Of a stretch of DNA of 64,000 bases, positions 1-64,000 are shown piece by piece. The notes beneath the pieces are model-generated. The model was not told the DNA's origin. It made no database searches and saw only the letters and a list, made by a program, of their open reading frames with translations. Each line of letters begins with the position of its first letter. Position 1 is the first letter of the stretch. Made by a program: the position numbers and the translations under genes. Source of the stretch: Cephalotus follicularis (lineage: Eukaryota > Streptophyta > Magnoliopsida > Oxalidales > Cephalotaceae); contig BDDD01002647.1 in NCBI GenBank assembly GCA_001972305.1, positions 195,213 through 259,212 of the forward strand, in the 5' to 3' direction.

Positions 1-178
1 ACCAGTGCACAAGGGTAAAGGTAAGGTGGTGACCATCGCTAACATCGTCAGGGCGTCCAAAGACTACAAGTCGGAAGTGAGAGACTGTCCAGTTTGTAGC
101 ACGATGTATAAGTCGTTAGAGAGAGAAGTATGGCGAGGTGGTCATCAAGAAGAAGTCCAGCACGGTGTAGAACCTTGA
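1..178 (+). other. rearranged segment upstream of element A integrase
   Basis: One forward frame stays open from base 2 to a TGA at 176-178, directly before the recognisable integrase core. It has a Cys-x2-Cys pair (DCPVC) where the integrase HHCC zinc domain is expected, but the rest does not read like the usual plant gypsy sequence there. I treat it as a damaged or rearranged part of the pol gene of element A. No separate gene is supported. Confidence 0.35.
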
Positions 179-1219
179 ATGGACTTTGTGTCAGGATTGC
201 CGAGGTCACGGAACCAGCATGAAGCAGTATGGGTTGTTGTGGACAGACTTACTAAGTCCGCACACTTTCTTCCGGTGAACATGACATATTCTATCGAGAA
301 GCTTGCTCGATTGTATATTCGGGAGATAGTGAGATTACATGGGGTATCGGTCAGTATTGTCTGCGACCGTGATGCTAGATTTACTTCAAGGTTCTGGAAG
401 AAATTCCAAGTAGCTATGGGAACAACCTTGAATTTTAGCACTGCATTTCATCCACAGACCGACGGACATGCCGAGAGTACGATCTAGACTCTGGAGGATA
501 TGTTACGGCCTTGCATGATTGATTTTGCTGGGAGTTGGGAGGATCATCTAGCATTGATTGAGTTCTCCTACAACAACAGTTTCCACACCAGCATTGGAAT
601 GGCTCCCTATGAAGCTTTATACGGGAGGAAATGCAGATCACCTATTTGCTGGGATGAGGTAGGTGAGAGACAAGTGCTGGGACCGGACTTGGTTCAAGAG
701 ACCACTGATAAAGTGGAGATGATCAAGAAGAGACTGCTAGCTGCACAGAGTCGGCAGAAAAGTTACGCCGACAGCAAGAGGAGGAAGCTGGAATTTGAGA
801 AGGGAGATCATGTTTTCCTGAAGATCTCGCCTTCGAAGGGGATATACCGTTTTGGCCTCAAAGGGAAGTTAGCTCCAAGGTACATTGGACCTTACGAGAT
901 ACTGGAGAGAGTGGGGGAGGTAGCATACCAGATTGCACTACCGCCTAGCTTGTCGGACGTACACAACGTATTTCATGTTTCCATGTTACGGAAATACGTA
1001 TCCGACCCATCTCACATTTTGAGCTACGACCCTAGATTCATCAGTCCGAGATTGACATATGAAGAAAGGCCAACGAGGATAGTGGATCGCACGGAAAAGG
1101 TTCTAAGGAACAAGACCATCCCTATGGTCAAAGTGTTGTGCCGTTTTCACGGAGCGGAGGAGGCTACGTGGGAACGTGAGGAAGTGAGGGAGACATTTCC
1201 CCACCTTTTTGAAATGTAA
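179..1219 (+). pseudogene. Ty3/gypsy chromovirus pol 3' end: integrase core and chromodomain tail (broken)
   Basis: This is the integrase part of a plant Ty3/gypsy polyprotein, which in its family joins retroelement cDNA ends to host DNA. The catalytic core is visible: MDFVSGLPRS with the first Asp, VVDRLTKSAHFLP, the second Asp region CDRDARFTSRFW, and FHPQTDGHAEST carrying the catalytic Glu. One in-frame TAG at 485-487 replaces an expected Gln codon (CAG to TAG), so the frame is broken once. After it the same frame runs to TAA at 1217-1219, through the GPYEI / HNVFHVSMLRKY C-terminal integrase region. It ends in a chromodomain-like tail (LRNKTIPMVKV, then EEATWEREEVRETFPHLF) typical of Tekay/Del chromoviruses. 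The ATG at 500 is internal and is not a real start. The element's gag, protease and RT lie left of the window. Confidence 0.9.
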
Positions 1220-1250
1220 TGTAAGGGCTAAATTCGAGGACGAATTTTCT

Positions 1251-1264
1251 TTAAGGAGGGAGGA
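1251..1264 (+). other. polypurine tract of element A
   Basis: TTAAGGAGGGAGGA lies immediately before the LTR start TGTAATGAC at 1266. It is the expected plus-strand primer site for reverse transcription. The AATTCGAGGACGAATTTTC context upstream is typical of the 3' end of plant chromoviruses. Confidence 0.85.
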
Positions 1265-1442
1265 ATGTAATGACTGCAAATTCAATTAATGTATATTGAT
1301 TTCCATTGTTATAATAAATATACATTTTAATTGAATTAATTGTCCAATTTTTTTTATGTTATATGCCTTACTTGTATGCCAAGAATGAGTTAAGGTGTAA
1401 ATGGGTCAAATAACCTAAGTAAGCCTATTTAATTAGCCTCCA

Positions 1443-1522
1443 CAGTCGACTGTCACAGGGCAACAGTCGACTGGGCTGATTCATGGCATGGCAGTCGACT
1501 GTCCACATAAGGCAGTCGACTG
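1443..1522. repeat. GTCGAC palindrome array, dialect CAGTCGACTG (4 copies)
   Basis: Four perfect copies of the self-complementary 10-mer CAGTCGACTG start at 1443, 1464, 1492 and 1513, so the spacings are 21, 28 and 21 bp. The spacers differ in sequence. The solo LTR of the same family has the equivalent array at 16035-16113 with spacings 21, about 27 and 21. Confidence 0.9.
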
Positions 1523-2570
1523 GAAATTCGACAGACACAGGTGTCTGTGCATGGGTGAAACAGAAATGGGAGTGGCATGCAATGGGACAGGTGGCGTGGG
1601 CATGCACCAGCTGCCATGACATGCAGAGAGAACCCTTGCATGTGCTCTGCATCTTGCAGACCTGCCACCTGCAAATTTGAGAAGAGAAAAGAGTAAGAGA
1701 CAAGTGCATGTGAGAGAGAAGGAAATGTGGAAAAAGGGAGTTAAGAATCTGGCGAAATCAAAGAGCTTATATCAACTGTTGAGGTTGTATTATGAGTGTT
1801 AGAAACATTGTGAAAAAGAGGGAATTGCTGGAGAATTGAAGGAGCTTGCATAGAGAATTGGAAATTGCATGCTTGAAGTTGGAGACTCCAAGAGTGAGTG
1901 AACAAGAGACCTCAAGCTTGGGACCTTCCTGGTAAGTTCCAATCAGAATCTATGTTATGTGATGATGGTAACTAGAATGTTGTATACCTTCTGTCAAGCA
2001 TGATTAAGGTTAGCAATATTAGAATGATTGAAAGGGTATTATGGAAGTAAGAGCATGGAACATGAAGTTTAGAGGATTATATAATTTTAATTCAAAATGT
2101 AGCTGTTGGATAGTCACATTATGCCTACTGTGTCTCTTGGAGGTATATATTCATCCTCTGTCAACACATTAATCCGAAATTGAAATATGCTTGACATAGA
2201 TTTATAAAGAGAAAATGGTAATAGAAGCAAGGTCTATGGAATTGTGATAAACTGTTGTGTAGTATGTAATCATAGCTTAGTAAGCTAGCTAAACCTACTA
2301 GATAATGACTGAACATGATGCATGTACTACATAGATTAAACCTGCTGAGAATTGAAAGAATTGTTGGTGGAAGCTTGGAAAAGGCTTTGAAGCTTTAAAG
2401 AGAAAGATCACTCAATTGATCTTGGGATAGCAAATTGAGGTAGGGGTAGTGTTATGTTTTGGAAGATATGTTCATGCATTTCATGTATGTTAATTTCTCC
2501 TTGCATTGAACTGATTGGCATTGGGATTGCACTACACATAAACTATTCTGCCTGCATTTCTGGGCAAAAA

Positions 2571-2683
2571 CAGTCGACTGCCATTGAAAGCAGTCGACCA
2601 CTCAATTGATACAGTCGATTGGCAACACCCAGCAGTCGACTACTCAAACAAACAGCCGACTGGTTCTTGAGGGCAGTCGACTG
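2571..2683. repeat. GTCGAC palindrome array, dialect CAGTCGACTG (6 copies)
   Basis: Copies start at 2571, 2591, 2612, 2633, 2653 and 2674, so spacings are 20, 21, 21, 20 and 21 bp. Variants are CAGTCGATTG and CAGCCGACTG. The array is bracketed by TTTCTGGGC on the left (2560-2567) and TTCTGGGC on the right. Confidence 0.9.
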
Positions 2684-3325
2684 TTCTGGGCTGGAATTGC
2701 ATAATAATTGATTGAATTGCTACTGTTTTGCATTGCTATTGATTTGTATATGCTACCATCATATATTATGCACTGTTGATGTTATTTAACATCGTTACTA
2801 CTGATATTTCGCTGATCGAATGAAACTATGTGCTATATGCACAATTTATGGTTTTGAACACCATTTTCAAATGGAGAATTATTAATTACAAGAAGTACTG
2901 CTTTGATTAATGTTACTGAATATACTACTTATGTTAGTATATACCGTTTGGTGCTATTAACACCACTGCTACTGATAGTTTTAAAGATTGAAACCATTTA
3001 TGGGATTTGTACCAAAAAATTATGAAATTACTATCATTTTCAAAAGAACGCTTATTGTTAAAGAAGCTACTGATTTTTCCTCCTATACGAGAGGTACCTA
3101 CTGTTTTGTTTCTTCATACGGAAACCACTACTGTACCGATATCGTTTCCTCAAATGAGATGTACGATTACTGAACTGATATATGTTTCTAAAGAAAACAC
3201 TTGATATTGCATATTAATTATATATGTAATATTGCTATTGATTGTACCGATTGAATTGATTGTCTATGCTTACTGCCGTAGTTGAGTGATGGAGGATATC
3301 ACTGACTATGGATGTGATCCTGGGT

Positions 3326-3479
3326 GCCAGGAGTTGGCCAGAGTATCACCCCACTGTCTGCAATTGTAGAAATTACTGTTAAACTACCCGCCAACGCCGG
3401 TAGTAAATGACGCCTTTTCTACCATCCTCGGAGCGTAGGGTGATAGTTAGGTGGTGCACAGTCGGTGCTAGGAGTTAGC
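3326..3479 (+). repeat. paired GGAGT-loop mini-hairpins
   Basis: GCCA-GGAGT-TGGC at 3326-3338 and GCTA-GGAGT-TAGC at 3467-3479 have the same loop and different but complementary arms. Equivalent hairpins occur in the LTRs A', F, I and J. Confidence 0.6.
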
Positions 3480-3660
3480 GACATGTGACACCCAAACGAC
3501 TGACTGAATTGATTGTACCCTTGTGCGGTATTATTGCATATGAACTGTTTATGGCCTCTTGGCATGCTTGCTCTTATATTGGCCCAATTAAATGCTATTT
3601 TTGATATAACTGTCATACATGTTGCATTCATATATTCCTCTGCATACATTATCTTCCTAC

Positions 3661-3685
3661 TTAGCCAACTGAGGACAACGGCTAA
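3661..3685 (+). repeat. conserved TTAGCC/GGCTAA hairpin
   Basis: TTAGCC (3661-3666) and GGCTAA (3680-3685) form a 6-bp stem around a GAGGACAA-containing loop. The hairpin ends where the acceptor-like CCCCTAC...CAG begins. It is present in LTRs A, A', E, F, I and K. Confidence 0.7.
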
Positions 3686-4039
3686 CCCCTACAATTACAG
3701 ATTGAGCAAGGACGTTCGAAGCTTGCTGCTGAAGCTTTGGAAAGCTTCTGTTTTTCGTTTTAAGGTTGTTATATTTCTTATGATGGAATTGTATCGAGTA
3801 ATGAATGAACGAATCATACCTCGTTTTCTTGTTTTATTCCTTATGTTAAGGATACTATTTTTATCTTGTACCGCACGTAGTATGGGATGCGTGGGGATGG
3901 TTGTATTTTATATTCCGGCTTATTGACTGCTTCCGCATACTGTTATATTCTGTTTAATGAAATGCTGGAATGTATGTTTAATACTGATATCACCTTATAT
4001 GCTTGTCAATTGATGGTACTGAGATAACGGGGTGTGACA

Positions 4040-4894
4040 GATATCCAACCCGACCATGACCCATGCCAAACACCATCACTGCTAAAGAATCAGAAACGGA
4101 AGGTGCAGGATTACATAGAGAGAAGAGGATTAACACATGCATATCTATATACAGTTTATATCAAACAAATCGGATCACCACAATGAAGCAAGAAACCAAA
4201 CCTAAAGTGATGTAGGACTATGGCGGCAGAGCAAGAAGCTTTCCTCTGAGATGCAACAATGACGTTTCCAAGAGAGAGAGAGAGAGGGAGAGAGGCTGTC
4301 CAGCAGGTGAGAGATAGACGAATGAAGGAGATTAAAAAAAAGAAAGAAGGTGGCCAAATTATTAAGGAAAAAATGCGTGAGGAAAAAAAAGAAAAGAGTA
4401 ATGCATGGGAGAGATTTTTGGAAGAGGGCACATGAGTGAGAGGGCAAAACGCGGGAGGGAGAGGTAAAGAGAGAGTGTTGATGCAGGAGAGAGTGAGTGA
4501 GAGATTGGGAGAGAAACCATTTTGGGAAGGGAGAGATTAAGGGAGAGACAGTGGCGACATAAAAGGGGAACAACAAAGGAATAATAAACCATTTCCTTTT
4601 CAAATTGATTTTGCATAATTTGGTTTTTAAAACAAAGGTGACAATTTCCTTTTTAAATTGATATTTCAGTTTTCTAAAAGAGAAAATGATAAATGGCTTT
4701 AAAATAAAAATATTTTCTTTAACCATTTACCAAATATGTTCATTGGTCAAAATTCAAAATGAAATTAGCCCAAACAAACCAAAATTTTTTGTAATTCATA
4801 TCTAAAACAAATAGGCAGCCCACAAAAATAAAATTAAAAAGGGGTCCAAATAAAATAGAATAAAATAAATTTTATACGGAAAACGGGTATTACA
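4040..4894 (-). mobile_element. 3' LTR of element B (truncated)
   Basis: The minus-strand LTR start TGTAATACCCG is at 4894, directly after the minus-strand polypurine tract. Sequence runs to 4040, where LTR A begins. The piece contains a GA-rich tract (about 4266-4560) and no gene. Reading frames of up to 174 codons on the minus strand come from low-complexity sequence. Confidence 0.85.
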
Positions 4895-4908
4895 TTTCCA
4901 CCTCCCTT
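4895..4908 (-). other. polypurine tract of element B
   Basis: On the minus strand AAGGGAGGTGGAAA lies directly before the LTR start TGTAATACCCG. It is preceded by the TTTCGGGACAAAAT motif usual at plant gypsy 3' ends. Confidence 0.8.
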
Positions 4909-5039
4909 AATAGAATATTTTGTCCCGAAATCTAAAACATCTCCCAACCCGAAACGAACAACTAAGAAGGCACCTCAAAATTCCAAATGAAGACTCAGCT
5001 CCCACGGAAAGAGTTGGCCCAAAAACATACAAAGCAAAC

Positions 5040-5656
5040 TCCCTACGGTTACCAAAAGAAAGAAAGAACGAAACAATACCTGGAGCATCTGCAATCCGAT
5101 GAGTCGCAAACACATTGCCTCATTCACTCTGCTGCTTAGCATCTCCACCATTTCCTTTTCTATTCTTAGAACAAGGATTTGAACAATCCTTAAGGATATG
5201 ACCCATCTGACTTCATTTGAAACAAGCTCCCATAGCTCTATAACACGTTCCAACAGGATGCCACTTCCTACAAGTCTCACACTATGCAATAGGAATAAAA
5301 TTGGAATTATTCCCGTCAACCGATCCTCCACCATGGCCCCTATCCCGATGTCCCAAATTCTGATCCTGACAAGCATCCCTAGCCCGTTTCCTTCCTCTTT
5401 TTTGTCTGGCCTCTTGAACAACCAGGCTTTCCGCTTCAATATTTTTTGCCGTATTGTCCACATTCCTTTGCTGCTCCTGATCCAACTTCTGCTGTTGCAT
5501 TGCGCGAACCACTTGAGTTACCACTTGGGGAACAACTTGTGCAACCCCTAGCCTTACTAACTCCTCCAAAGTCAGCTAATTACGTACACCTTCTCATGAA
5601 ATAGCTGGCTCGACTTTCCGATTAACGTTCCTTGATCGTCCACCTCTTCATGCCAT
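5040..5656 (-). pseudogene. gag remnant of element B with double zinc knuckle
   Basis: The start matches the gag of element D at 63506: ATGGCA begins at 5656, but the third codon is TGA where D has CGT. MEELVRLGVAQVV follows, like MEELVRQAVAQEV in D. The capsid section is missing, and the sequence passes directly to a basic stretch (RQKRGRKR). Then comes a nucleocapsid region readable as CETCRKWHPVGTC and a second knuckle ending in MGHILKDC, with stops between them. A VFATHRIADAP motif like the gag-protease linker of chromoviruses follows. The remainder of pol is absent up to the polypurine tract. Gag normally forms the virus-like particle and packages RNA; this copy cannot. Confidence 0.75.
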
Positions 5657-5801
5657 CTACGAACAAGAACCAAAATATAACGAAACAAACAACAAACTAG
5701 TCAAGGGTAAACCAAAATGACAACTAAGGAATAACCCTAACCCAATCCCTACCCATCTCAGAGGTCAAACCTAGATAGGATTTCTAAGAAACGAAACCTA
5801 T

Positions 5802-5813
5802 TCTCTGATACCA
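5802..5813 (-). other. primer-binding site of element B
   Basis: The minus strand reads TGGTATCAGAGA, matching the 3' end of plant initiator Met-tRNA except for the last base. It is 3 nt from the LTR end at 5817. Confidence 0.8.
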
Positions 5814-6898
5814 TAATGTAACACCCCCGGTTCGGGATCAAGATGTCACCCCCGATTCAGAATCGGAAATGTCACGCTAAACCGGACTAATCGAAACATA
5901 TCAGCATATCCTAAACCTATGTCATTAAAAACAGTAATAAAGTCTGCAATTAAACTGATAAAAGAAAGAGTGTCAGATTCAAAACTTAAATGCTGCTCAT
6001 AAACAAATTGGTCTCCAAATTAACACGTGGTGGTCTAAACATAATCTGATAACACAACTAGAACTGGAAATCATAGTCCTGAAACACATAGCATTACTAA
6101 AGTATTTAACTCAATAAAATCCTCAAATCATAGGTTGCTCTCTTATCACACTTGCCCCCAAAGCTCCGGATAACTTGCCGCATGGAAACAAAAACACAGC
6201 TGAGCAAACCTCAGTACGGATATAGAAACATAAAACAGTAAGAAACAAAACCGATTACGAAATAGATCAATTCCCAAAATAATAATAGCTATGAGACGAA
6301 ACCAAATAAAACAGTTGCGAATCAAAACAAATACAAAACAGGACAGTGTCCGATACAAAAAAGTATTCAAAACTTCATAATACAAAATAAAACATTTTAC
6401 GAAACAAAACAAATTATGAAATAGTTTACGAAATGGAACAATACAAATCTTTTTAAAAACAGAACAATTCATAACTAAACCAGTTTATGCAATTCAAAAG
6501 ATGCTCATGTCAAATCATATATATGTAGATTCACAATTCAGCAAAAAGTGAAAGATATATATCAAAGCATATCAGTTTCCAAAACTTTTCTTAAATCCAT
6601 ATCTTATACTGAGAGATGCAATATCGAATTAAAAACATACATATATGCAAGGGATCCCGCAGAATCCACCTACAGAATCCACTTGCCAAACGGAATGACG
6701 TGTACGGCACTACCCAATCAATTCCCACAATCCATAACATATCACATAACATATAACTAGAGTCGACCCATACGCCTCTATCATACATAATAGATCCATA
6801 AATCCACCTCATGGGATTTATTTTTAACATTGAGAGACGCCGTAGACTAATCACACTGCTACGAAAGTGTCATGTCCCCGTGCCAGGCTTACGACATG

Positions 6899-6917
6899 CC
6901 TATGGTACCTCCATAGG
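6899..6917 (-). repeat. conserved CCTATGG/CCATAGG hairpin
   Basis: A 7-bp perfect inverted repeat with a 5-nt loop reads CCTATGGAGGTACCATAGG on the minus strand. It is followed by a conserved block containing TGGCACGGGGACATGACAC. The block is also present in LTRs C, L and D. Confidence 0.75.
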
Positions 6918-7942
6918 TAGGAAATAATATATTCTCAGTATTTCAAAAATAATGATTTATCAAAATCATTTCAAAATATTGGTTTACTCACAAACCCAAA
7001 TCATATCTTCAAAATTTGCATACTTTCGTAATTGAAAATCATGCTCATAACAAAATCTGTATCATAAAATTTTAACATACTTTCATAGGTGAAAATCATG
7101 CTCAATTTATAAAATCAGTAATATTCAATTGTACACCAAAAAGTGATAGAAAAGATTTTATCATGTCGAAACATATCCACCAAAACGAAAAATCCTTGCA
7201 AAAAACATATATGAATTAATTTAATTCAAATCATAGGATAAGACCCAAAAATGAAGAAATTCGGACATTTTAAAAATCAGAAATCAAGAAAAGAAAATTC
7301 GTAACAAAGTTGGAATCATTTTCATAAATATCGAAGGAATAAACCAAAAACGAGAAACCCGTACATTTTCACATTTAGGAACGAACTCATTTAATTTTCA
7401 TAACAAAAGAGGTGTTCGTATAGAATTTTTCGTAAACGAATCATAACACAATTTTTATAAGGTCTGGAATATTAAATTTCAAAAATATTAGAGTTGGATT
7501 TATTTTCAAAATTCGTAAAAATAAAGGAACCTCAAAAATCCGTACATCTTTCATTGAAAGGAAGACTAAATTTTATTCTCCAACAAAAATCAATAAGAGG
7601 GTATCAAAAAGAGAATTATCCGTACTTAGATTAAAAATCTTAATTTTTTTCCAAATAAAATCAGGAGAAAAATCATAGAAGCATAAAATGATATACTTAA
7701 TAAACAAAAGGAGTATACCAGAGCACGATGTATCCGTACTTTTTTCACAAAAATATAAAACTGAATTTATTTATATGAAACCGAACGAGATATCCAAGCA
7801 CGAAGAATCCGTACCTTACGTAATCTCCAAAATTATCCTAAAGAGAAAATAAAATAAACCCTATGCAGCACTTCCGTCGATACAGTTATCTAAAAGATGT
7901 AAAAACAACAATTCAAATCAGAAATTAGAAATCCTTGTAAAA

Positions 7943-8184
7943 GCGTCAGCGCTTTGTCTAGAACAAAGCCGAAAGCGTCGACTCTTTCTAGCATAAGCGT
8001 CAATGTTTATCAGGACACAGGTGTCGTTTAAACATTTTATTAACTCAAACTTTGAGGACAGAGCGTCGATGCTTTACAGAAACAAACCAAGATGGCGTCG
8101 ACGGTTTACAGAACAAGCAGGATTATGCGTGATCAAGGAAAGGCGTCGACGCTTTGATGAAACAAAGGGGTAAGGCGTCGACGC
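7943..8184. repeat. GTCGAC palindrome array, dialect GCGTCGACGC (element B LTR)
   Basis: About eight GCGTCRRYGC-type motifs lie between 7943 and 8184. Perfect copies include GCGTCGACGC at 8175-8184 and a similar one about 28 bp earlier. Others are degenerate (GCGTCAGCGC, GCGTCAATG). Spacing is less regular than in the CAGTCGACTG arrays. Confidence 0.8.
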
Positions 8185-8219
8185 TTTACATGAGTTTTGA
8201 GGAAGATGTCTGGTTTGAC

Positions 8220-8680
8220 AGCCCATAACACAATGCTGTACACACAACTCTAACCCAGTACCCACGGCATGCACAACACACACACCACATCCATAACACA
8301 TACTCTGCCTACACGCTACCAATCACACAGACTCATATAACTCTGCACCCTGTACACACAGACACTTACTAAATGCAAAACACACACAGCACACAACACA
8401 AGCACACACTACCTACAACACATACACACATGCCTACACAACACACATACACATACTACATGCAAAACACACACAGCATGCACCGCACACACACTGTCTA
8501 CACACCACATGCAAAACTTCTTAGACTCATACTCGACACTCCCCTCAACACACACTGCTCACATACATAACACATACAACATGAAAATCACACCCAACAT
8601 GCACAAAACACATGGATAACATATACTCTATTTTCACAACACATACAAACAACCAACACACATGCACATGCAGGACAATC
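8220..8680. repeat. CA/TG-rich low-complexity tract
   Basis: This stretch is dominated by ACACA words on the plus strand (TG-rich on the element's sense strand), with recurring CATGCAAAACACAC words. It lies beside the palindrome array in the B LTR. The reading frames through it are compositional. Confidence 0.8.
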
Positions 8681-9719
8681 CTAGTGCTGCGCATGAACCC
8701 ATGTGATAAATTTATGGGCAACAGTGGTGTCAACACAACCAATTAAACCAATCCCTTACATGACGCTGATGGAAACAACCAGAAATGCAGAAAAATAGGG
8801 GAGAACGCAGGCATATGCAAACGGTGGCTGTGTTAAGGAGAGGGATGGGATCAATCCCTACACATGTGACCGAGTTGATATCCAACCCGACCATGACCCA
8901 TGCGAGACACCATGACTGCTAAAAAATAAGAAATGAAAGGTGCTGGATTACGGGGAGAAGAGGATTAACACATGCATATCTATATACAGTTTATATCAAA
9001 TGAATCGGATCACCATAATGAACAAGAAACCGAACGTGAAGTGATGTAGGACTGTGGCGGTAGAGCAAGAAGCTTTCCTCTAAGCTGTAACAATGGCGCT
9101 TCCAAGAGAGAGAGAGAGAGGCTGTCCAGCGGGTGAGAGAGAGACGAATGAAGGAGAAAAAAAAAAGATAGAAGGGGGCCAAATTATTAAGGCCAAAACG
9201 TTTAAGGAAAAAAAAGAAAAGAGTAATGCATGGGAAAGATTTTCGACAGAGGGCGCATAAGTGAGAGGGCAAAACGTGGGAGAGAGAGGTAAAGAGAGAG
9301 TGTTGACGTGGGAGAGAGTGAGTGAGAGATTGGGAGAGAAACCATTTTGGGAAGGGAGAGATTGAGGGAGAGAGGGTGGCGGCATAAAAGGGGAAAAACA
9401 AAGGAATAATAAACCATTTCCTTTTCAAATTGATTTTGCATAATTTGGTTTTTAAAACAAAAGTGACCATTTCCTTTTTAAATTGGTATTTTAGTTTTCT
9501 AAAAGAGAAAATGATAAATGTATTTAAAATAAAAATATTTTCTTTAACCATTTACTAAAGATGTTCATTGGTCAAAATTCGAAATTAAATTAGCCCAAAC
9601 AAACGAAAATTTTGGGTAATTCATATCTAAAACAAATAGGCAACCCACAAAAATAAAATTAAAAAGGGGTCCAAATAAAATAGAATAAAATAAATTTTAA
9701 ACGAAAAAACGGGTATTAC

Positions 9720-10314
9720 ATGCAATGCAAGTATGAGAAGATGGAAACCTTATCCTCTATACTACTCCATCTCGACGAAATGTATGGGGCTGGGTCTAGG
9801 ACTCGGAGGCTTAATCTCTCGTGCAAACTCTTTAAGGCCCATGTGCTAGAGGGAGCTTCAATCCATGATCATGGACTTGAGATGATAGACATGATTGAGC
9901 AGCTTCCTCAATTAGGTTTTGTCATGGATCACGATATTTATATAGATCTTATCCTTGCATCCCTCCCTGGTTCGTTCTCACAGTTTGTGGAGTATTTTCA
10001 CTTGGTTGAGATATAAGTAACTATTACTAAGTTAGTTTCTATGCTGAGGACGGCATAGACTAATCTTGACTCTGAGAAGTCAAAGATCCTAGCCCAAGTG
10101 GGTAAGCTTGGAGCTACTAGGGATATTGCCAAGAATCGTTTGAAGCAGCTGGTGGCTGAGGGTGCCTGCTTCCAGTGTGGCAAGGATTGTTGAGTTACTG
10201 GTGCTGGAGTCTCTTCTCATGCTTCGCATGGTGCGAGCACATCATGTATGTTCATGATTGAAATTAACGTAGCTTTGAATAATAGTTCTTCATGGGTATT
10301 GAATACTGGATATG
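9720..10314 (+). pseudogene. Ty1/copia element 1 gag remnant, interrupted on both sides
   Basis: The translated text fits a plant copia gag: LHLDEMYGAGSRTRR, then MIDMIEQLPQLGFVMDHD and a zinc-knuckle start CFQCGKDC, with stops in frame (for example after FHLVEI near 10014). It runs into SSWVLNTGY, the protease active-site region (DTG in intact copies, here NTG). Protease is cut at 10314 by solo LTR A' and resumes at 16289. On the left it abuts the LTR of element B, which disrupts the gag. Confidence 0.85.
10310..10314. repeat. TSD ATATG (left) of solo LTR A'
   Basis: ATATG at 10310-10314 is repeated at 16284-16288 on the other side of the insertion. Removing the insert and one copy restores continuity of the copia 1 reading around the protease motif. 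Confidence 0.9.
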
Positions 10315-10891
10315 TGCCACACCCCGTTTTTCCCAACTTACATCGGACAAGCATATATGGTGATATCAGAATAAGCATAAAAATATTCCAGCATTCCAAT
10401 TAACAATTCATAAATAAATTTGCGGAAGCAATCAGTAAGCCGAAATATAAATGCAAGTCATCCGCACGCATCCCATACTACGTGCAGGCATAATTGTAAC
10501 ACCCTCCGAATGGCGGGAGTCGTCACGGTTCCTAATCCAAGACTAAACATAACATATCTTATAACATGACTCAATTTTATTCTCTTTATCAGATTATTAA
10601 CTCATCTTTTATTCGAATTGCGTGATGGTCTAAACATAACAATATATAATCTAATAAATAATCTGAAAACTTTATTCATAATCTAAAACTTAAACATAGT
10701 CTGGAAGGCTAAACAAAAACCAAAAGCTTAAACATAATTCTAAGTCATAAACTGAAAGGCATAACATAGTTCAAATAGTGGTTCTAACATGACCAAAAAT
10801 AACTAAGCATAAACGGTTCCATCTCCTAAGTGGTCGTTATCATAGGTGACATCTCGCTCATCACACATTGCCTGGATGCTGTCCCAGAATA

Positions 10892-10935
10892 CCTGCCGCA
10901 TGGAAACAAAAATGCGGCTGAGCAAACCTCAGTAT
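10892..10935 (-). repeat. GCCGCA/TGCGGC hairpin block of group-2 LTRs
   Basis: On the minus strand CTGAGGTTTGCTCAG is itself a 5-bp hairpin. It is followed by GCCGCA, a T-rich loop, then TGCGGCAGG. The block is recognisable in B, G, L and D with wobble or compensating changes in the stem. Confidence 0.7.
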
Positions 10936-11340
10936 GGATATAGAATCATAAAACATAAAGCGATAATTTAAAAGATAGAAAATACCTGAATTTTCATATA
11001 CCTAAAGCATAAAATAATTTAACATATTTTCGAAAAGAACGAAGGTGAGTAGTCATACAATCAATTCAAAACGAATATCAAATTTTGAAAGCGTTATTCA
11101 ATTTTAAAACATAAACCAAGTTCAAAACAGTTATCCAAATCAAACGTTCAAATTACTTTAACGACAGCCAATTAAAGTTTTCAAAATAAAAACTTATCCG
11201 ATTCCAAAATCTCATCATAGAGATCCAAACATATAACAGAGACTTATCCGATTCCGAAATCTCATTACTGAGATCCAAAGCGCATACACATATGCGAAGT
11301 TGCAAGGGGTTTGCAAGGCCCACATGCCAAACAGAAAGAC

Positions 11341-11356
11341 GTGTACGGCACTACAC
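11341..11356 (-). repeat. GTGTA/TACAC hairpin (LTR C)
   Basis: The minus strand reads GTGTAGTGCCGTACAC, a 5-bp perfect stem. The matching place in LTR G has GTATA/TATAC instead, a paired change. Confidence 0.7.
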
Positions 11357-12414
11357 AATCAATCCCCAAAATCCATATCCTTAACAGATCAAATACTAGA
11401 GTTTACCCATACGCCTCTATCAAAAAATCGGATCCATAAATTCACCTCATGGGATTTATTCAAAACATAGAGAGACGCCGTAGTCGAATCACACTGCTAC
11501 GGAAGTGTCACGTCCCCGTGCCAGGCCCACGACGTGCCTATGGTACCTCCATAGGTAGGAAATATCTCTGTGTATATCTTTATTTTAAAAACATTGTTTT
11601 ATTTCTAAAAACAATTTTAAAAATGTAAACATCCGTTTTTCTAAACATTTTCTAGACATAGCAAAATCATTACATAATATCAACCAATTTATTTTCCACT
11701 GTAAAGAGATGATGAATTCATATTATATCGTGACGTATCTTAGCATAAAAATGTAGTTAGGAATATTTAATTTCATAAAATGTCAACAATCAATTAATTT
11801 ATGAAGCATATCATAAAACGTATTCAAGTCTATAAAATGAGATCGTAGATTAAAACTGATTTTAGTTTGATAAACAAATAGCCAAGGAAGGATATAAATC
11901 CGTACATTATTTATAAAGTAAAACAGGATAGTTTCAATAAAATTGGATAGCCAAAGAGCAGAAAATCTGTACGTTATTCATAAAGTAGAACTATATTTTT
12001 ACCATAATAAAAACAGTAGGAGGGTATCAAGGAACGAAACATCTGTACGTTATTCATAAAAATATAAAACTGAATTTATTCAGATAAAACCGAAGGAGAT
12101 ATCGAAGAACGAAAAATCCGTACGTTATTCATAAAGTAAAACTAACATTTTTACTCTAAAAAAATCAATAGGAGCGCCAAAGAAAGAATGATCCGTACCT
12201 TAAGCGATCACAAAAATAACTTTACGAATTGATCAACAATTTAAAAGTCCCTCGAAGCACAAAAATCTAAAAGATATAATATCATTCATATAAGGATTCA
12301 ACAATCACTTCCAAACATCAAACAACAATTTAACAGTGTTTAAAACCGACTCCAAATCATTAGACGAACAAACGGATTACAAAACTTGAAACTAGAAAAT
12401 TCACTGGACAAAGC

Positions 12415-12579
12415 CAGTCGGCTGTATCAAGATCCAGTCGACTACTTAAAGGTGGTAGTCGGCTATGTGGCATACGCAGCCGACTACTCAAACTGGGTAT
12501 GAATCCAGTCGGTTGTTCAATGGGTGGCAGTCGACTATGCAAGGCAAAACAGTCGGCTGTCTCATGAGGCAGTCGACTG
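12415..12579. repeat. GTCGAC palindrome array, dialect CAGTCGACTG (8 copies, LTR C)
   Basis: Copies start at 12415, 12435, 12456, 12477, 12506, 12528, 12550 and 12570 (spacings 20, 21, 21, 29, 22, 22, 20). About half are half-site variants (CAGTCGGCTG or CAGCCGACTA). The array ends in GACTGTTCTGGGC, the same boundary as in LTR A. Confidence 0.9.
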
Positions 12580-13855
12580 TTCTGGGCGACAGAACAACAA
12601 AAACATAGCAATTCAATTCCAATTTTCTGTCAAAACCATGTTACAACATTACCAGATGATCTTAAACACTTATATAGGACTTATGTGACTTAACCGTGGC
12701 ATTTAAACATCCAGAATCAAAAGTTCATGGAATGGGTGACCTTTCTTTAAAGAGAAGCAATTTAAATTTCATGCATGGATGCCTATATGATCAATTTCCT
12801 GTCAACTATCATTATTTGTTTATCAAAACTAGTTCATAACATTTACCTAATGCATGTTGACAGGTCCAGGAACCATGATAGCAAAAATCAAACAAACCAT
12901 ACTAGCAACCAACATGCAATGGACTTTGATAACACAACTAAATGCTAAACCATAACAGTGGAGGATAACAAACCTGATTCAATGAAGCAAAGAAGACAAA
13001 AACAACTTCTAATCATGCAGGTTCGGCTCAGGGACAGAGATAAACAATGGAGGCACAACAATGAACATATAGCATACATATACCACTTAGAAAAGGCAAT
13101 TTAGGTCATGCTAAGGAAACAAGGAAATCAAAATATGTTATGATAAGGAAAAGGAGCAAAATTTCGAGATTGAGGGTGAGAATTGAGGGAAAGAAATCTG
13201 TTTTTGTGAGGGAGAAGGAAGAAAAACAAGAGAGAGAGGGAAGAAATAGAAAGAACAATTTAAAATTGCCATAATACTCTTATTTTGCCATATTAATATT
13301 TTAAACTAATTTATAAATCAAATAATTGATTTTATCTTTCCCATAATCCCTATTCCAATAATTTAGCAAAAGCCCAAATATGGTATTATTTAGCCTAAGT
13401 CATAAAAGCCGAAAAATTATATTATCATATAGCTCATAAATTAAAATAGGCCGAAATAATAATAAAAACTGATATTATATTTATACAAAATATAATTCGA
13501 TTTATTTTACTTATTCACGTACATAGTCCAACCAATATTCCACAGCCCAAAATTAACGTCTTTAAGCCTAAAACATAGAAGCCCAAATTAATATTCACAT
13601 AACCCAAAGAACACATTATGCCACAACAAAATATGCTAACACAACCAATAAATCAAATTTAAAATCCGAAATATGCACGTGAACGAACAGGGTATTACAA
13701 TAATCCAATAATTATCCTTAACATAAGGAAAATACTACAATACGGGGTATGAACCGTTCATTACAAATTACAATACAACATCAGAAATAACAACCTTAAA
13801 TCGAAAATAGAAGCTCTCCAATCTTCAGCAGCAATCTCCAAGGTCATCGCTTAAT

Positions 13856-15118
13856 CTGAAATTGTAGGGGTTAGCCGTTGTCCTCACTTGGCTAAGTAGG
13901 AAGATAATGCATGCTAAGGAATATACGAATGCAACATGTATGACCGTTTATATTTAAAATAACATGTAAATGAGCCAATATACGAGCAATCATGCCAAAT
14001 GGCCATAGACAATACATATGCAAGAATACCGCACAAGGGTACAATCAATTCATCCTGGTTTGGGTGTCACATGTCGCTACCTCCTAGCACAAACTATGCA
14101 CCACCTAACTATCACCCTACGCTCCGAAGATGATAGAACATGTAACATTTACTACCGGCGTTGGCGGGTAGTTTAACAAATAAGATTTGCAATGCAGATA
14201 AGTTTGGGAGATACTCTGGCCAACTCCTGGCACCCAGGATCCCTACCGTAGTCGGTGACCTCAGCCATCACTCGACTACCGGCAATAAGCATAGACAAAC
14301 AATTCAAGCATTTCAATAATAAGATTACATATATCAATAATATGCAATATAAAAGTTGTTTTCTTTAGAAACATATAACAATTCATTTATCGTACATCTC
14401 ATAGGAGGAAAACGATATCAATACTATAATGGTTCTCGATTGGAGAACAAAACAGGTGGTACCTCTGATAGGAGGGAAATCAATAATTTCTTTAAACAAT
14501 AGGTTTTCATTTGTAAATGATAGTTGATATCATAGCTCGGATACATAGCCAATAGTTGGTTTCAATCATTGAAATATAAGTGGTAATGGTGTTGAATAGC
14601 ACCAAAACAGTATATACTAATGTAAGCTAGCATATACAGTAACAGTATCACAAATCCGTAGCAATCCAAGGGTTCACAACGAATAGCATTTCGTAGTCAT
14701 TCATATGCAACTCTCACAAGGAGTGCGTACATTGTTTAATTTTGGAATGTAATTGTATATAAGGCCATGATTGATTGTTATAATCATCCGTATGGAGGCC
14801 AAGTCAATTACATTCAAAAATTGAGGTCCAGCAGAACCTATATCAGCAATTTTTACCCAGGACAGTCGACTACTTCTCAAGGACAATCGGCTGTTTTGGT
14901 TGAGTAGTCGACTGCCATAAAGAACAGTCGACTGGATAGGGTTAAGCAGTCGACTGCAATGAAGAACAGTCGACTGCTTCTGCCCAGAAATGCAGGCAGT
15001 AACAGTTTGTATACATTTTTAATATCTATTGCAATCCAATCAATGGATGCAATCAAGCTGAAAATAAACATACATGATATGCATACAATATCTTCCATAA
15101 ACATGTCGTTACCCCTAC
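13856..15118 (-). other. candidate LTR intron-like module of A'
   Basis: The minus strand has ATTGAG|GTAGGGG with the GT at 15118-15117, and GGCTAACCCCTAC...TTTCAG|ATTAAG with the AG at 13857-13856. The length is 1263 bp against 1261 bp in element A. It contains palindrome array 14863-14976 and the GGAGT-loop hairpins. Confidence 0.4.
14863..14976. repeat. GTCGAC palindrome array, dialect CAGTCGACTG (6 copies, A')
   Basis: Copies start at 14863, 14884, 14905, 14925, 14947 and 14967 (spacings 21, 21, 20, 22, 20). CTGCCCAGAAATGCAGG follows directly. The orthologous array in LTR A (2571-2683) also has six copies at the same period. Confidence 0.9.
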
Positions 15119-16034
15119 CTCAATAGCTTATCCCAAGATCAATTGGAATGATGTTTCTCTTTGTGTTTCCAAAGCCTTTTCACCAACAATCTTTCAATTC
15201 CAGCAGAATCAATCTATGTATGCATGTTTATGGACACATGCATTAGTACTAGGAGGTTTCTATTTATCAGTTACAACTACTACTTCAACAGTAGCTTATT
15301 ACCAAATCCTTAAGCCTTAACTTCCATTTTACAACTTCCTCTTTTAACTCCTTGTCAACTATCATTTAATTTCGGATTCATTGATGTGGACAGAAGGTTT
15401 ATATATTCTTAAGAGAATCAATGTTCATTTATCTTAACAACTAGCAACATCTATAACTCGAATTAGAGTTGTTAAATCCTCTAAGCTTCATGTCCATTTT
15501 CTTGAACCGTATGCTACTTTCCATTTTAATTCTAGAAGATGCTAATCTTTATCCATGTTAACAGAAGGTATTAAACATCTTCCTATTTACATCATCAACA
15601 GTGCTACTTAAGCTGGGAGCTCTAATTGGAACTTACCAGGAGAAGTCCAAGCTTCCAAGTCCTTCTTTGAGCTCTCCAAAATCCTCAATGCAAGCTTTCA
15701 CCAAATTTTAGCAACCCTCATCAACTTCAGTGTTTTCTAACACTCACTTCTCCAGTAAACAGTTGATATATGGTCTCAGAGGCCTTTGAATTCGCCAGAG
15801 TCCCTCAACTCATCCTTCTCTTATCACATGCACCTCTTTTCTCTCTTCTTTCTATCTTTTCCTCTTCTATTTTGCAGGCTGCAAGTCTGCAATTTGCAGA
15901 AGGAATAGAGGACATGCAAGGCACTCCCCTTGCATGTTATGGCAGCTAGTGACACGTATTTCCCATCCATGCCACCTTTAGAACATTTGGCATCACTATC
16001 TCTGTGCCAGCGAAGTGCCTATTCTGCACCATTC

Positions 16035-16113
16035 CAGTCGATTGAATGCGTTGGGCAGTCGACTGTCCACTCACGCCTCAGACTGTCGACTGTTCCCCTG
16101 TGACAGTCGGCTG
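16035..16113. repeat. GTCGAC palindrome array, dialect CAGTCGACTG (4 copies, A')
   Basis: Copies start at 16035, 16056, 16083 and 16104. This is the counterpart of the array at 1443-1522 in LTR A. Confidence 0.85.
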
Positions 16114-16283
16114 TCGATGGCTGTTTTAGGGTTTCTTAAGTTTGATGCTTCACCAATTGTACATCCATTCATCCCAAACAATTACCAATCACAATTTATA
16201 ATAATTGGACATTAAATTCAAATGAGTGCACATTTTATTAATCAATATTACAATGTACACGAATTGAATTTGAGGTTATTACA

Positions 16284-16288
16284 ATATG
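16284..16288. repeat. TSD ATATG (right) of solo LTR A'
   Basis: Second copy of the 5-bp duplication, matching 10310-10314. Confidence 0.9.
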
Positions 16289-16888
16289 GAACTAACCTTT
16301 GTAATTCGTTGCAGGGACTAAGAAAAGTTAGAAAGCTTGGAGCTGGAGACTTGGACTTACGGCTTGGGGATGGATCTAGGATTGTCGCTGAAGCTGTAGG
16401 GATTTGTGATGTTACTTTATGTAATGGTCATGTATTGACTCTTAATCCGTGTTATTATGTACCGAACATTATTAGCAATATTGTAAGTGTTTCAAACTTA
16501 TGTAATTTGGGCTTGGAGCTCAGATTCCAAGACATTCAGTGTTTTGTATTTTCTGATAATGTTTGTGTCAGTAATGGTTGTATCGACAATGGATTATTTG
16601 TCTTAAATACCGTATAATCTAAAGTCCTATCCATTAAGCAAAGTAATAAGAAAAGACCAAGAGAAACTAAGTTAAATAAAACCTATACTTGGCATTGTAG
16701 ACTTGGTCATCTTAGTGATGCTAGACTTACACAGTTGGTTAAGGATGATCTTCTAGATATCCAGGACTTGGATTCCTATCCAACTTGTGAATCCTATTTA
16801 TTGGGAAAGATGACCAAATCACCCTTCTTCTGTGAAGGAGAAAGGGCAATGGACTTACTGGGGTTAGTCCATACCGATGTATGAACTT
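16289..16888 (+). pseudogene. Ty1/copia element 1 protease-integrase fragment
   Basis: It continues the protease of the gag piece that ends at 10314. GTNLCNSLQGLRKVRKL and LRLGDGSRI lead to the copia pre-integrase region, including TYTWHCRLGHLSDARL and the zinc-domain Cys pair in SYPTCESYLLGK. A TAA near 16615-16617 and later changes break the frame. The similarity to copia element 2 (23330-23930) stops at about 16888, where the L sequence begins mid-element. The rest of integrase and all of RT are absent here. Confidence 0.85.
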
Positions 16889-16960
16889 GGTTCATGATTG
16901 TCAACTGGTTTTGTCCTCTTTTATTGATTTATAATTTGTAAAACGAATTTGGTTCATGAT

Positions 16961-17270
16961 GGTCGACTGGTTTTGTCGACTGTTTAACCGTTTTAAACCC
17001 AGAAGCGTCGACGCATAAGTTTCCACCGTCGACGCTTATGCGTAGAAAATTGTTTTTAAAATTGTTTTTGCATGTGTTAAGTGTCGATTGTTTTCCGTTT
17101 TTGTTCACGTTTAGGGCTTAACCGTTGATGCTTTTCTTTGGGCGTCACGATTTCATAGTGTTTTGTCATGCATTGTTTTGACTCTTTGGCATGTTTTATC
17201 AACGTTTTGTTCTTCAGGCGTTGATGCTTTCATTGTAAACTTTGACGCTTTAAGCGTAAATGTCGACGCT
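16961..17270. repeat. mixed-dialect GTCGAC palindrome array (fragment L)
   Basis: GGTCGACTGG and TGTCGACTG (GTCGAC at 16962 and 16975) are type I-like. GCGTCGACGC at 17005 and CCGTCGACGC at 17026 (21 bp apart) are type II. Degenerate copies extend to TGTCGACGCT at 17261-17270. AAACCCAGAA precedes the first GCG copy, resembling the boundary motif of other arrays. Confidence 0.75.
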
Positions 17271-18260
17271 TATTTCCTTTACAGTTTATGTGTGTAGTCC
17301 TTTATGTGTCTGTCTTTTGGTGATGTGATGTGGTTGGATTGATCTGTCTAGGTTTTGATTAAACCTGTGGTGGAGGTTAAGATGATTCAGTCGTGTGATT
17401 TTGATTCGTTTTGGGATTGTTTAGTTTCAGAGGCTAAGATACGAATAACTCCCTTCTTGATAAATTCCCCTGATTTCATCGAAATGAACATTGTTTTATT
17501 GTTAATGAATATGTATAGATTTTTCCTATTCTTGGCTATCATCAATTTTGTTGGAAAATTCAGTTTTGCTTTGAGTATGGATAGTTCCTTCCTTGTTACC
17601 TCCTTCGGTTTTATGAATTTCATTATGCTACGGATTTTCTTATGTTTTGGAAATAAAGCCAGCTTTAATGTTTTTGTGAAATTAAATATTTCTGACTTTA
17701 TAAATTCAGATTATGATCTGTTTACGAAAATTTTGTACGATCATCTCTTTTATTGTGAAAATTAAAATGAGTTGATTTCTGATTGTGAAAATGTACGGAT
17801 TTCTTCGTCTTTGGTTATTATCCTTCGGTTTTATCTGAATCGATTTAATTTTATTTTCTATGAATATGTACGGACACTTCATTCTAAATTTTTGTCATCT
17901 GATTTTATTAAAATGAATTCAAATATGTTTTTCGTACGGATTCTTCGTTTTGATATGATTTGAACAAAGTTTGTTTTATTACTTTTTGAGTAAAGTTGAA
18001 TATTAATGATTTTCTAAATTCAACATGATTTTCACTTATGAAAGTATGCTAAATTCTATGATACATATTTTGTTATTAAATGATTATGATTTTCAATTAC
18101 GAAAGTATACTGATTTTATGATATGAAAATGATTTTGGATATGTTGGAAAAAAAACCGTATATGTATATGCTTTGGATTGGTTTTGGACTAAACCAATCA
18201 TTTGAAATGATTTTTGACAAAAATCATTATTTTTGAAATACTGAGAATATTTGTTTCCTA

Positions 18261-18279
18261 CCTATGGAGGTACCATAGG
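18261..18279 (+). repeat. CCTATGG/CCATAGG hairpin (fragment L)
   Basis: It reads CCTATGGAGGTACCATAGG, followed by GGCCTGGCACGGGGACATGA. Same block as in B, C and D. Confidence 0.75.
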
Positions 18280-20337
18280 CATGTCGTAGGCCTGGCACGG
18301 GGACATGACACTTTCCATAGAGGTGTGATTAGTCTACGACGTCTCTCTATATTTATGATATCCTGTGAATAGGATTTGGATCCCCCTTCTGATAAAGGCG
18401 TATGGGTTAACGCTAGGATATATTTTATGTTATGTTATGGGAATTGATTGTGTAGTGCCATACACGTCATTCCGTCGGAGCATGTGGCCTTTGCAAACCC
18501 CTTACATATATATATGTATTTAAATCGTTATTGCATATCTCAATATAAAACATTGATTTGGAAAAAGGTTTGAAATCAGATATGAATGAATACGTATATA
18601 TATATTATTTTCTGAAAATTTGCGAATCTATATATATGTATGTGTTTGACATGAAATCCATTTGAATTGCATAAATTCAGTATATTTATGAATAGTTCTG
18701 TTTTCATAAAAAGTTATGTACGGTTTTGTTTCGTAATTGCTCTGTTTCGTAAACTGTTTAGTTTTGTAAAATGTTCCGTTCTAATTCGTAAACTCTTTTG
18801 ATTCGAAAAATGTTCAGCTTTGTTTCGTAACTGTTTTGTTTCGTATTGTACACTATTTTGTTCGTAAACTATTTTATTATTCTATATCTGTACTGAGGTT
18901 TGCTCCGCCGTATTTTTGTTTTCCATGCGGCAGGTTTTCAGGAGCATCTGGGCCAAGTGTGATGAGAGAAAGACACCTTGGGTTTGTGGATCACTTAGGA
19001 GTTTGATTCTGTCAATTGAATAATAGTTGTATTATGATAATATTGTTAGATGTAGTGACCCTACAAGCCATTGGATTGGCTGTCGTATTATATCTTATCT
19101 CGTATCAAACAATCTTATTCCTTATATATATATGATATGTGCTAATTTGTTATGGCTATATCACTTGTGTTTTATCACTTAATTGAAATAGTTTATTATT
19201 TACCTGCTTACACTTGTGATGCCCTGACATAAGGTTTGCTGCCTAGCATGGAGGCTGTGAGATTGGTTACCTTATTCCTTATGTCGAATTAGTTCCAAGT
19301 CATAGGTTCACTTTGTGGGCATTAGTGAACCGGATAGACTTGCGCGTATGTTTCATGCTCATGGAATTGGAGGATGGATTCTCTCACTACCATCTATGTT
19401 GGACACTAGGGCAAATACGGGGTGCGCGCTGGGAGCGTGTACACTGAACTGGACCCGCGTAGGAGACACTATTTGGATAGTCGCTATTCTCTTGTCAGTA
19501 GTGACTCCTACTTATTGCGGTTGTGTATAAGTGTTGATCACTTAGCGAGTTCACAAACTCGTCTAATCCTTAGACCTGAGCGACTGCTCTATATTGTATG
19601 GAGACGGTTATGCTTTGATCTCCACCTTACCCAGTCCTTGCGCAGGGCTGGAAATCGGGTGGTCTTTGGGTATGATCGAATCTATACGAATATAAGTTAG
19701 TGCGCAATATGGGATTGTCACACCTGAGCTAAGGTGATCGGCTCTATTATGATCTGATTATACTTTTGACTTATGAAACCCTTGGCCAAGGTTAAGGTAG
19801 ACTGGAAATTAGATTTCCGGAGAGTTTACCAAAGGTCCTAGGAATGATCAGATATTTTAGCCATTGAGGTATTATGTAGGGTTGACACGTATCCTTATCC
19901 TAAACCTCAATCGGGGCCAAGCATGACAAGGGATTATAGTACACGTGAACCGATGACTTAGGAAATCTAGGTATAAAGAGGTATGTAATAAATTATGGAA
20001 AAATTAATTAGATTCATTTTTCCATCTGGATAATATTAGATATTATTTTGATAGCATTTAAATTTGTCTAGGAACATTTAGAATGGCTAAACCGAACCCT
20101 AGGGGCATTTCGGTAATTTATGAATACCTCCGTTTTCATCCAAGATTTTTAAAGGGTCCCTGCCCAACAATGATTAGTTCTTTAATATGTTGGACATATT
20201 AAGACTTGTTGTCAAATATCGTTAATATGGATTTTACATTTTGTGGAAACACATATGTTTGATCTTACTTAATCAAAACTAGAAGGGATTACATAAGTTG
20301 GACTTATACTGAAATTGCTTTATATATACCAGTCAAA

Positions 20338-20510
20338 GCGTCAACGACTTCTGGGAAAGCGTCGACGCAAACCTTTGGACAAAGCGTCGACACCTTGTGG
20401 GAAGCATCGACGCTTAAGGCATGCACAAGCGTTGATGACTTTTAGAAGACGTCGACGTTTAATGCGATGTAATGCATAAGCGTCGACCCTATTATTGAAA
20501 GCGTCGATGC
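20338..20510. repeat. GTCGAC palindrome array, dialect GCGTCGACGC (copia 2 LTR)
   Basis: Copies start at 20338, 20359, 20384, 20404, 20429, 20449, 20480 and 20501. Spacings alternate about 20-21 and 25-31 bp. One copy is ACGTCGACGT. The first spacer reads ACTTCTGGGAAAG. Confidence 0.85.
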
Positions 20511-20872
20511 TTAGCACGGGTTGTGCAGCCTGTGCACAAACTCACTTCATGGGCACATTTTCTCTCTCATCTCTAGCAGTTATCTCCCATCATTACACGT
20601 TATGGAAACGTGGGGATCATGGCTACAGACTCCCTGTGAGTGAGGACCATGATTCCGTGTTTATGGGAGAGTGGGAGAGAGGGAGAGTGGGCTGGTGAGA
20701 AGATTTTATTGCAGAAAAAGTTTCTGGTCCTTAAGTGGTAGTTTTACTGAACAAAAAACATGACATGACTTCTCTATGCACTTAGAGTCTTCCTGAACTG
20801 ACAAACACCAAGCAAAGTTAACTTATCTAGGGTATATTTTTTTTTATTGTATTAATCAAACTCAATTTTCCT

Positions 20873-20880
20873 TATATAAG
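20873..20880 (+). promoter_or_regulatory. putative TATA box of copia 2 LTR
   Basis: TATATAAG is followed about 10-25 bp later by GAGAGAAAGAGAGAG. This is a plausible U3 end about 400 bp before the LTR end. The position is inferred. Confidence 0.4.
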
Positions 20881-21284
20881 TTTTGAGAGAAAGAGAGAGT
20901 GCAAGAAAAATCTATTTTGCTTCTTGCCGGAATGGTGTTGTTGTTGCTGGGAGCAGTAGCAGTACGAATTGGAAGGCAATATAGAGGGAGTCTTCTCAAG
21001 CTTGAAGCGGAAAAGAAAGGAGGAGCCATCACTGTTGGTATATCTCTTTGCCTTCCTTTTTTATTACCTTGCTTGTATGTCACCATTGAATGCAATGGTG
21101 ACATCTTTTGAATCAATGTTGTTGATGTGGTGATCCATGTGGCTTATGGTCATGCCATTTTGGACTGTTTGTTTATGCCTAGGGTGGTTTTTCCGCTGCA
21201 TATTTGTTGAATAAAATTTTGTTCTACACCCTACATACCTTAGTCCATTTATGGCATAGGAAATGGTTCATCCATTTCCATCAG

Positions 21285-21296
21285 TGGTATCAGAGC
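21285..21296 (+). other. primer-binding site of copia element 2
   Basis: TGGTATCAGAGC is fully complementary to the plant initiator Met-tRNA 3' end, one base after the LTR. Confidence 0.9.
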
Positions 21297-22690
21297 GTCC
21301 CACATCATCCTTGGTTGATTTTTTGCTATGAATGACGTACTGATTAAAGGTTTAATTAAAGGGTGTGTTTTTGGGTTAAACTTGATATTCAAAGTGCTTT
21401 AATGAATTATGTATGAAATTGGATTTCATTGTTGTTTAATCTTTGAGATTATGTTAAAATGGTGTTTGAACATGTTTTGGAAACCTACATGGTATAGTTT
21501 AAGGCAGTAATTTGTCTGGTTGTTATTGTATATGCCTAATGTTCAAAACATTTTTCTGAAGTTTTCAAACTGCAAAAACTGTCCAGGGGATTTATGTGTC
21601 GACGCCTTAGACATAAGCGTCGACGCTTGTCCTGCTGTGTTGGTTATTGCGTCGACGCCTTGATATAGCGTCGACGCTTATTTGAGTTTTATGTTTTTGC
21701 GCCATAAAGTTAAGCGGCGACGCTGTTTGGGAAAGCGTCAACGCCTTAGTCTATTTTAATAAAAAAACAATTCTGTTTTTTAATAAAATTGGATTTTATA
21801 CATTATGGCACTTAGAAAATCAAATCATTGATTGATTTAGTGGGAGTTTAACCATTATTAACAATCCTTAAGTTAAATTTTTGTTATTGGTTATTATTTA
21901 TGGTATTTTGTTATTCTATGTTTTAATTATATTGGATATAATTTAAGTCTTATGCACAATGGATGGTCCGAAAAGGACATAGACCTAGATTATGGTTTTC
22001 TTTGTATGGATGGTTGTTTATTTATTTATTAAATTTAATGGTCTGTATTAAGGTGTCTGCGTGCACCATTTATTTTTCCTTTCTTTTGTAGTTTCTCCTT
22101 GTAAATTTTGAATGTATTTTTCTTTTCAAAATGTAAAGTACTTTTTTCTAAATGAAGAGCTTGCAAGGAGAGATGGAGGAAAGGAGAAATGGAGTACAAG
22201 ACCTTCTAAGGCCATGTATGCATGGTATTTGATGTACTAGATTAAATTTAATATCTTAACACCTAGGAAGACCAAGTAGTGTCTCTGGGCTCAAGTCAAT
22301 AATATTAATGTCCTTGCCAATCCATTGACATATTTTAGAAATATGTCCAAGGTGCATAAGATACACGTCTTGCATGCTAAGCCGTAATTAATTGGAATTG
22401 GCTAACACAACCAATGAATTAATTAATGGCTCGGTAATTAAAATTTGAGACCGCAAATTCCCTCAACTTAATAATAAGTCTTAACGTAGGAACCCATGGT
22501 GTGGTTCCCCGTGGCCTTCCACAATTTTCATTGAATAGTGTTCCTGAGTTGTTGGTTTGTCATGCCCTAGCTGAGGCTGATAACTTGGGGATATTATGTC
22601 AACATCGGTGTTGGGCACCGCGAAGGGCGGCTATGTTTTAGCACTTTGACACTCCTACGTGTGGGTGTTAAAACTAGTGCATTCCAATTA
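21297..22690 (+). other. copia element 2 leader and lost gag start
   Basis: About 1.4 kb lies between the primer site and the first recognisable gag. No long forward frame exists. It contains a type II palindrome array (21596-21744) and an AT-rich stretch (21770-22170). The normal N-terminal half of a copia gag is not recognisable, so it is deleted or decayed. Confidence 0.6.
21596..21744. repeat. GTCGAC palindrome array, dialect GCGTCGACGC (copia 2 leader)
   Basis: GTCGAC cores lie at 21598, 21619, 21651 and 21670, followed by GCGGCGACGC and GCGTCAACGC (21735-21744). The last spacer reads TGTTTGGGAAAG, nearly the same as a spacer in the gypsy LTRs I and J. The array lies outside the LTR, which is unusual in this window. 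Confidence 0.85.
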
Positions 22691-23290
22691 GGCGCAGATG
22701 CAAACTCTTTAAGGCGTAGATGTAAGAGGGAGCTTCAGTCCATGAGCATGGATTGAATATGATAGACATGATTGAGCAGTTGGCTCAATTAGGTTTTGTC
22801 ATGGACCATGATCTGTATGTGGATCTTATTTTGACGTCCCTTCCTAAGTTGTTCTCACAGTTTTTGGTGAACTTTCACATGAACAAGATAGAGGTGACTC
22901 TATATGAGCTGATAGCTATGTTGAGAACGGATGAGGCCAATTTTGACTCTGGGAAGTCAAAGACCCACTCCCTACTTCTTCCTTCTTCTAGGTCTGCCCA
23001 AGGAAAGGGCAATGCCTCGTCTTCCTCTAAAGGGAAGGTCGTGCTCATGCCTGTCAATACAAAAGGCAAGGGTAAGAAGAAGCAAATGAAGAAGAAGGGG
23101 AAGCTTGGAGCTAGTGGGAATGTTGCCAAAGATCAAATGACGAAGTTAGCTGCATAAGGTGCTTGTTTCTAGTGTGGTAAGACCGTGCATTGGAAAAAGG
23201 ATTGTCGTGTTGCTGTTGCTACAGTCTCTGCTGATAACCCGCATGGTGCGAGTACATCAGGTACATTCATGATTGAACTTAATCTAGCTT
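22691..23290 (+). pseudogene. copia element 2 gag C-terminal part
   Basis: MIDMIEQLAQLGFVMDHD, then a Lys/Ser-rich linker (KGKGKKKQMKKKGKLG), then the nucleocapsid zinc knuckle read as C-F-stop-C-G-K-T-V-H-W-K-K-D-C. The CX2CX4HX4C spacing is kept, but a TAG at 23170-23172 sits inside it. Another stop (TAA) is at 23155-23157. Both fit loss of a Gln or similar codon by C-to-T change. Closely related to copia 1 gag (9720-10314). Confidence 0.85.
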
Positions 23291-24430
23291 TGAATAGTAG
23301 TTCTTCATGGGTATTAGATACTGGATGTGGAACTAACCTTTGCAATTCATTGTAGGGACTAAGAAAAGTTAGAAAGCTTGGAGCAGGAGACCTGGACTTA
23401 AGCCTTGGCGATGGATCTAGGATCATTGCTCAAGCTGTTGGTGTTTATGAGGTTTGTTTGTGTAATAATTTTATTTTGACATTGGATCCTTGTTATTATG
23501 TTATGAATATTGTAAGGAATATTATAAGTGTTTCTCACTTATGTGGTTTGGGCTTGGAGCCTAAATTCCAAGACATTGGATGTTTTATATATTCGAACAA
23601 TATTTGTGTTGGTAATGGTGTTCTCAACAATGGATTATATGTCTTAAATACTTCAGTCAAATATCTTGTCCATTTAGCAAAGTAATAGTAAGAAAAGACA
23701 AAGAGAAATTGAGATGAATAAAACCTATACTTGGCATTGTAGACTTGGTCATCTTAGTGATGCTAGGCTATCACAGTTGGTTAAGGATGATCTCCTTGAT
23801 ATCCAAGACTTAGAGTCCTATCCAACTTGTGAATCCTGTTTATTGGGAAAGATGACCAAATCACCCTTCTCTAGTCAAGGAAAAAGGGCAATAGACTTAC
23901 TGGGCTTAGTCCATACTGACGTATGTGGTCCTATGTCAGTCAGTGCTCGAGGAGGTTACATATACTTCATAATCTTTACTGATGATTTATCTAGGTATGG
24001 TTATGTGTATCTAATGAAACATAAGTCAGAATCCTTTGAGAAATTTAAGGAGTTTAAACTTGAAGTAGAAAAACAGACAGGTAAATCAATTAAAATACTT
24101 CGGTCGGACCGAGGTGGCGAATACTTGTCAGCTTAATTCCTAGGTTATCTTAGAGATAACAGAATTCTATCTCAGTGGACTTCTCCTGGAACACCACAGC
24201 ATAATGGTGTGTCCGAAAGGAGGAATCGGACTTTGTTAGACATGGTTCGATCGATGATGTCTTTTACTGACCTTCCTACCAATCTCTGGGGTTATGCCCT
24301 AGATACAGCTGCTTATATCTTGAATCAAACTCCTTCAAAATATGTACCTTCTACTCCGTACCAGGTATGGTTAGGGAGGAAACCCAGCCTGAGCCATTTG
24401 AAGGTTTGGGCCTGTCCGTTTTATGTCACG
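23291..24430 (+). pseudogene. copia element 2 protease and integrase
   Basis: The protease motif SSWVLDTGCGTNLC is intact in text (catalytic DTG), then TAG at 23353-23355 and TAA at 23683-23685. A frame change between 23685 and 23714 leads into integrase: the HHCC zinc domain in TYTWHCRLGHLSDARL and CESCLLGK, then core motifs HTDVCGPM, FTDDLSRYGYVY, RSDRGGEY and GTPQHNGVSERRNRTLLDMVR. These show the D, D and E catalytic residues. TAA at 24134-24136 follows the second Asp region. A second frameshift near 24400-24430 joins to the RT frame. The copy is non-functional but retains most family motifs. Confidence 0.9.
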
Positions 24431-26370
24431 AGGCTTACGCAGATAAGCTGGAAGCGCGGTCAGACCATTGCAGGTTTGTCGGGTATCCTAAAGAAACTAA
24501 AGGATACTATTTCTACCACCCTATCGAACAAAAGATATTTGTTTCACGAAATGCTGTGCTCCTAGAGAAGGAATACCTTCTTGAAGGAAACCGTGGGAGT
24601 AAGGTGGAACTCAAGGAGTTGCCACAGGTAGAAACCACACAGGAGATGAAGGAGTTGGAGGTTAGACCTTCAACAGACACAGCTGAGATTGGATCTCAGG
24701 CTAAGAATGGTTCTCAGTTAGGCAGAGCTCCTTTGAGAAGATCAGGTAGAATCCCATTAGCACCTAAGAGGTATGGATTCCTCATTGATGGTACTGATGA
24801 GATAAACGTCATTGAAGATGACGAGCCTGCCAGCTATCTAGAGGCAGTGCAAGGCGCTGAATCTGAAGCATGGCTAGGAGCCATAAAATCCGAAGTGGAT
24901 TCCATGTACTCCAACCAAGTTTGGAATTTGGTTGAAGCACTCGAAGGCATAGTGCCTATTGGCTGCAAATGGATCTTCAAGAAGAAGATGAATGTAGATG
25001 AAAAAATCGAGACTTATAAAGCTCAATTAGTGGCGAAAGGGTATAGGCAACGACATGGAGTCGACTATACTGAGACTTTCTCACCTGTCGCCATGCTTAA
25101 ATCCATTAGGATATTGCTTGCTATTGCCACTCATTATGATTATGAGATATGGCAAATGGATGTCAAGAAGGCATTTTGAAATGGACGTCTTGAAGAGGAC
25201 ATTTATATGTCCCAACCCGAGGGGTTTACATCTGCCGAGCATCCGCACGTGGTGTGTAAGATCGAACGGTCCATCTATGGACTAAAGCAAGCATCTTGTA
25301 GTTGGAATCTACGTTTTGATGAAGCAGTCAAAGCTTTTGACTTCATCAAAAATGTAGATGAGCCCTGTGTTTATCGAAAGCAAGAGGGACCTAGTATCAC
25401 TTTCTTAGTGCTATATGTAGATGACACCCTACTCATTGGGAATGATGTAGGGATGCTTCAGTCTGCAAAGATATGGCTAACTAAGAATTTTTTCATGAAG
25501 GATTTGGGAGAAGCCACCTATATACTGGGTATTCGGATCTTCAGGGAAAGACCCAATAGGTTGCTTTGGCTTTCCCAAAGCCAGTACATCAGTAAGGTGC
25601 TGAAGAGGTTTAGCAAGGAGAATTCCAAGAGAATCCCATTGCCAATAGGCGAAGGAATTCATCTTTCTCAAAAGATATCTCCTCATACATCTGAAGAGAG
25701 AGCACGCATGAGTCGGATACCTTATGCTTCGGCAGTAGGGTCGATCATGTATGCCATGTTATTTACTAGGCTTGATGTCGCACTTGCCCTAGGTATGGCA
25801 AGTCCTTTTCAGTCTGATTCCGGTGAGAAGCACTGGGAGGTGGTCAAGGGAATCCTGAAGCACCTTAGGAGGACTCAGGATATGTTCTTGATCTATGGAA
25901 AGGATAGTGAGCTGAAATTGGAGGGCTTTACAGACTCCAGTTTTGAAAGTGATCCAGATGATCACAAATCTGTCTCTGGGTACGTTTTTGCACTTAATGG
26001 TGGAGCTGTGAGCTGGCGCAGTTCAAAGTAAGGGACTATTGCAGATTCTACCACAGAGGCCAAGTACATAACAGCCTCAGATGCCGCCAAGGAGGGTGTG
26101 TGGATGCGCAAGTTCATTACTGAACTAGGAGTTGTTCCTTCCATTATTAGTCCAGTAGTAATATACTGTGATTATAATGGGGTTGTAGCACAAGCCAAGG
26201 AACCACGTTCTCACCAACGATCCAAGCACATCGAGCGACACTATCATTTGATTCGGGAGATTATTGGTAGGGGAGATATACAGCTTGAGAGCGTCTCCTC
26301 AGAGGAGAACACAGCAGATCCACTGACCAAGGAAATGGGCACCAAGGCTCTGGAGCATCTCGTGGGATGA
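24400..26370 (+). pseudogene. copia element 2 reverse transcriptase and RNase H
   Basis: After the frameshift the frame reads through KLEARSDHCRFVGYPKE (integrase tail) to RT: GCKWIFKKKMN, YKAQLVAKGYRQRHGVDY, FSPVAMLKSIR, QMDVKKAF, SIYGLKQAS and the catalytic LYVDDTLL. The thumb and connection follow, then RNase H: GFTDSSFESDPDDHKSVSGYVF, TTEAKYITASDAAKEG and SKHIERHYHLIRE. It ends at ALEHLVG with TGA near 26368. Stops at 25177-25179 (TGA, inside KKAF-NGR) and 26029-26031 (TAA, where Gln is usual) break it. The order IN before RT defines Ty1/copia. Confidence 0.92.
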
Positions 26371-26403
26371 TGGGGCTAGGCTATAGGAGTTCATGGCCTG
26401 AGG

Positions 26404-26417
26404 GTCAAGTGGGAGAT
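26404..26417 (+). other. polypurine tract of copia element 2
   Basis: GTCAAGTGGGAGAT precedes TGTTAGATG, the LTR start at 26418. This form is typical for plant copia elements. Confidence 0.85.
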
Positions 26418-26816
26418 TGTTAGATGTAGTGACCCGACAAGCCATTGGATTGGCTGTCATATTATATCTTATCTTGTATGAAAAAATCTTATTCCTTATA
26501 TATATGATATGTGCTAATTTGTTATGGCTATATCACTTGTGTTTTATCACTTAATTGAAGTAGTTTATTATTTAGCTGCTTACACTTGTGATGCCCTGAC
26601 ATAAGGTTTGATTCCTAGCATGGAGGCTGTGAGATTGGTTACCTTATTCCTTATGTCGAATTAGTTCCAAGTCATAGGTTCAATTTGTGGGCATTAGTGA
26701 ACCGGATAGACTTGCGCGTATGTTGCCTGCTCATGGGACTGGAAGATGGATTCTCTCCTACCATCTGTGTTGGACACTAGGGCAAATACGGGGTGTGCGC
26801 TGGGAGCGTGTACACT
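26418..26816 (+). mobile_element. 3' LTR of copia element 2, first segment
   Basis: It repeats the 5' LTR from 19044 closely and stops at 26816, the last base of TSD ACACT (26812-26816). The LTR resumes at 60249. Confidence 0.92.
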
Positions 26817-27596
26817 TGTCACACCCCGTTTCCATCAAACAACATTTAGGTTATGGCAATCAACATATATTCAGCTTATTGCAATTTACGAATGAATTGA
26901 AACTTTTCAAAACATAGTATCTTGCGGAAGCATATGAATCATAAGCTGAAACCACACGTATCATGCATCCCATACTACATGATACTAGCATTTATCATCT
27001 TATAACCATTGTCAAAAGCCCTCAAACGGAGCGTGATCTGATATTCGATCAGTTACATTAAAACACGAATACAGTAATCTCAAAAGTAAACATTTCTGAA
27101 AGTAAATACAACATAAGGACAATTCATTATTACAACGACTAATTTAAACATTTCTTGAAGGAAAACACAATTTAAACTTCACTTCGCTACCCAAAGCCCA
27201 ATGGTGACAATCAGCTGCATCAACCTGAAATGTAGGGGGTTAGCCTTTGTCCTCACTTGGCTAAGTAGAGAAAATATAATGCACTTCAGGACTCAATGAT
27301 AATGAATGCCATGCAATACGTGATATGTATATATATATGTACGTATATATGTATACAGGCCAAAAGGTACGACTATGCCAAGTGGCTATAACCATACAAA
27401 TTATCAGTCATGTCACTGCGGACCCATCAATCCAGTGAAACATGTCATAGAGGACAAATCAATCCAATCCAATACAGTCATGTCACAATGGACAAAACAA
27501 TCCAATACGGTCAAACATGTAACAACGGACAACCAATCACTCAGTCAATCAATCATCAATCGATCAATCATGCCACAAAGGGCAACACTTAAACAG

Positions 27597-28010
27597 GGAT
27601 GCTTCCACTCTGTGTTTAGCACCCGGTCACTTCCACTCTATGTTTAGCAACCCGGTTACTTCCGCTCTGTATTTAGTAACCGCCACAACAATCAATCAGT
27701 CACATCAGACAAACAATCTCTCAATCTTGTCACATCGGACAAACAATCCATTCAGGGATGCTTCCACTCTGTGTTTAGCACCCGGTCACTTCCACTCTGT
27801 GTTTAGTAACCCGGTTACTTCCGCTCTGCGTTTAGTAACCGCCGAATGTGGGAATCCCTAGCTACTTCCAATCTGTGTTTAGTAGCCCAGTTACTTCTGC
27901 TCTGCATTTAGTAACCATCGTACAGGAAACCCCAGCTGCTTCCACTCCGTGTTTAGCAGCCAACACATGTGAAATTCCTAATTACTTCCACTTTGTGTTT
28001 AGTTACTAAT
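27597..28010 (-). repeat. tandem hairpin array (E 3' LTR)
   Basis: About ten units of a small stem-loop read on the minus strand as GGTTACTAAACGCAGAGCGG or AAACACAGAGTGG forms, each closing with an AGTAACC-like arm. Inner stems alternate CGC/GCG and CAC/GTG around an AGA loop. The 5' LTR copy is at 37546-37950 and relatives are in element K. Confidence 0.8.
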
Positions 28011-28360
28011 GTGGAATTCGCATCACAATCCATCAATCAATGATGCTAATCGGCCCCGAGCGAGGAAAGCACACGACTAACCGTCCCGTGGTGCTAGGAA
28101 AGCTCAGCAATCAATCAATCCAGTCAATTATGTTTCAAGTAGTCTATATTTTCATAAATGTTTGAAATCATAACTATACATATAGATGTATACAAATGTA
28201 ACGCCGGGAAATTCGATTTCATGTATTATTGTAATCCTCGATGTAGTTTTTACCTTGAATTAATAAAAGGTGAATTTCCTGGTTGATATCTTGAATTTAA
28301 ATTAACTTAGAGCATTTAGAAGTGTGATTCTAAGTATAATTGTGGGAATTTTGGCTTGGA

Positions 28361-28511
28361 CAGCCGACTGGTACGATATACCAGCCGACTGTTGGGCTGA
28401 GGTGTGGGGCAGTCGACTGGCGTGAGGAACTAGCCGACTGGCCAACTGTTGTGACACTTGGAAACAGATTTCTAGGTGAACAGCCGACTACCAGGGAAGG
28501 GCAGTCGACTT
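28361..28511. repeat. GTCGAC palindrome array, dialect CAGTCGACTG (LTR F, upstream)
   Basis: Copies start at 28361, 28382, 28410, 28431, 28481 and 28502 (spacings 21, 28, 21, 50, 21). Several are the half-site variant CAGCCGACTG. The 21-28-21 pattern equals the first array of LTR A. Confidence 0.9.
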
Positions 28512-28964
28512 GTTCATGCCCTGTTTTTCTGGCAAATGGCGAAATCACATGCAAACTGATGGGGGAAAGGCATCTTCAGGCCCCATCATGTGAAATAGGC
28601 CGTGTTGAGCATGCACCACCACGCCAGGACCTGCAAGGACAGAGGGGAAGAGAAAGAGTGACAAGTGTGCGTGCATGCAAGTGATAATGAGAGAGAAGGG
28701 CTCTTAGTGCCATGCAAAATGGGTTGAGAGAGAGAGGACTGCATAAATTCTCTCTTCCCTTTGTCTCTCTCACCCTGCAACCTGATAAGAAAGAACCAGA
28801 GAAATTGAGAGAGAAGATAGTGAGAAATTGAGAGGATTCTCCATTGTTAAGCTTGGAACTCGGATTGGAGCTATTGGACTGTTCTTGGAGTTACTGGGAG
28901 GCTCAAAGATACTGTAAAGGAGACACAAAGAGGTGGACTTCCGATTTCTAACTTGAAATCAAAG

Positions 28965-30312
28965 GTAGGGGAAATGGTAGAGAATTCTATGCATGCATTT
29001 TGAGTTTAAGAGTAATGATGTTATGAATGAATGGTGTAGTTGTTTGGCTGTGGATTTCTGTATTAATGTTGTGGTTACTATTAATAAATAACTTGACATG
29101 CACACTGAGTTTTGGATTGGTTTTCATGCAATACAATGTTTGGATTTCATTTGAACTACGATGAAAACGGAGAATAATGCATGAATTGAGTTGTGTTCTA
29201 GACCAGGATATGACTACTGGAGATATTGTGGGGTCTGAATACGTGTGGATAAGTTTCAATTTCTTGTTGAATGGATTAGAAGTGAATTACTGGTGCTGTC
29301 CAGCCCAGAACAACCGACTGTTTAAGTAAAACAGTCGACTACTCGATCATCCAGCCGACTGTCAACTAAGAACAGTCGACTGTGCTTGCGTTCTTACCCA
29401 GAACAGTTGACTATCGAAGGAAGACACCCGACTACTGATTACTCATGATGAACAAGTCGACTGTTGGGGAAGAACAGTCGACTGACTCTAGGAAACAGCC
29501 GACTATTATGAGAAAACAGCCGACTGTTATAGCAGAAATTGGACCTTTAGAGAAGGTGATAGGCCTAGGTTAAATACCCATAACCCTAGGTGCATTCTGA
29601 GCATATGTTTGCCCTGCATTTGAACTGTTAATGTACTGTGATTGGTTGTGGTTGATTTCTAAACGTGTTAACCATCTTGGAAACTTGCATGATTATTACA
29701 ATCATTTTGGGGGCATGACAATGTATAATTGACAAAACTTATATTTTCAAATGACTGGGGAAGTATTCCCAAAGACAGAGAAATGTATTGTTTTAAGTAT
29801 TACAACTTATAACAACCCTATAATGGAGTAATATATTTTAAACAAATATATCTTGATCAAGTAATCATATTTTGTTGCTTGACTTGTATTGTACTGTGTT
29901 TGTAACCTCTTGATTACTCAACCGCTGTGCTAGTAACCTGCTGTTGGTTTAGCCGCCGTGCTAAGCAACATACGGAGGACTTGCTCCAAACCGTTCGCAA
30001 ACGGGGATGGGGTAAGAGTGCATGACGTTAGGGCCAGGACGTGGCGACGGTTATGACGACCTTCTTGTCTGGTTCCTTTTGGGGACATACTTACTACCTG
30101 TGTTTGATATAACCTTATAAGGTTATACCTGTACTGTAAACATGCATATATTTTTATATGTACATACAGAGATATAATTACTGTAAAAATTACATGTCAT
30201 ACTGCATCACCATGCATTCATTATGATACGCATTACCTTCTACCTTGAACTGTATACATAACCTTTTCTACTTAGCCGAGTGAGGACAAAGGCTAACCCC
30301 CTACTGTAACAG
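28965..30312 (+). other. candidate LTR intron-like module of F
   Basis: GTAGGGG donor-like at 28965 after AAATCAAAG. Acceptor-like GGCTAACCCCCTACTGTAACAG ends 30312, before ATTGATGGAG. The length is 1348 bp. Palindrome array 29311-29526 lies inside it. Confidence 0.4.
29311..29526. repeat. GTCGAC palindrome array, dialect CAGTCGACTG (10 copies, LTR F)
   Basis: Starts are 29311, 29332, 29352, 29373, 29404, 29425, 29454, 29475, 29496 and 29517. Nearly all spacings are 20-21, with three wider ones of 29-31. It is introduced by CAGCCCAGAA. Variants change one half-site (CCGACT) or the central CpG (TTGA). Confidence 0.9.
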
Positions 30313-30939
30313 ATTGATGGAGTGGGTTTTGATATGGAGCACGCAAGGAGACTTAAGGAGAAGACTAAGTTGTTTCTCTTATTTCATGTACTGAACAATG
30401 ACTATGTAAACTGGATTATTGTAACGTGGGTTTATTTTATTTCGTACTGTATCATCACGCTCCGTTTATGGGCGATCGACAATGATGGTGGGTTTTATAT
30501 AAACTCTGTGGGTATCACGTAGTATGGGATTCCAGATACATATTTAAATTCAGCTTACTTCATGTTATTGCTTCCGCTATTGAAGGTTTTTGTTTATATT
30601 TTATCACATAAGCTGAATTATGTTGTGTTGATTGCCTTACCACTGTAATGTTGCCTTCTTGGAAAACGGGGGCGTGACAACAAAACAGTCCTTTCCAAAA
30701 CAATCATCAAGTAATTTATGTAGAAGAAAGTACTTGCCAAACATATTTATTCAAAATATGTACAATCCTTTGAAACCTCGTTTCAATCTTTGAAATACAA
30801 CATTTCATACAAAACATTGGTTATAACAAAACCATAATCCTATTGTCTAAAATGATAAACACTTTAGAAATTATATACATTTCAATCCGTAACAATATGC
30901 AATGCAAACATGGGCTCAAAATACAAATGGGCTTTATTC

Positions 30940-31185
30940 GCGTCAACGTCTCATCCCTTCGGCGTCGATACTCAAGGGAAGGACCATTAAGCGTCGGGGC
31001 TTCTCCCCTTGGCGTCAACGCTTTGAGGTAGGAACCTCAGGCGTCAACACTACACGTGTCTATTCTCACACACAACACATCATGGCGTCAACGTTTTCTC
31101 TAAGCGTCGACGTTTATCGCGAAAATAGAGCTCATTCTCCGCATAACGTCCATAGCGTCGACACTTCTGTCCAAAGCGTCGACGG
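30940..31185. repeat. GTCGAC palindrome array, dialect GCGTCGACGC (E 3' LTR)
   Basis: GCGTCAACGT at 30940 to GCGTCGACGG at 31176-31185, about nine motifs. Several have CpG-to-TpG/CpA changes (GTCAAC, GTCGAT). The sister array is at 38387-38633. Confidence 0.8.
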
Positions 31186-31828
31186 TTAAGCGTAACAAAA
31201 CTTGGTTCCTTCAAGACGTCTCAAGACCAATAGAATTTAAAGCATACAACACATGCAATCTGACTCACAATCATTGCAAAACACAATATGCGTGACAGGT
31301 TAACTATTCATAGCAACCCTAACACCAATCACACGATCCTCAACCCATGCATTTCATCAAATTAACACTCATTACAATTGAACTCAAATATGCATGTATA
31401 AATCCCATACAATTACCCCTACCTCTGATTCCAAGTTAGGAATCACAGTCCACCTCTTCAAGGTCCACAGCCCCAAAGACGCTCTTTATTTACACTGCAT
31501 ATACAACACATTCTCGTTACGATCAACGCACACAAAACATTAACTTCACCGAAAAGTCGGCCGGATTTCGGCCGACTCACCCAGCTTGTGCGACACCCAT
31601 AAACGGGTTTGATATTGGACGGTCTAGACAAAACCGCTCAAGACCCGCTGTGAATCGACGTCGAACGCCGTGTCACTGGCGGTAGCGAGTTGCAACTCAC
31701 AAAGTCAACTCGCCAGACTTCAACAAGTCTAATCGCCACCCAAAAACACCACACATTTACCAGTCCTACGCATCACTACCCGTGACTCGCCGAGACTCAG
31801 TGCCAAATGCACGGTCTCAGGCAACAGT

Positions 31829-31851
31829 GAGTCGACTCGTTGAGTCGACTC
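31829..31851. repeat. GAGTCGACTC palindrome pair
   Basis: Two perfect copies start at 31829 and 31842, 13 bp apart, in a region rich in GAGTC/GACTC words. The same pair with the same 13-bp step is at 56583-56605 in element K. Confidence 0.8.
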
Positions 31852-32509
31852 AGTCAATTGATTCTGGTCAAAATACGCCTCAAGGGTTGTCAAAATGGAC
31901 AGAGCGGGCCTTCTAGACGAAAAAACTCTCCATCTGCGATGCTAATCGGCGGTGGAATGCAAGGTAGAGGTGAATACGTCGGGGAAGGATAAGAGAAAAA
32001 GAAGGAAAAGAGAAGAGGAAAGGAGAAGTTACCGTTGGTTGGAGGTCCTGGGCTGACCGACGTGCTCTCCCGGTCAGGTGGCTGGCTCCGGCGTCGTCTC
32101 TGACACCCTCTCTCCATTTCTCTCCCGCAGTCTTTCCCGCTGCCTCTCTCTCTCTCGCGTCTGTCTCTCTTCTTTGCATGGGCGCGCTATGCGCCCGTGT
32201 CTCTTTCTTAATTGTTGCCCCCCTTTTCTTTATGGTTTTTTACCAGCAAATATTAAGGTCCGGGTCCTGTTTTTTCCCCGAATCGGGACATTTATTTTTC
32301 CGATCGCCACTAAAATAACAATAATAATAATGCGAACATTGGGCTTTACTGTCGCACATTAAAAATACGTTTTAATAGCCATTTTGGGCAACATAATTGC
32401 GGCTTCAATGCGAAATGCCCTTTTATCACTCCAGGACTCTATCGGTTTTATTAAGATCGTACACGCACCAATTTCATAATAATTATTTATGAAATTCTGG
32501 GGCGTTACA

Positions 32510-32523
32510 TCCTCCCCTCCTTA
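32510..32523 (-). other. polypurine tract of element E
   Basis: The minus strand reads AAGGAGGGGAGGA directly before TGTAACGCCCC. It is preceded by CTCGGGACGAGATTTCT, usual at gypsy 3' ends. Confidence 0.85.
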
Positions 32524-34090
32524 GAGAAATCTCGTCCCGAGATTCCCTAGATTAAACATGTGAAGGTAGAATGCCTTCACTTCTTCCTCACGTTCTATGT
32601 GGCTTTCCAAGCCCATGGTATTACCATCACACTTCCACCAATATCGAGCTTCAGATCTCGATACATCTTGCTAATCGCCGGATGTACGGAGGAACTGAAG
32701 CGATAGGCTTGGGACCACAACTCATCCACATCAAACAATTCATAATCATACGACCCATAGCTATATGGTTTATGACTGCACGTTCCATAACCGTACAATC
32801 TGTATCCGTTTGATATGTAACCATACTATATCCATTTCATTGGGTCTCCAAGAACCCAACATATCACCTATTATTATTCCGCAACTTCAAATAACTCCAA
32901 TTAGCAGTTTATCAATCATATCACATCAGCGGAATAATCAGTCGAAATAAATACTAACTCTTATATTCTCCCAAAAATCGGGCAAGAAGTATTCGTTTAT
33001 CGGACTATGCCCCCTGTAAAGAAAACACAATTTATATATCCACACTCTCGAAGGAGGAACCAACAGTTATAAATGGGCTCAGCCCTCAACAAACCACAAT
33101 TTAGATCTGAATCATCATTCTAATGTCTCAAGTCATGAATCTATTAAAATCATACTCTTAGGATTCCTCGAAATTCCGGCATGAAGTATTTGTTTATCGA
33201 AATCCATGCCACCTGATAAACTACAGTTTATATGTTTGGGGATCGACCCTCATATCTCATCACAATTTATATGCTGGGGGCTCAGCCCGCACCAGACTAC
33301 ATCACAACTAAAACAAATATATCGTTTGCATGAGGAAGGACAATCATTTCAACACCCTTAAATGATGGGCTTGATCATATCGAATAATATCATACGTATG
33401 CGAAGGATGGTCATGCCAAAACCTCAAAATACGGGTCTGAACATACCCAGTAATATCATACACCGATCACCTTATGCACTGCCACATACCGGCAGGTCCA
33501 ATACACCAACACACATTTATTTTCCAGCACTGCCACAAGCCGGCAGGTCATATAATGTACAATAACAAGCCTCAAAATACCAGTTCCCTTACTTTATTCA
33601 TATAACACAAGATAGGCTGGAGAAAGGTAATTTCTTACCATGCGCTTGTCTTGACTAATCACTGTAGCTGCCATCTGAACCTGAACCTGACCCACTTCAT
33701 TTGAATGAAACGGCCAACAGCCAATGGCTGTGTACAATACACATATGCAATAAACGTATGCAAAGGTGTAGCAGATATATATATATATATAATATCAATC
33801 ATATGAAATGCATACCTAGCATAAAGATGTGAACAATGTTATTCATATCCGTTTACGGTCCATATCCGTTTACTGTGCATACTGAGAGTCTAGAGGTAAA
33901 CTCCATATATAGTTGACATTGAGCGGTTGACCAACTACATACATTGTCCCATACCAGCATATATAAGTAGTTAACCGTCCGATCAGTTCATTCACAAACT
34001 AGATGATCCAATAATCCTGAATAATTTTGACCGATGATAACAATGTGTATGTAGTAACAAAATAACTCTGAAACTCGTGTTTAGCTAAAA
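32524..34090 (-). other. non-coding interior of element E between gag and polypurine tract
   Basis: About 1.6 kb with no pol similarity and no long frame on either strand. It contains short inverted words such as CTGCCACATACCGGCAG (33478-33494 and a second near 33530) and GGGCTCAGCCC-like repeats (about 33077 and 33277). This fits a gag-only non-autonomous element rather than a simple decayed gypsy. Confidence 0.6.
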
Positions 34091-34099
34091 GCGAAGACT

Positions 34100-34986
34100 T
34101 ACCTCTCATGATGCTTTTGCCAGTATCTCTCTGCTATGAAGGTCTAGTTGTAGCACCAGTATCACTTGCAGGTCCAGTCGACACTGTCACTTGCCTGTTC
34201 GGACAAACCCTCGCAAAATGATCAGATGCTCCGCACTTCATGCACAACCCATTTTTCAACCAACAATCTTCCAGCTGATGGCTTTTACGGCCACAATGAG
34301 AACAAGCTTCCGATCTAGCATTACTTCATTGACTAAGAGTACCCTGAAAGGTAGTTTGCTGAGGTCTATTCTTTGTTGACCTTGTCAAAGAACCACCACC
34401 TTGTCGCCTTGATGAACTTGGCCTAGACTGTGTAGAGGTTTGGTTACTCTGCTGTATACGAGCCCTCTTAGCATGGTCTTTATTCAATATACTTTCCAAA
34501 AACCTTGCTTTTTGAGCAACCTATACAAAGGTTTCCAGATCCATAGCCCTAATCTCTGACCGAAGATCCGGTATACAAAGGTTTCCAACTCCATAGCTCT
34601 CCCCATAACCGATATACAGCAAACCTCAGTTTCTGACCATCGATGCATTCCATCACGTTAAAGATCTTCTCTAGATCTTCTAACCATCTTTCTGCAATAG
34701 TAGCATCAAGCTCTCCCTTGAAGGTAGGAGGATTCTGTCTCATGAACCTTTCAAGGTTTTTCCCAAACTGACTTCCATCGTGATGTGCACCATGGTCGGG
34801 AACCACACCTAGCGGCTGAGCTTGGGCGTACAATTGGCGCATCTCCTCCATGTTAGCTGCATTAGCAGCCATCAGCTGCTGAAAGTAATCAGCCATACGA
34901 TCCATTGGATCTCTCCTTTCATTCGCTTCTTGGGGAGTACTTGCCTCAGCGACTCTAGCTCTAGCACGTGTTCTCGTTCTATCCAT
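34100..34986 (-). pseudogene. gag of element E with two zinc knuckles
   Basis: It starts MDRTRTRARARVAEAS at 34986, followed by MRQNPPTFKGELDATIAERWLEDLEKIF and the RLWGE motif of retrotransposon gag. After a stop near 34549 and a small sequence duplication (about 34524-34595) the frame resumes as RARFLESILNKDHAKRA, then a Ser/Gln/Arg-rich stretch. Two nucleocapsid knuckles follow: CSHCGRKSHQLEDC and CMKCGASDHFARVC, both complete CX2CX4HX4C. The middle of the capsid domain is missing. Gag forms the particle and binds the RNA; pol functions would have to come from another element. Confidence 0.85.
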
Positions 34987-35086
34987 TTGTTCCTGTAAGA
35001 AAAAGATGTCATTAGTAATAATCTCAAGGAAACAATTAGTTAATTGCCAAGGAACTTATCCAAGCTAAACATATAAATGGATATAT

Positions 35087-35098
35087 GCTCTGACACCA
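35087..35098 (-). other. primer-binding site of element E
   Basis: The minus strand reads TGGTGTCAGAGC, the initiator-Met type with A to G at position 5. It is 4 nt from the LTR end at 35103. Confidence 0.8.
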
Positions 35099-35494
35099 CT
35101 GTTGTCACACCCCGTTTCCATAAAAAAACATTTAGGTTATGGCAATCAACATATATTCAGCTTATTGCAATTTACGAATGAATTGAAACTTTTCAAAACA
35201 TAGTATCTTGCGGAAGCATATGAATCATAAGCTGAAACCACACGTATCATGCATCCCATACTACATGATACTAGCATTTATCATCATATAACCATTGTCA
35301 AAAGCCCTCAAACGGAGCGTGATCTGATATTCGATCAGTTACATTAAAACACCAATACAGTAATCTCAAAAGTAAACATTTCTGAAAGTAAATACAACAT
35401 AAGGATAATTCATTATTACAACGACTAATTTAAACATTTCTCGAAGGAAAACACAATTTAAACTTCACTTCGCTACCCAAAGCCCAATGGTGAC

Positions 35495-37127
35495 TGTAAC
35501 ACCCCCGAGACGTGGGAGTCGCCACAGGTACACATAACTGAACTAAACATAACATATCAGATTTAAACGTTCATCTTTATTTAAAAACGTGATGGTTTAA
35601 AGCTTAACCAAAACATATAAAAACTGATCATATCAGAAACCTTAAACATAAAACATAATACAAATGTTATAGAACGAAATTAACATAAGTTCATTATAAC
35701 TGGGTCCACTATGACCACATAACATAAAGGATCGGCTACTAGACAATCCTCAGATAAGGATGGGAGTCACTCTCATCACACATTGCCCCTTTGGTCCTGA
35801 TAACCTGCCGCATGGAAACAAAAACGCGGCTGAGCAAACCTCAGTACGGATATAGAATATAAAACAGTAATAATATTTTTAAAGCAGGAAGATTTCCAAA
35901 AGTGCATTAAAATTGAAATCTTAAGCAATAATAGTTTAAACATGTTTTATAAATGCCCACGGCAAAACGAAATAACAAAGTTCATAACTTTGAAAACCAT
36001 AAAATGTACCTTTTTCCAAAACATAGGATCAAAAACCTGAGCACCAAAACCAAAACATATCATATAATAGCAAGGAGTTTCGCGACACTCACATTGCCAA
36101 TGGAATCGTAGTATACAGCACTATACATACAATTTCCATATCCCAAACATATACCAATAACATATAACTAAGATCGACCTATACCACACCATTACCCAAT
36201 CCAATCCCATCCATTTACAATGATTATATGCATCAACAACAGATTATAAGACACTCTTTAGACATCTACAGACTGCTCTAAACATGTGTCCATTTGACAG
36301 ATACCAAAGGAAGTGAAAATCAAAATTACTCTTTAAAAAAAAAAGTTCAAACATGGAAAAACAATCCATGGATCATATCAACACATAACTGTAATCAAAG
36401 GAGTAACAACTAACCTGCAATGACGACACAGATTGAAGAGAAAACAGGTTGTGTGACAGAATCAAAAGAAAGAAGAATACATATTCAAAATTTGACAATG
36501 CCATGCAATAAACCATAAAATAAAATCTGCGTTAATCCTTTGATGAAACTAACCTTTTAATGGAGCAAGAGACACGAAATTTACTGCCTTAGATGCTCAA
36601 TAATTCGGCAGAAACAGCAGTAAAAGATTGGTGGCAGAATCCCTACCTTGCATAAAAGTTTATATTGTGGAGAGTCCAAAAAGGAAAAAAAAAAAAAGAA
36701 AGGAAACCTAATCTGCTAGGACAAGGAATGTGGACTGATTTCTGGGAAGATAAGGAGGGAAGGATAGAGTTGTGAAGGAGGAAGAGATTGGGAAGAGGTG
36801 GAATACGGGAAAGAGAGGGAAAGTTGGAAGAGAATTAGGAAAGAAAATAGAAATAAAAAGGAAATAAAATAAGTAATAAGGATTTTGTTATAAAAAGAAA
36901 TAATTTCTAAAGTATAATTATGAATTTAATAAAATATTTTGTAATAATAATAATACACATAATTATAACTAATTTACCAAAGTCCAAAGGCCCACACTAA
37001 CAAACCCAAAAATTAAGGCTGGTATCAGTCAGCCCAAAAACATAAACCCAACATAAAACGGACGAATACATAAACGAAACAATTAAAACCCGTAAGGAAA
37101 TTACGTACAGGTAAGCAGGGTATTACA
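35495..37127 (-). mobile_element. solo LTR G (1633 bp)
   Basis: The minus strand begins TGTAATACCCTG at 37127 and ends GGGGGTGTTACA. TSD GTGAC is at 35490-35494 and 37128-37132. It is a group-2 LTR with the GCCGCG/TGCGGC hairpin block (about 35808-35845) and GTATA/TATAC hairpin (36111-36126). No GTCGAC array was seen, the only complete LTR of the group without one. A GA-rich stretch lies at 36690-36860. Confidence 0.9.
36111..36126 (-). repeat. GTATA/TATAC hairpin (LTR G), covariant form
   Basis: This is at the position of the GTGTA/TACAC hairpin of C, L and D. Both arms differ and still pair. Confidence 0.6.
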
Positions 37128-37545
37128 GTGACAATCCGCTGCATCAACCTGAAATGTAGGGGGTTAGCCTTTGTCCTCACTCGGCTAAGTAGAGAAAATA
37201 TAAGGCACTTCAGGACTCAATGATAATGAATGCCATGAAATGAATGCACCGTGATGCAATACGTGATATGTATATACATATATATATATGTACGTATATA
37301 TGTATACAGGCCAAAAGGTACGACTATGCCAAGTGTCTATAACCATACAAATTATCAATCAGGTCACTGCGGACCCATCAATCTAGTCAAACATGTCACA
37401 GAGGATAGATCAATCCAGTCTAATACAGTCATGTCACGGCAGAGAAAACAATCCGATACAGTCAAGCATATCACAACGGGCAACCAATCACTCAGTCAAT
37501 CAATCATCAATCGATCAATCATGCCACAAATGACAACACTTAAAC

Positions 37546-37950
37546 GGGAATGCTTCCACTCTGTGTTTAGCACCCGATTAATTCCACTCTATGTTAGCAA
37601 CCCGGTTACTTCCGCTCTGCGTTTAGTAACCGCCATAAAAATCAATCAGTCACATAGGACAAACAATCTCTCAATCATGTCCAATTGGACAAACAATCCA
37701 TTCAGGGATGCTTCCACTCTGTGTTTAGCACCCGGTCACTTCCACTCTGTGTTTAGTAACCCGGTTACTTCCGCTCTGCGTTTAGTAATCATCGAATGTA
37801 GGAGTCCCTAGATAGTTCCACTCTGTGTTAGTAGCCTAGTTACTTCCGCTCTTCATCTAGTAACCATTGTACGGGTTCACTCCATGTTTAGCAGCCAACA
37901 CATGTGAAAATCCTAGTTACTTACACTATGTATTTAGTGACTAATACAGA
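37546..37950 (-). repeat. tandem hairpin array (E 5' LTR)
   Basis: Sister of the array at 27597-28010, more degraded. It includes units with the CGC/GCG and CAC/GTG inner stems. A 186-codon plus-strand frame across it is a by-product of the repeat. Confidence 0.75.
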
Positions 37951-38386
37951 TTTCCCATCACAATCCATCAATCAATGATGCTAACCGGCCTTGAGCTAGG
38001 AAAGCACACGGCTAACCGTCCCGTGGTGCTAGGAAAGCTCAACAATCAATCAATCCAGTCAATTATGTTTCAAGTAGTCTATATTTTCATAAACGCTTGA
38101 AATCATAACTATACATATAGATGTATACAAAACAGTCCTTTCCAAAATAGTCATCAAGTAATTTATGTAAAATAAAGTACTTGCCAAACATATTTATTCA
38201 AAATATGTGCAATCCTTTGAAACCTCGTTTCAAGCTTTGAAATACAACATTCCATACAAAATATCGGTTATAACAAAACCATAATCCCATTGTCTAAAAT
38301 GATAAACACTTTAGCAATTATGTACATTTCAAGCCATAACAATATGCAATGCAAACATGTGCTCAAAATGCAAATGGGCTTTATTC

Positions 38387-38633
38387 GCATCAATGTCTCA
38401 TCCCTTCGGCGTCGATACTCAAGGCAAGGACCATTAAGCGTCGGCGCTTCTCCACTTGACGTCGACCCTTTGAGGTAGGAACCTTAGGCGTCAACACTAC
38501 ATGTGTCCATTCTCACACACAACGAATCATGGCATCAACGTTTTCTCTAAGCGTCGACGTTTATCGCGAAAACATAGCTCAGTCTCCGTATAACGGTCCA
38601 TAGCATCGACGCTTCTTTCCTAAGCATCGACGG
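38387..38633. repeat. GTCGAC palindrome array, dialect GCGTCGACGC (E 5' LTR)
   Basis: Sister of 30940-31185. Several copies here read GCATCGACG where the other LTR has GCGTCGACG, that is CpG-to-TpG/CpA change at the outer CpG. Confidence 0.8.
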
Positions 38634-39421
38634 TTAAACGAACCAAAACATGGTTCCTTCAACACGTCTGGAGACCAATAGAATTCAAAGCATACAACAC
38701 ATGCAATCCGACTCACAATCATTGCAAAACACAATATTCGTGACACGTTAACTATTCATAACAACCCTAACACCAATCACACGATCCTCAACCCATGCAT
38801 TTCATCAAATGAACACTTATTACAATTGAACTCGAATATGCATGTATAAATCCCATACAATTACACCTACCTCTGATTCCAAGTTAGGAATCGCAGTCCA
38901 CCTCTTCAATGTCCACAGCCCCGAACACGCTCTTTATTCACATTGCATATACAACACGTTGTCATTACGATCAACAGACACAAACATTGCCGTCACCGAA
39001 ATGCCTGCCGGATTCCAGCAGACTCACCCAGGTTGTGCGGCACCCATAAACAGGTTCCACATTGAACGGTCTACTCAAAACCGTTCAAGACTCACAGTGA
39101 ATCGGCGCTGAATGCCGTGTCACCGGTGGCAGCGACTTACGACTCACTGAGTCAACTCGCCGGACTTCAACAAGTCCGATCGCCACCCAAAAATGCCACA
39201 CATTCACAAGTCTTATGCGTTACTGCCCGTGACTCACCGAGACTCAGAGCCAAACGCACGGTCTCAGGCGGTAGTGAGTCGACTCAGTCAGTTGATTTCG
39301 GCCGATTCCGGCTGAAATACGCCTCAACGGTGGCCAAAATGGACAAAGCGGGCCTTTTAGACGAAAACCTCCTTCATCCGCGACGCTAACCGACTGTGGA
39401 ACGCACAACAGAGGAGAAAAC

Positions 39422-41968
39422 TGTTGGAAACCTGGCAAGGGTTCCCAGTCAATTTTGTCCTAGGACGCTAGTGTGCATAATTTTAATTTTTCAAAAATAC
39501 CAAGACAAGAAGTCAAGGTTCACACTGACATCTTAGCACAAATTAGAAAAGCCGAGGATCTCCGTTTAATGGTCAATCGAACAATTACGAAATCAAGCAT
39601 GCATGCAAAAACATAAAACGTAAGCACAACAGAACTCATAAAACAAATGGGAAGCGACCATACCAACGTTGGAGGCTCCACCACTTTACCGCTACACGCT
39701 TGCAGTAGCAACATTCGGTCACCGGTACCATCGCCGGATTTTGGACAGTCTACGTTTGGTCCGATCTTGACACCACCGTACTCCAAAAAATTTGCTCTAC
39801 CCATTGCAGGCGGAGACACGCCAGGACTCACGCCAGAACACGGTGAACAGTGGCGGCGACTCACTGAGGTCAGACTCAGTGAGTCTCGGTCAACTTACCT
39901 TTGACCGGTCTTGACATATGTGGACGCAAACCACCCGATCTTCACACCGGTGGCTGAGACTCGGCGAGACTCGGCCTAGAATACAGCGAACGGCCGGCAG
40001 CGAGTCACTGGGTTGACTCGCCGTTCGTCATCAGCGGCCGCCAAGCCACCACACAGTTCAACTCCTTCAGCCCGACACACCCACGCCACAGACTCGCCGT
40101 GACTCAGGCCAGAACACCAAGTCATGGCAGCCCGACCCGTCAACTTGCCCAGTTGACTCACCACGCACAAACACCGGCCAAACAACCGAAAAACGTAAAG
40201 AGAAGATCAAAATGGATAGAGCCAACGATTTGGCTCCACCCACTGTGATCATCGGCGGTGGAAGAGACGCCGGGAGCGGCGTGATGACAAAACCACGTCA
40301 CTGCCGCCAGGGAGAAAATGGGGAGAAAGAAAGGAAAAACGGGAGAGGGAAGGGAAGAGGCATACCGTGGAAGGACATCGGCCATTCCTTGGCCATCGGC
40401 GCGAAGCGCCGATCATCTTCCTCGGCCGAACAACGCCCCTGCGCTGTGCGTACGCATAGCGCCCTTCTGCCTCGCCCAAAACGCACGGGAGAGATTGGGA
40501 GAGAGGTGGGAGAGAGTGTAAGAGAGAGTTTTTTTTTAAATTAGTAATAAAATGAATTTTTGACTTTATAAATAATAAGTCTCTCTCTCTCTCTCTCTCT
40601 CTTCTCATTTCTCCTTTTACAAAAAATCTCTTTCAATTTTAATTTGTTTCTCTCCCAATTAATTAAAGACTCTCTCTTCAATTAATTTGATTTAATAAAA
40701 TTAAATCATGCTCTGACATTTAATCTCTATATATTAAAAAGGCAAATTGCGGAGAGTGGAACAAACCACAAATGTCTAATTAATATATACTAGTTAAAAA
40801 ACTAGTTTTACCACCAAGCGAGCATGTGTGTAGCATGCGTCACATTTCCAATAATCGGGCGGGACCCGAAAGCCTATCGTTCTCCAGTATGATGATAAAT
40901 TCCCAGAGCACCCCGTCATCTGGTATGACTACTTTAATAGTCACCGACTACTAGAATAGCCCCGGTGTGATTTCCAGTCACCCCCCGGATTCGTGTATTA
41001 CCACGTCTATCAATCAGGGACCGAATAGCCAGTCGCTTTGTCCAGTCATCGGCATATGTGTAGTGTTTCCCTCGTCATACGTAGCTCAGATCAACGGTCT
41101 AGGGTTTGGATGAATGACACCCCTAGATTTAGCCGTGATACTAAATATCTATGATCGTACTGAGACTATGACAGACCTCCCATGGAAACTACCCCATCTC
41201 TGGTCCGTCTATAACCTGATCAGGATTTTAAGTCTACAACGTACATAGATAAATAGAGTTGGTCACCCTCTGCCCGGGTGTGACGATCCCCTGTTGCGCA
41301 CTCGCTCATACATCTCAATGCAGCTTCCATAAGACCCAACGACAACCCTTTTGCCAGCACGTGGCTAGTGCTGGGGAAGACAGAAATCAAAGTCAAGCAG
41401 CCCCCACACAATGCATGCTAGCCGCTTAGGTCAAAGCAACATCGTAGGCGTGGACCTACTAGTCACCATAGACTATACACTACCATGACCATAGGAACCC
41501 CTATTGACATGGGTATAGACTATCCAAATAGGGATCCTATTGGTAGGTCTGTTCAGCATCATGAAACCGTGCACGCACCCCACATTAGCTTTAGGATAAA
41601 TACCAAATGGTCCATGAGATGATCCATCCTCCCTCCTTGGGAGCAAGCGTAATGTGGCAAGTCTTTATCACGGTTCTACAATGGCCTAAAGATTGTGAAC
41701 CTATGACTTGGAACAAGTTTAGTCACAGGGAATAAGGATCTTAATCTCATGGCCTCCATGGCGAGAGATCCAACCCTTTGATGTGACAGGGCAACATATT
41801 GCATACAGTTAATTAAGAATAAGTATTCTGTTCCTTTTAGTTGGTTGGGATGAGCCATATATTCTTGCCAATATAAATAAATTTGCACATAGAACATAAT
41901 TGGAACTAAGAACGTTAAATTAGAGTGTACATATAGCCTCTCGTGGCTTGCAGGGACACCCAATTCCA
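39422..41968 (-). mobile_element. 3' LTR of element H (2547 bp)
   Basis: The minus strand begins TGGAATTGGG at 41968 after an AAATGGGAGATT polypurine tract and ends CCAACA at 39422. It has many GAGTC/GACTC words (39820-40150), a GA-rich region read on minus (40300-40620) with a CT microsatellite at 40581-40602, and no gene. Paired reading frames of about 110 codons (40212-40544) recur in the sister LTR only because the LTR is duplicated. Confidence 0.85.
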
Positions 41969-41980
41969 AAAATCTCCCAT
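41969..41980 (-). other. polypurine tract of element H
   Basis: The minus strand reads AAATGGGAGATT directly before TGGAATTGGG, matching the AAGTGGGAGA type of copia element 2. Confidence 0.6.
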
Positions 41981-43338
41981 TTGGCCCTTCAGCCACGAAG
42001 ACCTTATAGCCTAAGCATATCGTACATGACTCCCACAAGTACTGAACTGCTAAAGGCATAGGTAAGTGGGTCTGTTAAGTTTGCTTCCTACGCGACTCTC
42101 TCTGATGGTGACATCTACCCTCATGATGTCTCCTATATTTTCCTCAATAACATCTCTTTCGAAACGTTACATTCATATATGATCTCCATGATCATAATGA
42201 TACCATTGCTGTATATGTTTGGGCAGTAATGAGACCCGGGTTCCTTGGTTTGTGCAAAGCCCCATCGTCGTCCTTATGCTGCACAACTGAACAATGATGG
42301 ATAGAACCACATAAAGTTCGATAATGAACTTCCGCTGCCAAACCAGCTACCGTATCCAGTATCACAGGTTGCAGCATACTCTTGCACCATGGTGGAGTTT
42401 GCAGTTCTCGACTGCCACAAACTCCTCCCACTCACACAGCACTTCCATTTAGGACCAACACATATCCTGAAATGGATTTGTGATCATCCGGATCACTATT
42501 GAAACTAGAGTTAACCTAACTCTTACGTCTCAATTCACTATATTCTCCATGTATCAAGAAATAATCCTGAATCTTTCACAGGCATTATATCCTCTTGACA
42601 ATGTCACACTGTCTCTTACAGGGACTGGACTGAAATCGATTAGCCAAACCCTTAGGTATATCGACATCAAGCTCAATACGAAGTATGGCATACATGATGG
42701 AGCCTATTGCTGAAGCATAAGGTTACCTATTCATGCTTGTCCTCTCCTCATAAGTCTTGGAAGACATCCTCTTGGAAAGGTGAATTCCTTGGCTAATTGG
42801 CAGTAAGCCATACGTGGAATTCGTTTCATACTATTTCAGCTCCCTGCAGATGTACTAGCTTTGGAAAAGTCTAAGCAATCTACTCGATCTACTCTTTAAA
42901 TCTTCATTCTCTAAAACGTAGAAAGCCCTTCCCAAATCCTTCGCGGAGAAATTCTTGCTTAACTGTACTTCAACATACCTACAACATCCTTTGTGTATAG
43001 TACGTCATCGATATACCGTATCAAGAAAGTAATTTCTGGGTTATCCTGTTTCTGGTAGACATTAGGTTTATCCATATATTTGATAAAATCAAAATGGATA
43101 TTTCAGCTATGGGATGCTTGCTTAAGGTCATAGACCTTTGGAGCTTGCACCTCTTGTGCTAATGCTCTATGAATGTAAACCTCCTTGGTTTGGAACATAT
43201 CAATGTCCTCTTCAAGATAGGGGAAGGTAATCCTGATATTCATTTGCCATAGCTCATCACCACAATGAGCAGCAATTTCAAGCATAATCCGAATGGACTT
43301 AACCATTTGCGACTGATGAGAAAGTTCCCGGTATATAC
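41981..43338 (-). pseudogene. copia H reverse transcriptase (second part) and RNase H
   Basis: On the minus strand the text resumes after solo LTR I at KSIRIMLEIAAH, then DELWQMNIR, VYDLKQASHS and the catalytic RYIDDVLY (about 43025-42996), in place of YVDD. GIHLSKRMSSKTYEERTSM and PYASAIGSIMYA (about 42780-42670) match the copia 2 region GIHLSQK...SAVGSIMYA. RNase H remnants follow (WCKSMLQPV near 42390, and IGDIMRVDVTIRESR near 42150). Many stops and frame changes are present. Confidence 0.8.
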
Positions 43339-45351
43339 TGTAACGCCCGGTATTTCCCTGAATGTAATATTTCAATTTATGATGTAATCATTAAACTTGA
43401 TTTAATGAGAATGTTGAGTTTTTGAACTCAAAGGAGGTGTACAAACCCTAATTATGGACTTGGGAGGGGAATGAGTGTGTTAAAGCTTGAAACGGCACTG
43501 TTTTGGGACAAAGACATCGACGCCTTTTGGAAAGACGTCGACGCCTTTGGGGTTTGAGGTACGCGTGGATGCGTGGCATGCACATCGACTTTGAGAGAAG
43601 GCACCGACATACTGTAAATTCGAGCTTGATATTCATGCATGGTTTATGATCTTGAATGTATAAAAATGCATGATTCTTGAATTGATACTGCCACTGGATT
43701 GATGCCATGATGTGCTAGATATGTTTGGAGTATCTATATGTTGGTTTCTTGCTATGAAAACCTGTTGTTATGCATGATTGTGGGTTGTTAAGGCCACTGT
43801 TTGATAAGTTGTGGGGTAGAAGATGACTACTGTTGAAAATGACGTCGACTCCTTTTAGAAAGACATCGACGCCATCAAATAATACACTGTCGTTTTGAGG
43901 ATCCAGACTTGAACGTCGACGTGTGAGAAAGGGACCTCGACGCCTCCTGTGGAAGAACGCGCTGATACTGGGACTTGGACATCAACGTCTGCCATGAAAG
44001 ACATCGACGCCTTTGGGAAAGACGTCGACTTGTTTGTTACTGTTTGGAGTCTCCTTCATCAAATGATACGAAACGATCCCGATTCCTGTTAGGGTGCATT
44101 TGAGCATATGTATGCATTGCATATGCACTGTTTACTGCCTGATTGTGTACTGTTTGTGTGTTGTTGTGATTTCTAATGTGTTGATACTTTAGAAATGCAT
44201 AGATGAGCTCGGAATAAGATATTTTGAGTACGGAAATTATGTATTGATCAAATAACGTATTTTCAACCGAACCGGTAAACGATTTACACTACTGAAACTG
44301 TTACTGATATTTTCTACTGAAAATACCTATTTTCAAATGTTGTCAATTTTGGAAACATTTTGGAAAATAACTGCCTGTTGTCGATCAAATCGATCATTAC
44401 CGTTTACTGCACTGTTACTGTTTAAATTCACTGTTTGCTCTGTGAATTGCTTGTGATTGTGTTTGAGCTGCTAGTTGCATGGCGGAGGTTACCAATGATG
44501 ACTAGTGGTAGGGTCGAACCTAGGGGCCAGGAGCGTGGCTAGGTGACTCACTGTACTGTTGCCTCGCTTGGTTGCCCGATGTGGGGACCGGAGTGGGAGT
44601 GTAGCGTGGGGCCAGGAGTTGGCGGCGCTATATACTGTTGTTGTAGTCCTATGTGGACATCCTGACTGTTGTTGTGGTCCTATACGGACATACTGTACTG
44701 TACTGTTTACTGGTCCTTTACGGACACTACTGTGATTGTTGACGTAGCCCTGGCCGGGTTACTACTGTACTGTTACTGTATACATATATTTCATATATAT
44801 ATGTGTAACATTGATATTTTAATGTACTGTTATACGTATGCATATTTTTATATAAGTATAAACTGGGTCTCCACTGTACTGCATCATTTACGCATTCATA
44901 TCATGACATGCATTATGTTGACCCCGATTTACTGTTATGTCTTAGCCGAGTGAGGACAAAGGCTAACCCCCTACTTTACAGATTGATGCAGTGGACTGTT
45001 GGATCGGCTTGGACGAAGATCAAGTTGTTATCTTGTCATCTTACTGTTTTGTTAACCCTTGTGGATCATGGTTTTTGGATACACCATTGTGATGGTATTG
45101 TTTATGAAGGAATATTGTTTGTACTGTAAGTTCACGCTCCGTTTTTTGGGCGATTAACACTGTAATAACCTGTATTTGTGTAGCATGTGGTATGGGACGC
45201 ACGTTACGAGTTACGGCTTATGTTTTGTTATGCTTCCGCAGCTGTTATTCTTGGAAAAGTTTTAAGTTTTATGGTTTTTGGCATGAGCTGTATTTTATGT
45301 TAATTGCCTTTACCGCTTTTATGTCGCGTTTTATATAAACGGGGTGTGACA
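43339..45351 (+). mobile_element. solo LTR I (2013 bp), family of J
   Basis: It starts TGTAACGCCCGG and ends ACGGGGTGTGACA. Flanks are TATAC (43334-43338) and TATGC (45352-45356), a TSD with one change. It splits the RT of copia H. Compared with the J LTR it lacks a block between 43600 and 43615 that includes the donor-like GTAGGGG and its exon side. It carries type III palindromes (43513-44030), GGAGT-loop hairpins, the TTAGCC/GGCTAA hairpin (44942-44966) and an acceptor-like CAG ending 44981. Confidence 0.88.
43513..44030. repeat. GTCGAC palindrome array, dialect GACRTCGACGYC (LTR I)
   Basis: Dimers are clear: GACATCGACGCC at 43513 with GACGTCGACGCC at 43534, and GACATCGACGCC at 44000 with GACGTCGACT at 44021, both 21 bp apart. 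Further copies lie between 43841 and 43990. Spacers read TTTTGGAAA and TTTGGGAAA. Confidence 0.85.
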
Positions 45352-45356
45352 TATGC

Positions 45357-46210
45357 AGACCTCTTGTCTTTAGTTTATACCCTTTCACGACCAATTGCGC
45401 TCTAAAGGTTTTAACCTTTTCCATTAACGCCAATCTTCCTCGTGAAGATTTACTTACCATCTGATAGGGTTTTAAGCCTTCGGGTGAGTGTACCAAGTCC
45501 CTTACTTGATAGGCGTATATGGAGTCCTTTTCGGATTTCATGATCTCTTACCATGTCCTGGAATCGGTGCACTTCACTAATTCCTTATAGCTGACAGGCT
45601 CGTCATCTCGCTGACGTTAGGTTCGTTAGTGCCTTTATTGAGAAAACCTTATTTCTCAGCCACTGTCGAAAACCTTGCCTGATCTCCTCGATAAATAAGT
45701 GCCTAACTGAGATTCCATCTCAGATTGGGATCCTTTCCCAATTATGTCTTTAGAGGTTCCAACCTCCAACTCCTTATCGTCTTGTGGGTTTTCACCTTGT
45801 CATAACTCACTTAGTTATAACATACTCCCACTGCTTCCTGCAATCAGGTATTCCTTCCATAGGAATTTTGCAGTATGCGAAACAAAACCATATTTGTTCG
45901 CTAAGATGGTAGAAATAATATCCTAAGCACTTCTTAGAATATTCCACAAACCGGCAACATCTCGATCGTGCCTCCAGCTTAGAAGGTTTCCACCTTCTTA
46001 TATAAGTTGGACAGTCTTCAACCAACCGATGGTTTAGGCTGGGTTTCCTCCATGTATGATCTCCTTGATCATATGATATCCTCTTGATATCGGAAGGGAC
46101 GAATTCCAAAGAATCCAGATTAGGATAAGTATTGCCCTGTGCAATGCATAACCCAGAAGGAGATAGGAAGATGTATAAAAGATTTAATGGATAAGACAAT
46201 TTCCACAAAG
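45357..46210 (-). pseudogene. copia H integrase tail and RT start
   Basis: Minus-strand text WRKPSLNH...KLEARSRCCRFVEYSKK...YYFYHLSEQIWF matches copia 2 WLGRKPSLSH...KLEARSDHCRFVGYPKE...YYFYHPIEQKIF, the integrase C-terminal region. EKDSIYAYQVRDLVHSPEGLKPYQM and VKTFRAQLVVKGY at 45541-45360 are the start of RT. The integrase catalytic core expected upstream was not found. Multiple frameshifts are present. Confidence 0.8.
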
Positions 46211-46600
46211 TCCATCTACTCTGTACGGATATACCATTTCCACACGGTTTTTCCTCAGAGATGTCACTTTAGAGAGAAAATCTCATTATCTCTCAATAAT
46301 CTTTTATTATATGTTTCTTATTGAATTGTTAATACAATGGTTAAAACTCAGATCCTTTTGTATCCATGTGCCTCTTGCACTAACTAGAATATTACTATGT
46401 ATGAGAATAAAGAATTTACCACAATTCAAGCTCCTTGCTTATCTCATACAAATCAAAACAATGTTTCTTATAATATTCTTTATATTTAAGGATCCAGTTT
46501 TAGTATATATCTATTCACAATATTTAAACAATTCATTTTGCCATTACAAAGGTGTGAATCCCTTGACTCATCATTATGGCGTATATCCATAGCTTTAACA
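46211..46600. other. unassigned interior of copia H
   Basis: AT-rich stretch with no recognisable motif. The integrase core and protease should lie around here if H were complete, so a deletion or heavy decay is likely. Confidence 0.4.
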
Positions 46601-47160
46601 GCTCCTTGCTGCCTAGCTTCTCTTAGCTCATTGCATAGAGATACCAATGTTAGTGTCATAACCTGAGTTCCTTACTCAAGCTCAACTTACATCGTAAGCT
46701 AGATAAAGTATATGGAGGTGCCTTACCACAAGGCATCTCTAGCTATGAACTATAGGAACATATTACAATATCTTCCAATTGCCTTAGCTTCCCGAAATGG
46801 AAGTAGGCAAATTCCATATAAAACTTTTAATCATTTTTCTAGAATAGAATTCCCTTTGCACTAGCTGCCTCTTCCTTGGGTTTTCACCCTTGGAACTTAG
46901 ATTCACTTGATCTATCTCCCCTTGAGATTATTCAAGTAGGAAATCAAGACATCACAAACGATCTCAACCTCTCTTGGTCAAAATCTACCTTTACAGTCAT
47001 AGACTGGGTACCATACAACTCCTCAAGTTGTTTAAGCATGGCACATAAGGTCTGTGAGTGCATAACCTGCATAAAAATTGTGGCTCCGTGCCAACAAATG
47101 CAAGGTTACGAGCCTGATAATTGTCTTCCCACCACTTAACCACCAAGGTCTGGTGATGGT
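46601..47160 (-). pseudogene. copia H gag remnant
   Basis: Near 47050-46960 the minus strand reads MLKQLEELYGTQSMTVKV, the helix-rich core of a copia gag (compare LHLDEMYGAGSRT in copia 1), followed by ISYLNNLK and, further on, LCNELREARQQGAVKAMD. Stops and frameshifts are frequent and no zinc knuckle was found. Confidence 0.5.
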
Positions 47161-48777
47161 CGGATACATCATTCCCTAGCTCAGGGTTATCTAAGTCATG
47201 ACATGATCGCCTCTCATGCTCGTGAGAGTATTACGCTAAACGTGTTTCCATTCAGTGAAAATTGGATGTTCAAGTTTAGGAGTTCCAAATGTGTTTGAAT
47301 TTTATCGTGCTGTCTGCCATTTGAGTATTAAATCGAGTATGTGGAAACTAGCAACCTATAGGAGGAAAGAGACAGAGAATATTAACATATCATTCCATTT
47401 ATGTTATTACCGTAATCCTTGGTCTTTTGTAATTATGGCTCCTCCCACTATTCTAATCGTATCCCACACCTCCAATGTGGAACTCGGGAAGCTCCTTGGC
47501 TCCTAGTGGGGATCGGAATCTATACTGATATTATAGCCTTAACTGTGGCTAACAAACCATAATACCTGAATAGGTAGGTACGAGTACCAATTTACATTCT
47601 CAGGCTCTTCCCTCGAAATATAAGATCCGATACAAAACATTCGGCCTCCCGGCCCTTATGGTCTCAGCTGTGGCATGACAAACCATAAGATCCCAGTATA
47701 AGTCAAACCCATAATCCTCAAAGAAATGAACCCGTTTTGACACCCACACGCTGTGGCCTGTCAGAGTACTAAAACATGGTTATTTCCTTCAAGTGCAACC
47801 CCAGTACTGAAATTGAACAGAAATGGTCATACGGGGGACCTCTGCCGTGGCAGTGCTATCCCAAATATGTCCACACCATTCAACAAAAATTATGGAAGGC
47901 CAACGACGGGGCAGCTGTATGTCCCACCGCTTACGAACTTATTATTTTACAAGTTGGAGGAATTTTGGTCTCATCAAATTTTATATTTACCAAAAGCCGT
48001 TTTAGATAAATTTAATTATCTTCTAATCCATTTGGACGGTTGAGCATGCTTGACGTGTTTGGATTTGTTTGCAAAAAGAAAACATCCATCTCATGCAACC
48101 TATTTCCCCCTTAGAAATAAAATGGCCTGACCAGGGACTAAATCTATGAGTGATCACACGAGCCAATGTGATCACTCAATCTCCTAGGTGAACCATTTAA
48201 AACTACTTTATTACAAAATGCACCACGCATCCATGACCTTCACTTGGTTTTGCAAATTCCTTGATCTTTCTCTTCTTGCTCCTTTGCGATTCCTCTCTTC
48301 TTTGTTTACAAAAATGAAACTACTAAATACATTTAAAAATAAAGAATATAATACAAATGGAGGGAGAGAGAATAATACAAATAAGGAATTAATGGTGCTC
48401 GCAGGCAACCATATTACAGACCAAATAAAGCACAAGTTAATAAAGCAAATTAAACCATCCACAAAAGAAATCAAAAGTTAGGTCCAGTCCCATAGCCTAC
48501 CATCATGCATAAGACATTTAAAATCTACATCCACTGCAGACTTTGAATAAACACAAGTAATTTCAATTTCTGATGACCAATCGAAATAATTCCACAAGTC
48601 CACCGATATTCCAGCAAACCTCCCACTAGATTATTTAAAACCTAGTTTCCCGAAAAATAATATTTTGTTTTATAAAACCACCATGGGATGAGAACTAAAC
48701 TAGAATGTCAAGTACTTTAATTATTCCAAAATAGTCACCAAAACCGAAATTAAAGTCCAATTGAAATTAAAACTGAT
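47161..48777. other. copia H 5' interior, nothing recognised
   Basis: About 1.6 kb between the gag remnant and the primer site. It has several short frames on both strands and no motif I can name. It is presumably leader and lost gag start. Confidence 0.4.
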
Positions 48778-48790
48778 GGCTCTGATGCCA
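48778..48790 (-). other. primer-binding site of element H
   Basis: The minus strand reads TGGCATCAGAGCC, initiator-Met type with one change, 2 nt from the LTR at 48793. Confidence 0.75.
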
Positions 48791-48792
48791 CT

Positions 48793-49423
48793 TGTTGGAA
48801 ACCTGGCAAGGGTTCCCGGTCAATTTGGTCCTAGGACGCTAGTGTGTATAATTTTAATTTTTCAAAAACACCAAGACAAAAAGTCAAGGTTCACACTGAC
48901 ATCTTAGTACCAATTAGAAAAGCCGAGGATCTCCGTTTAATGTTCAATCGAACAATTACGAAATCAAGCATGCACCCAAAAACATAAAACGTAAGCACAG
49001 CGGAACTCATAAAACAAATGGGAAGCGACCATACCAACGTTGGAGGCTCCACCACTTTGCCGCTACACGCTTGCAGTAGCAACAGCCGGTCGCCAGTACC
49101 ATCGCCAGATTTTGGACAGTCTACGTTTGGTCCGATCTTGACACCACCGGACTCCAAAAAATCTGCTCTACCCATTGCAGGCGGAGACACGCCGGGACTC
49201 GCGCCGGAACACGGCGAACAGTGGCGGTGAGTCACTGAGTTCGGACTCAGTGAGTCTTGGTCAACTCGCTTTTGATCAGTCTCGACGTATGTGGGCGCAA
49301 ACCACCTGATCTTCACACCGGTGGCCGAGACTCGGAGAGACTCGGCCTGGAACACAGCGAACGGCCAGTGGCGAGTCACTGGGTTGACTCGCTGTTCGTC
49401 ATCAGCGGTCGCCAAGCCACCAC
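48793..49423 (-). mobile_element. 5' LTR of element H, segment 1
   Basis: Matches 39422-40050. Ends in TSD ACCAC (49419-49423) of element J. Continues at 53793. Confidence 0.88.
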
Positions 49424-49595
49424 TGTAACGCCCGGTATTTTTCTGAATGTAATATTTTGATTTATGATGTAATCATTGAACTTGATTTAATAAGAATGTT
49501 GAGTTTTAACCTCAAAGATGCTTCCAAACCCTAGTTATGGACTTAAGATGGAGCGTGTATGTTAAAAGTTTGAAACGACACTGTTTTAGCCAAAA

Positions 49596-49745
49596 GACAT
49601 CGACGTCTTTTGGAAAGACGTCGACTCCTTTGTGACCTAGGGCACACGTGAATGCATGGGCATGCACGTCGACTTGGGAAGGAGACATCGACACCTTCTT
49701 ACGAATGGACAAAGACATCGACGCCCGAGGAAAGACGTCGATGCC
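49596..49745. repeat. GTCGAC palindrome array, dialect GACRTCGACGYC (J 5' LTR, upstream)
   Basis: GACATCGACGTC at 49596 and GACGTCGACT at 49617 (21 bp), then GACATCGACGCC at 49714 and GACGTCGATGCC at 49734 (20 bp), with single copies between. Each dimer is ordered ATCGAC then GTCGAC. Confidence 0.88.
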
Positions 49746-50492
49746 TTTGTATGAATGGCCTGCACGTTCTTCGTCTGCAGAGGTAGCATGCACGGGATTT
49801 GTTTAGGGGCTTACCTAACACCTTTTGTGAGTGCTCTGTGGCGTGTTGTGCATGTGGGGGTGTTGCCAGAACATGCCTCACATGGCTCGTGCAAGGGGAA
49901 TCCTCACCTGCTACCTGCAATGTAAAGAATGGTTAAAGAATGAAAAGGAAATGCAGAAAAGAGAGTAGGTGGGAGAGAGCATGTGTAGGGCTGTTAAATG
50001 CCAAGAGGATATGTCGGGCGAGAGCCTTCTGCATAAAGGGCACCCTCCCCACTTGTCTCTCTTGTTTTACAATACCAGAAGAGAGAGAGTGAGTGAGATA
50101 GTGACTGTGTGTATTCCACCATTGTTGAAGCTTGGAGCTTGGACCTTGAAGCTACTGGTGCAGCTACGGGACGAACTTGAGGGGCTGCTGTGACTTCGTG
50201 GAATACTAAAAGAGGTGGACTTTCGGTTTCTAACTTGAAACCAGAGGTAGGGGAAAGCCATACTGTAAATTCGAGCTTAATATTCATGCATGGTTTATGA
50301 ATTCTGAATGTATACAAATGCATGATTCTTGGATTGATACTGTTACTAGATTGATGCTATGAGATGCTAGATGTGTTTTTAGTATCTACATGTTGGTTTC
50401 TTGCTGTGAAAACCCGTTGTTATGCATGATTGTGGGTGGTTATGGCCACTGTTCGATGAGTCGTGAGGTAGAAGACGACCACTGTTGGAAAT

Positions 50493-50830
50493 GACGTCGA
50501 CTTCTTTTATATAACATCGACGCTATTATGTAATACATTGTCGTTTTGAGGTTCCAGACCCTAAGACATCGACTTCTTTATAATGACATCGACGTCTTTT
50601 ACGTTTTATCTCGTTACTGACTGAGAGGGATCGACGTCTTTAGGAAGACATCGACACCCTAGGCCGTTTACCTGGTTTCTGTTGAAAAAGGCATCGACGC
50701 CTTTTAGTTAGACATCGACGACATTTCATGATACGCTGTCGTTTGGGGTTCCTTCTGTAGAAGAACATGGGGCCTGGACTTCGATGCATGACTCGAAGAC
50801 ATCGACGTCTTTGGGAAAGACGTCGACGTC
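50493..50830. repeat. GTCGAC palindrome array, dialect GACRTCGACGYC (J 5' LTR, downstream)
   Basis: Runs from GACGTCGACTTC at 50493 to the dimer GACATCGACGTC at 50798 and GACGTCGACGTC at 50819 (21 bp). Confidence 0.85.
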
Positions 50831-50994
50831 TTTGCTACTGTTTGGAGATTTCTTCATCGGATGACACGGAACGATCCCAATTTCTATTAGGGTGCACTCG
50901 AGCATATGTATGCATTGCATATGTACTGTTTACTGCCTGATTGTGTACTGTTTGTGTATTGTTTATGATTTCAAAAGTGTTGATGCTTTAGAAA

Positions 50995-51173
50995 CTGTGC
51001 AAGATGATCTATCTTGTGAGGAGTTGCCTGTGCAGATTCTCGATCGGAAGACGCAGACTTTGAGGAACCGAACCATTGCCATGGTCAAGGTTCAATGGCA
51101 GTTTCACAAACCCGATGAGGCAACTTGGGAGCGTGAGGAGGACATCCGAGAGCGCTACCCGCACTTGTTTTAG
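50995..51173 (+). pseudogene. pol tail of element J (chromodomain end)
   Basis: In frame it reads LSCEELPVQILDRKTQTLRN, then TIAMVKVQW and DEATWEREEDIRERYPHLF to a TAG. This is the same chromodomain-like tail as in element A. Upstream the frame runs without a stop into 5' LTR sequence, giving an accidental LTR-pol fusion frame from 50892. All catalytic domains are absent. Confidence 0.88.
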
Positions 51174-51204
51174 TATTGTGTTAATTTCGAGGGCGAAATT
51201 TCTT

Positions 51205-51218
51205 GAAGGAGGGGTGGA
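51205..51218 (+). other. polypurine tract of element J
   Basis: GAAGGAGGGGTGGA precedes TGTAACGCCCGG at 51219. Confidence 0.85.
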
Positions 51219-51390
51219 TGTAACGCCCGGTATTTTCCTGAATGTAATATTTTGATTTACGATGTAATCATTGAACTTGATTTAATAAGAATGTTGAGTT
51301 TTAACCTCAAAGATGCTTCCAAACCCTAGTTATGGACTTAAGATGGAGCGTGTATGTTAAAAGTTTGAAACGGCACTGTTTTAGCCAAAA

Positions 51391-51540
51391 GACATCGACG
51401 TCTTTTGGAAAGACGTTGACTCCTTTGTGACCTAGGGCACATGTGAATGCATGGGCATGCACGTCGACTCGGGAAGGAGGCATCGACACCTTCTTACGAA
51501 TGGACAAAGACATCGACGTCCGAGGAAAGACGTCGATGCC
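51391..51540. repeat. GTCGAC palindrome array, dialect GACRTCGACGYC (J 3' LTR, upstream)
   Basis: Sister of 49596-49745. The second copy has become GACGTTGAC (51412), a CpG-to-TpG change absent from the other LTR. Confidence 0.85.
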
Positions 51541-52040
51541 TTTGTATGAATGGCCGCACGTTCTTCGTCTGCAGAGGTAGCATGCACGGGATTTGTTTAG
51601 GGGCTTACCTAACGCCTTTTGTGAGTGCTCTGTGGCGTGTTGTGCATGTGGGGGTGTTGCCAGAACATGCCTCACATGGCTCGTGAAAGGGGAATCCTCA
51701 CCTGCTACCTGCAATGTAAAGAATGGTTAAAGAATGAAAAGGAAATGCAGAAAAGAGAGTAGGTGGGAGAGAGCATGTGTAGGGCTGTTAAATGCCAAGA
51801 GGATATGTCGGGGGAGAGACTTCTGCATAAAGGACACCCTCCCCACTTGTCTCTCTCGTTTTACAATACCAGAAGAGAGAGAGAGAGTGAGATAGTGACT
51901 GTGTGTATTCCACCATTGTTGAAGCTTGGAGCTTGGGCCTTGAAGCTACTGGTGCAGCTACGGGACGGACTTGAGGGGCTGTTGTGACTTCGTGGAATAC
52001 GAAAAGGGGTGGACTTTCGGTTTCTAACTTGAAACCAGAG

Positions 52041-53428
52041 GTAGGGGAAAGCCATACTGTAAATTCCAGCTTAATATTCATGCATGGTTTATGAATTCTG
52101 AATGTATAAAAATGCATGATTCTTGGATTGATACTGTTACTAGATTGATGCTATGAGATGCTAGATGTGTTTTTAGTATCTACATGTTGGTTTCTTGCTA
52201 TGAAAACCCGTTGTTATGCATGATTGTGGGTGGTTATGGCCACTGTTCGATGAGTCGTGAGGTAGAAGACGACCACTGTTGGAAATGACGTCGACTTCTT
52301 TTATATAACATCGACGCTATTATGTAATACAATGTCGTTTTGAGGTTCCAGACCCTAAGACATCGACTTCTTTATAATGACATCGACGTCTTTTACGTTT
52401 TATCTCGTTACTGACTGAGAGGGATCGACGTCTTTAGGAAGACATAGACACCCTAGGCCGTTTACCTGGTTTCTGTTGAAAAAGGCATCGACGCCTTTTA
52501 GTTAGACATCGACGACATTTCATGATACGATGTCGTTTGGGGTTCCTTCTGTAGAAGAACATGGGGCCTGGACTTCGATGCATGACTCGAAGACATCGAC
52601 GTCTTTGGGAAAGACGTCGACGTCTTTGCTACTGTTTGGAGATTTCTTCATCGGATGACACAGAACGATCCCAATTTCTATTAGGGTGAACTCGAGCATA
52701 TGTATGCATTGCATATGTACTGTTTACTACCTGATTGTGTACTGTTTGTGTATTGTTTATGATTTCAAAAGTGTTGATGCTTTAGAAATGCACAAATGAG
52801 TTTGGAATGAGATGTTTTGAGTATGAAAATATGTGTTGATCAATTAACGTATTTTCAACCGAAAGATTTATACTACTGAAACTGTTACTGATATTTTCTA
52901 CTGAAAATACTTATTTTCAAATGTTGTCAATTTTGGAAACATTTTGGAAAATAACTGCCTATTATTGATCAAGTCGATCATCACTGATTACTGTACTGTT
53001 ACTGTTTAAATGCACTGTTTGCTCTGTGAATTGATTGTGATTGTGTTTGAGCTGCTAGTTGCGTGGCGGAGGTTGCCAATGATGACTAGTGGTAAGGGCG
53101 GGCCTAGGGACCTGGAGTATGGCTAGGTGTCCCACTGTACTGATGCCTCACCCGATTGCCCGATGTGGGGATCGTCGTGGGAGTGTAGCGTGGGGCCAAG
53201 AATTGGCGACGCTACAAACTGTTGTTGTAGTCCTATGTGGACATCCTGACTGTTGTGGTCCTATGCGGACATACTGTACTGTACTGTTTACTGGTCCTTT
53301 ACGGACATTACTGTGATTGTTGACGTAGCCCTGGCCGGGTTACTACTGCATTGTTACTGTACACATATATTTTATATATGTAACACTGATATTTTACTGT
53401 ACTAAAGGCTAACCCCCTACTGTAACAG
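52041..53428 (+). other. candidate LTR intron-like module of J (3' LTR)
   Basis: CCAGAG|GTAGGGG at 52041 and GGCTAACCCCCTACTGTAACAG ending 53428, length 1388 bp. Here the left arm of the usual TTAGCC/GGCTAA hairpin is deleted while the acceptor-like part is kept. The equivalent donor in the truncated 5' LTR is at 50247. Confidence 0.4.
52287..52624. repeat. GTCGAC palindrome array, dialect GACRTCGACGYC (J 3' LTR, downstream)
   Basis: Sister of 50493-50830. The last dimer is at 52592 and 52613, 21 bp apart. Confidence 0.85.
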
Positions 53429-53792
53429 ATTGATGGAGTGGTCTCGACATGGAGCAAGCACGGAGATTTAAAGAGAAGACTTGTTATTTTCTCTTATTTT
53501 GGGTTGTTGAACATTTATCATGTTATTTGGTTTTGTAACATTGGATATTTGTTATCTTGTACCGTTTTGTTCACGCTCCGTTTTATGGGCGATTGACTTG
53601 TATGATCTGTATTTGGGTAGCGTACGGTATGGGACGTACGTTACGTATTGACAGCTTATGTTCTTTTATGCTTCCGCAACTCTTATGCTTGGAAAAGTTT
53701 TGAATTTTACGGTTTTCACATGAGCTGTATTTATGTTAATTGCCTTTACCGCTTTAACGCTGCATTTTTTGTAAACGGGGTGTGACAACCAC

Positions 53793-54315
53793 ACGGTTCA
53801 ACTCCTTCAGCCTGACACACCCACGCCACAGACTCGCTGTGACTCGGGCCAGAACACCAAGTCATGGTAGCCCAACCCATCAACTCGCCCAGTCGACTCA
53901 CCATGCACAAACACCGGCCAAACGACCGAAAAACCTAAAGAGAAGATCAAAATGGATAGAGCCAACGATTTGGCTCCACCCACTGTGATCATCGGCGGTG
54001 GAAGAGACGCCGGGGACGGCGTGACGGTAAAAAAGCGTCACAGCCACCAGGGAGAAAACGGGGAGAAAGAAAGGAAAAACGGGAGAGGGAAGGGAAGAGG
54101 CATACCGTGGAAGGACACCGGCCATCCCTTGGCCATCGGCGCGAAGCGCCGATCTTATTCCTCGGCCGAACAGCGCCCCTGCGCTGTGCGCACGAGAAGC
54201 GCGCTTCTGCCTCGCCCAAAACGCACGGGAGACATTGTGAGAGAGGTGGGAGAGAGTGTAATAGAGAGTTTTTTTTTAAATTAGTAATAAAATGAATTTT
54301 TGACTTAATAAATAA

Positions 54316-54368
<53 letters not shown>

Positions 54369-54735
54369 TCTCATTTCTCCTTTAAAAAAAAATCTCTATC
54401 AATTTTAATTTGTTTCTCTCCCAATTAATTAAAGACTCTCTCTTCAATGAATTTGACTTAATAAAATTAAATCATGCTCTGATATTTAATCTCTATATAT
54501 TAAAAAGGCAAATTGCGAAGAGAGGAACAAACCACAAATGTCTAATTAATATATACTAGTCAAAAAATTAGTTTTACCACCAAGCGAGCATGTGTGCAGC
54601 ATGCGTCACTTTTCCAATAATCGAGCGAGACCCGAAAGCCTATCGTTCTCCAATATGATGATAAATTCCCAGAGCACCCCGTCATATGGTACGAATACTT
54701 TAATAGTCACCGACTACTAGAATAGCCCCGGTGTG
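53793..54735 (-). mobile_element. 5' LTR of element H, segment 2
   Basis: Matches 40051-40970 of the sister LTR. It includes a CT microsatellite of about 22 repeats (54321-54365) against about 11 in the sister. It ends where K begins. Confidence 0.85.
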
Positions 54736-54741
54736 CCATTA

Positions 54742-55211
54742 ACTGTAGCTACTAAGCTCTGTTGAGTAAGTAGCTAGGGTTTCCCATGCAATGGTTACTA
54801 AGCTCTGTTGAGTAAGTAGCCAGGGACTCCCTTTTGGGTTACTAAGCTCTGTTGAGTAAGTAGCCAGGGACTCCCTTTTGGGTTACTAAGCTCTGTTGAG
54901 TAAGTAACCAGGAACTCCACTGCTAAGCTCTGTTGAGTAAGTAGCCGGAGATTCCATATACTGTAGCTACTAAGCTCTGTTGAGTAAGTAGCTAGAGTTT
55001 CCCATACAATGGTTACTAAGCTCTGTTGAGTAAGTAGCCAGGGAACCCGTTTTGGGTTGCTAAGCACTGTTGTGTAAGCAACTTGAATTGTATTGTTTGT
55101 CCGATGTGACTGATTGACTGTTGTGCCGGTTACTAAACGCAGAGCGGAAGTAGCCGGGTTGCTAAACACAGAGTGGAAGTGACCGGGTGCTAAACACGGA
55201 GTGGAGGCATC
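54742..55211 (+). repeat. tandem hairpin array (K partial LTR)
   Basis: About eight units, about 44-50 bp each, of the form CTACTAAG-CTC-TGTT-GAG-TAAGTAG. Then come a GTTGCTAAGCACTGTTGTGT unit and GGTTACTAAACGCAGAGCGG-type units. The arms pair in each. Confidence 0.85.
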
Positions 55212-55529
55212 CCCGCATAGAGTGTTGTCCGTGGTGACATGATTGATTGAAAGTATTGGTTTGTTTGTCCATTGTGACATGTTTTACTGGATTGTGGGCC
55301 CGTTGAGGCATAACCGATGTATTGTCTGATCCTGTGAGGACATAATTATGACTGGTCCGCTGAGGACATGACCGTGATTGTGTTGATGTAGCCCTGACGG
55401 GTTGCACCTGTACTGTGGATATGTATATATAGATACATATATGTATCAACTGTTATATATATACCGTACTGCATCACTGTGCATTCATACATGACATGCA
55501 TTACCATTGAAACCGAACTGTATTTATAC

Positions 55530-55570
55530 TTAGCCGAGTGAGGACAATGGCTAACCCCCTACAGTTTCAG
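55530..55570 (+). repeat. TTAGCC/GGCTAA hairpin and acceptor-like site (K partial LTR)
   Basis: TTAGCC 55530-55535 pairs with GGCTAA 55549-55554. CCCCCTACAGTTTCAG follows, then ATTGATTTCAG|GTTGATG. Confidence 0.65.
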
Positions 55571-56582
55571 ATTGATTTCAGGTTGATGCAGCGGATTGTA
55601 CTATTGAGCTCCGTGGAGCGAATGGAGTTTTATGTTGTTTTACTTTTGAGAAATGTTAATGGATCATTGTAATAAATGAATCGATGTATTGATATATATT
55701 GTTCACGCTCCGTTTGAGGGCAGTTAACTTTGATGATGTTTATTGTTGTAGCATGTAGTATGGGATGCATGTTACGTTATAATTCGGCTTATATTTAAAT
55801 GCTTCCGCAAGATGTTAATGGTTATGGAAAGTTTTAAATTTATGGTAATTTGCATAAGCCGGGTTTATATGTTGATTGCCACCACTATATATGTTGTTAT
55901 GGGTAACGCCCCGAATTTCATAAATAATTATTATGAAACTGGTGCGTGTACAGTTGTGACAAAATCGATGGAGCCCGGAGTATTAAAAAGGCATTACGCA
56001 TTTAAGTCGTAATCGTGTTAGCTAAGAAGGCTAATAAAATCTATTTTTAATGCGTGACAATAAAGCCCAAATGTTCGCATTTTTATTGCGATTATTTTGG
56101 TGGTTGTTTGGATAATTTATGTCGCGATTTGCGGAAAAATCAGGACCCGTACCTTAGTATTTTACCAGAAAATACTAAAGAGAAAGCAAAATAACAAAAC
56201 AATAAAGGAAGGAAGAAGGGGAAACACGGGCGCATAGCGCGCCCGTGCGTGTTACCTGCAGGGAGAGAGAGACAGGGAGAGAGTGCAAGAGAGATTGGGA
56301 GAGAGATCAGAGCAGAGCGAGTGAGAGCGCGCCGGAGCTACCCACCGGACCAGGGGAGGACGGCGAGCAACCCAGGCCCACAACCCGCCGGTAAGCCCTT
56401 CCCCCTCCTCCTCTTTTCTCTTCTTTTTCCTTTGTTCCCCGCCACTGCCGCGCCTCCTCCCGGCGTTTCCCGGCGTCGTTAGCGTCGAGGGTGGGGTGGG
56501 TTTTCATCTAGAGGACCTGCTCTTCCCATTTTGACCCCCGGTGAGGCGTGATTCCGCCCGAAACGGCCGGAATCAGTTGAAT

Positions 56583-56605
56583 GAGTCGACTCAGCGAGTC
56601 GACTC
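56583..56605. repeat. GAGTCGACTC palindrome pair (K)
   Basis: Perfect copies at 56583 and 56596, 13 bp apart, the same step as in E at 31829 and 31842. Confidence 0.8.
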
Positions 56606-57294
56606 ACTGTCGCCTTGGACCGCGCGTTTAGCGCCGAGTCTTGGCGAGTCATGGGCATGGGTGTGTATAACTGGTGGATATGTGACGTTTTTGGGTGGTG
56701 ATCGGACCTGTGGAGGTCCGGTGAGTTGACTCAGTGAGTCACGACTCACTGCTGGCTGTGGCGCGGCGTTCGGCACCAATTCCCGGCGAGTCTTGACCGG
56801 TTTTGTGTAGACCGTTCAATGTGGAACCCATTGATGGGTGTTTCGTAAGCTGGTTGTGTCGGTCGGATTCCGGTCGGCGTTTCGGCGACGGAAATGTTTT
56901 GTGTGTCGAACGTAACAGAAATGTGTTGTATGTGTAGTGTGCAAGCGGCAATTGGATTTGGCAGTGAGGAACTGATCAATTGGCAAGAACCGGCTTCGGT
57001 TCAACGATTATCAAAAAGGTTCGACAATTGAACCTGCGGCTCGACTGTGCTGCTGTAACAGGTAGGGGAAGCTATACATGCAAGTTTGAGTTCAATAATA
57101 TTGTAATGCCATTGATGAAATGCATGATTTGCGAATTGTGAATTGTGTGACTGTGTTAGGGTTGCTATATGAATAGTTAACCTGTCCTGTATATTGTGTT
57201 TTACGATGATTGCGAATTGAATGACATGTGTTGTGTGCTTTGAACTCTTTTGGTTTCGAGGCGTGTTGAGGGAACCGTGTTTTGGTTCTCTTAA

Positions 57295-57586
57295 CCGTCG
57301 ACGCTTAAGAAAGAAGCATCGACGTTATGGATTGTTATACGGGGAATGAGTCCTGATTTGCGATAAACGTCGACACTTACATAAAACGTCGACGCCATGA
57401 TTTGTTGTATGTGAGAATGGACACGTGTGTCGTTGACGCCTGAGGTTCCTACCTCAGAGCATCGACGCCAAAGGGATGAGACGTTGACGCGTAAAGTTCT
57501 GGTTGAAAGCATTGACACTAAGAGTTAAGCGGCGACGCTTAAGTGACTGAGTTGAACATTAACGCCTATATGGTGCATGTTGACGC
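57295..57586. repeat. GTCGAC palindrome array, dialect GCGTCGACGC (K)
   Basis: CCGTCGACGC at 57295 through ATGTTGACGC at 57577-57586, about ten motifs, several with changes in the central CpG (GTTGAC, ATTGAC). Confidence 0.8.
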
Positions 57587-57865
57587 GAATAGAGCCCGTT
57601 TGCATTATTGAGCATATGTTTGCATTGCATACAATTGTTGATTGAGCTATCACATGTTTTCTAAAATGTTCTTCATTTTAGAAGTGTATAAATGGTTTAT
57701 CAAATCATTGTTATATGGAAATGTATTGTTTTCGAGTATTTTACTATACCTTGAAACTACTTGAAAATGATTGTAAATGGATTGTTATATATATTGAGCA
57801 AATATATATGTTTTTCAAGTGTTTATATTTATAAATTACTTGGAATGGAATGAGAAACTTGTGAT

Positions 57866-58500
57866 GACTACTAAGCCCTGTTGGGTAAGTAGCCAAGACT
57901 GTGAAATGTTTTATGGCAATGCATTGTTTACAAGTATTATATTTGTTAATAATTACTTGTAATGGATGGATTGATTGTATTTGGCTGCTAAGCTCTGTTG
58001 AGTAAGTAGTCAGGAACTCCACTACTAAGCTCTGTTGAGTAAGTAGCCGGAGATTCCATAAACTGTAGCTACTAAGCTCTGTTGAGTATGTAGCTAGGGT
58101 TTACCATGCAATGGTTACTAAGCTCTGTTGAGTAAGTAGCCAGGGACTCCCTTTTGGGTTACTAAGCTCTGTTGAGTAAGTAACCAGGAACTCCACTGCT
58201 AAGCTCTGTTGAGTAAGTAGCCGGAGATTCCATATACTGTAGCTACTAAGCTCTGTTGAGTAAGTAGCTAGAGTTTCCCATACAATGGTTACTAAGCTCT
58301 GTTGAGTAAGTAGCCAGGGAACCCGTTTTGGGTTGCTAAGCACTGTTGTGTAAGCAACTTGAATTGTATTGTTTGTCCGATGTGACTGATTGACTGTTGT
58401 GCCGGTTACTAAACGCAGAGCGGAAGTAGCCGGGTTGCTAAACACAGAGTGGAAGTGACCGGGTGCTAAACACAGAGTGGAAGCATCCCCGCATAGAGTG
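57866..58500 (+). repeat. tandem hairpin array (K complete LTR)
   Basis: Same unit types as 54742-55211, with more CTC-TGTT-GAG units, followed by one CAC-TGTT-GTG unit (near 58337) and three AGA-loop units (58405-58485). Confidence 0.85.
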
Positions 58501-59194
58501 TTGTCCGTGGTGACATGATTGATTGACCGTATTGGTTTGTTTGTCCGTTGTGACATGTTTTACTGGATTGTGGGCCCGTTGAGGCATAACCGATGTATTG
58601 TCTAGTCCTTTGAGGACATAATTATGACTGGTCCGCTGAGGACATGACCGTGATTGTGTTGATGTAGCCCTAACGGGTTGCACCTGCACTATGGATATGT
58701 ATATATAGATACATATATGTATATACTGTTATATATATACCGTACTGCATCACTGTGCATTCATACATGACATGCATTATCATTGAAACCAAACTGTATT
58801 TATACTTAGCCGAGAGAGGACAAAGGCTAACCCCCTACAGTTTCAGATTGATTTCAGGTTGATGCAGCGGATTGTTACTGTTGAGCTCCGTGGAGCGAAT
58901 GGAGTTTTATGTTGTTTTACTTTTGAGAAATGTTAATGGATCATTGTAATAAATGAATCAATGTATTGATGTATATTGTTCACGCTCCGTTTGTGGGCAG
59001 TTAACTTTGATGATGTTTATTGTTGTAGCATGTAGTATGGGATGCATGTTACGTTATAATTCGGCTTATATTTAAATGCTTCCGCAAGATGTTAATGGTT
59101 ATGGAAAGTTTTAAATTTATGGTAATTTGCATAAGCCGGGTTTATATGTTGATTGCCACCACTATATATGTTGTTATGGGAACGGGGTGTAACA

Positions 59195-59965
59195 TCTAGT
59201 CACCCCCCGGATTCGTGTATTACCACGTCTATCAATCAGGGACCGAATAGCCAGTCGCTTTGTCCAGTCATCAACATATTTGTAGTGTTTCCCTCATCAT
59301 ACGTAGCTCCGATCAACTGTCTAGGGTTTGGATGAATGTCACCCCTAGATTTATTCTAAATATCTATGATCGCACTGAGACTATGACAGACCTCCCATGG
59401 AAACTACCCCGTCTCCGGTCCGTCTATAACTTAATCAGGATTTTAAGTCTGCAACGTACATAGATAAATAGAGCTAGTCACGCTCTGCCAGGGTGTGATG
59501 ATCCCCTGTTGCGCACTCGCTCATACATCTCAATGCAGCTTCCACAAGACCCAAAGACAACCTTTTTGCCAGCACGTGGCTAGTGCTGGGAAGGCGGAAA
59601 TCAAAGTCAAGCGGTCCCCACACAATGCATGCTAGCCGCTTAGGTCAAAGGAACATCGTAGGCGTGGACCTACTAGTCACCATAGACTATACACTACCGT
59701 GACCATAGGAACCCCTATTGACATGGGTATAGACTATCCAAATAGGGATCCTATTGGTAGGTCTGTTCAGCATCATGCAACCGTGCACGCACGCCATATT
59801 AGCTTTAGGATAAACACCGAATGGTCCATGAGATGATCAATCCTCCCTCCTTGGGAGCAAGCGTAATGTGGCAAGTCTTTATCACGGTTCTACAATGGCC
59901 CAAAGATTGTGAACCTATGACTTAGAACAAGTTTAGTCACAGGGAATAAGGATCTCAATCTCATT
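59195..59965 (-). mobile_element. 5' LTR of element H, segment 3 (outer end deleted)
   Basis: Matches 40975-41748 of the sister LTR and stops at AATCTCAT, about 220 bp before the LTR end. Confidence 0.85.
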
Positions 59966-60243
59966 TATGGTATTTTACCAGAAAATATTAAGGTCCGGGT
60001 CCCATTTTTCCGCGAATCGTGACGTTTATTAATCAGATTGCAACTAAAATAACCGTAATAATAATTCGAATATTGGGCTTTACTGTCGCGCATTAAAAAT
60101 AGGCTTTAATAGCCATTTTGGGCAACATAATTATGGCTTAAATGCGAAATGCCCTTTTATCACTCTAGGCCTCTATCGGTTTTATTAAGATCGTACACGC
60201 ACCAATTTCATACTAATTATTTATGAAATTCTGGGGCGTTACA
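59966..60243 (-). mobile_element. 5' LTR of element E, terminal part
   Basis: Matches about 32232-32509. It ends GGGGCGTTACA and is followed by TSD ACACT (60244-60248). Confidence 0.9.
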
Positions 60244-60248
60244 ACACT

Positions 60249-60471
60249 GAACTGGACCCACGTAGGAGACACTATTTGGATAGTTGTTATTCTCGTGTCA
60301 GTAGTGACTCCTATTTGTTGCGGTTGTGTATAAGTGTTAATCACTTAGCGAGTTCACAAACTCGTCTGATCCTTAGGCCTTAGAGACTGCTCTATATTGT
60401 ATGGAGACAGTTATGCTTTGATCTCCACCTTACCCAGTCCTTGCACAGGGCTAGCAATCGGGTGGTCTTTG
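60249..60471 (+). mobile_element. 3' LTR of copia element 2, second segment
   Basis: Continues the LTR from 26816 (GAACTGGACCC..., compare 19446 onward). It is interrupted at 60471 by element D; CTTTG (60467-60471) is the likely TSD, with its partner beyond the window. Confidence 0.9.
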
Positions 60472-61620
60472 TGTAATACCCCGCTAGTTCGTATGTGTGT
60501 TTACGGACTTTTTATGTGGTTGTGTTCGGGATTTTTAATTGTGTTTAATTTTAAAGTCCGGTTGCCCTATGTTTTGGACTTATGTGATTTGGGCTGACTG
60601 ATACCAGTCCAATTTTGGGTATGTTATGCTATGTTGGGTTTGGAGTTTTTATTTTATTTAATCAAAATTTTTTTTAATAAAACAATTCATTTCTATTTTT
60701 AAAATCCTTTTTAATCCATTTTAACTTATTTATTTTCTTTTAATTTATTTTCTTTTTCTTTCCTTTTTCCTTTTCTTTCTTCTTTCTTCTCTTCTTTCCT
60801 ATTTCCTTCTCCTTTCTCTCGAAGCCCTCCCTCTCCCTCATTAATTTTACTCGTTTGTAATCTTGTTTTCCTTTTCTAATCCCCTGAAATCCTCCCTCCT
60901 TCCCTTTAAAACAGATTTTTTGTCCCCTTTTTCCTTTTGTGAGTGCCATTACCGTTTTATATGTTGCCTTCATCTTTCTTGCAAGCCACTGCTGAATCCT
61001 GCCAGCGAGTCTGTGTAATCTGTTGTGCAATTGTTTCCTTAAGTCTGAATAGGTAATCTTAATCCTTTTGTTGTTCTTTGAGTTGAATTCAATTGGTTTG
61101 CTAAGTATGTCTTTGTATTGGTTTTTCTTTGGCCCCTGTTTTGTTTATAGCCGATTGTGATTTCGTGCTAGTGTTCCTTCTACTATTTTTCTGTGTTCTC
61201 TATACCATTACAGGTCAGTTAATTCATTCCTTTTTGTAATGGTTTTGCCGCAATGTTGTAATTTGAGTTTTATGCTCTTAATGTCCTTTGGTTTCGATCT
61301 CCTGTATAATTATATGTTCTGTCATGGCATTAGTAGGTTGTTAGCATGTTTTGTGCACCATGACTTGTCACAAACTGGTTTTATAACATCTGTAAATGAT
61401 TATGGACTGAGTCTGGACATATGAGCATGCATATCTTTTTGTCTTCTCCTTAAACTAAACCACTATCCAATTGTTTCTATGTCGATTATGTGTTTTTATG
61501 TCACATAAATGCCATACTATGTCATATAATTATGTCCATGTGTCTCTGGTTTAGTGTAGAGATCATTTGAACCACTTTCTGCATGAAATCGTCTAGTTCC
61601 TACTGTTCTGTCGTCGAGAA

Positions 61621-61826
61621 CAGTCGGTTGTTCCTGTGGACAGTCGGCTGGATTGGATGAACAGTCGACTGCCATATGAACATAGTCGACTGTCTTAGGT
61701 TGAGTAGTCGACTGGACCTATGAACCAGTCGACTGTCTGCATTCTGGTTTGAGTAGTCGACTGGACCTTATGAATAGTCGACTGCCAAGCTTCCCCAGTC
61801 GGCTGGTGCTCTGTAATAGTCGACTG
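61621..61826. repeat. GTCGAC palindrome array, dialect CAGTCGACTG (10 copies, LTR D)
   Basis: Starts are 61621, 61641, 61662, 61683, 61705, 61726, 61754, 61775, 61796 and 61817, with spacings 20, 21, 21, 22, 21, 28, 21, 21, 21. It ends GACTGTTTTGCCCAGAAATG. This is the most regular array in the window. Confidence 0.92.
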
Positions 61827-62425
61827 TTTTGCCCAGAAATGTACTATTTTCAACTGTTTTGCTCCGTTTGTTCCTCGAATCGATCTGAATCTTTTCCAAA
61901 CACTGTTAAGAGTCTGTTTAATGTTTCTGATGAGTCTTAGACTCTTATACGTATGATTTTGAATGCCTTTTTAGATTGTTGTGCTTCAAGTGTGATTCGT
62001 TTGAATCATCTATCCGTAAGTACTTTGTTAGCGCATAAGGTACGGATCTTCGTTTCTTGATACCCTCCTATCAGTTTTACTGTATTAAACAAAAGATATT
62101 TTACTTTATGATCATTGTACGGATTTTCTGTTCCTTGGCTATCTGATATTTCGAACTGAAAACTGTTTTGCTATGCTTCTTCGTCTATGAAATTGATAAT
62201 GTTTTTATGATTTTGAGACGTTTTGAAAATAAAGTTGGTTTGGACATTTTAAATGATTCCGACTTTATACATATGATATGAAATGATACGATATGTTATG
62301 AAATGTATGTTATGATACCGTTGTGAGCGGTTTTCCGATATGTTTTGTGAAAGCATATTTTACGTGATTTTAAATTGATTTCGATAAATCAATATTTTTG
62401 AAATAAATACTGAGTATTGTACCCA

Positions 62426-62445
62426 CCTATGGGGCGTACCGTAGG
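62426..62445 (+). repeat. CCTATGG/CCGTAGG hairpin (LTR D)
   Basis: CCTATGGGGCGTACCGTAGG, the group-2 hairpin with one wobble pair and a longer loop. TGGCACGGGGATGTGACAC follows. Confidence 0.65.
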
Positions 62446-62665
62446 CACCTCATGGGCCTGGCACGGGGATGTGACACTTCCGTAGCGGTGTGATTAGACT
62501 ATGGCGTCTCTGAGTGTATGAATAAATACCATGAGGTGGATTTATGGATCCGCTATGTATGATAGAGGCGTATGAATCGATTCTAGTTTATGATATGTGA
62601 TCTAGTGAATTATCAAATATGTGATCAGATGGTTGATCTGATATATGATATGTGAGAATTGACTT

Positions 62666-62681
62666 GTGTAGTGTCGTACAC
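62666..62681 (+). repeat. GTGTA/TACAC hairpin (LTR D)
   Basis: GTGTAGTGTCGTACAC, a perfect 5-bp stem at the same position as in L and C. Confidence 0.65.
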
Positions 62682-63340
62682 TTCAATTCTAGTGGGCATG
62701 TAGAATTAGCGCCTCCCTTGCCAAATTTATGTTATGTGATATGTATGTGACTCAGTATGATTTGTGATTTATAACCTATGATTTGTAAATGATTTTATGA
62801 AATGTTTCATAATTGTTTCGGAGGATATGAAATTGGTATTTGAATATGATTAAACTGTTTTAACTCTTTAAGATTTCTGTTACGATGTTCATTGAAATAT
62901 TACTGTTTTTAAATTATCGTTTACTGTTTTATTTCCCTTATCCGTACTGAGGTTTGCTCAGCCGTGTTTTGTTTTCCATGAGGCAGGTTTTCAGGAGCAG
63001 TGGGGGAAAGTGTGATTGAGTGATGACCACCCTATGTCTTTGGATCTCTAGAAGTGTCATCCCTATGTTATGTTTAGTGGTCATAAACACTGATGATTAT
63101 GTTTTTATGTTTTAAATTGGAACTAGATTATGTTTGAGTTTTTTCACAAATACTTAATATGTTAAATTGTTAAGTTTTAAATGTTAAGATAAGACTGCCA
63201 CGTTTTTGGCTAATAAAGTAATGTTATGATCAATTAAAGTTAAGTTTATGCTCAGATAAGCCATGTTATGATATGATGAGTTCTGGATGTATGTATATTG
63301 TCTTGTGACGACTCCCGCCGTCCGGGGGTGTTACAGATTG

Positions 63341-63352
63341 TGGTATCAGAGA
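63341..63352 (+). other. primer-binding site of element D
   Basis: TGGTATCAGAGA, initiator-Met type (last base differs), after a GATTG spacer following the LTR end at 63335. Confidence 0.85.
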
Positions 63353-63505
63353 ATTAGGTTTTGTTTCCTTAGAAGACCTAACTAGGTTTGACCTGTGAGA
63401 TTGGGTAGACACTGGGTTAGGCTTTTCTGTTATGGTTTTATGATATGTTTTCTGTTTTTGTTTTTATTCTTTGTGATGTTTTATGTTTTGGGTGCCTTTT
63501 CATAG

Positions 63506-64000
63506 ATGGCACGTACAAGGAACGTTGCTCAGAGGACTGTACCCGCTGAGGCTTGGGAAGTCAGAAATGAGCCGTCTATGGAGGAGTTGGTGCGTCAGGC
63601 GGTCGCTCAGGAGGTACGATGCGTGTTGAGTGAGCAGAATCATAATCAGGACTGTAGGGAGCCGGTTGTTGCTAACGATGCTCCAGCTGATGTCCATTTG
63701 GGAAGAGATGCTGGGGACAGGACTAACACGCCCACTTATATCTGGCTAGAGCGGTTCCAGAACCAGAGACCGCAGTCTTACAGCTCAGCTGTGACTCCTG
63801 TGGAGGCTGAGCACTGGACTGCTCATATGGATAAGATCTTTGATGTGCTTGGTTGCAATGATGAACATAAGATTAAGTTAGCTGTGTACAAGCTTGAGGG
63901 TGATGCTAAGAAATGGTGGAAAGCTGTGGTTTTGGCTAAGGGTGAAAACTATGCGGAAACTTTGACCTGGTCTGAGTTTTGCGAGGTCTTTTATCAACAG
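63506..64000 (+). CDS. gag of gypsy element D (N-terminal 165 codons, open at window end)
   Basis: The frame starts ATGGCACGTACAAGG, about 150 bases after the primer site, and has no stop through base 64000. It begins MARTRNVAQRT. After a variable acidic and Gln-rich region, the retrotransposon gag domain starts at about residue 95 (VEAEHWTAHMDKIFDVLGC, then KIKLAVYKLEGDAKKWWKAV, and TWSEFCEVFYQQ), with the conserved Trp and Phe/Tyr positions. Element B carries a broken relative with the same start. In the family, gag makes the cytoplasmic particle and is followed by protease, RT, RNase H and integrase. The intact frame suggests D is the youngest element here. The upstream GTCGAC array and hairpins are in its LTR. 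Confidence 0.85.
   Translation, partial: MARTRNVAQRTVPAEAWEVRNEPSMEELVRQAVAQEVRCVLSEQNHNQDCREPVVANDAPADVHLGRDAGDRTNTPTYIWLERFQNQRPQSYSSAVTPVEAEHWTAHMDKIFDVLGCNDEHKIKLAVYKLEGDAKKWWKAVVLAKGENYAETLTWSEFCEVFYQQ

Follow-up and report, generated by a model that had tools for sequence, protein, structure and literature searches.

Spaced arrays of a GTCGAC-core palindrome in Ty1/copia and Ty3/gypsy LTRs of Cephalotus follicularis: candidate binding sites for a dimeric protein

Short, partly palindromic repeats in the U3 promoters of retroelements, such as the Tnt1 boxes and the 21-bp repeats of HTLV-1, are activator sites bound by host factors, each restricted to one element family. The LTRs of Sireviruses carry palindromic repeated-motif (RM) boxes that are high-copy, clustered and present in family-specific variants (Bousios et al. 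2010, PMC2829016, where box I of Tnt1 is also mentioned). In the excerpts of that paper used here, the boxes are termed Sirevirus-specific, most have a CGG-CCG core, 117 of 127 copies lie in the upper LTR half, the clusters define CpG islands and are followed at a short distance by a conserved TATA box, and no single binder is named. The same excerpts give the Vitis Sirevirus RM as CGGTCGACCG, which contains GTCGAC, and the RM of Tnd-1 as ACAATCGATTGT, which has an RTCGAY core and CA/TG flanks. Two further systems, known to us from excerpts of the papers cited, also rely on arrayed motifs. VANDAL elements of Arabidopsis, which are Mutator-like DNA transposons, encode VANC proteins with short, co-evolving targets arrayed in non-coding element DNA, each family having uniform targets that set it apart from its relatives (PMC5735166, PMC10398659); the VANC21 motif, YAGTATTAY, forms single-orientation arrays that are dense only in its own family (PMC5735166). 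The host pathway of REM-GDE1 recruits CLSY3/4-Pol IV through B3-family binders, with repeated motifs at exact spacing guiding RdDM at few loci; these motifs are direct TTTTGCTTAT repeats with 1-nt gaps (PMC12270911).

In the window, the 64-kb stretch of Cephalotus follicularis DNA analysed here, GTCGAC occurs 76 times against 6.1 expected. The highest count in 100 shuffled sequences was 12, and GTCGAC ranked first in enrichment among the 6-mer palindromes of the window, followed by GACGTC. The earlier note on this DNA had described GTCGAC arrays in several LTRs and proposed a genome-wide scan; the arrays are real and more extensive than it described. Across the genome, AGTCGACT was found 339,984 times against 23,357 for its reversed control, and GTCGAC pairs 10 to 40 bp apart numbered 224,538 against 3,925. 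A random sample (18 of 20 requested stretches, two contigs being too short; 175,345 bases) held 106 sites against 16.9 expected, a density of 6 per 10 kb.

The bases beside the core fall into dialects. Three of these, CA/TG, GC/GC and AC/GT, had been proposed and were borne out, and a fourth, GAGTCGACTC (GA/TC), was found as a 13-bp-spaced pair in the E2 3' LTR and in LTR E5. LTR A (1266-4039, plus strand) is the 3' LTR of a Ty3/gypsy element, with an integrase C-terminal SH3_Tf2-1 domain at 488-1219, a PPT before 1266 and TG..CA ends; its CA/TG arrays lie on the plus strand at 1445-1532 (spacings 21, 28, 21 and 12) and 2573-2681 (six units; spacings 20, 21, 21, 20 and 21). Its relative A' (71% identity; 10315-16283, minus) is split by solo LTR C and carries CA/TG arrays at 16037-16118 (array 1, minus) and 14865-14974 (array 2, minus; spacings 20, 22, 20, 21 and 21), while C itself (10495-13699, minus; target-site duplication, TSD, ATAAT) has eight CA/TG units at 12417-12577 (minus). 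LTR B (5817-9720, minus) is a 5' LTR recognised by its ends and a PBS at 5802-5813, with an element interior of 0.9 kb and a GC/GC array at 7977-8182 (minus; spacings 32, 48 and 32, plus one further site). The truncated LTR D (16884-19043, plus) mixes CA-like and GC types at 16962-17267. The Ty1/copia element E1 has a 5' LTR at 19044-21283 (plus; PBS at 21285) with seven mainly GC/GC units in its second half (20340-20508, plus), and a GC/GC array in its internal leader at 21598-21675 (plus; spacings 21, 32 and 19).

Solo LTR E7 (28197-30679, plus; TSD ACAAA), with CA/TG arrays at 28363-28509 (plus) and 29313-29524 (plus; ten units), interrupts the E2 3' LTR (26817-32509, minus; TSD ACACT for the whole E2 element). 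The latter carries a GC/GC array (array 2, 30942-31183, minus) and its GA/TC pair at 31831-31849 (minus); the arrays at 38411-39306 (minus) in the E2 5' LTR are partly decayed. LTR E5 (55903-59194, plus, ends approximate) has the corresponding pair at 56585-56603 and a GC/GC array at 57297-57488. AC/GT arrays occur in solo LTR E6 (43339-45351, plus; 43516-43608 and 43844-44029), which is nested in copia E4, and in element E3 (49424-53787, plus; 49599-49742, 50496-50827, 51394-51537 and 52290-52621, plus), which consists of a truncated 5' LTR, an integrase tail and a 3' LTR from 51219. LTR L (60472-63335, plus; PBS at 63341) has a CA/TG array at 61613-61824 with spacings mostly of 20-22 bp. GTCGAC is absent from solo LTR M (35495-37127, minus; TSD GTGAC) and from the E4 3' LTR (39422-41749, minus), and the E4 5' LTR has a single lone site at 53892. 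Coding evidence for gypsy identity comes from A and from L031, outside the window; E3 is putatively gypsy-like from its integrase-tail reading frame, and B, C, D, L, M, E2, E5, E6 and E7 are putative gypsy LTRs from LTR ends or LTR similarity only.

Within the window the sites are confined largely to LTRs. Delimited LTRs (41,982 bases, a list without the E4 5' LTR and some LTR fragments) hold 69 of the 76 sites and the E1 leader another four; the remaining three lie at 25060, 34177 and 53892. At least one GTCGAC is present in 14 of 16 LTR models. Of the 60 sites in the untruncated models, which number 14, 50 fall in the first LTR half, probably U3, against 0 of 4 in copia E1. Eight stretches around host genes (32 kb, hand-picked from 89 Ras-family matches) contained one GTCGAC and no array, so that arrays equally common outside transposons, which would have told against the earlier proposal, were not found where this could be tested. 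Open reading frames of at least 150 aa held 3 of the 106 random-sample sites, though they make up 19% of the sample bases.

A preferred spacing of 20-22 bp accounts for 38 of 64 intervals in window LTRs and leader; for copia E1 taken separately the figure is 5 of 11. It also accounts for 76 of the first 100 listed genome pairs, which come from one contig, span 10-40 bp only and include same-family copies. Related LTR copies are not independent for statistics, and the redundant copies, the E3 and E2 5' LTRs, were left out of the window counts of spacing and dialect; two further analyses omitted the E5 duplicate as well. Spacing of about 21 bp is close to two helical turns, so that neighbouring sites would face the same side of the DNA. 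The earlier statement that spacers vary while the palindrome is kept thus holds for spacer sequence but not for spacer length, which clusters near 21 bp. In 10 LTRs, TATA-like words followed the arrays at no constant distance.

Dialects are uniform within arrays and not random. The majority dialect of its own LTR was shown by 89 of 103 labelled sites (permuted maximum 65), a result that also favours the idea of flanks tuned by LTR family. A dialect could be assigned to 56 of the 106 random-sample sites, and all 17 labelled neighbour pairs there agreed. Related families differ array-wide, B being GC/GC and C and L CA/TG. In the random sample the flanks remain palindromic at offsets 1, 3, 4 and 5 from the core; at offset 2, which forms part of the dialect, no palindromy was seen above column composition.

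The LTRs had been called unrelated, which does not hold for all of them: alignments of A/A', E2/E5, E3/E6, B/D and C/L show 62-85% identity. This kinship allowed conservation to be assessed. In A-A', E2-E5 and E3-E6, three of 19 LTR pairs compared, GTCGAC was kept at 12 of 16 sites, compared with 63 of 213 for the remaining CpG hexamers (p=4e-4; in reverse, 12/16 against 61/224). Core identity in these pairs was 0.72-0.90 and that of the two preceding bases 0.85, against 0.45-0.73 elsewhere. With B-D and C-L added afterwards, the five non-redundant related pairs kept 13/21 against 81/309 (p=0.001; in reverse, 13/25 against 81/325, p=0.005); the test is weaker once these two are included. Since B-D kept 0 of 2 sites (reverse 0/4; D is truncated) and C-L 1 of 3 (reverse 1/5), individual sites do not correspond between their arrays. 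E3-E6 alone is not significant (4/7 against 44/113, p=0.28), and distant pairs keep few sites or none (A-E7 2/8, E7-E3 0/6). Identity over whole arrays was below that of the remaining LTR sequence in A-A' (0.687 against 0.716) and E3-E6 (0.783 against 0.860), and above it in E2-E5 (0.813 against 0.703).

Like Sirevirus RM boxes, the arrays are high-copy palindromes clustered in long LTRs; they differ in occurring in gypsy LTRs and a non-Sirevirus copia, at about 21-bp spacing. The CG/CG flank, the RM CGG-CCG signature, was found 0 times against 2.3 expected in window LTRs and the E1 leader (cores with at most one mismatch), and CG made up 3 of 212 flanks in the random sample. Sirevirus carriers were recognised by multiple copies of the PPT AGGGGGAG and a CA/ATTGG junction. 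The E1 interior lacks AGGGGGAG, has AGTGGGAG once in a linker and a CA/GTGG junction, and the array carrier A is gypsy. RM boxes, which the earlier note overlooked, are still a much closer published precedent than VANC, and the present arrays would carry the RM-box concept to gypsy elements and add a spacing rule.

Three observations make the unit a putative dimer site, in line with the earlier suggestion: the flanks share in the palindromy of the core, some diverged LTRs retain the motif better than its spacers, and the spacing suits one helix face. With confidence only slightly above even, we read the arrays as clusters of binding sites for a host family of dimeric DNA-binding proteins that controls LTR transcription; protein binding, host origin and activation are steps that we infer. 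The arrays would then be cis-regulatory clusters, mostly in the first LTR half and, in copia E1, in the second half and the leader. We predict a palindromic unit some 10-18 bp long with the common core GTCGAC (variants RTCGAC and GYCGAC) and, in several families, outer A/T; the two positions beside the core (CA/TG, GC/GC, AC/GT or GA/TC) may act as a family-specific discriminator. Each unit would be bound by a homodimer, or by one of several related dimers, and 20-22 bp spacing would favour cooperative binding on one helix face and raise LTR transcription. Against this reading weigh the variable distance to TATA-like words, the uneven retention of sites among LTR pairs, the lower conservation of whole arrays in two of three pairs, the lack of palindromy at offset 2, the one-sided imperfect cores and the chance that duplication produced part of the spacing regularity. 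A bolder extension, which we consider doubtful, is that one dimeric protein family reads an NN-GTCGAC-NN code at two-turn spacing across Ty1/copia and Ty3/gypsy, and that element families change the dialect of entire arrays so as to acquire or evade a regulator, in a recognition arms race that spans the genome and several hundred thousand sites. If the binding-site reading is right, one regulatory word would tie together how many of this genome's LTR retrotransposons, a large share of them and from both superfamilies, are transcribed or silenced. With array DNA as a convenient bait, the governing host protein and flank switching by families would be directly testable.

Two readings based on silencing seem to us improbable. 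The arrays might instead favour the element, a transposon-encoded or captured protein lifting silencing as VANC does and the dialects reflecting matched protein-target pairs; like VANC targets in the excerpts cited (PMC5735166, PMC10398659), they are uniform inside a family but not the same from one related family to the next. The VANC comparison of the earlier note nonetheless lacks support, since the VANC21 motif described in PMC5735166 is arrayed one way and dense in its own family, whereas here palindromes in LTR elements share a core between copia E1 and gypsy A. Moreover, the 20 window reading frames scanned, from 42 of at least 110 aa, had retrotransposon domains or nothing. The converse, to which we also give a low probability, is that a sequence-specific host protein targets the arrays for RdDM or another form of repression, as in the REM-GDE1 system, where guidance likewise depends on multimer arrays at strict spacing; occurrence in both superfamilies would suit a host-run system. 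However, sites kept between some diverging families would be odd if purely harmful to the element, and the REM motif, as excerpted from PMC12270911, is a 1-nt-gapped direct repeat, not a palindrome recurring about 21 bp apart.

Also improbable, in our view, is neutral divergence of a palindrome-bearing 21-bp unit duplicated in ancestral LTRs. A tandem-repeat pattern with a period of 20-21 is still visible in some arrays, and such duplication may be a source of part of the spacing regularity. Imperfect cores are one-sided (seven GCCGAC and no GTCGGC in E7; two GTCGGC and no GCCGAC in L), and B-D and C-L do not retain sites one by one, both as neutral repeats would have it. Against this, spacers are more diverged than cores in the three pooled pairs, and copia E1 and gypsy A have core and spacing in common with no listed LTR match in the window self-comparison. 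Duplication alone also leaves unexplained the same core in both superfamilies and in DNA without blastn similarity to window LTRs, where 69 of the 106 random-sample sites lie. A role of self-complementary words in genomic RNA dimerisation or packaging is very improbable: packaging signals sit in the leader after the PBS, as the E1 array does, but most sites (50 of 60) lie in the LTR first half, probably U3, and spacings of about 21 bp suggest double-stranded DNA.

A protein-database search with translated array DNA found no relatives. Viral contigs matched dialect pairs in 2 and 14 stretches, which were set aside as unrelated viral or bacterial DNA after two matches were inspected, and a scan of viral contigs for gypsy integrase confirmed none. 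A literature search combining GTCGAC, LTR retrotransposons and palindromes found nothing, and one for the motif words themselves gave no title on retrotransposons among the 40 listed of 164 matches. Plant LTR elements have a weak palindrome preference at integration (excerpts of PMC6911290); the arrays were rejected as integration targets, all four identified target-site duplications lying outside them. The two LTRs of E2, which are 91% identical, have only 2 of 5 sites in common, consistent with decay after insertion.

GTCGAC was 12-fold more frequent in the window than expected, with 69 of its 76 occurrences falling in the listed LTRs and four in the leader of the copia element E1. In many LTRs the arrays, which are clusters of palindromic units with this core, lie at about positions 170-320 (in some at 500-700) and at about 1070-1660. 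The hexamer was absent from LTR model M and from the 3' LTR of the copia element E4, and among the ten LTRs scored no 8-mer palindrome enrichment of comparable size was found in these two.

The window itself consists of LTR retrotransposons nested in one another, within a genome of 1.58 Gb. Its proteins matched those of Hibiscus, Theobroma and other plants, which points to a plant source. Sixteen LTR models were drawn from self-comparison, LTR ends, PBS, PPT and TSDs, and protein domains were found for E1 and E4 and, at 488-1219, for the end of a gypsy integrase. Element B (4895-9720) has a 3.9-kb 5' LTR, yet its PBS-to-PPT interval is only about 0.9 kb; two ORFs tested in this interior contained no Pfam domain, and the element is likely to be non-autonomous. 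Elements E3 (49424-53787) and E5 (54736-59194) each have one full and one partial LTR copy, which suggests deletion or unequal recombination. The LTR copies of E5 also hold a 44-46 bp tandem repeat (TACTAAGCTCTGTTGAGTAAGTAGCC...) at 54750-55078 and 57988-58358.

The array units take the forms aaCAGTCGACTG, AAGCGTCGACGC(ctt) and AAAGAC-RTCGAC-GTCTTT; in E2 and E5 a further form, TGAGTCGACTCA, occurs as a pair spaced at 13 bp. In a random sample of 18 genome stretches (175 kb), palindromy outside the core was above the level set by column composition at offsets 1, 3, 4 and 5 of the flank; at offset 2 it was not. Neighbouring degenerate cores up to 60 bp apart in the window were spaced at exactly 21 bp in 35 of 91 cases and at 20-22 bp in 51, and non-redundant sites labelled by dialect (the two bases flanking the core) were 20-22 bp apart in 38 of 64. 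E1 alone gave 5/11 spacings of 20-22 bp and 2/11 of 31-32 bp, while E2 and E5 together gave only 1/6 at 20-22 bp. GC was the flank dinucleotide in 65 of 212 cases in the sample, CA in 50 and AC in 22, and labelled neighbours shared a dialect in 17 of 17 cases (7.1 expected). Some related LTRs differ in dialect across the whole array, as B does from C and L; such differences may stem from tuning to paralogues or simply from the unit that founded the array.

Across the genome, AGTCGACT occurred 339,984 times against 23,357 for the reversed control, and GTCGAC pairs with 4-34 bp in between numbered 224,538 against 3,925. Among the first 100 pairs listed, all from one contig and including copies of the same families, the distance was 21 bp in 48 and 20-22 bp in 76. 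The random sample contained 106 GTCGAC sites where 16.9 were expected, and its pairs up to 70 bp apart were spaced at 20-22 bp in 16 of 42 cases and at 41-44 bp in nine. A related core lay within 60 bp of 88 of the 106 sites, compared with 22% of positions drawn at random. Seven control palindromes were scored as well: GACGTC, itself part of one dialect, had such a neighbour at 26/34 sites and ATCGAT at 17/48, and the remaining five ranged from 2/31 to 7/24. Sample sites were placed by DNA similarity to the window LTRs alone, and only 37 of 106 fell in such DNA; the word therefore seems to be present in further families, or in more diverged ones, as well. Ten ORFs were scanned, one per stretch in 10 of the 18 stretches, and nine had Pfam matches, five copia-type (L025, L026, L029, L037 and L042) and four gypsy-type (L031, L035, L036 and L038). 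The gypsy element in L031 has an open frame of 1206 aa and CA/TG sites in each LTR, the two LTRs being 97% identical over their aligned part.

In host genes and coding DNA the motif is scarce. Eight host Ras/Rab-gene stretches (32 kb) contained one GTCGAC and no 19-22 bp neighbours, compared with 6.05 and 5.30 per 10 kb, respectively, in the sample (Poisson 8e-8). A gypsy coding stretch chosen as array-poor (L043) had none in 10 kb, and ORFs of at least 150 aa made up 19% of sample bases but held only 3 of the 106 sites.

Conservation was assessed in the related LTR pairs A-A' (71% identity), E2-E5 (71%) and E3-E6 (85%). When these were pooled, GTCGAC was retained at 12/16 sites versus 63/213 for other CpG hexamers (p=4e-4), and in the opposite direction at 12/16 versus 61/224. 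With the two directions added, retention was 12/15 versus 30/81 in A-A' and 8/10 versus 50/243 in E2-E5; the E3-E6 difference (4/7 versus 44/113) was not significant. Widening the test to two more related pairs, B-D (no GTCGAC sites retained) and C-L (one), gave 13/21 versus 81/309 (p=0.001) and, in the opposite direction, 13/25 versus 81/325 (p=0.005). In the second array of A-A' the motifs form islands among spacers of poor match, and entire arrays were no better conserved than the LTR around them in two of three pairs. Constraint, where visible, acts on the motif. Sites decay once an element has inserted, as seen in E2, whose own two LTRs share only 2 of 5.

The arrays are best read as sites at which a dimeric protein would bind cooperatively, given the two-fold palindrome, the preference for a spacing of two turns, the conservation relative to spacers in several LTR pairs and the scarcity in host genes and coding DNA. 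Because the cores are common to both superfamilies, the evidence favours a host factor family as the putative binder rather than an element-encoded protein. Conservation that persists across element divergence favours arrays that would benefit the element. Their predicted effect is activation.

Arrays of this kind are already known. Bousios et al. 2010 (PMC2829016) describe palindromic repeated motifs in Sirevirus LTRs, chiefly in the upper half; the 13 motifs include Vitis CGGTCGACCG and Tnd-1 ACAATCGATTGT, and the authors state that they are absent from classic copia and that no single binding factor could be named. The range is wider than reported, since E1 does not match the Sirevirus PPT and junction features and the array carrier A is a gypsy element. 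In a literature search of titles and the beginnings of abstracts, with most subscription papers outside its scope, no paper describing such GTCGAC arrays for gypsy LTRs came up.

Other words and repeats were also prominent. GA-rich tracts recur across the window LTRs (for example at 1679-1824, 28641-28738 and 13145-13246), GAGAGA occurring 142 times against 22.4 expected. CATGCA, an RY-type word, was enriched both in the window (95 versus 36.8) and in the sample (223 versus 99.6); words of this type are bound by B3-domain factors. In one sample stretch, L033 (G000:C3666:30001-40000), there is a tandem satellite whose offsets are about 163 bp; the CpG observed/expected ratio was 2.26 there, compared with 0.57-0.95 in the remaining 17 stretches.
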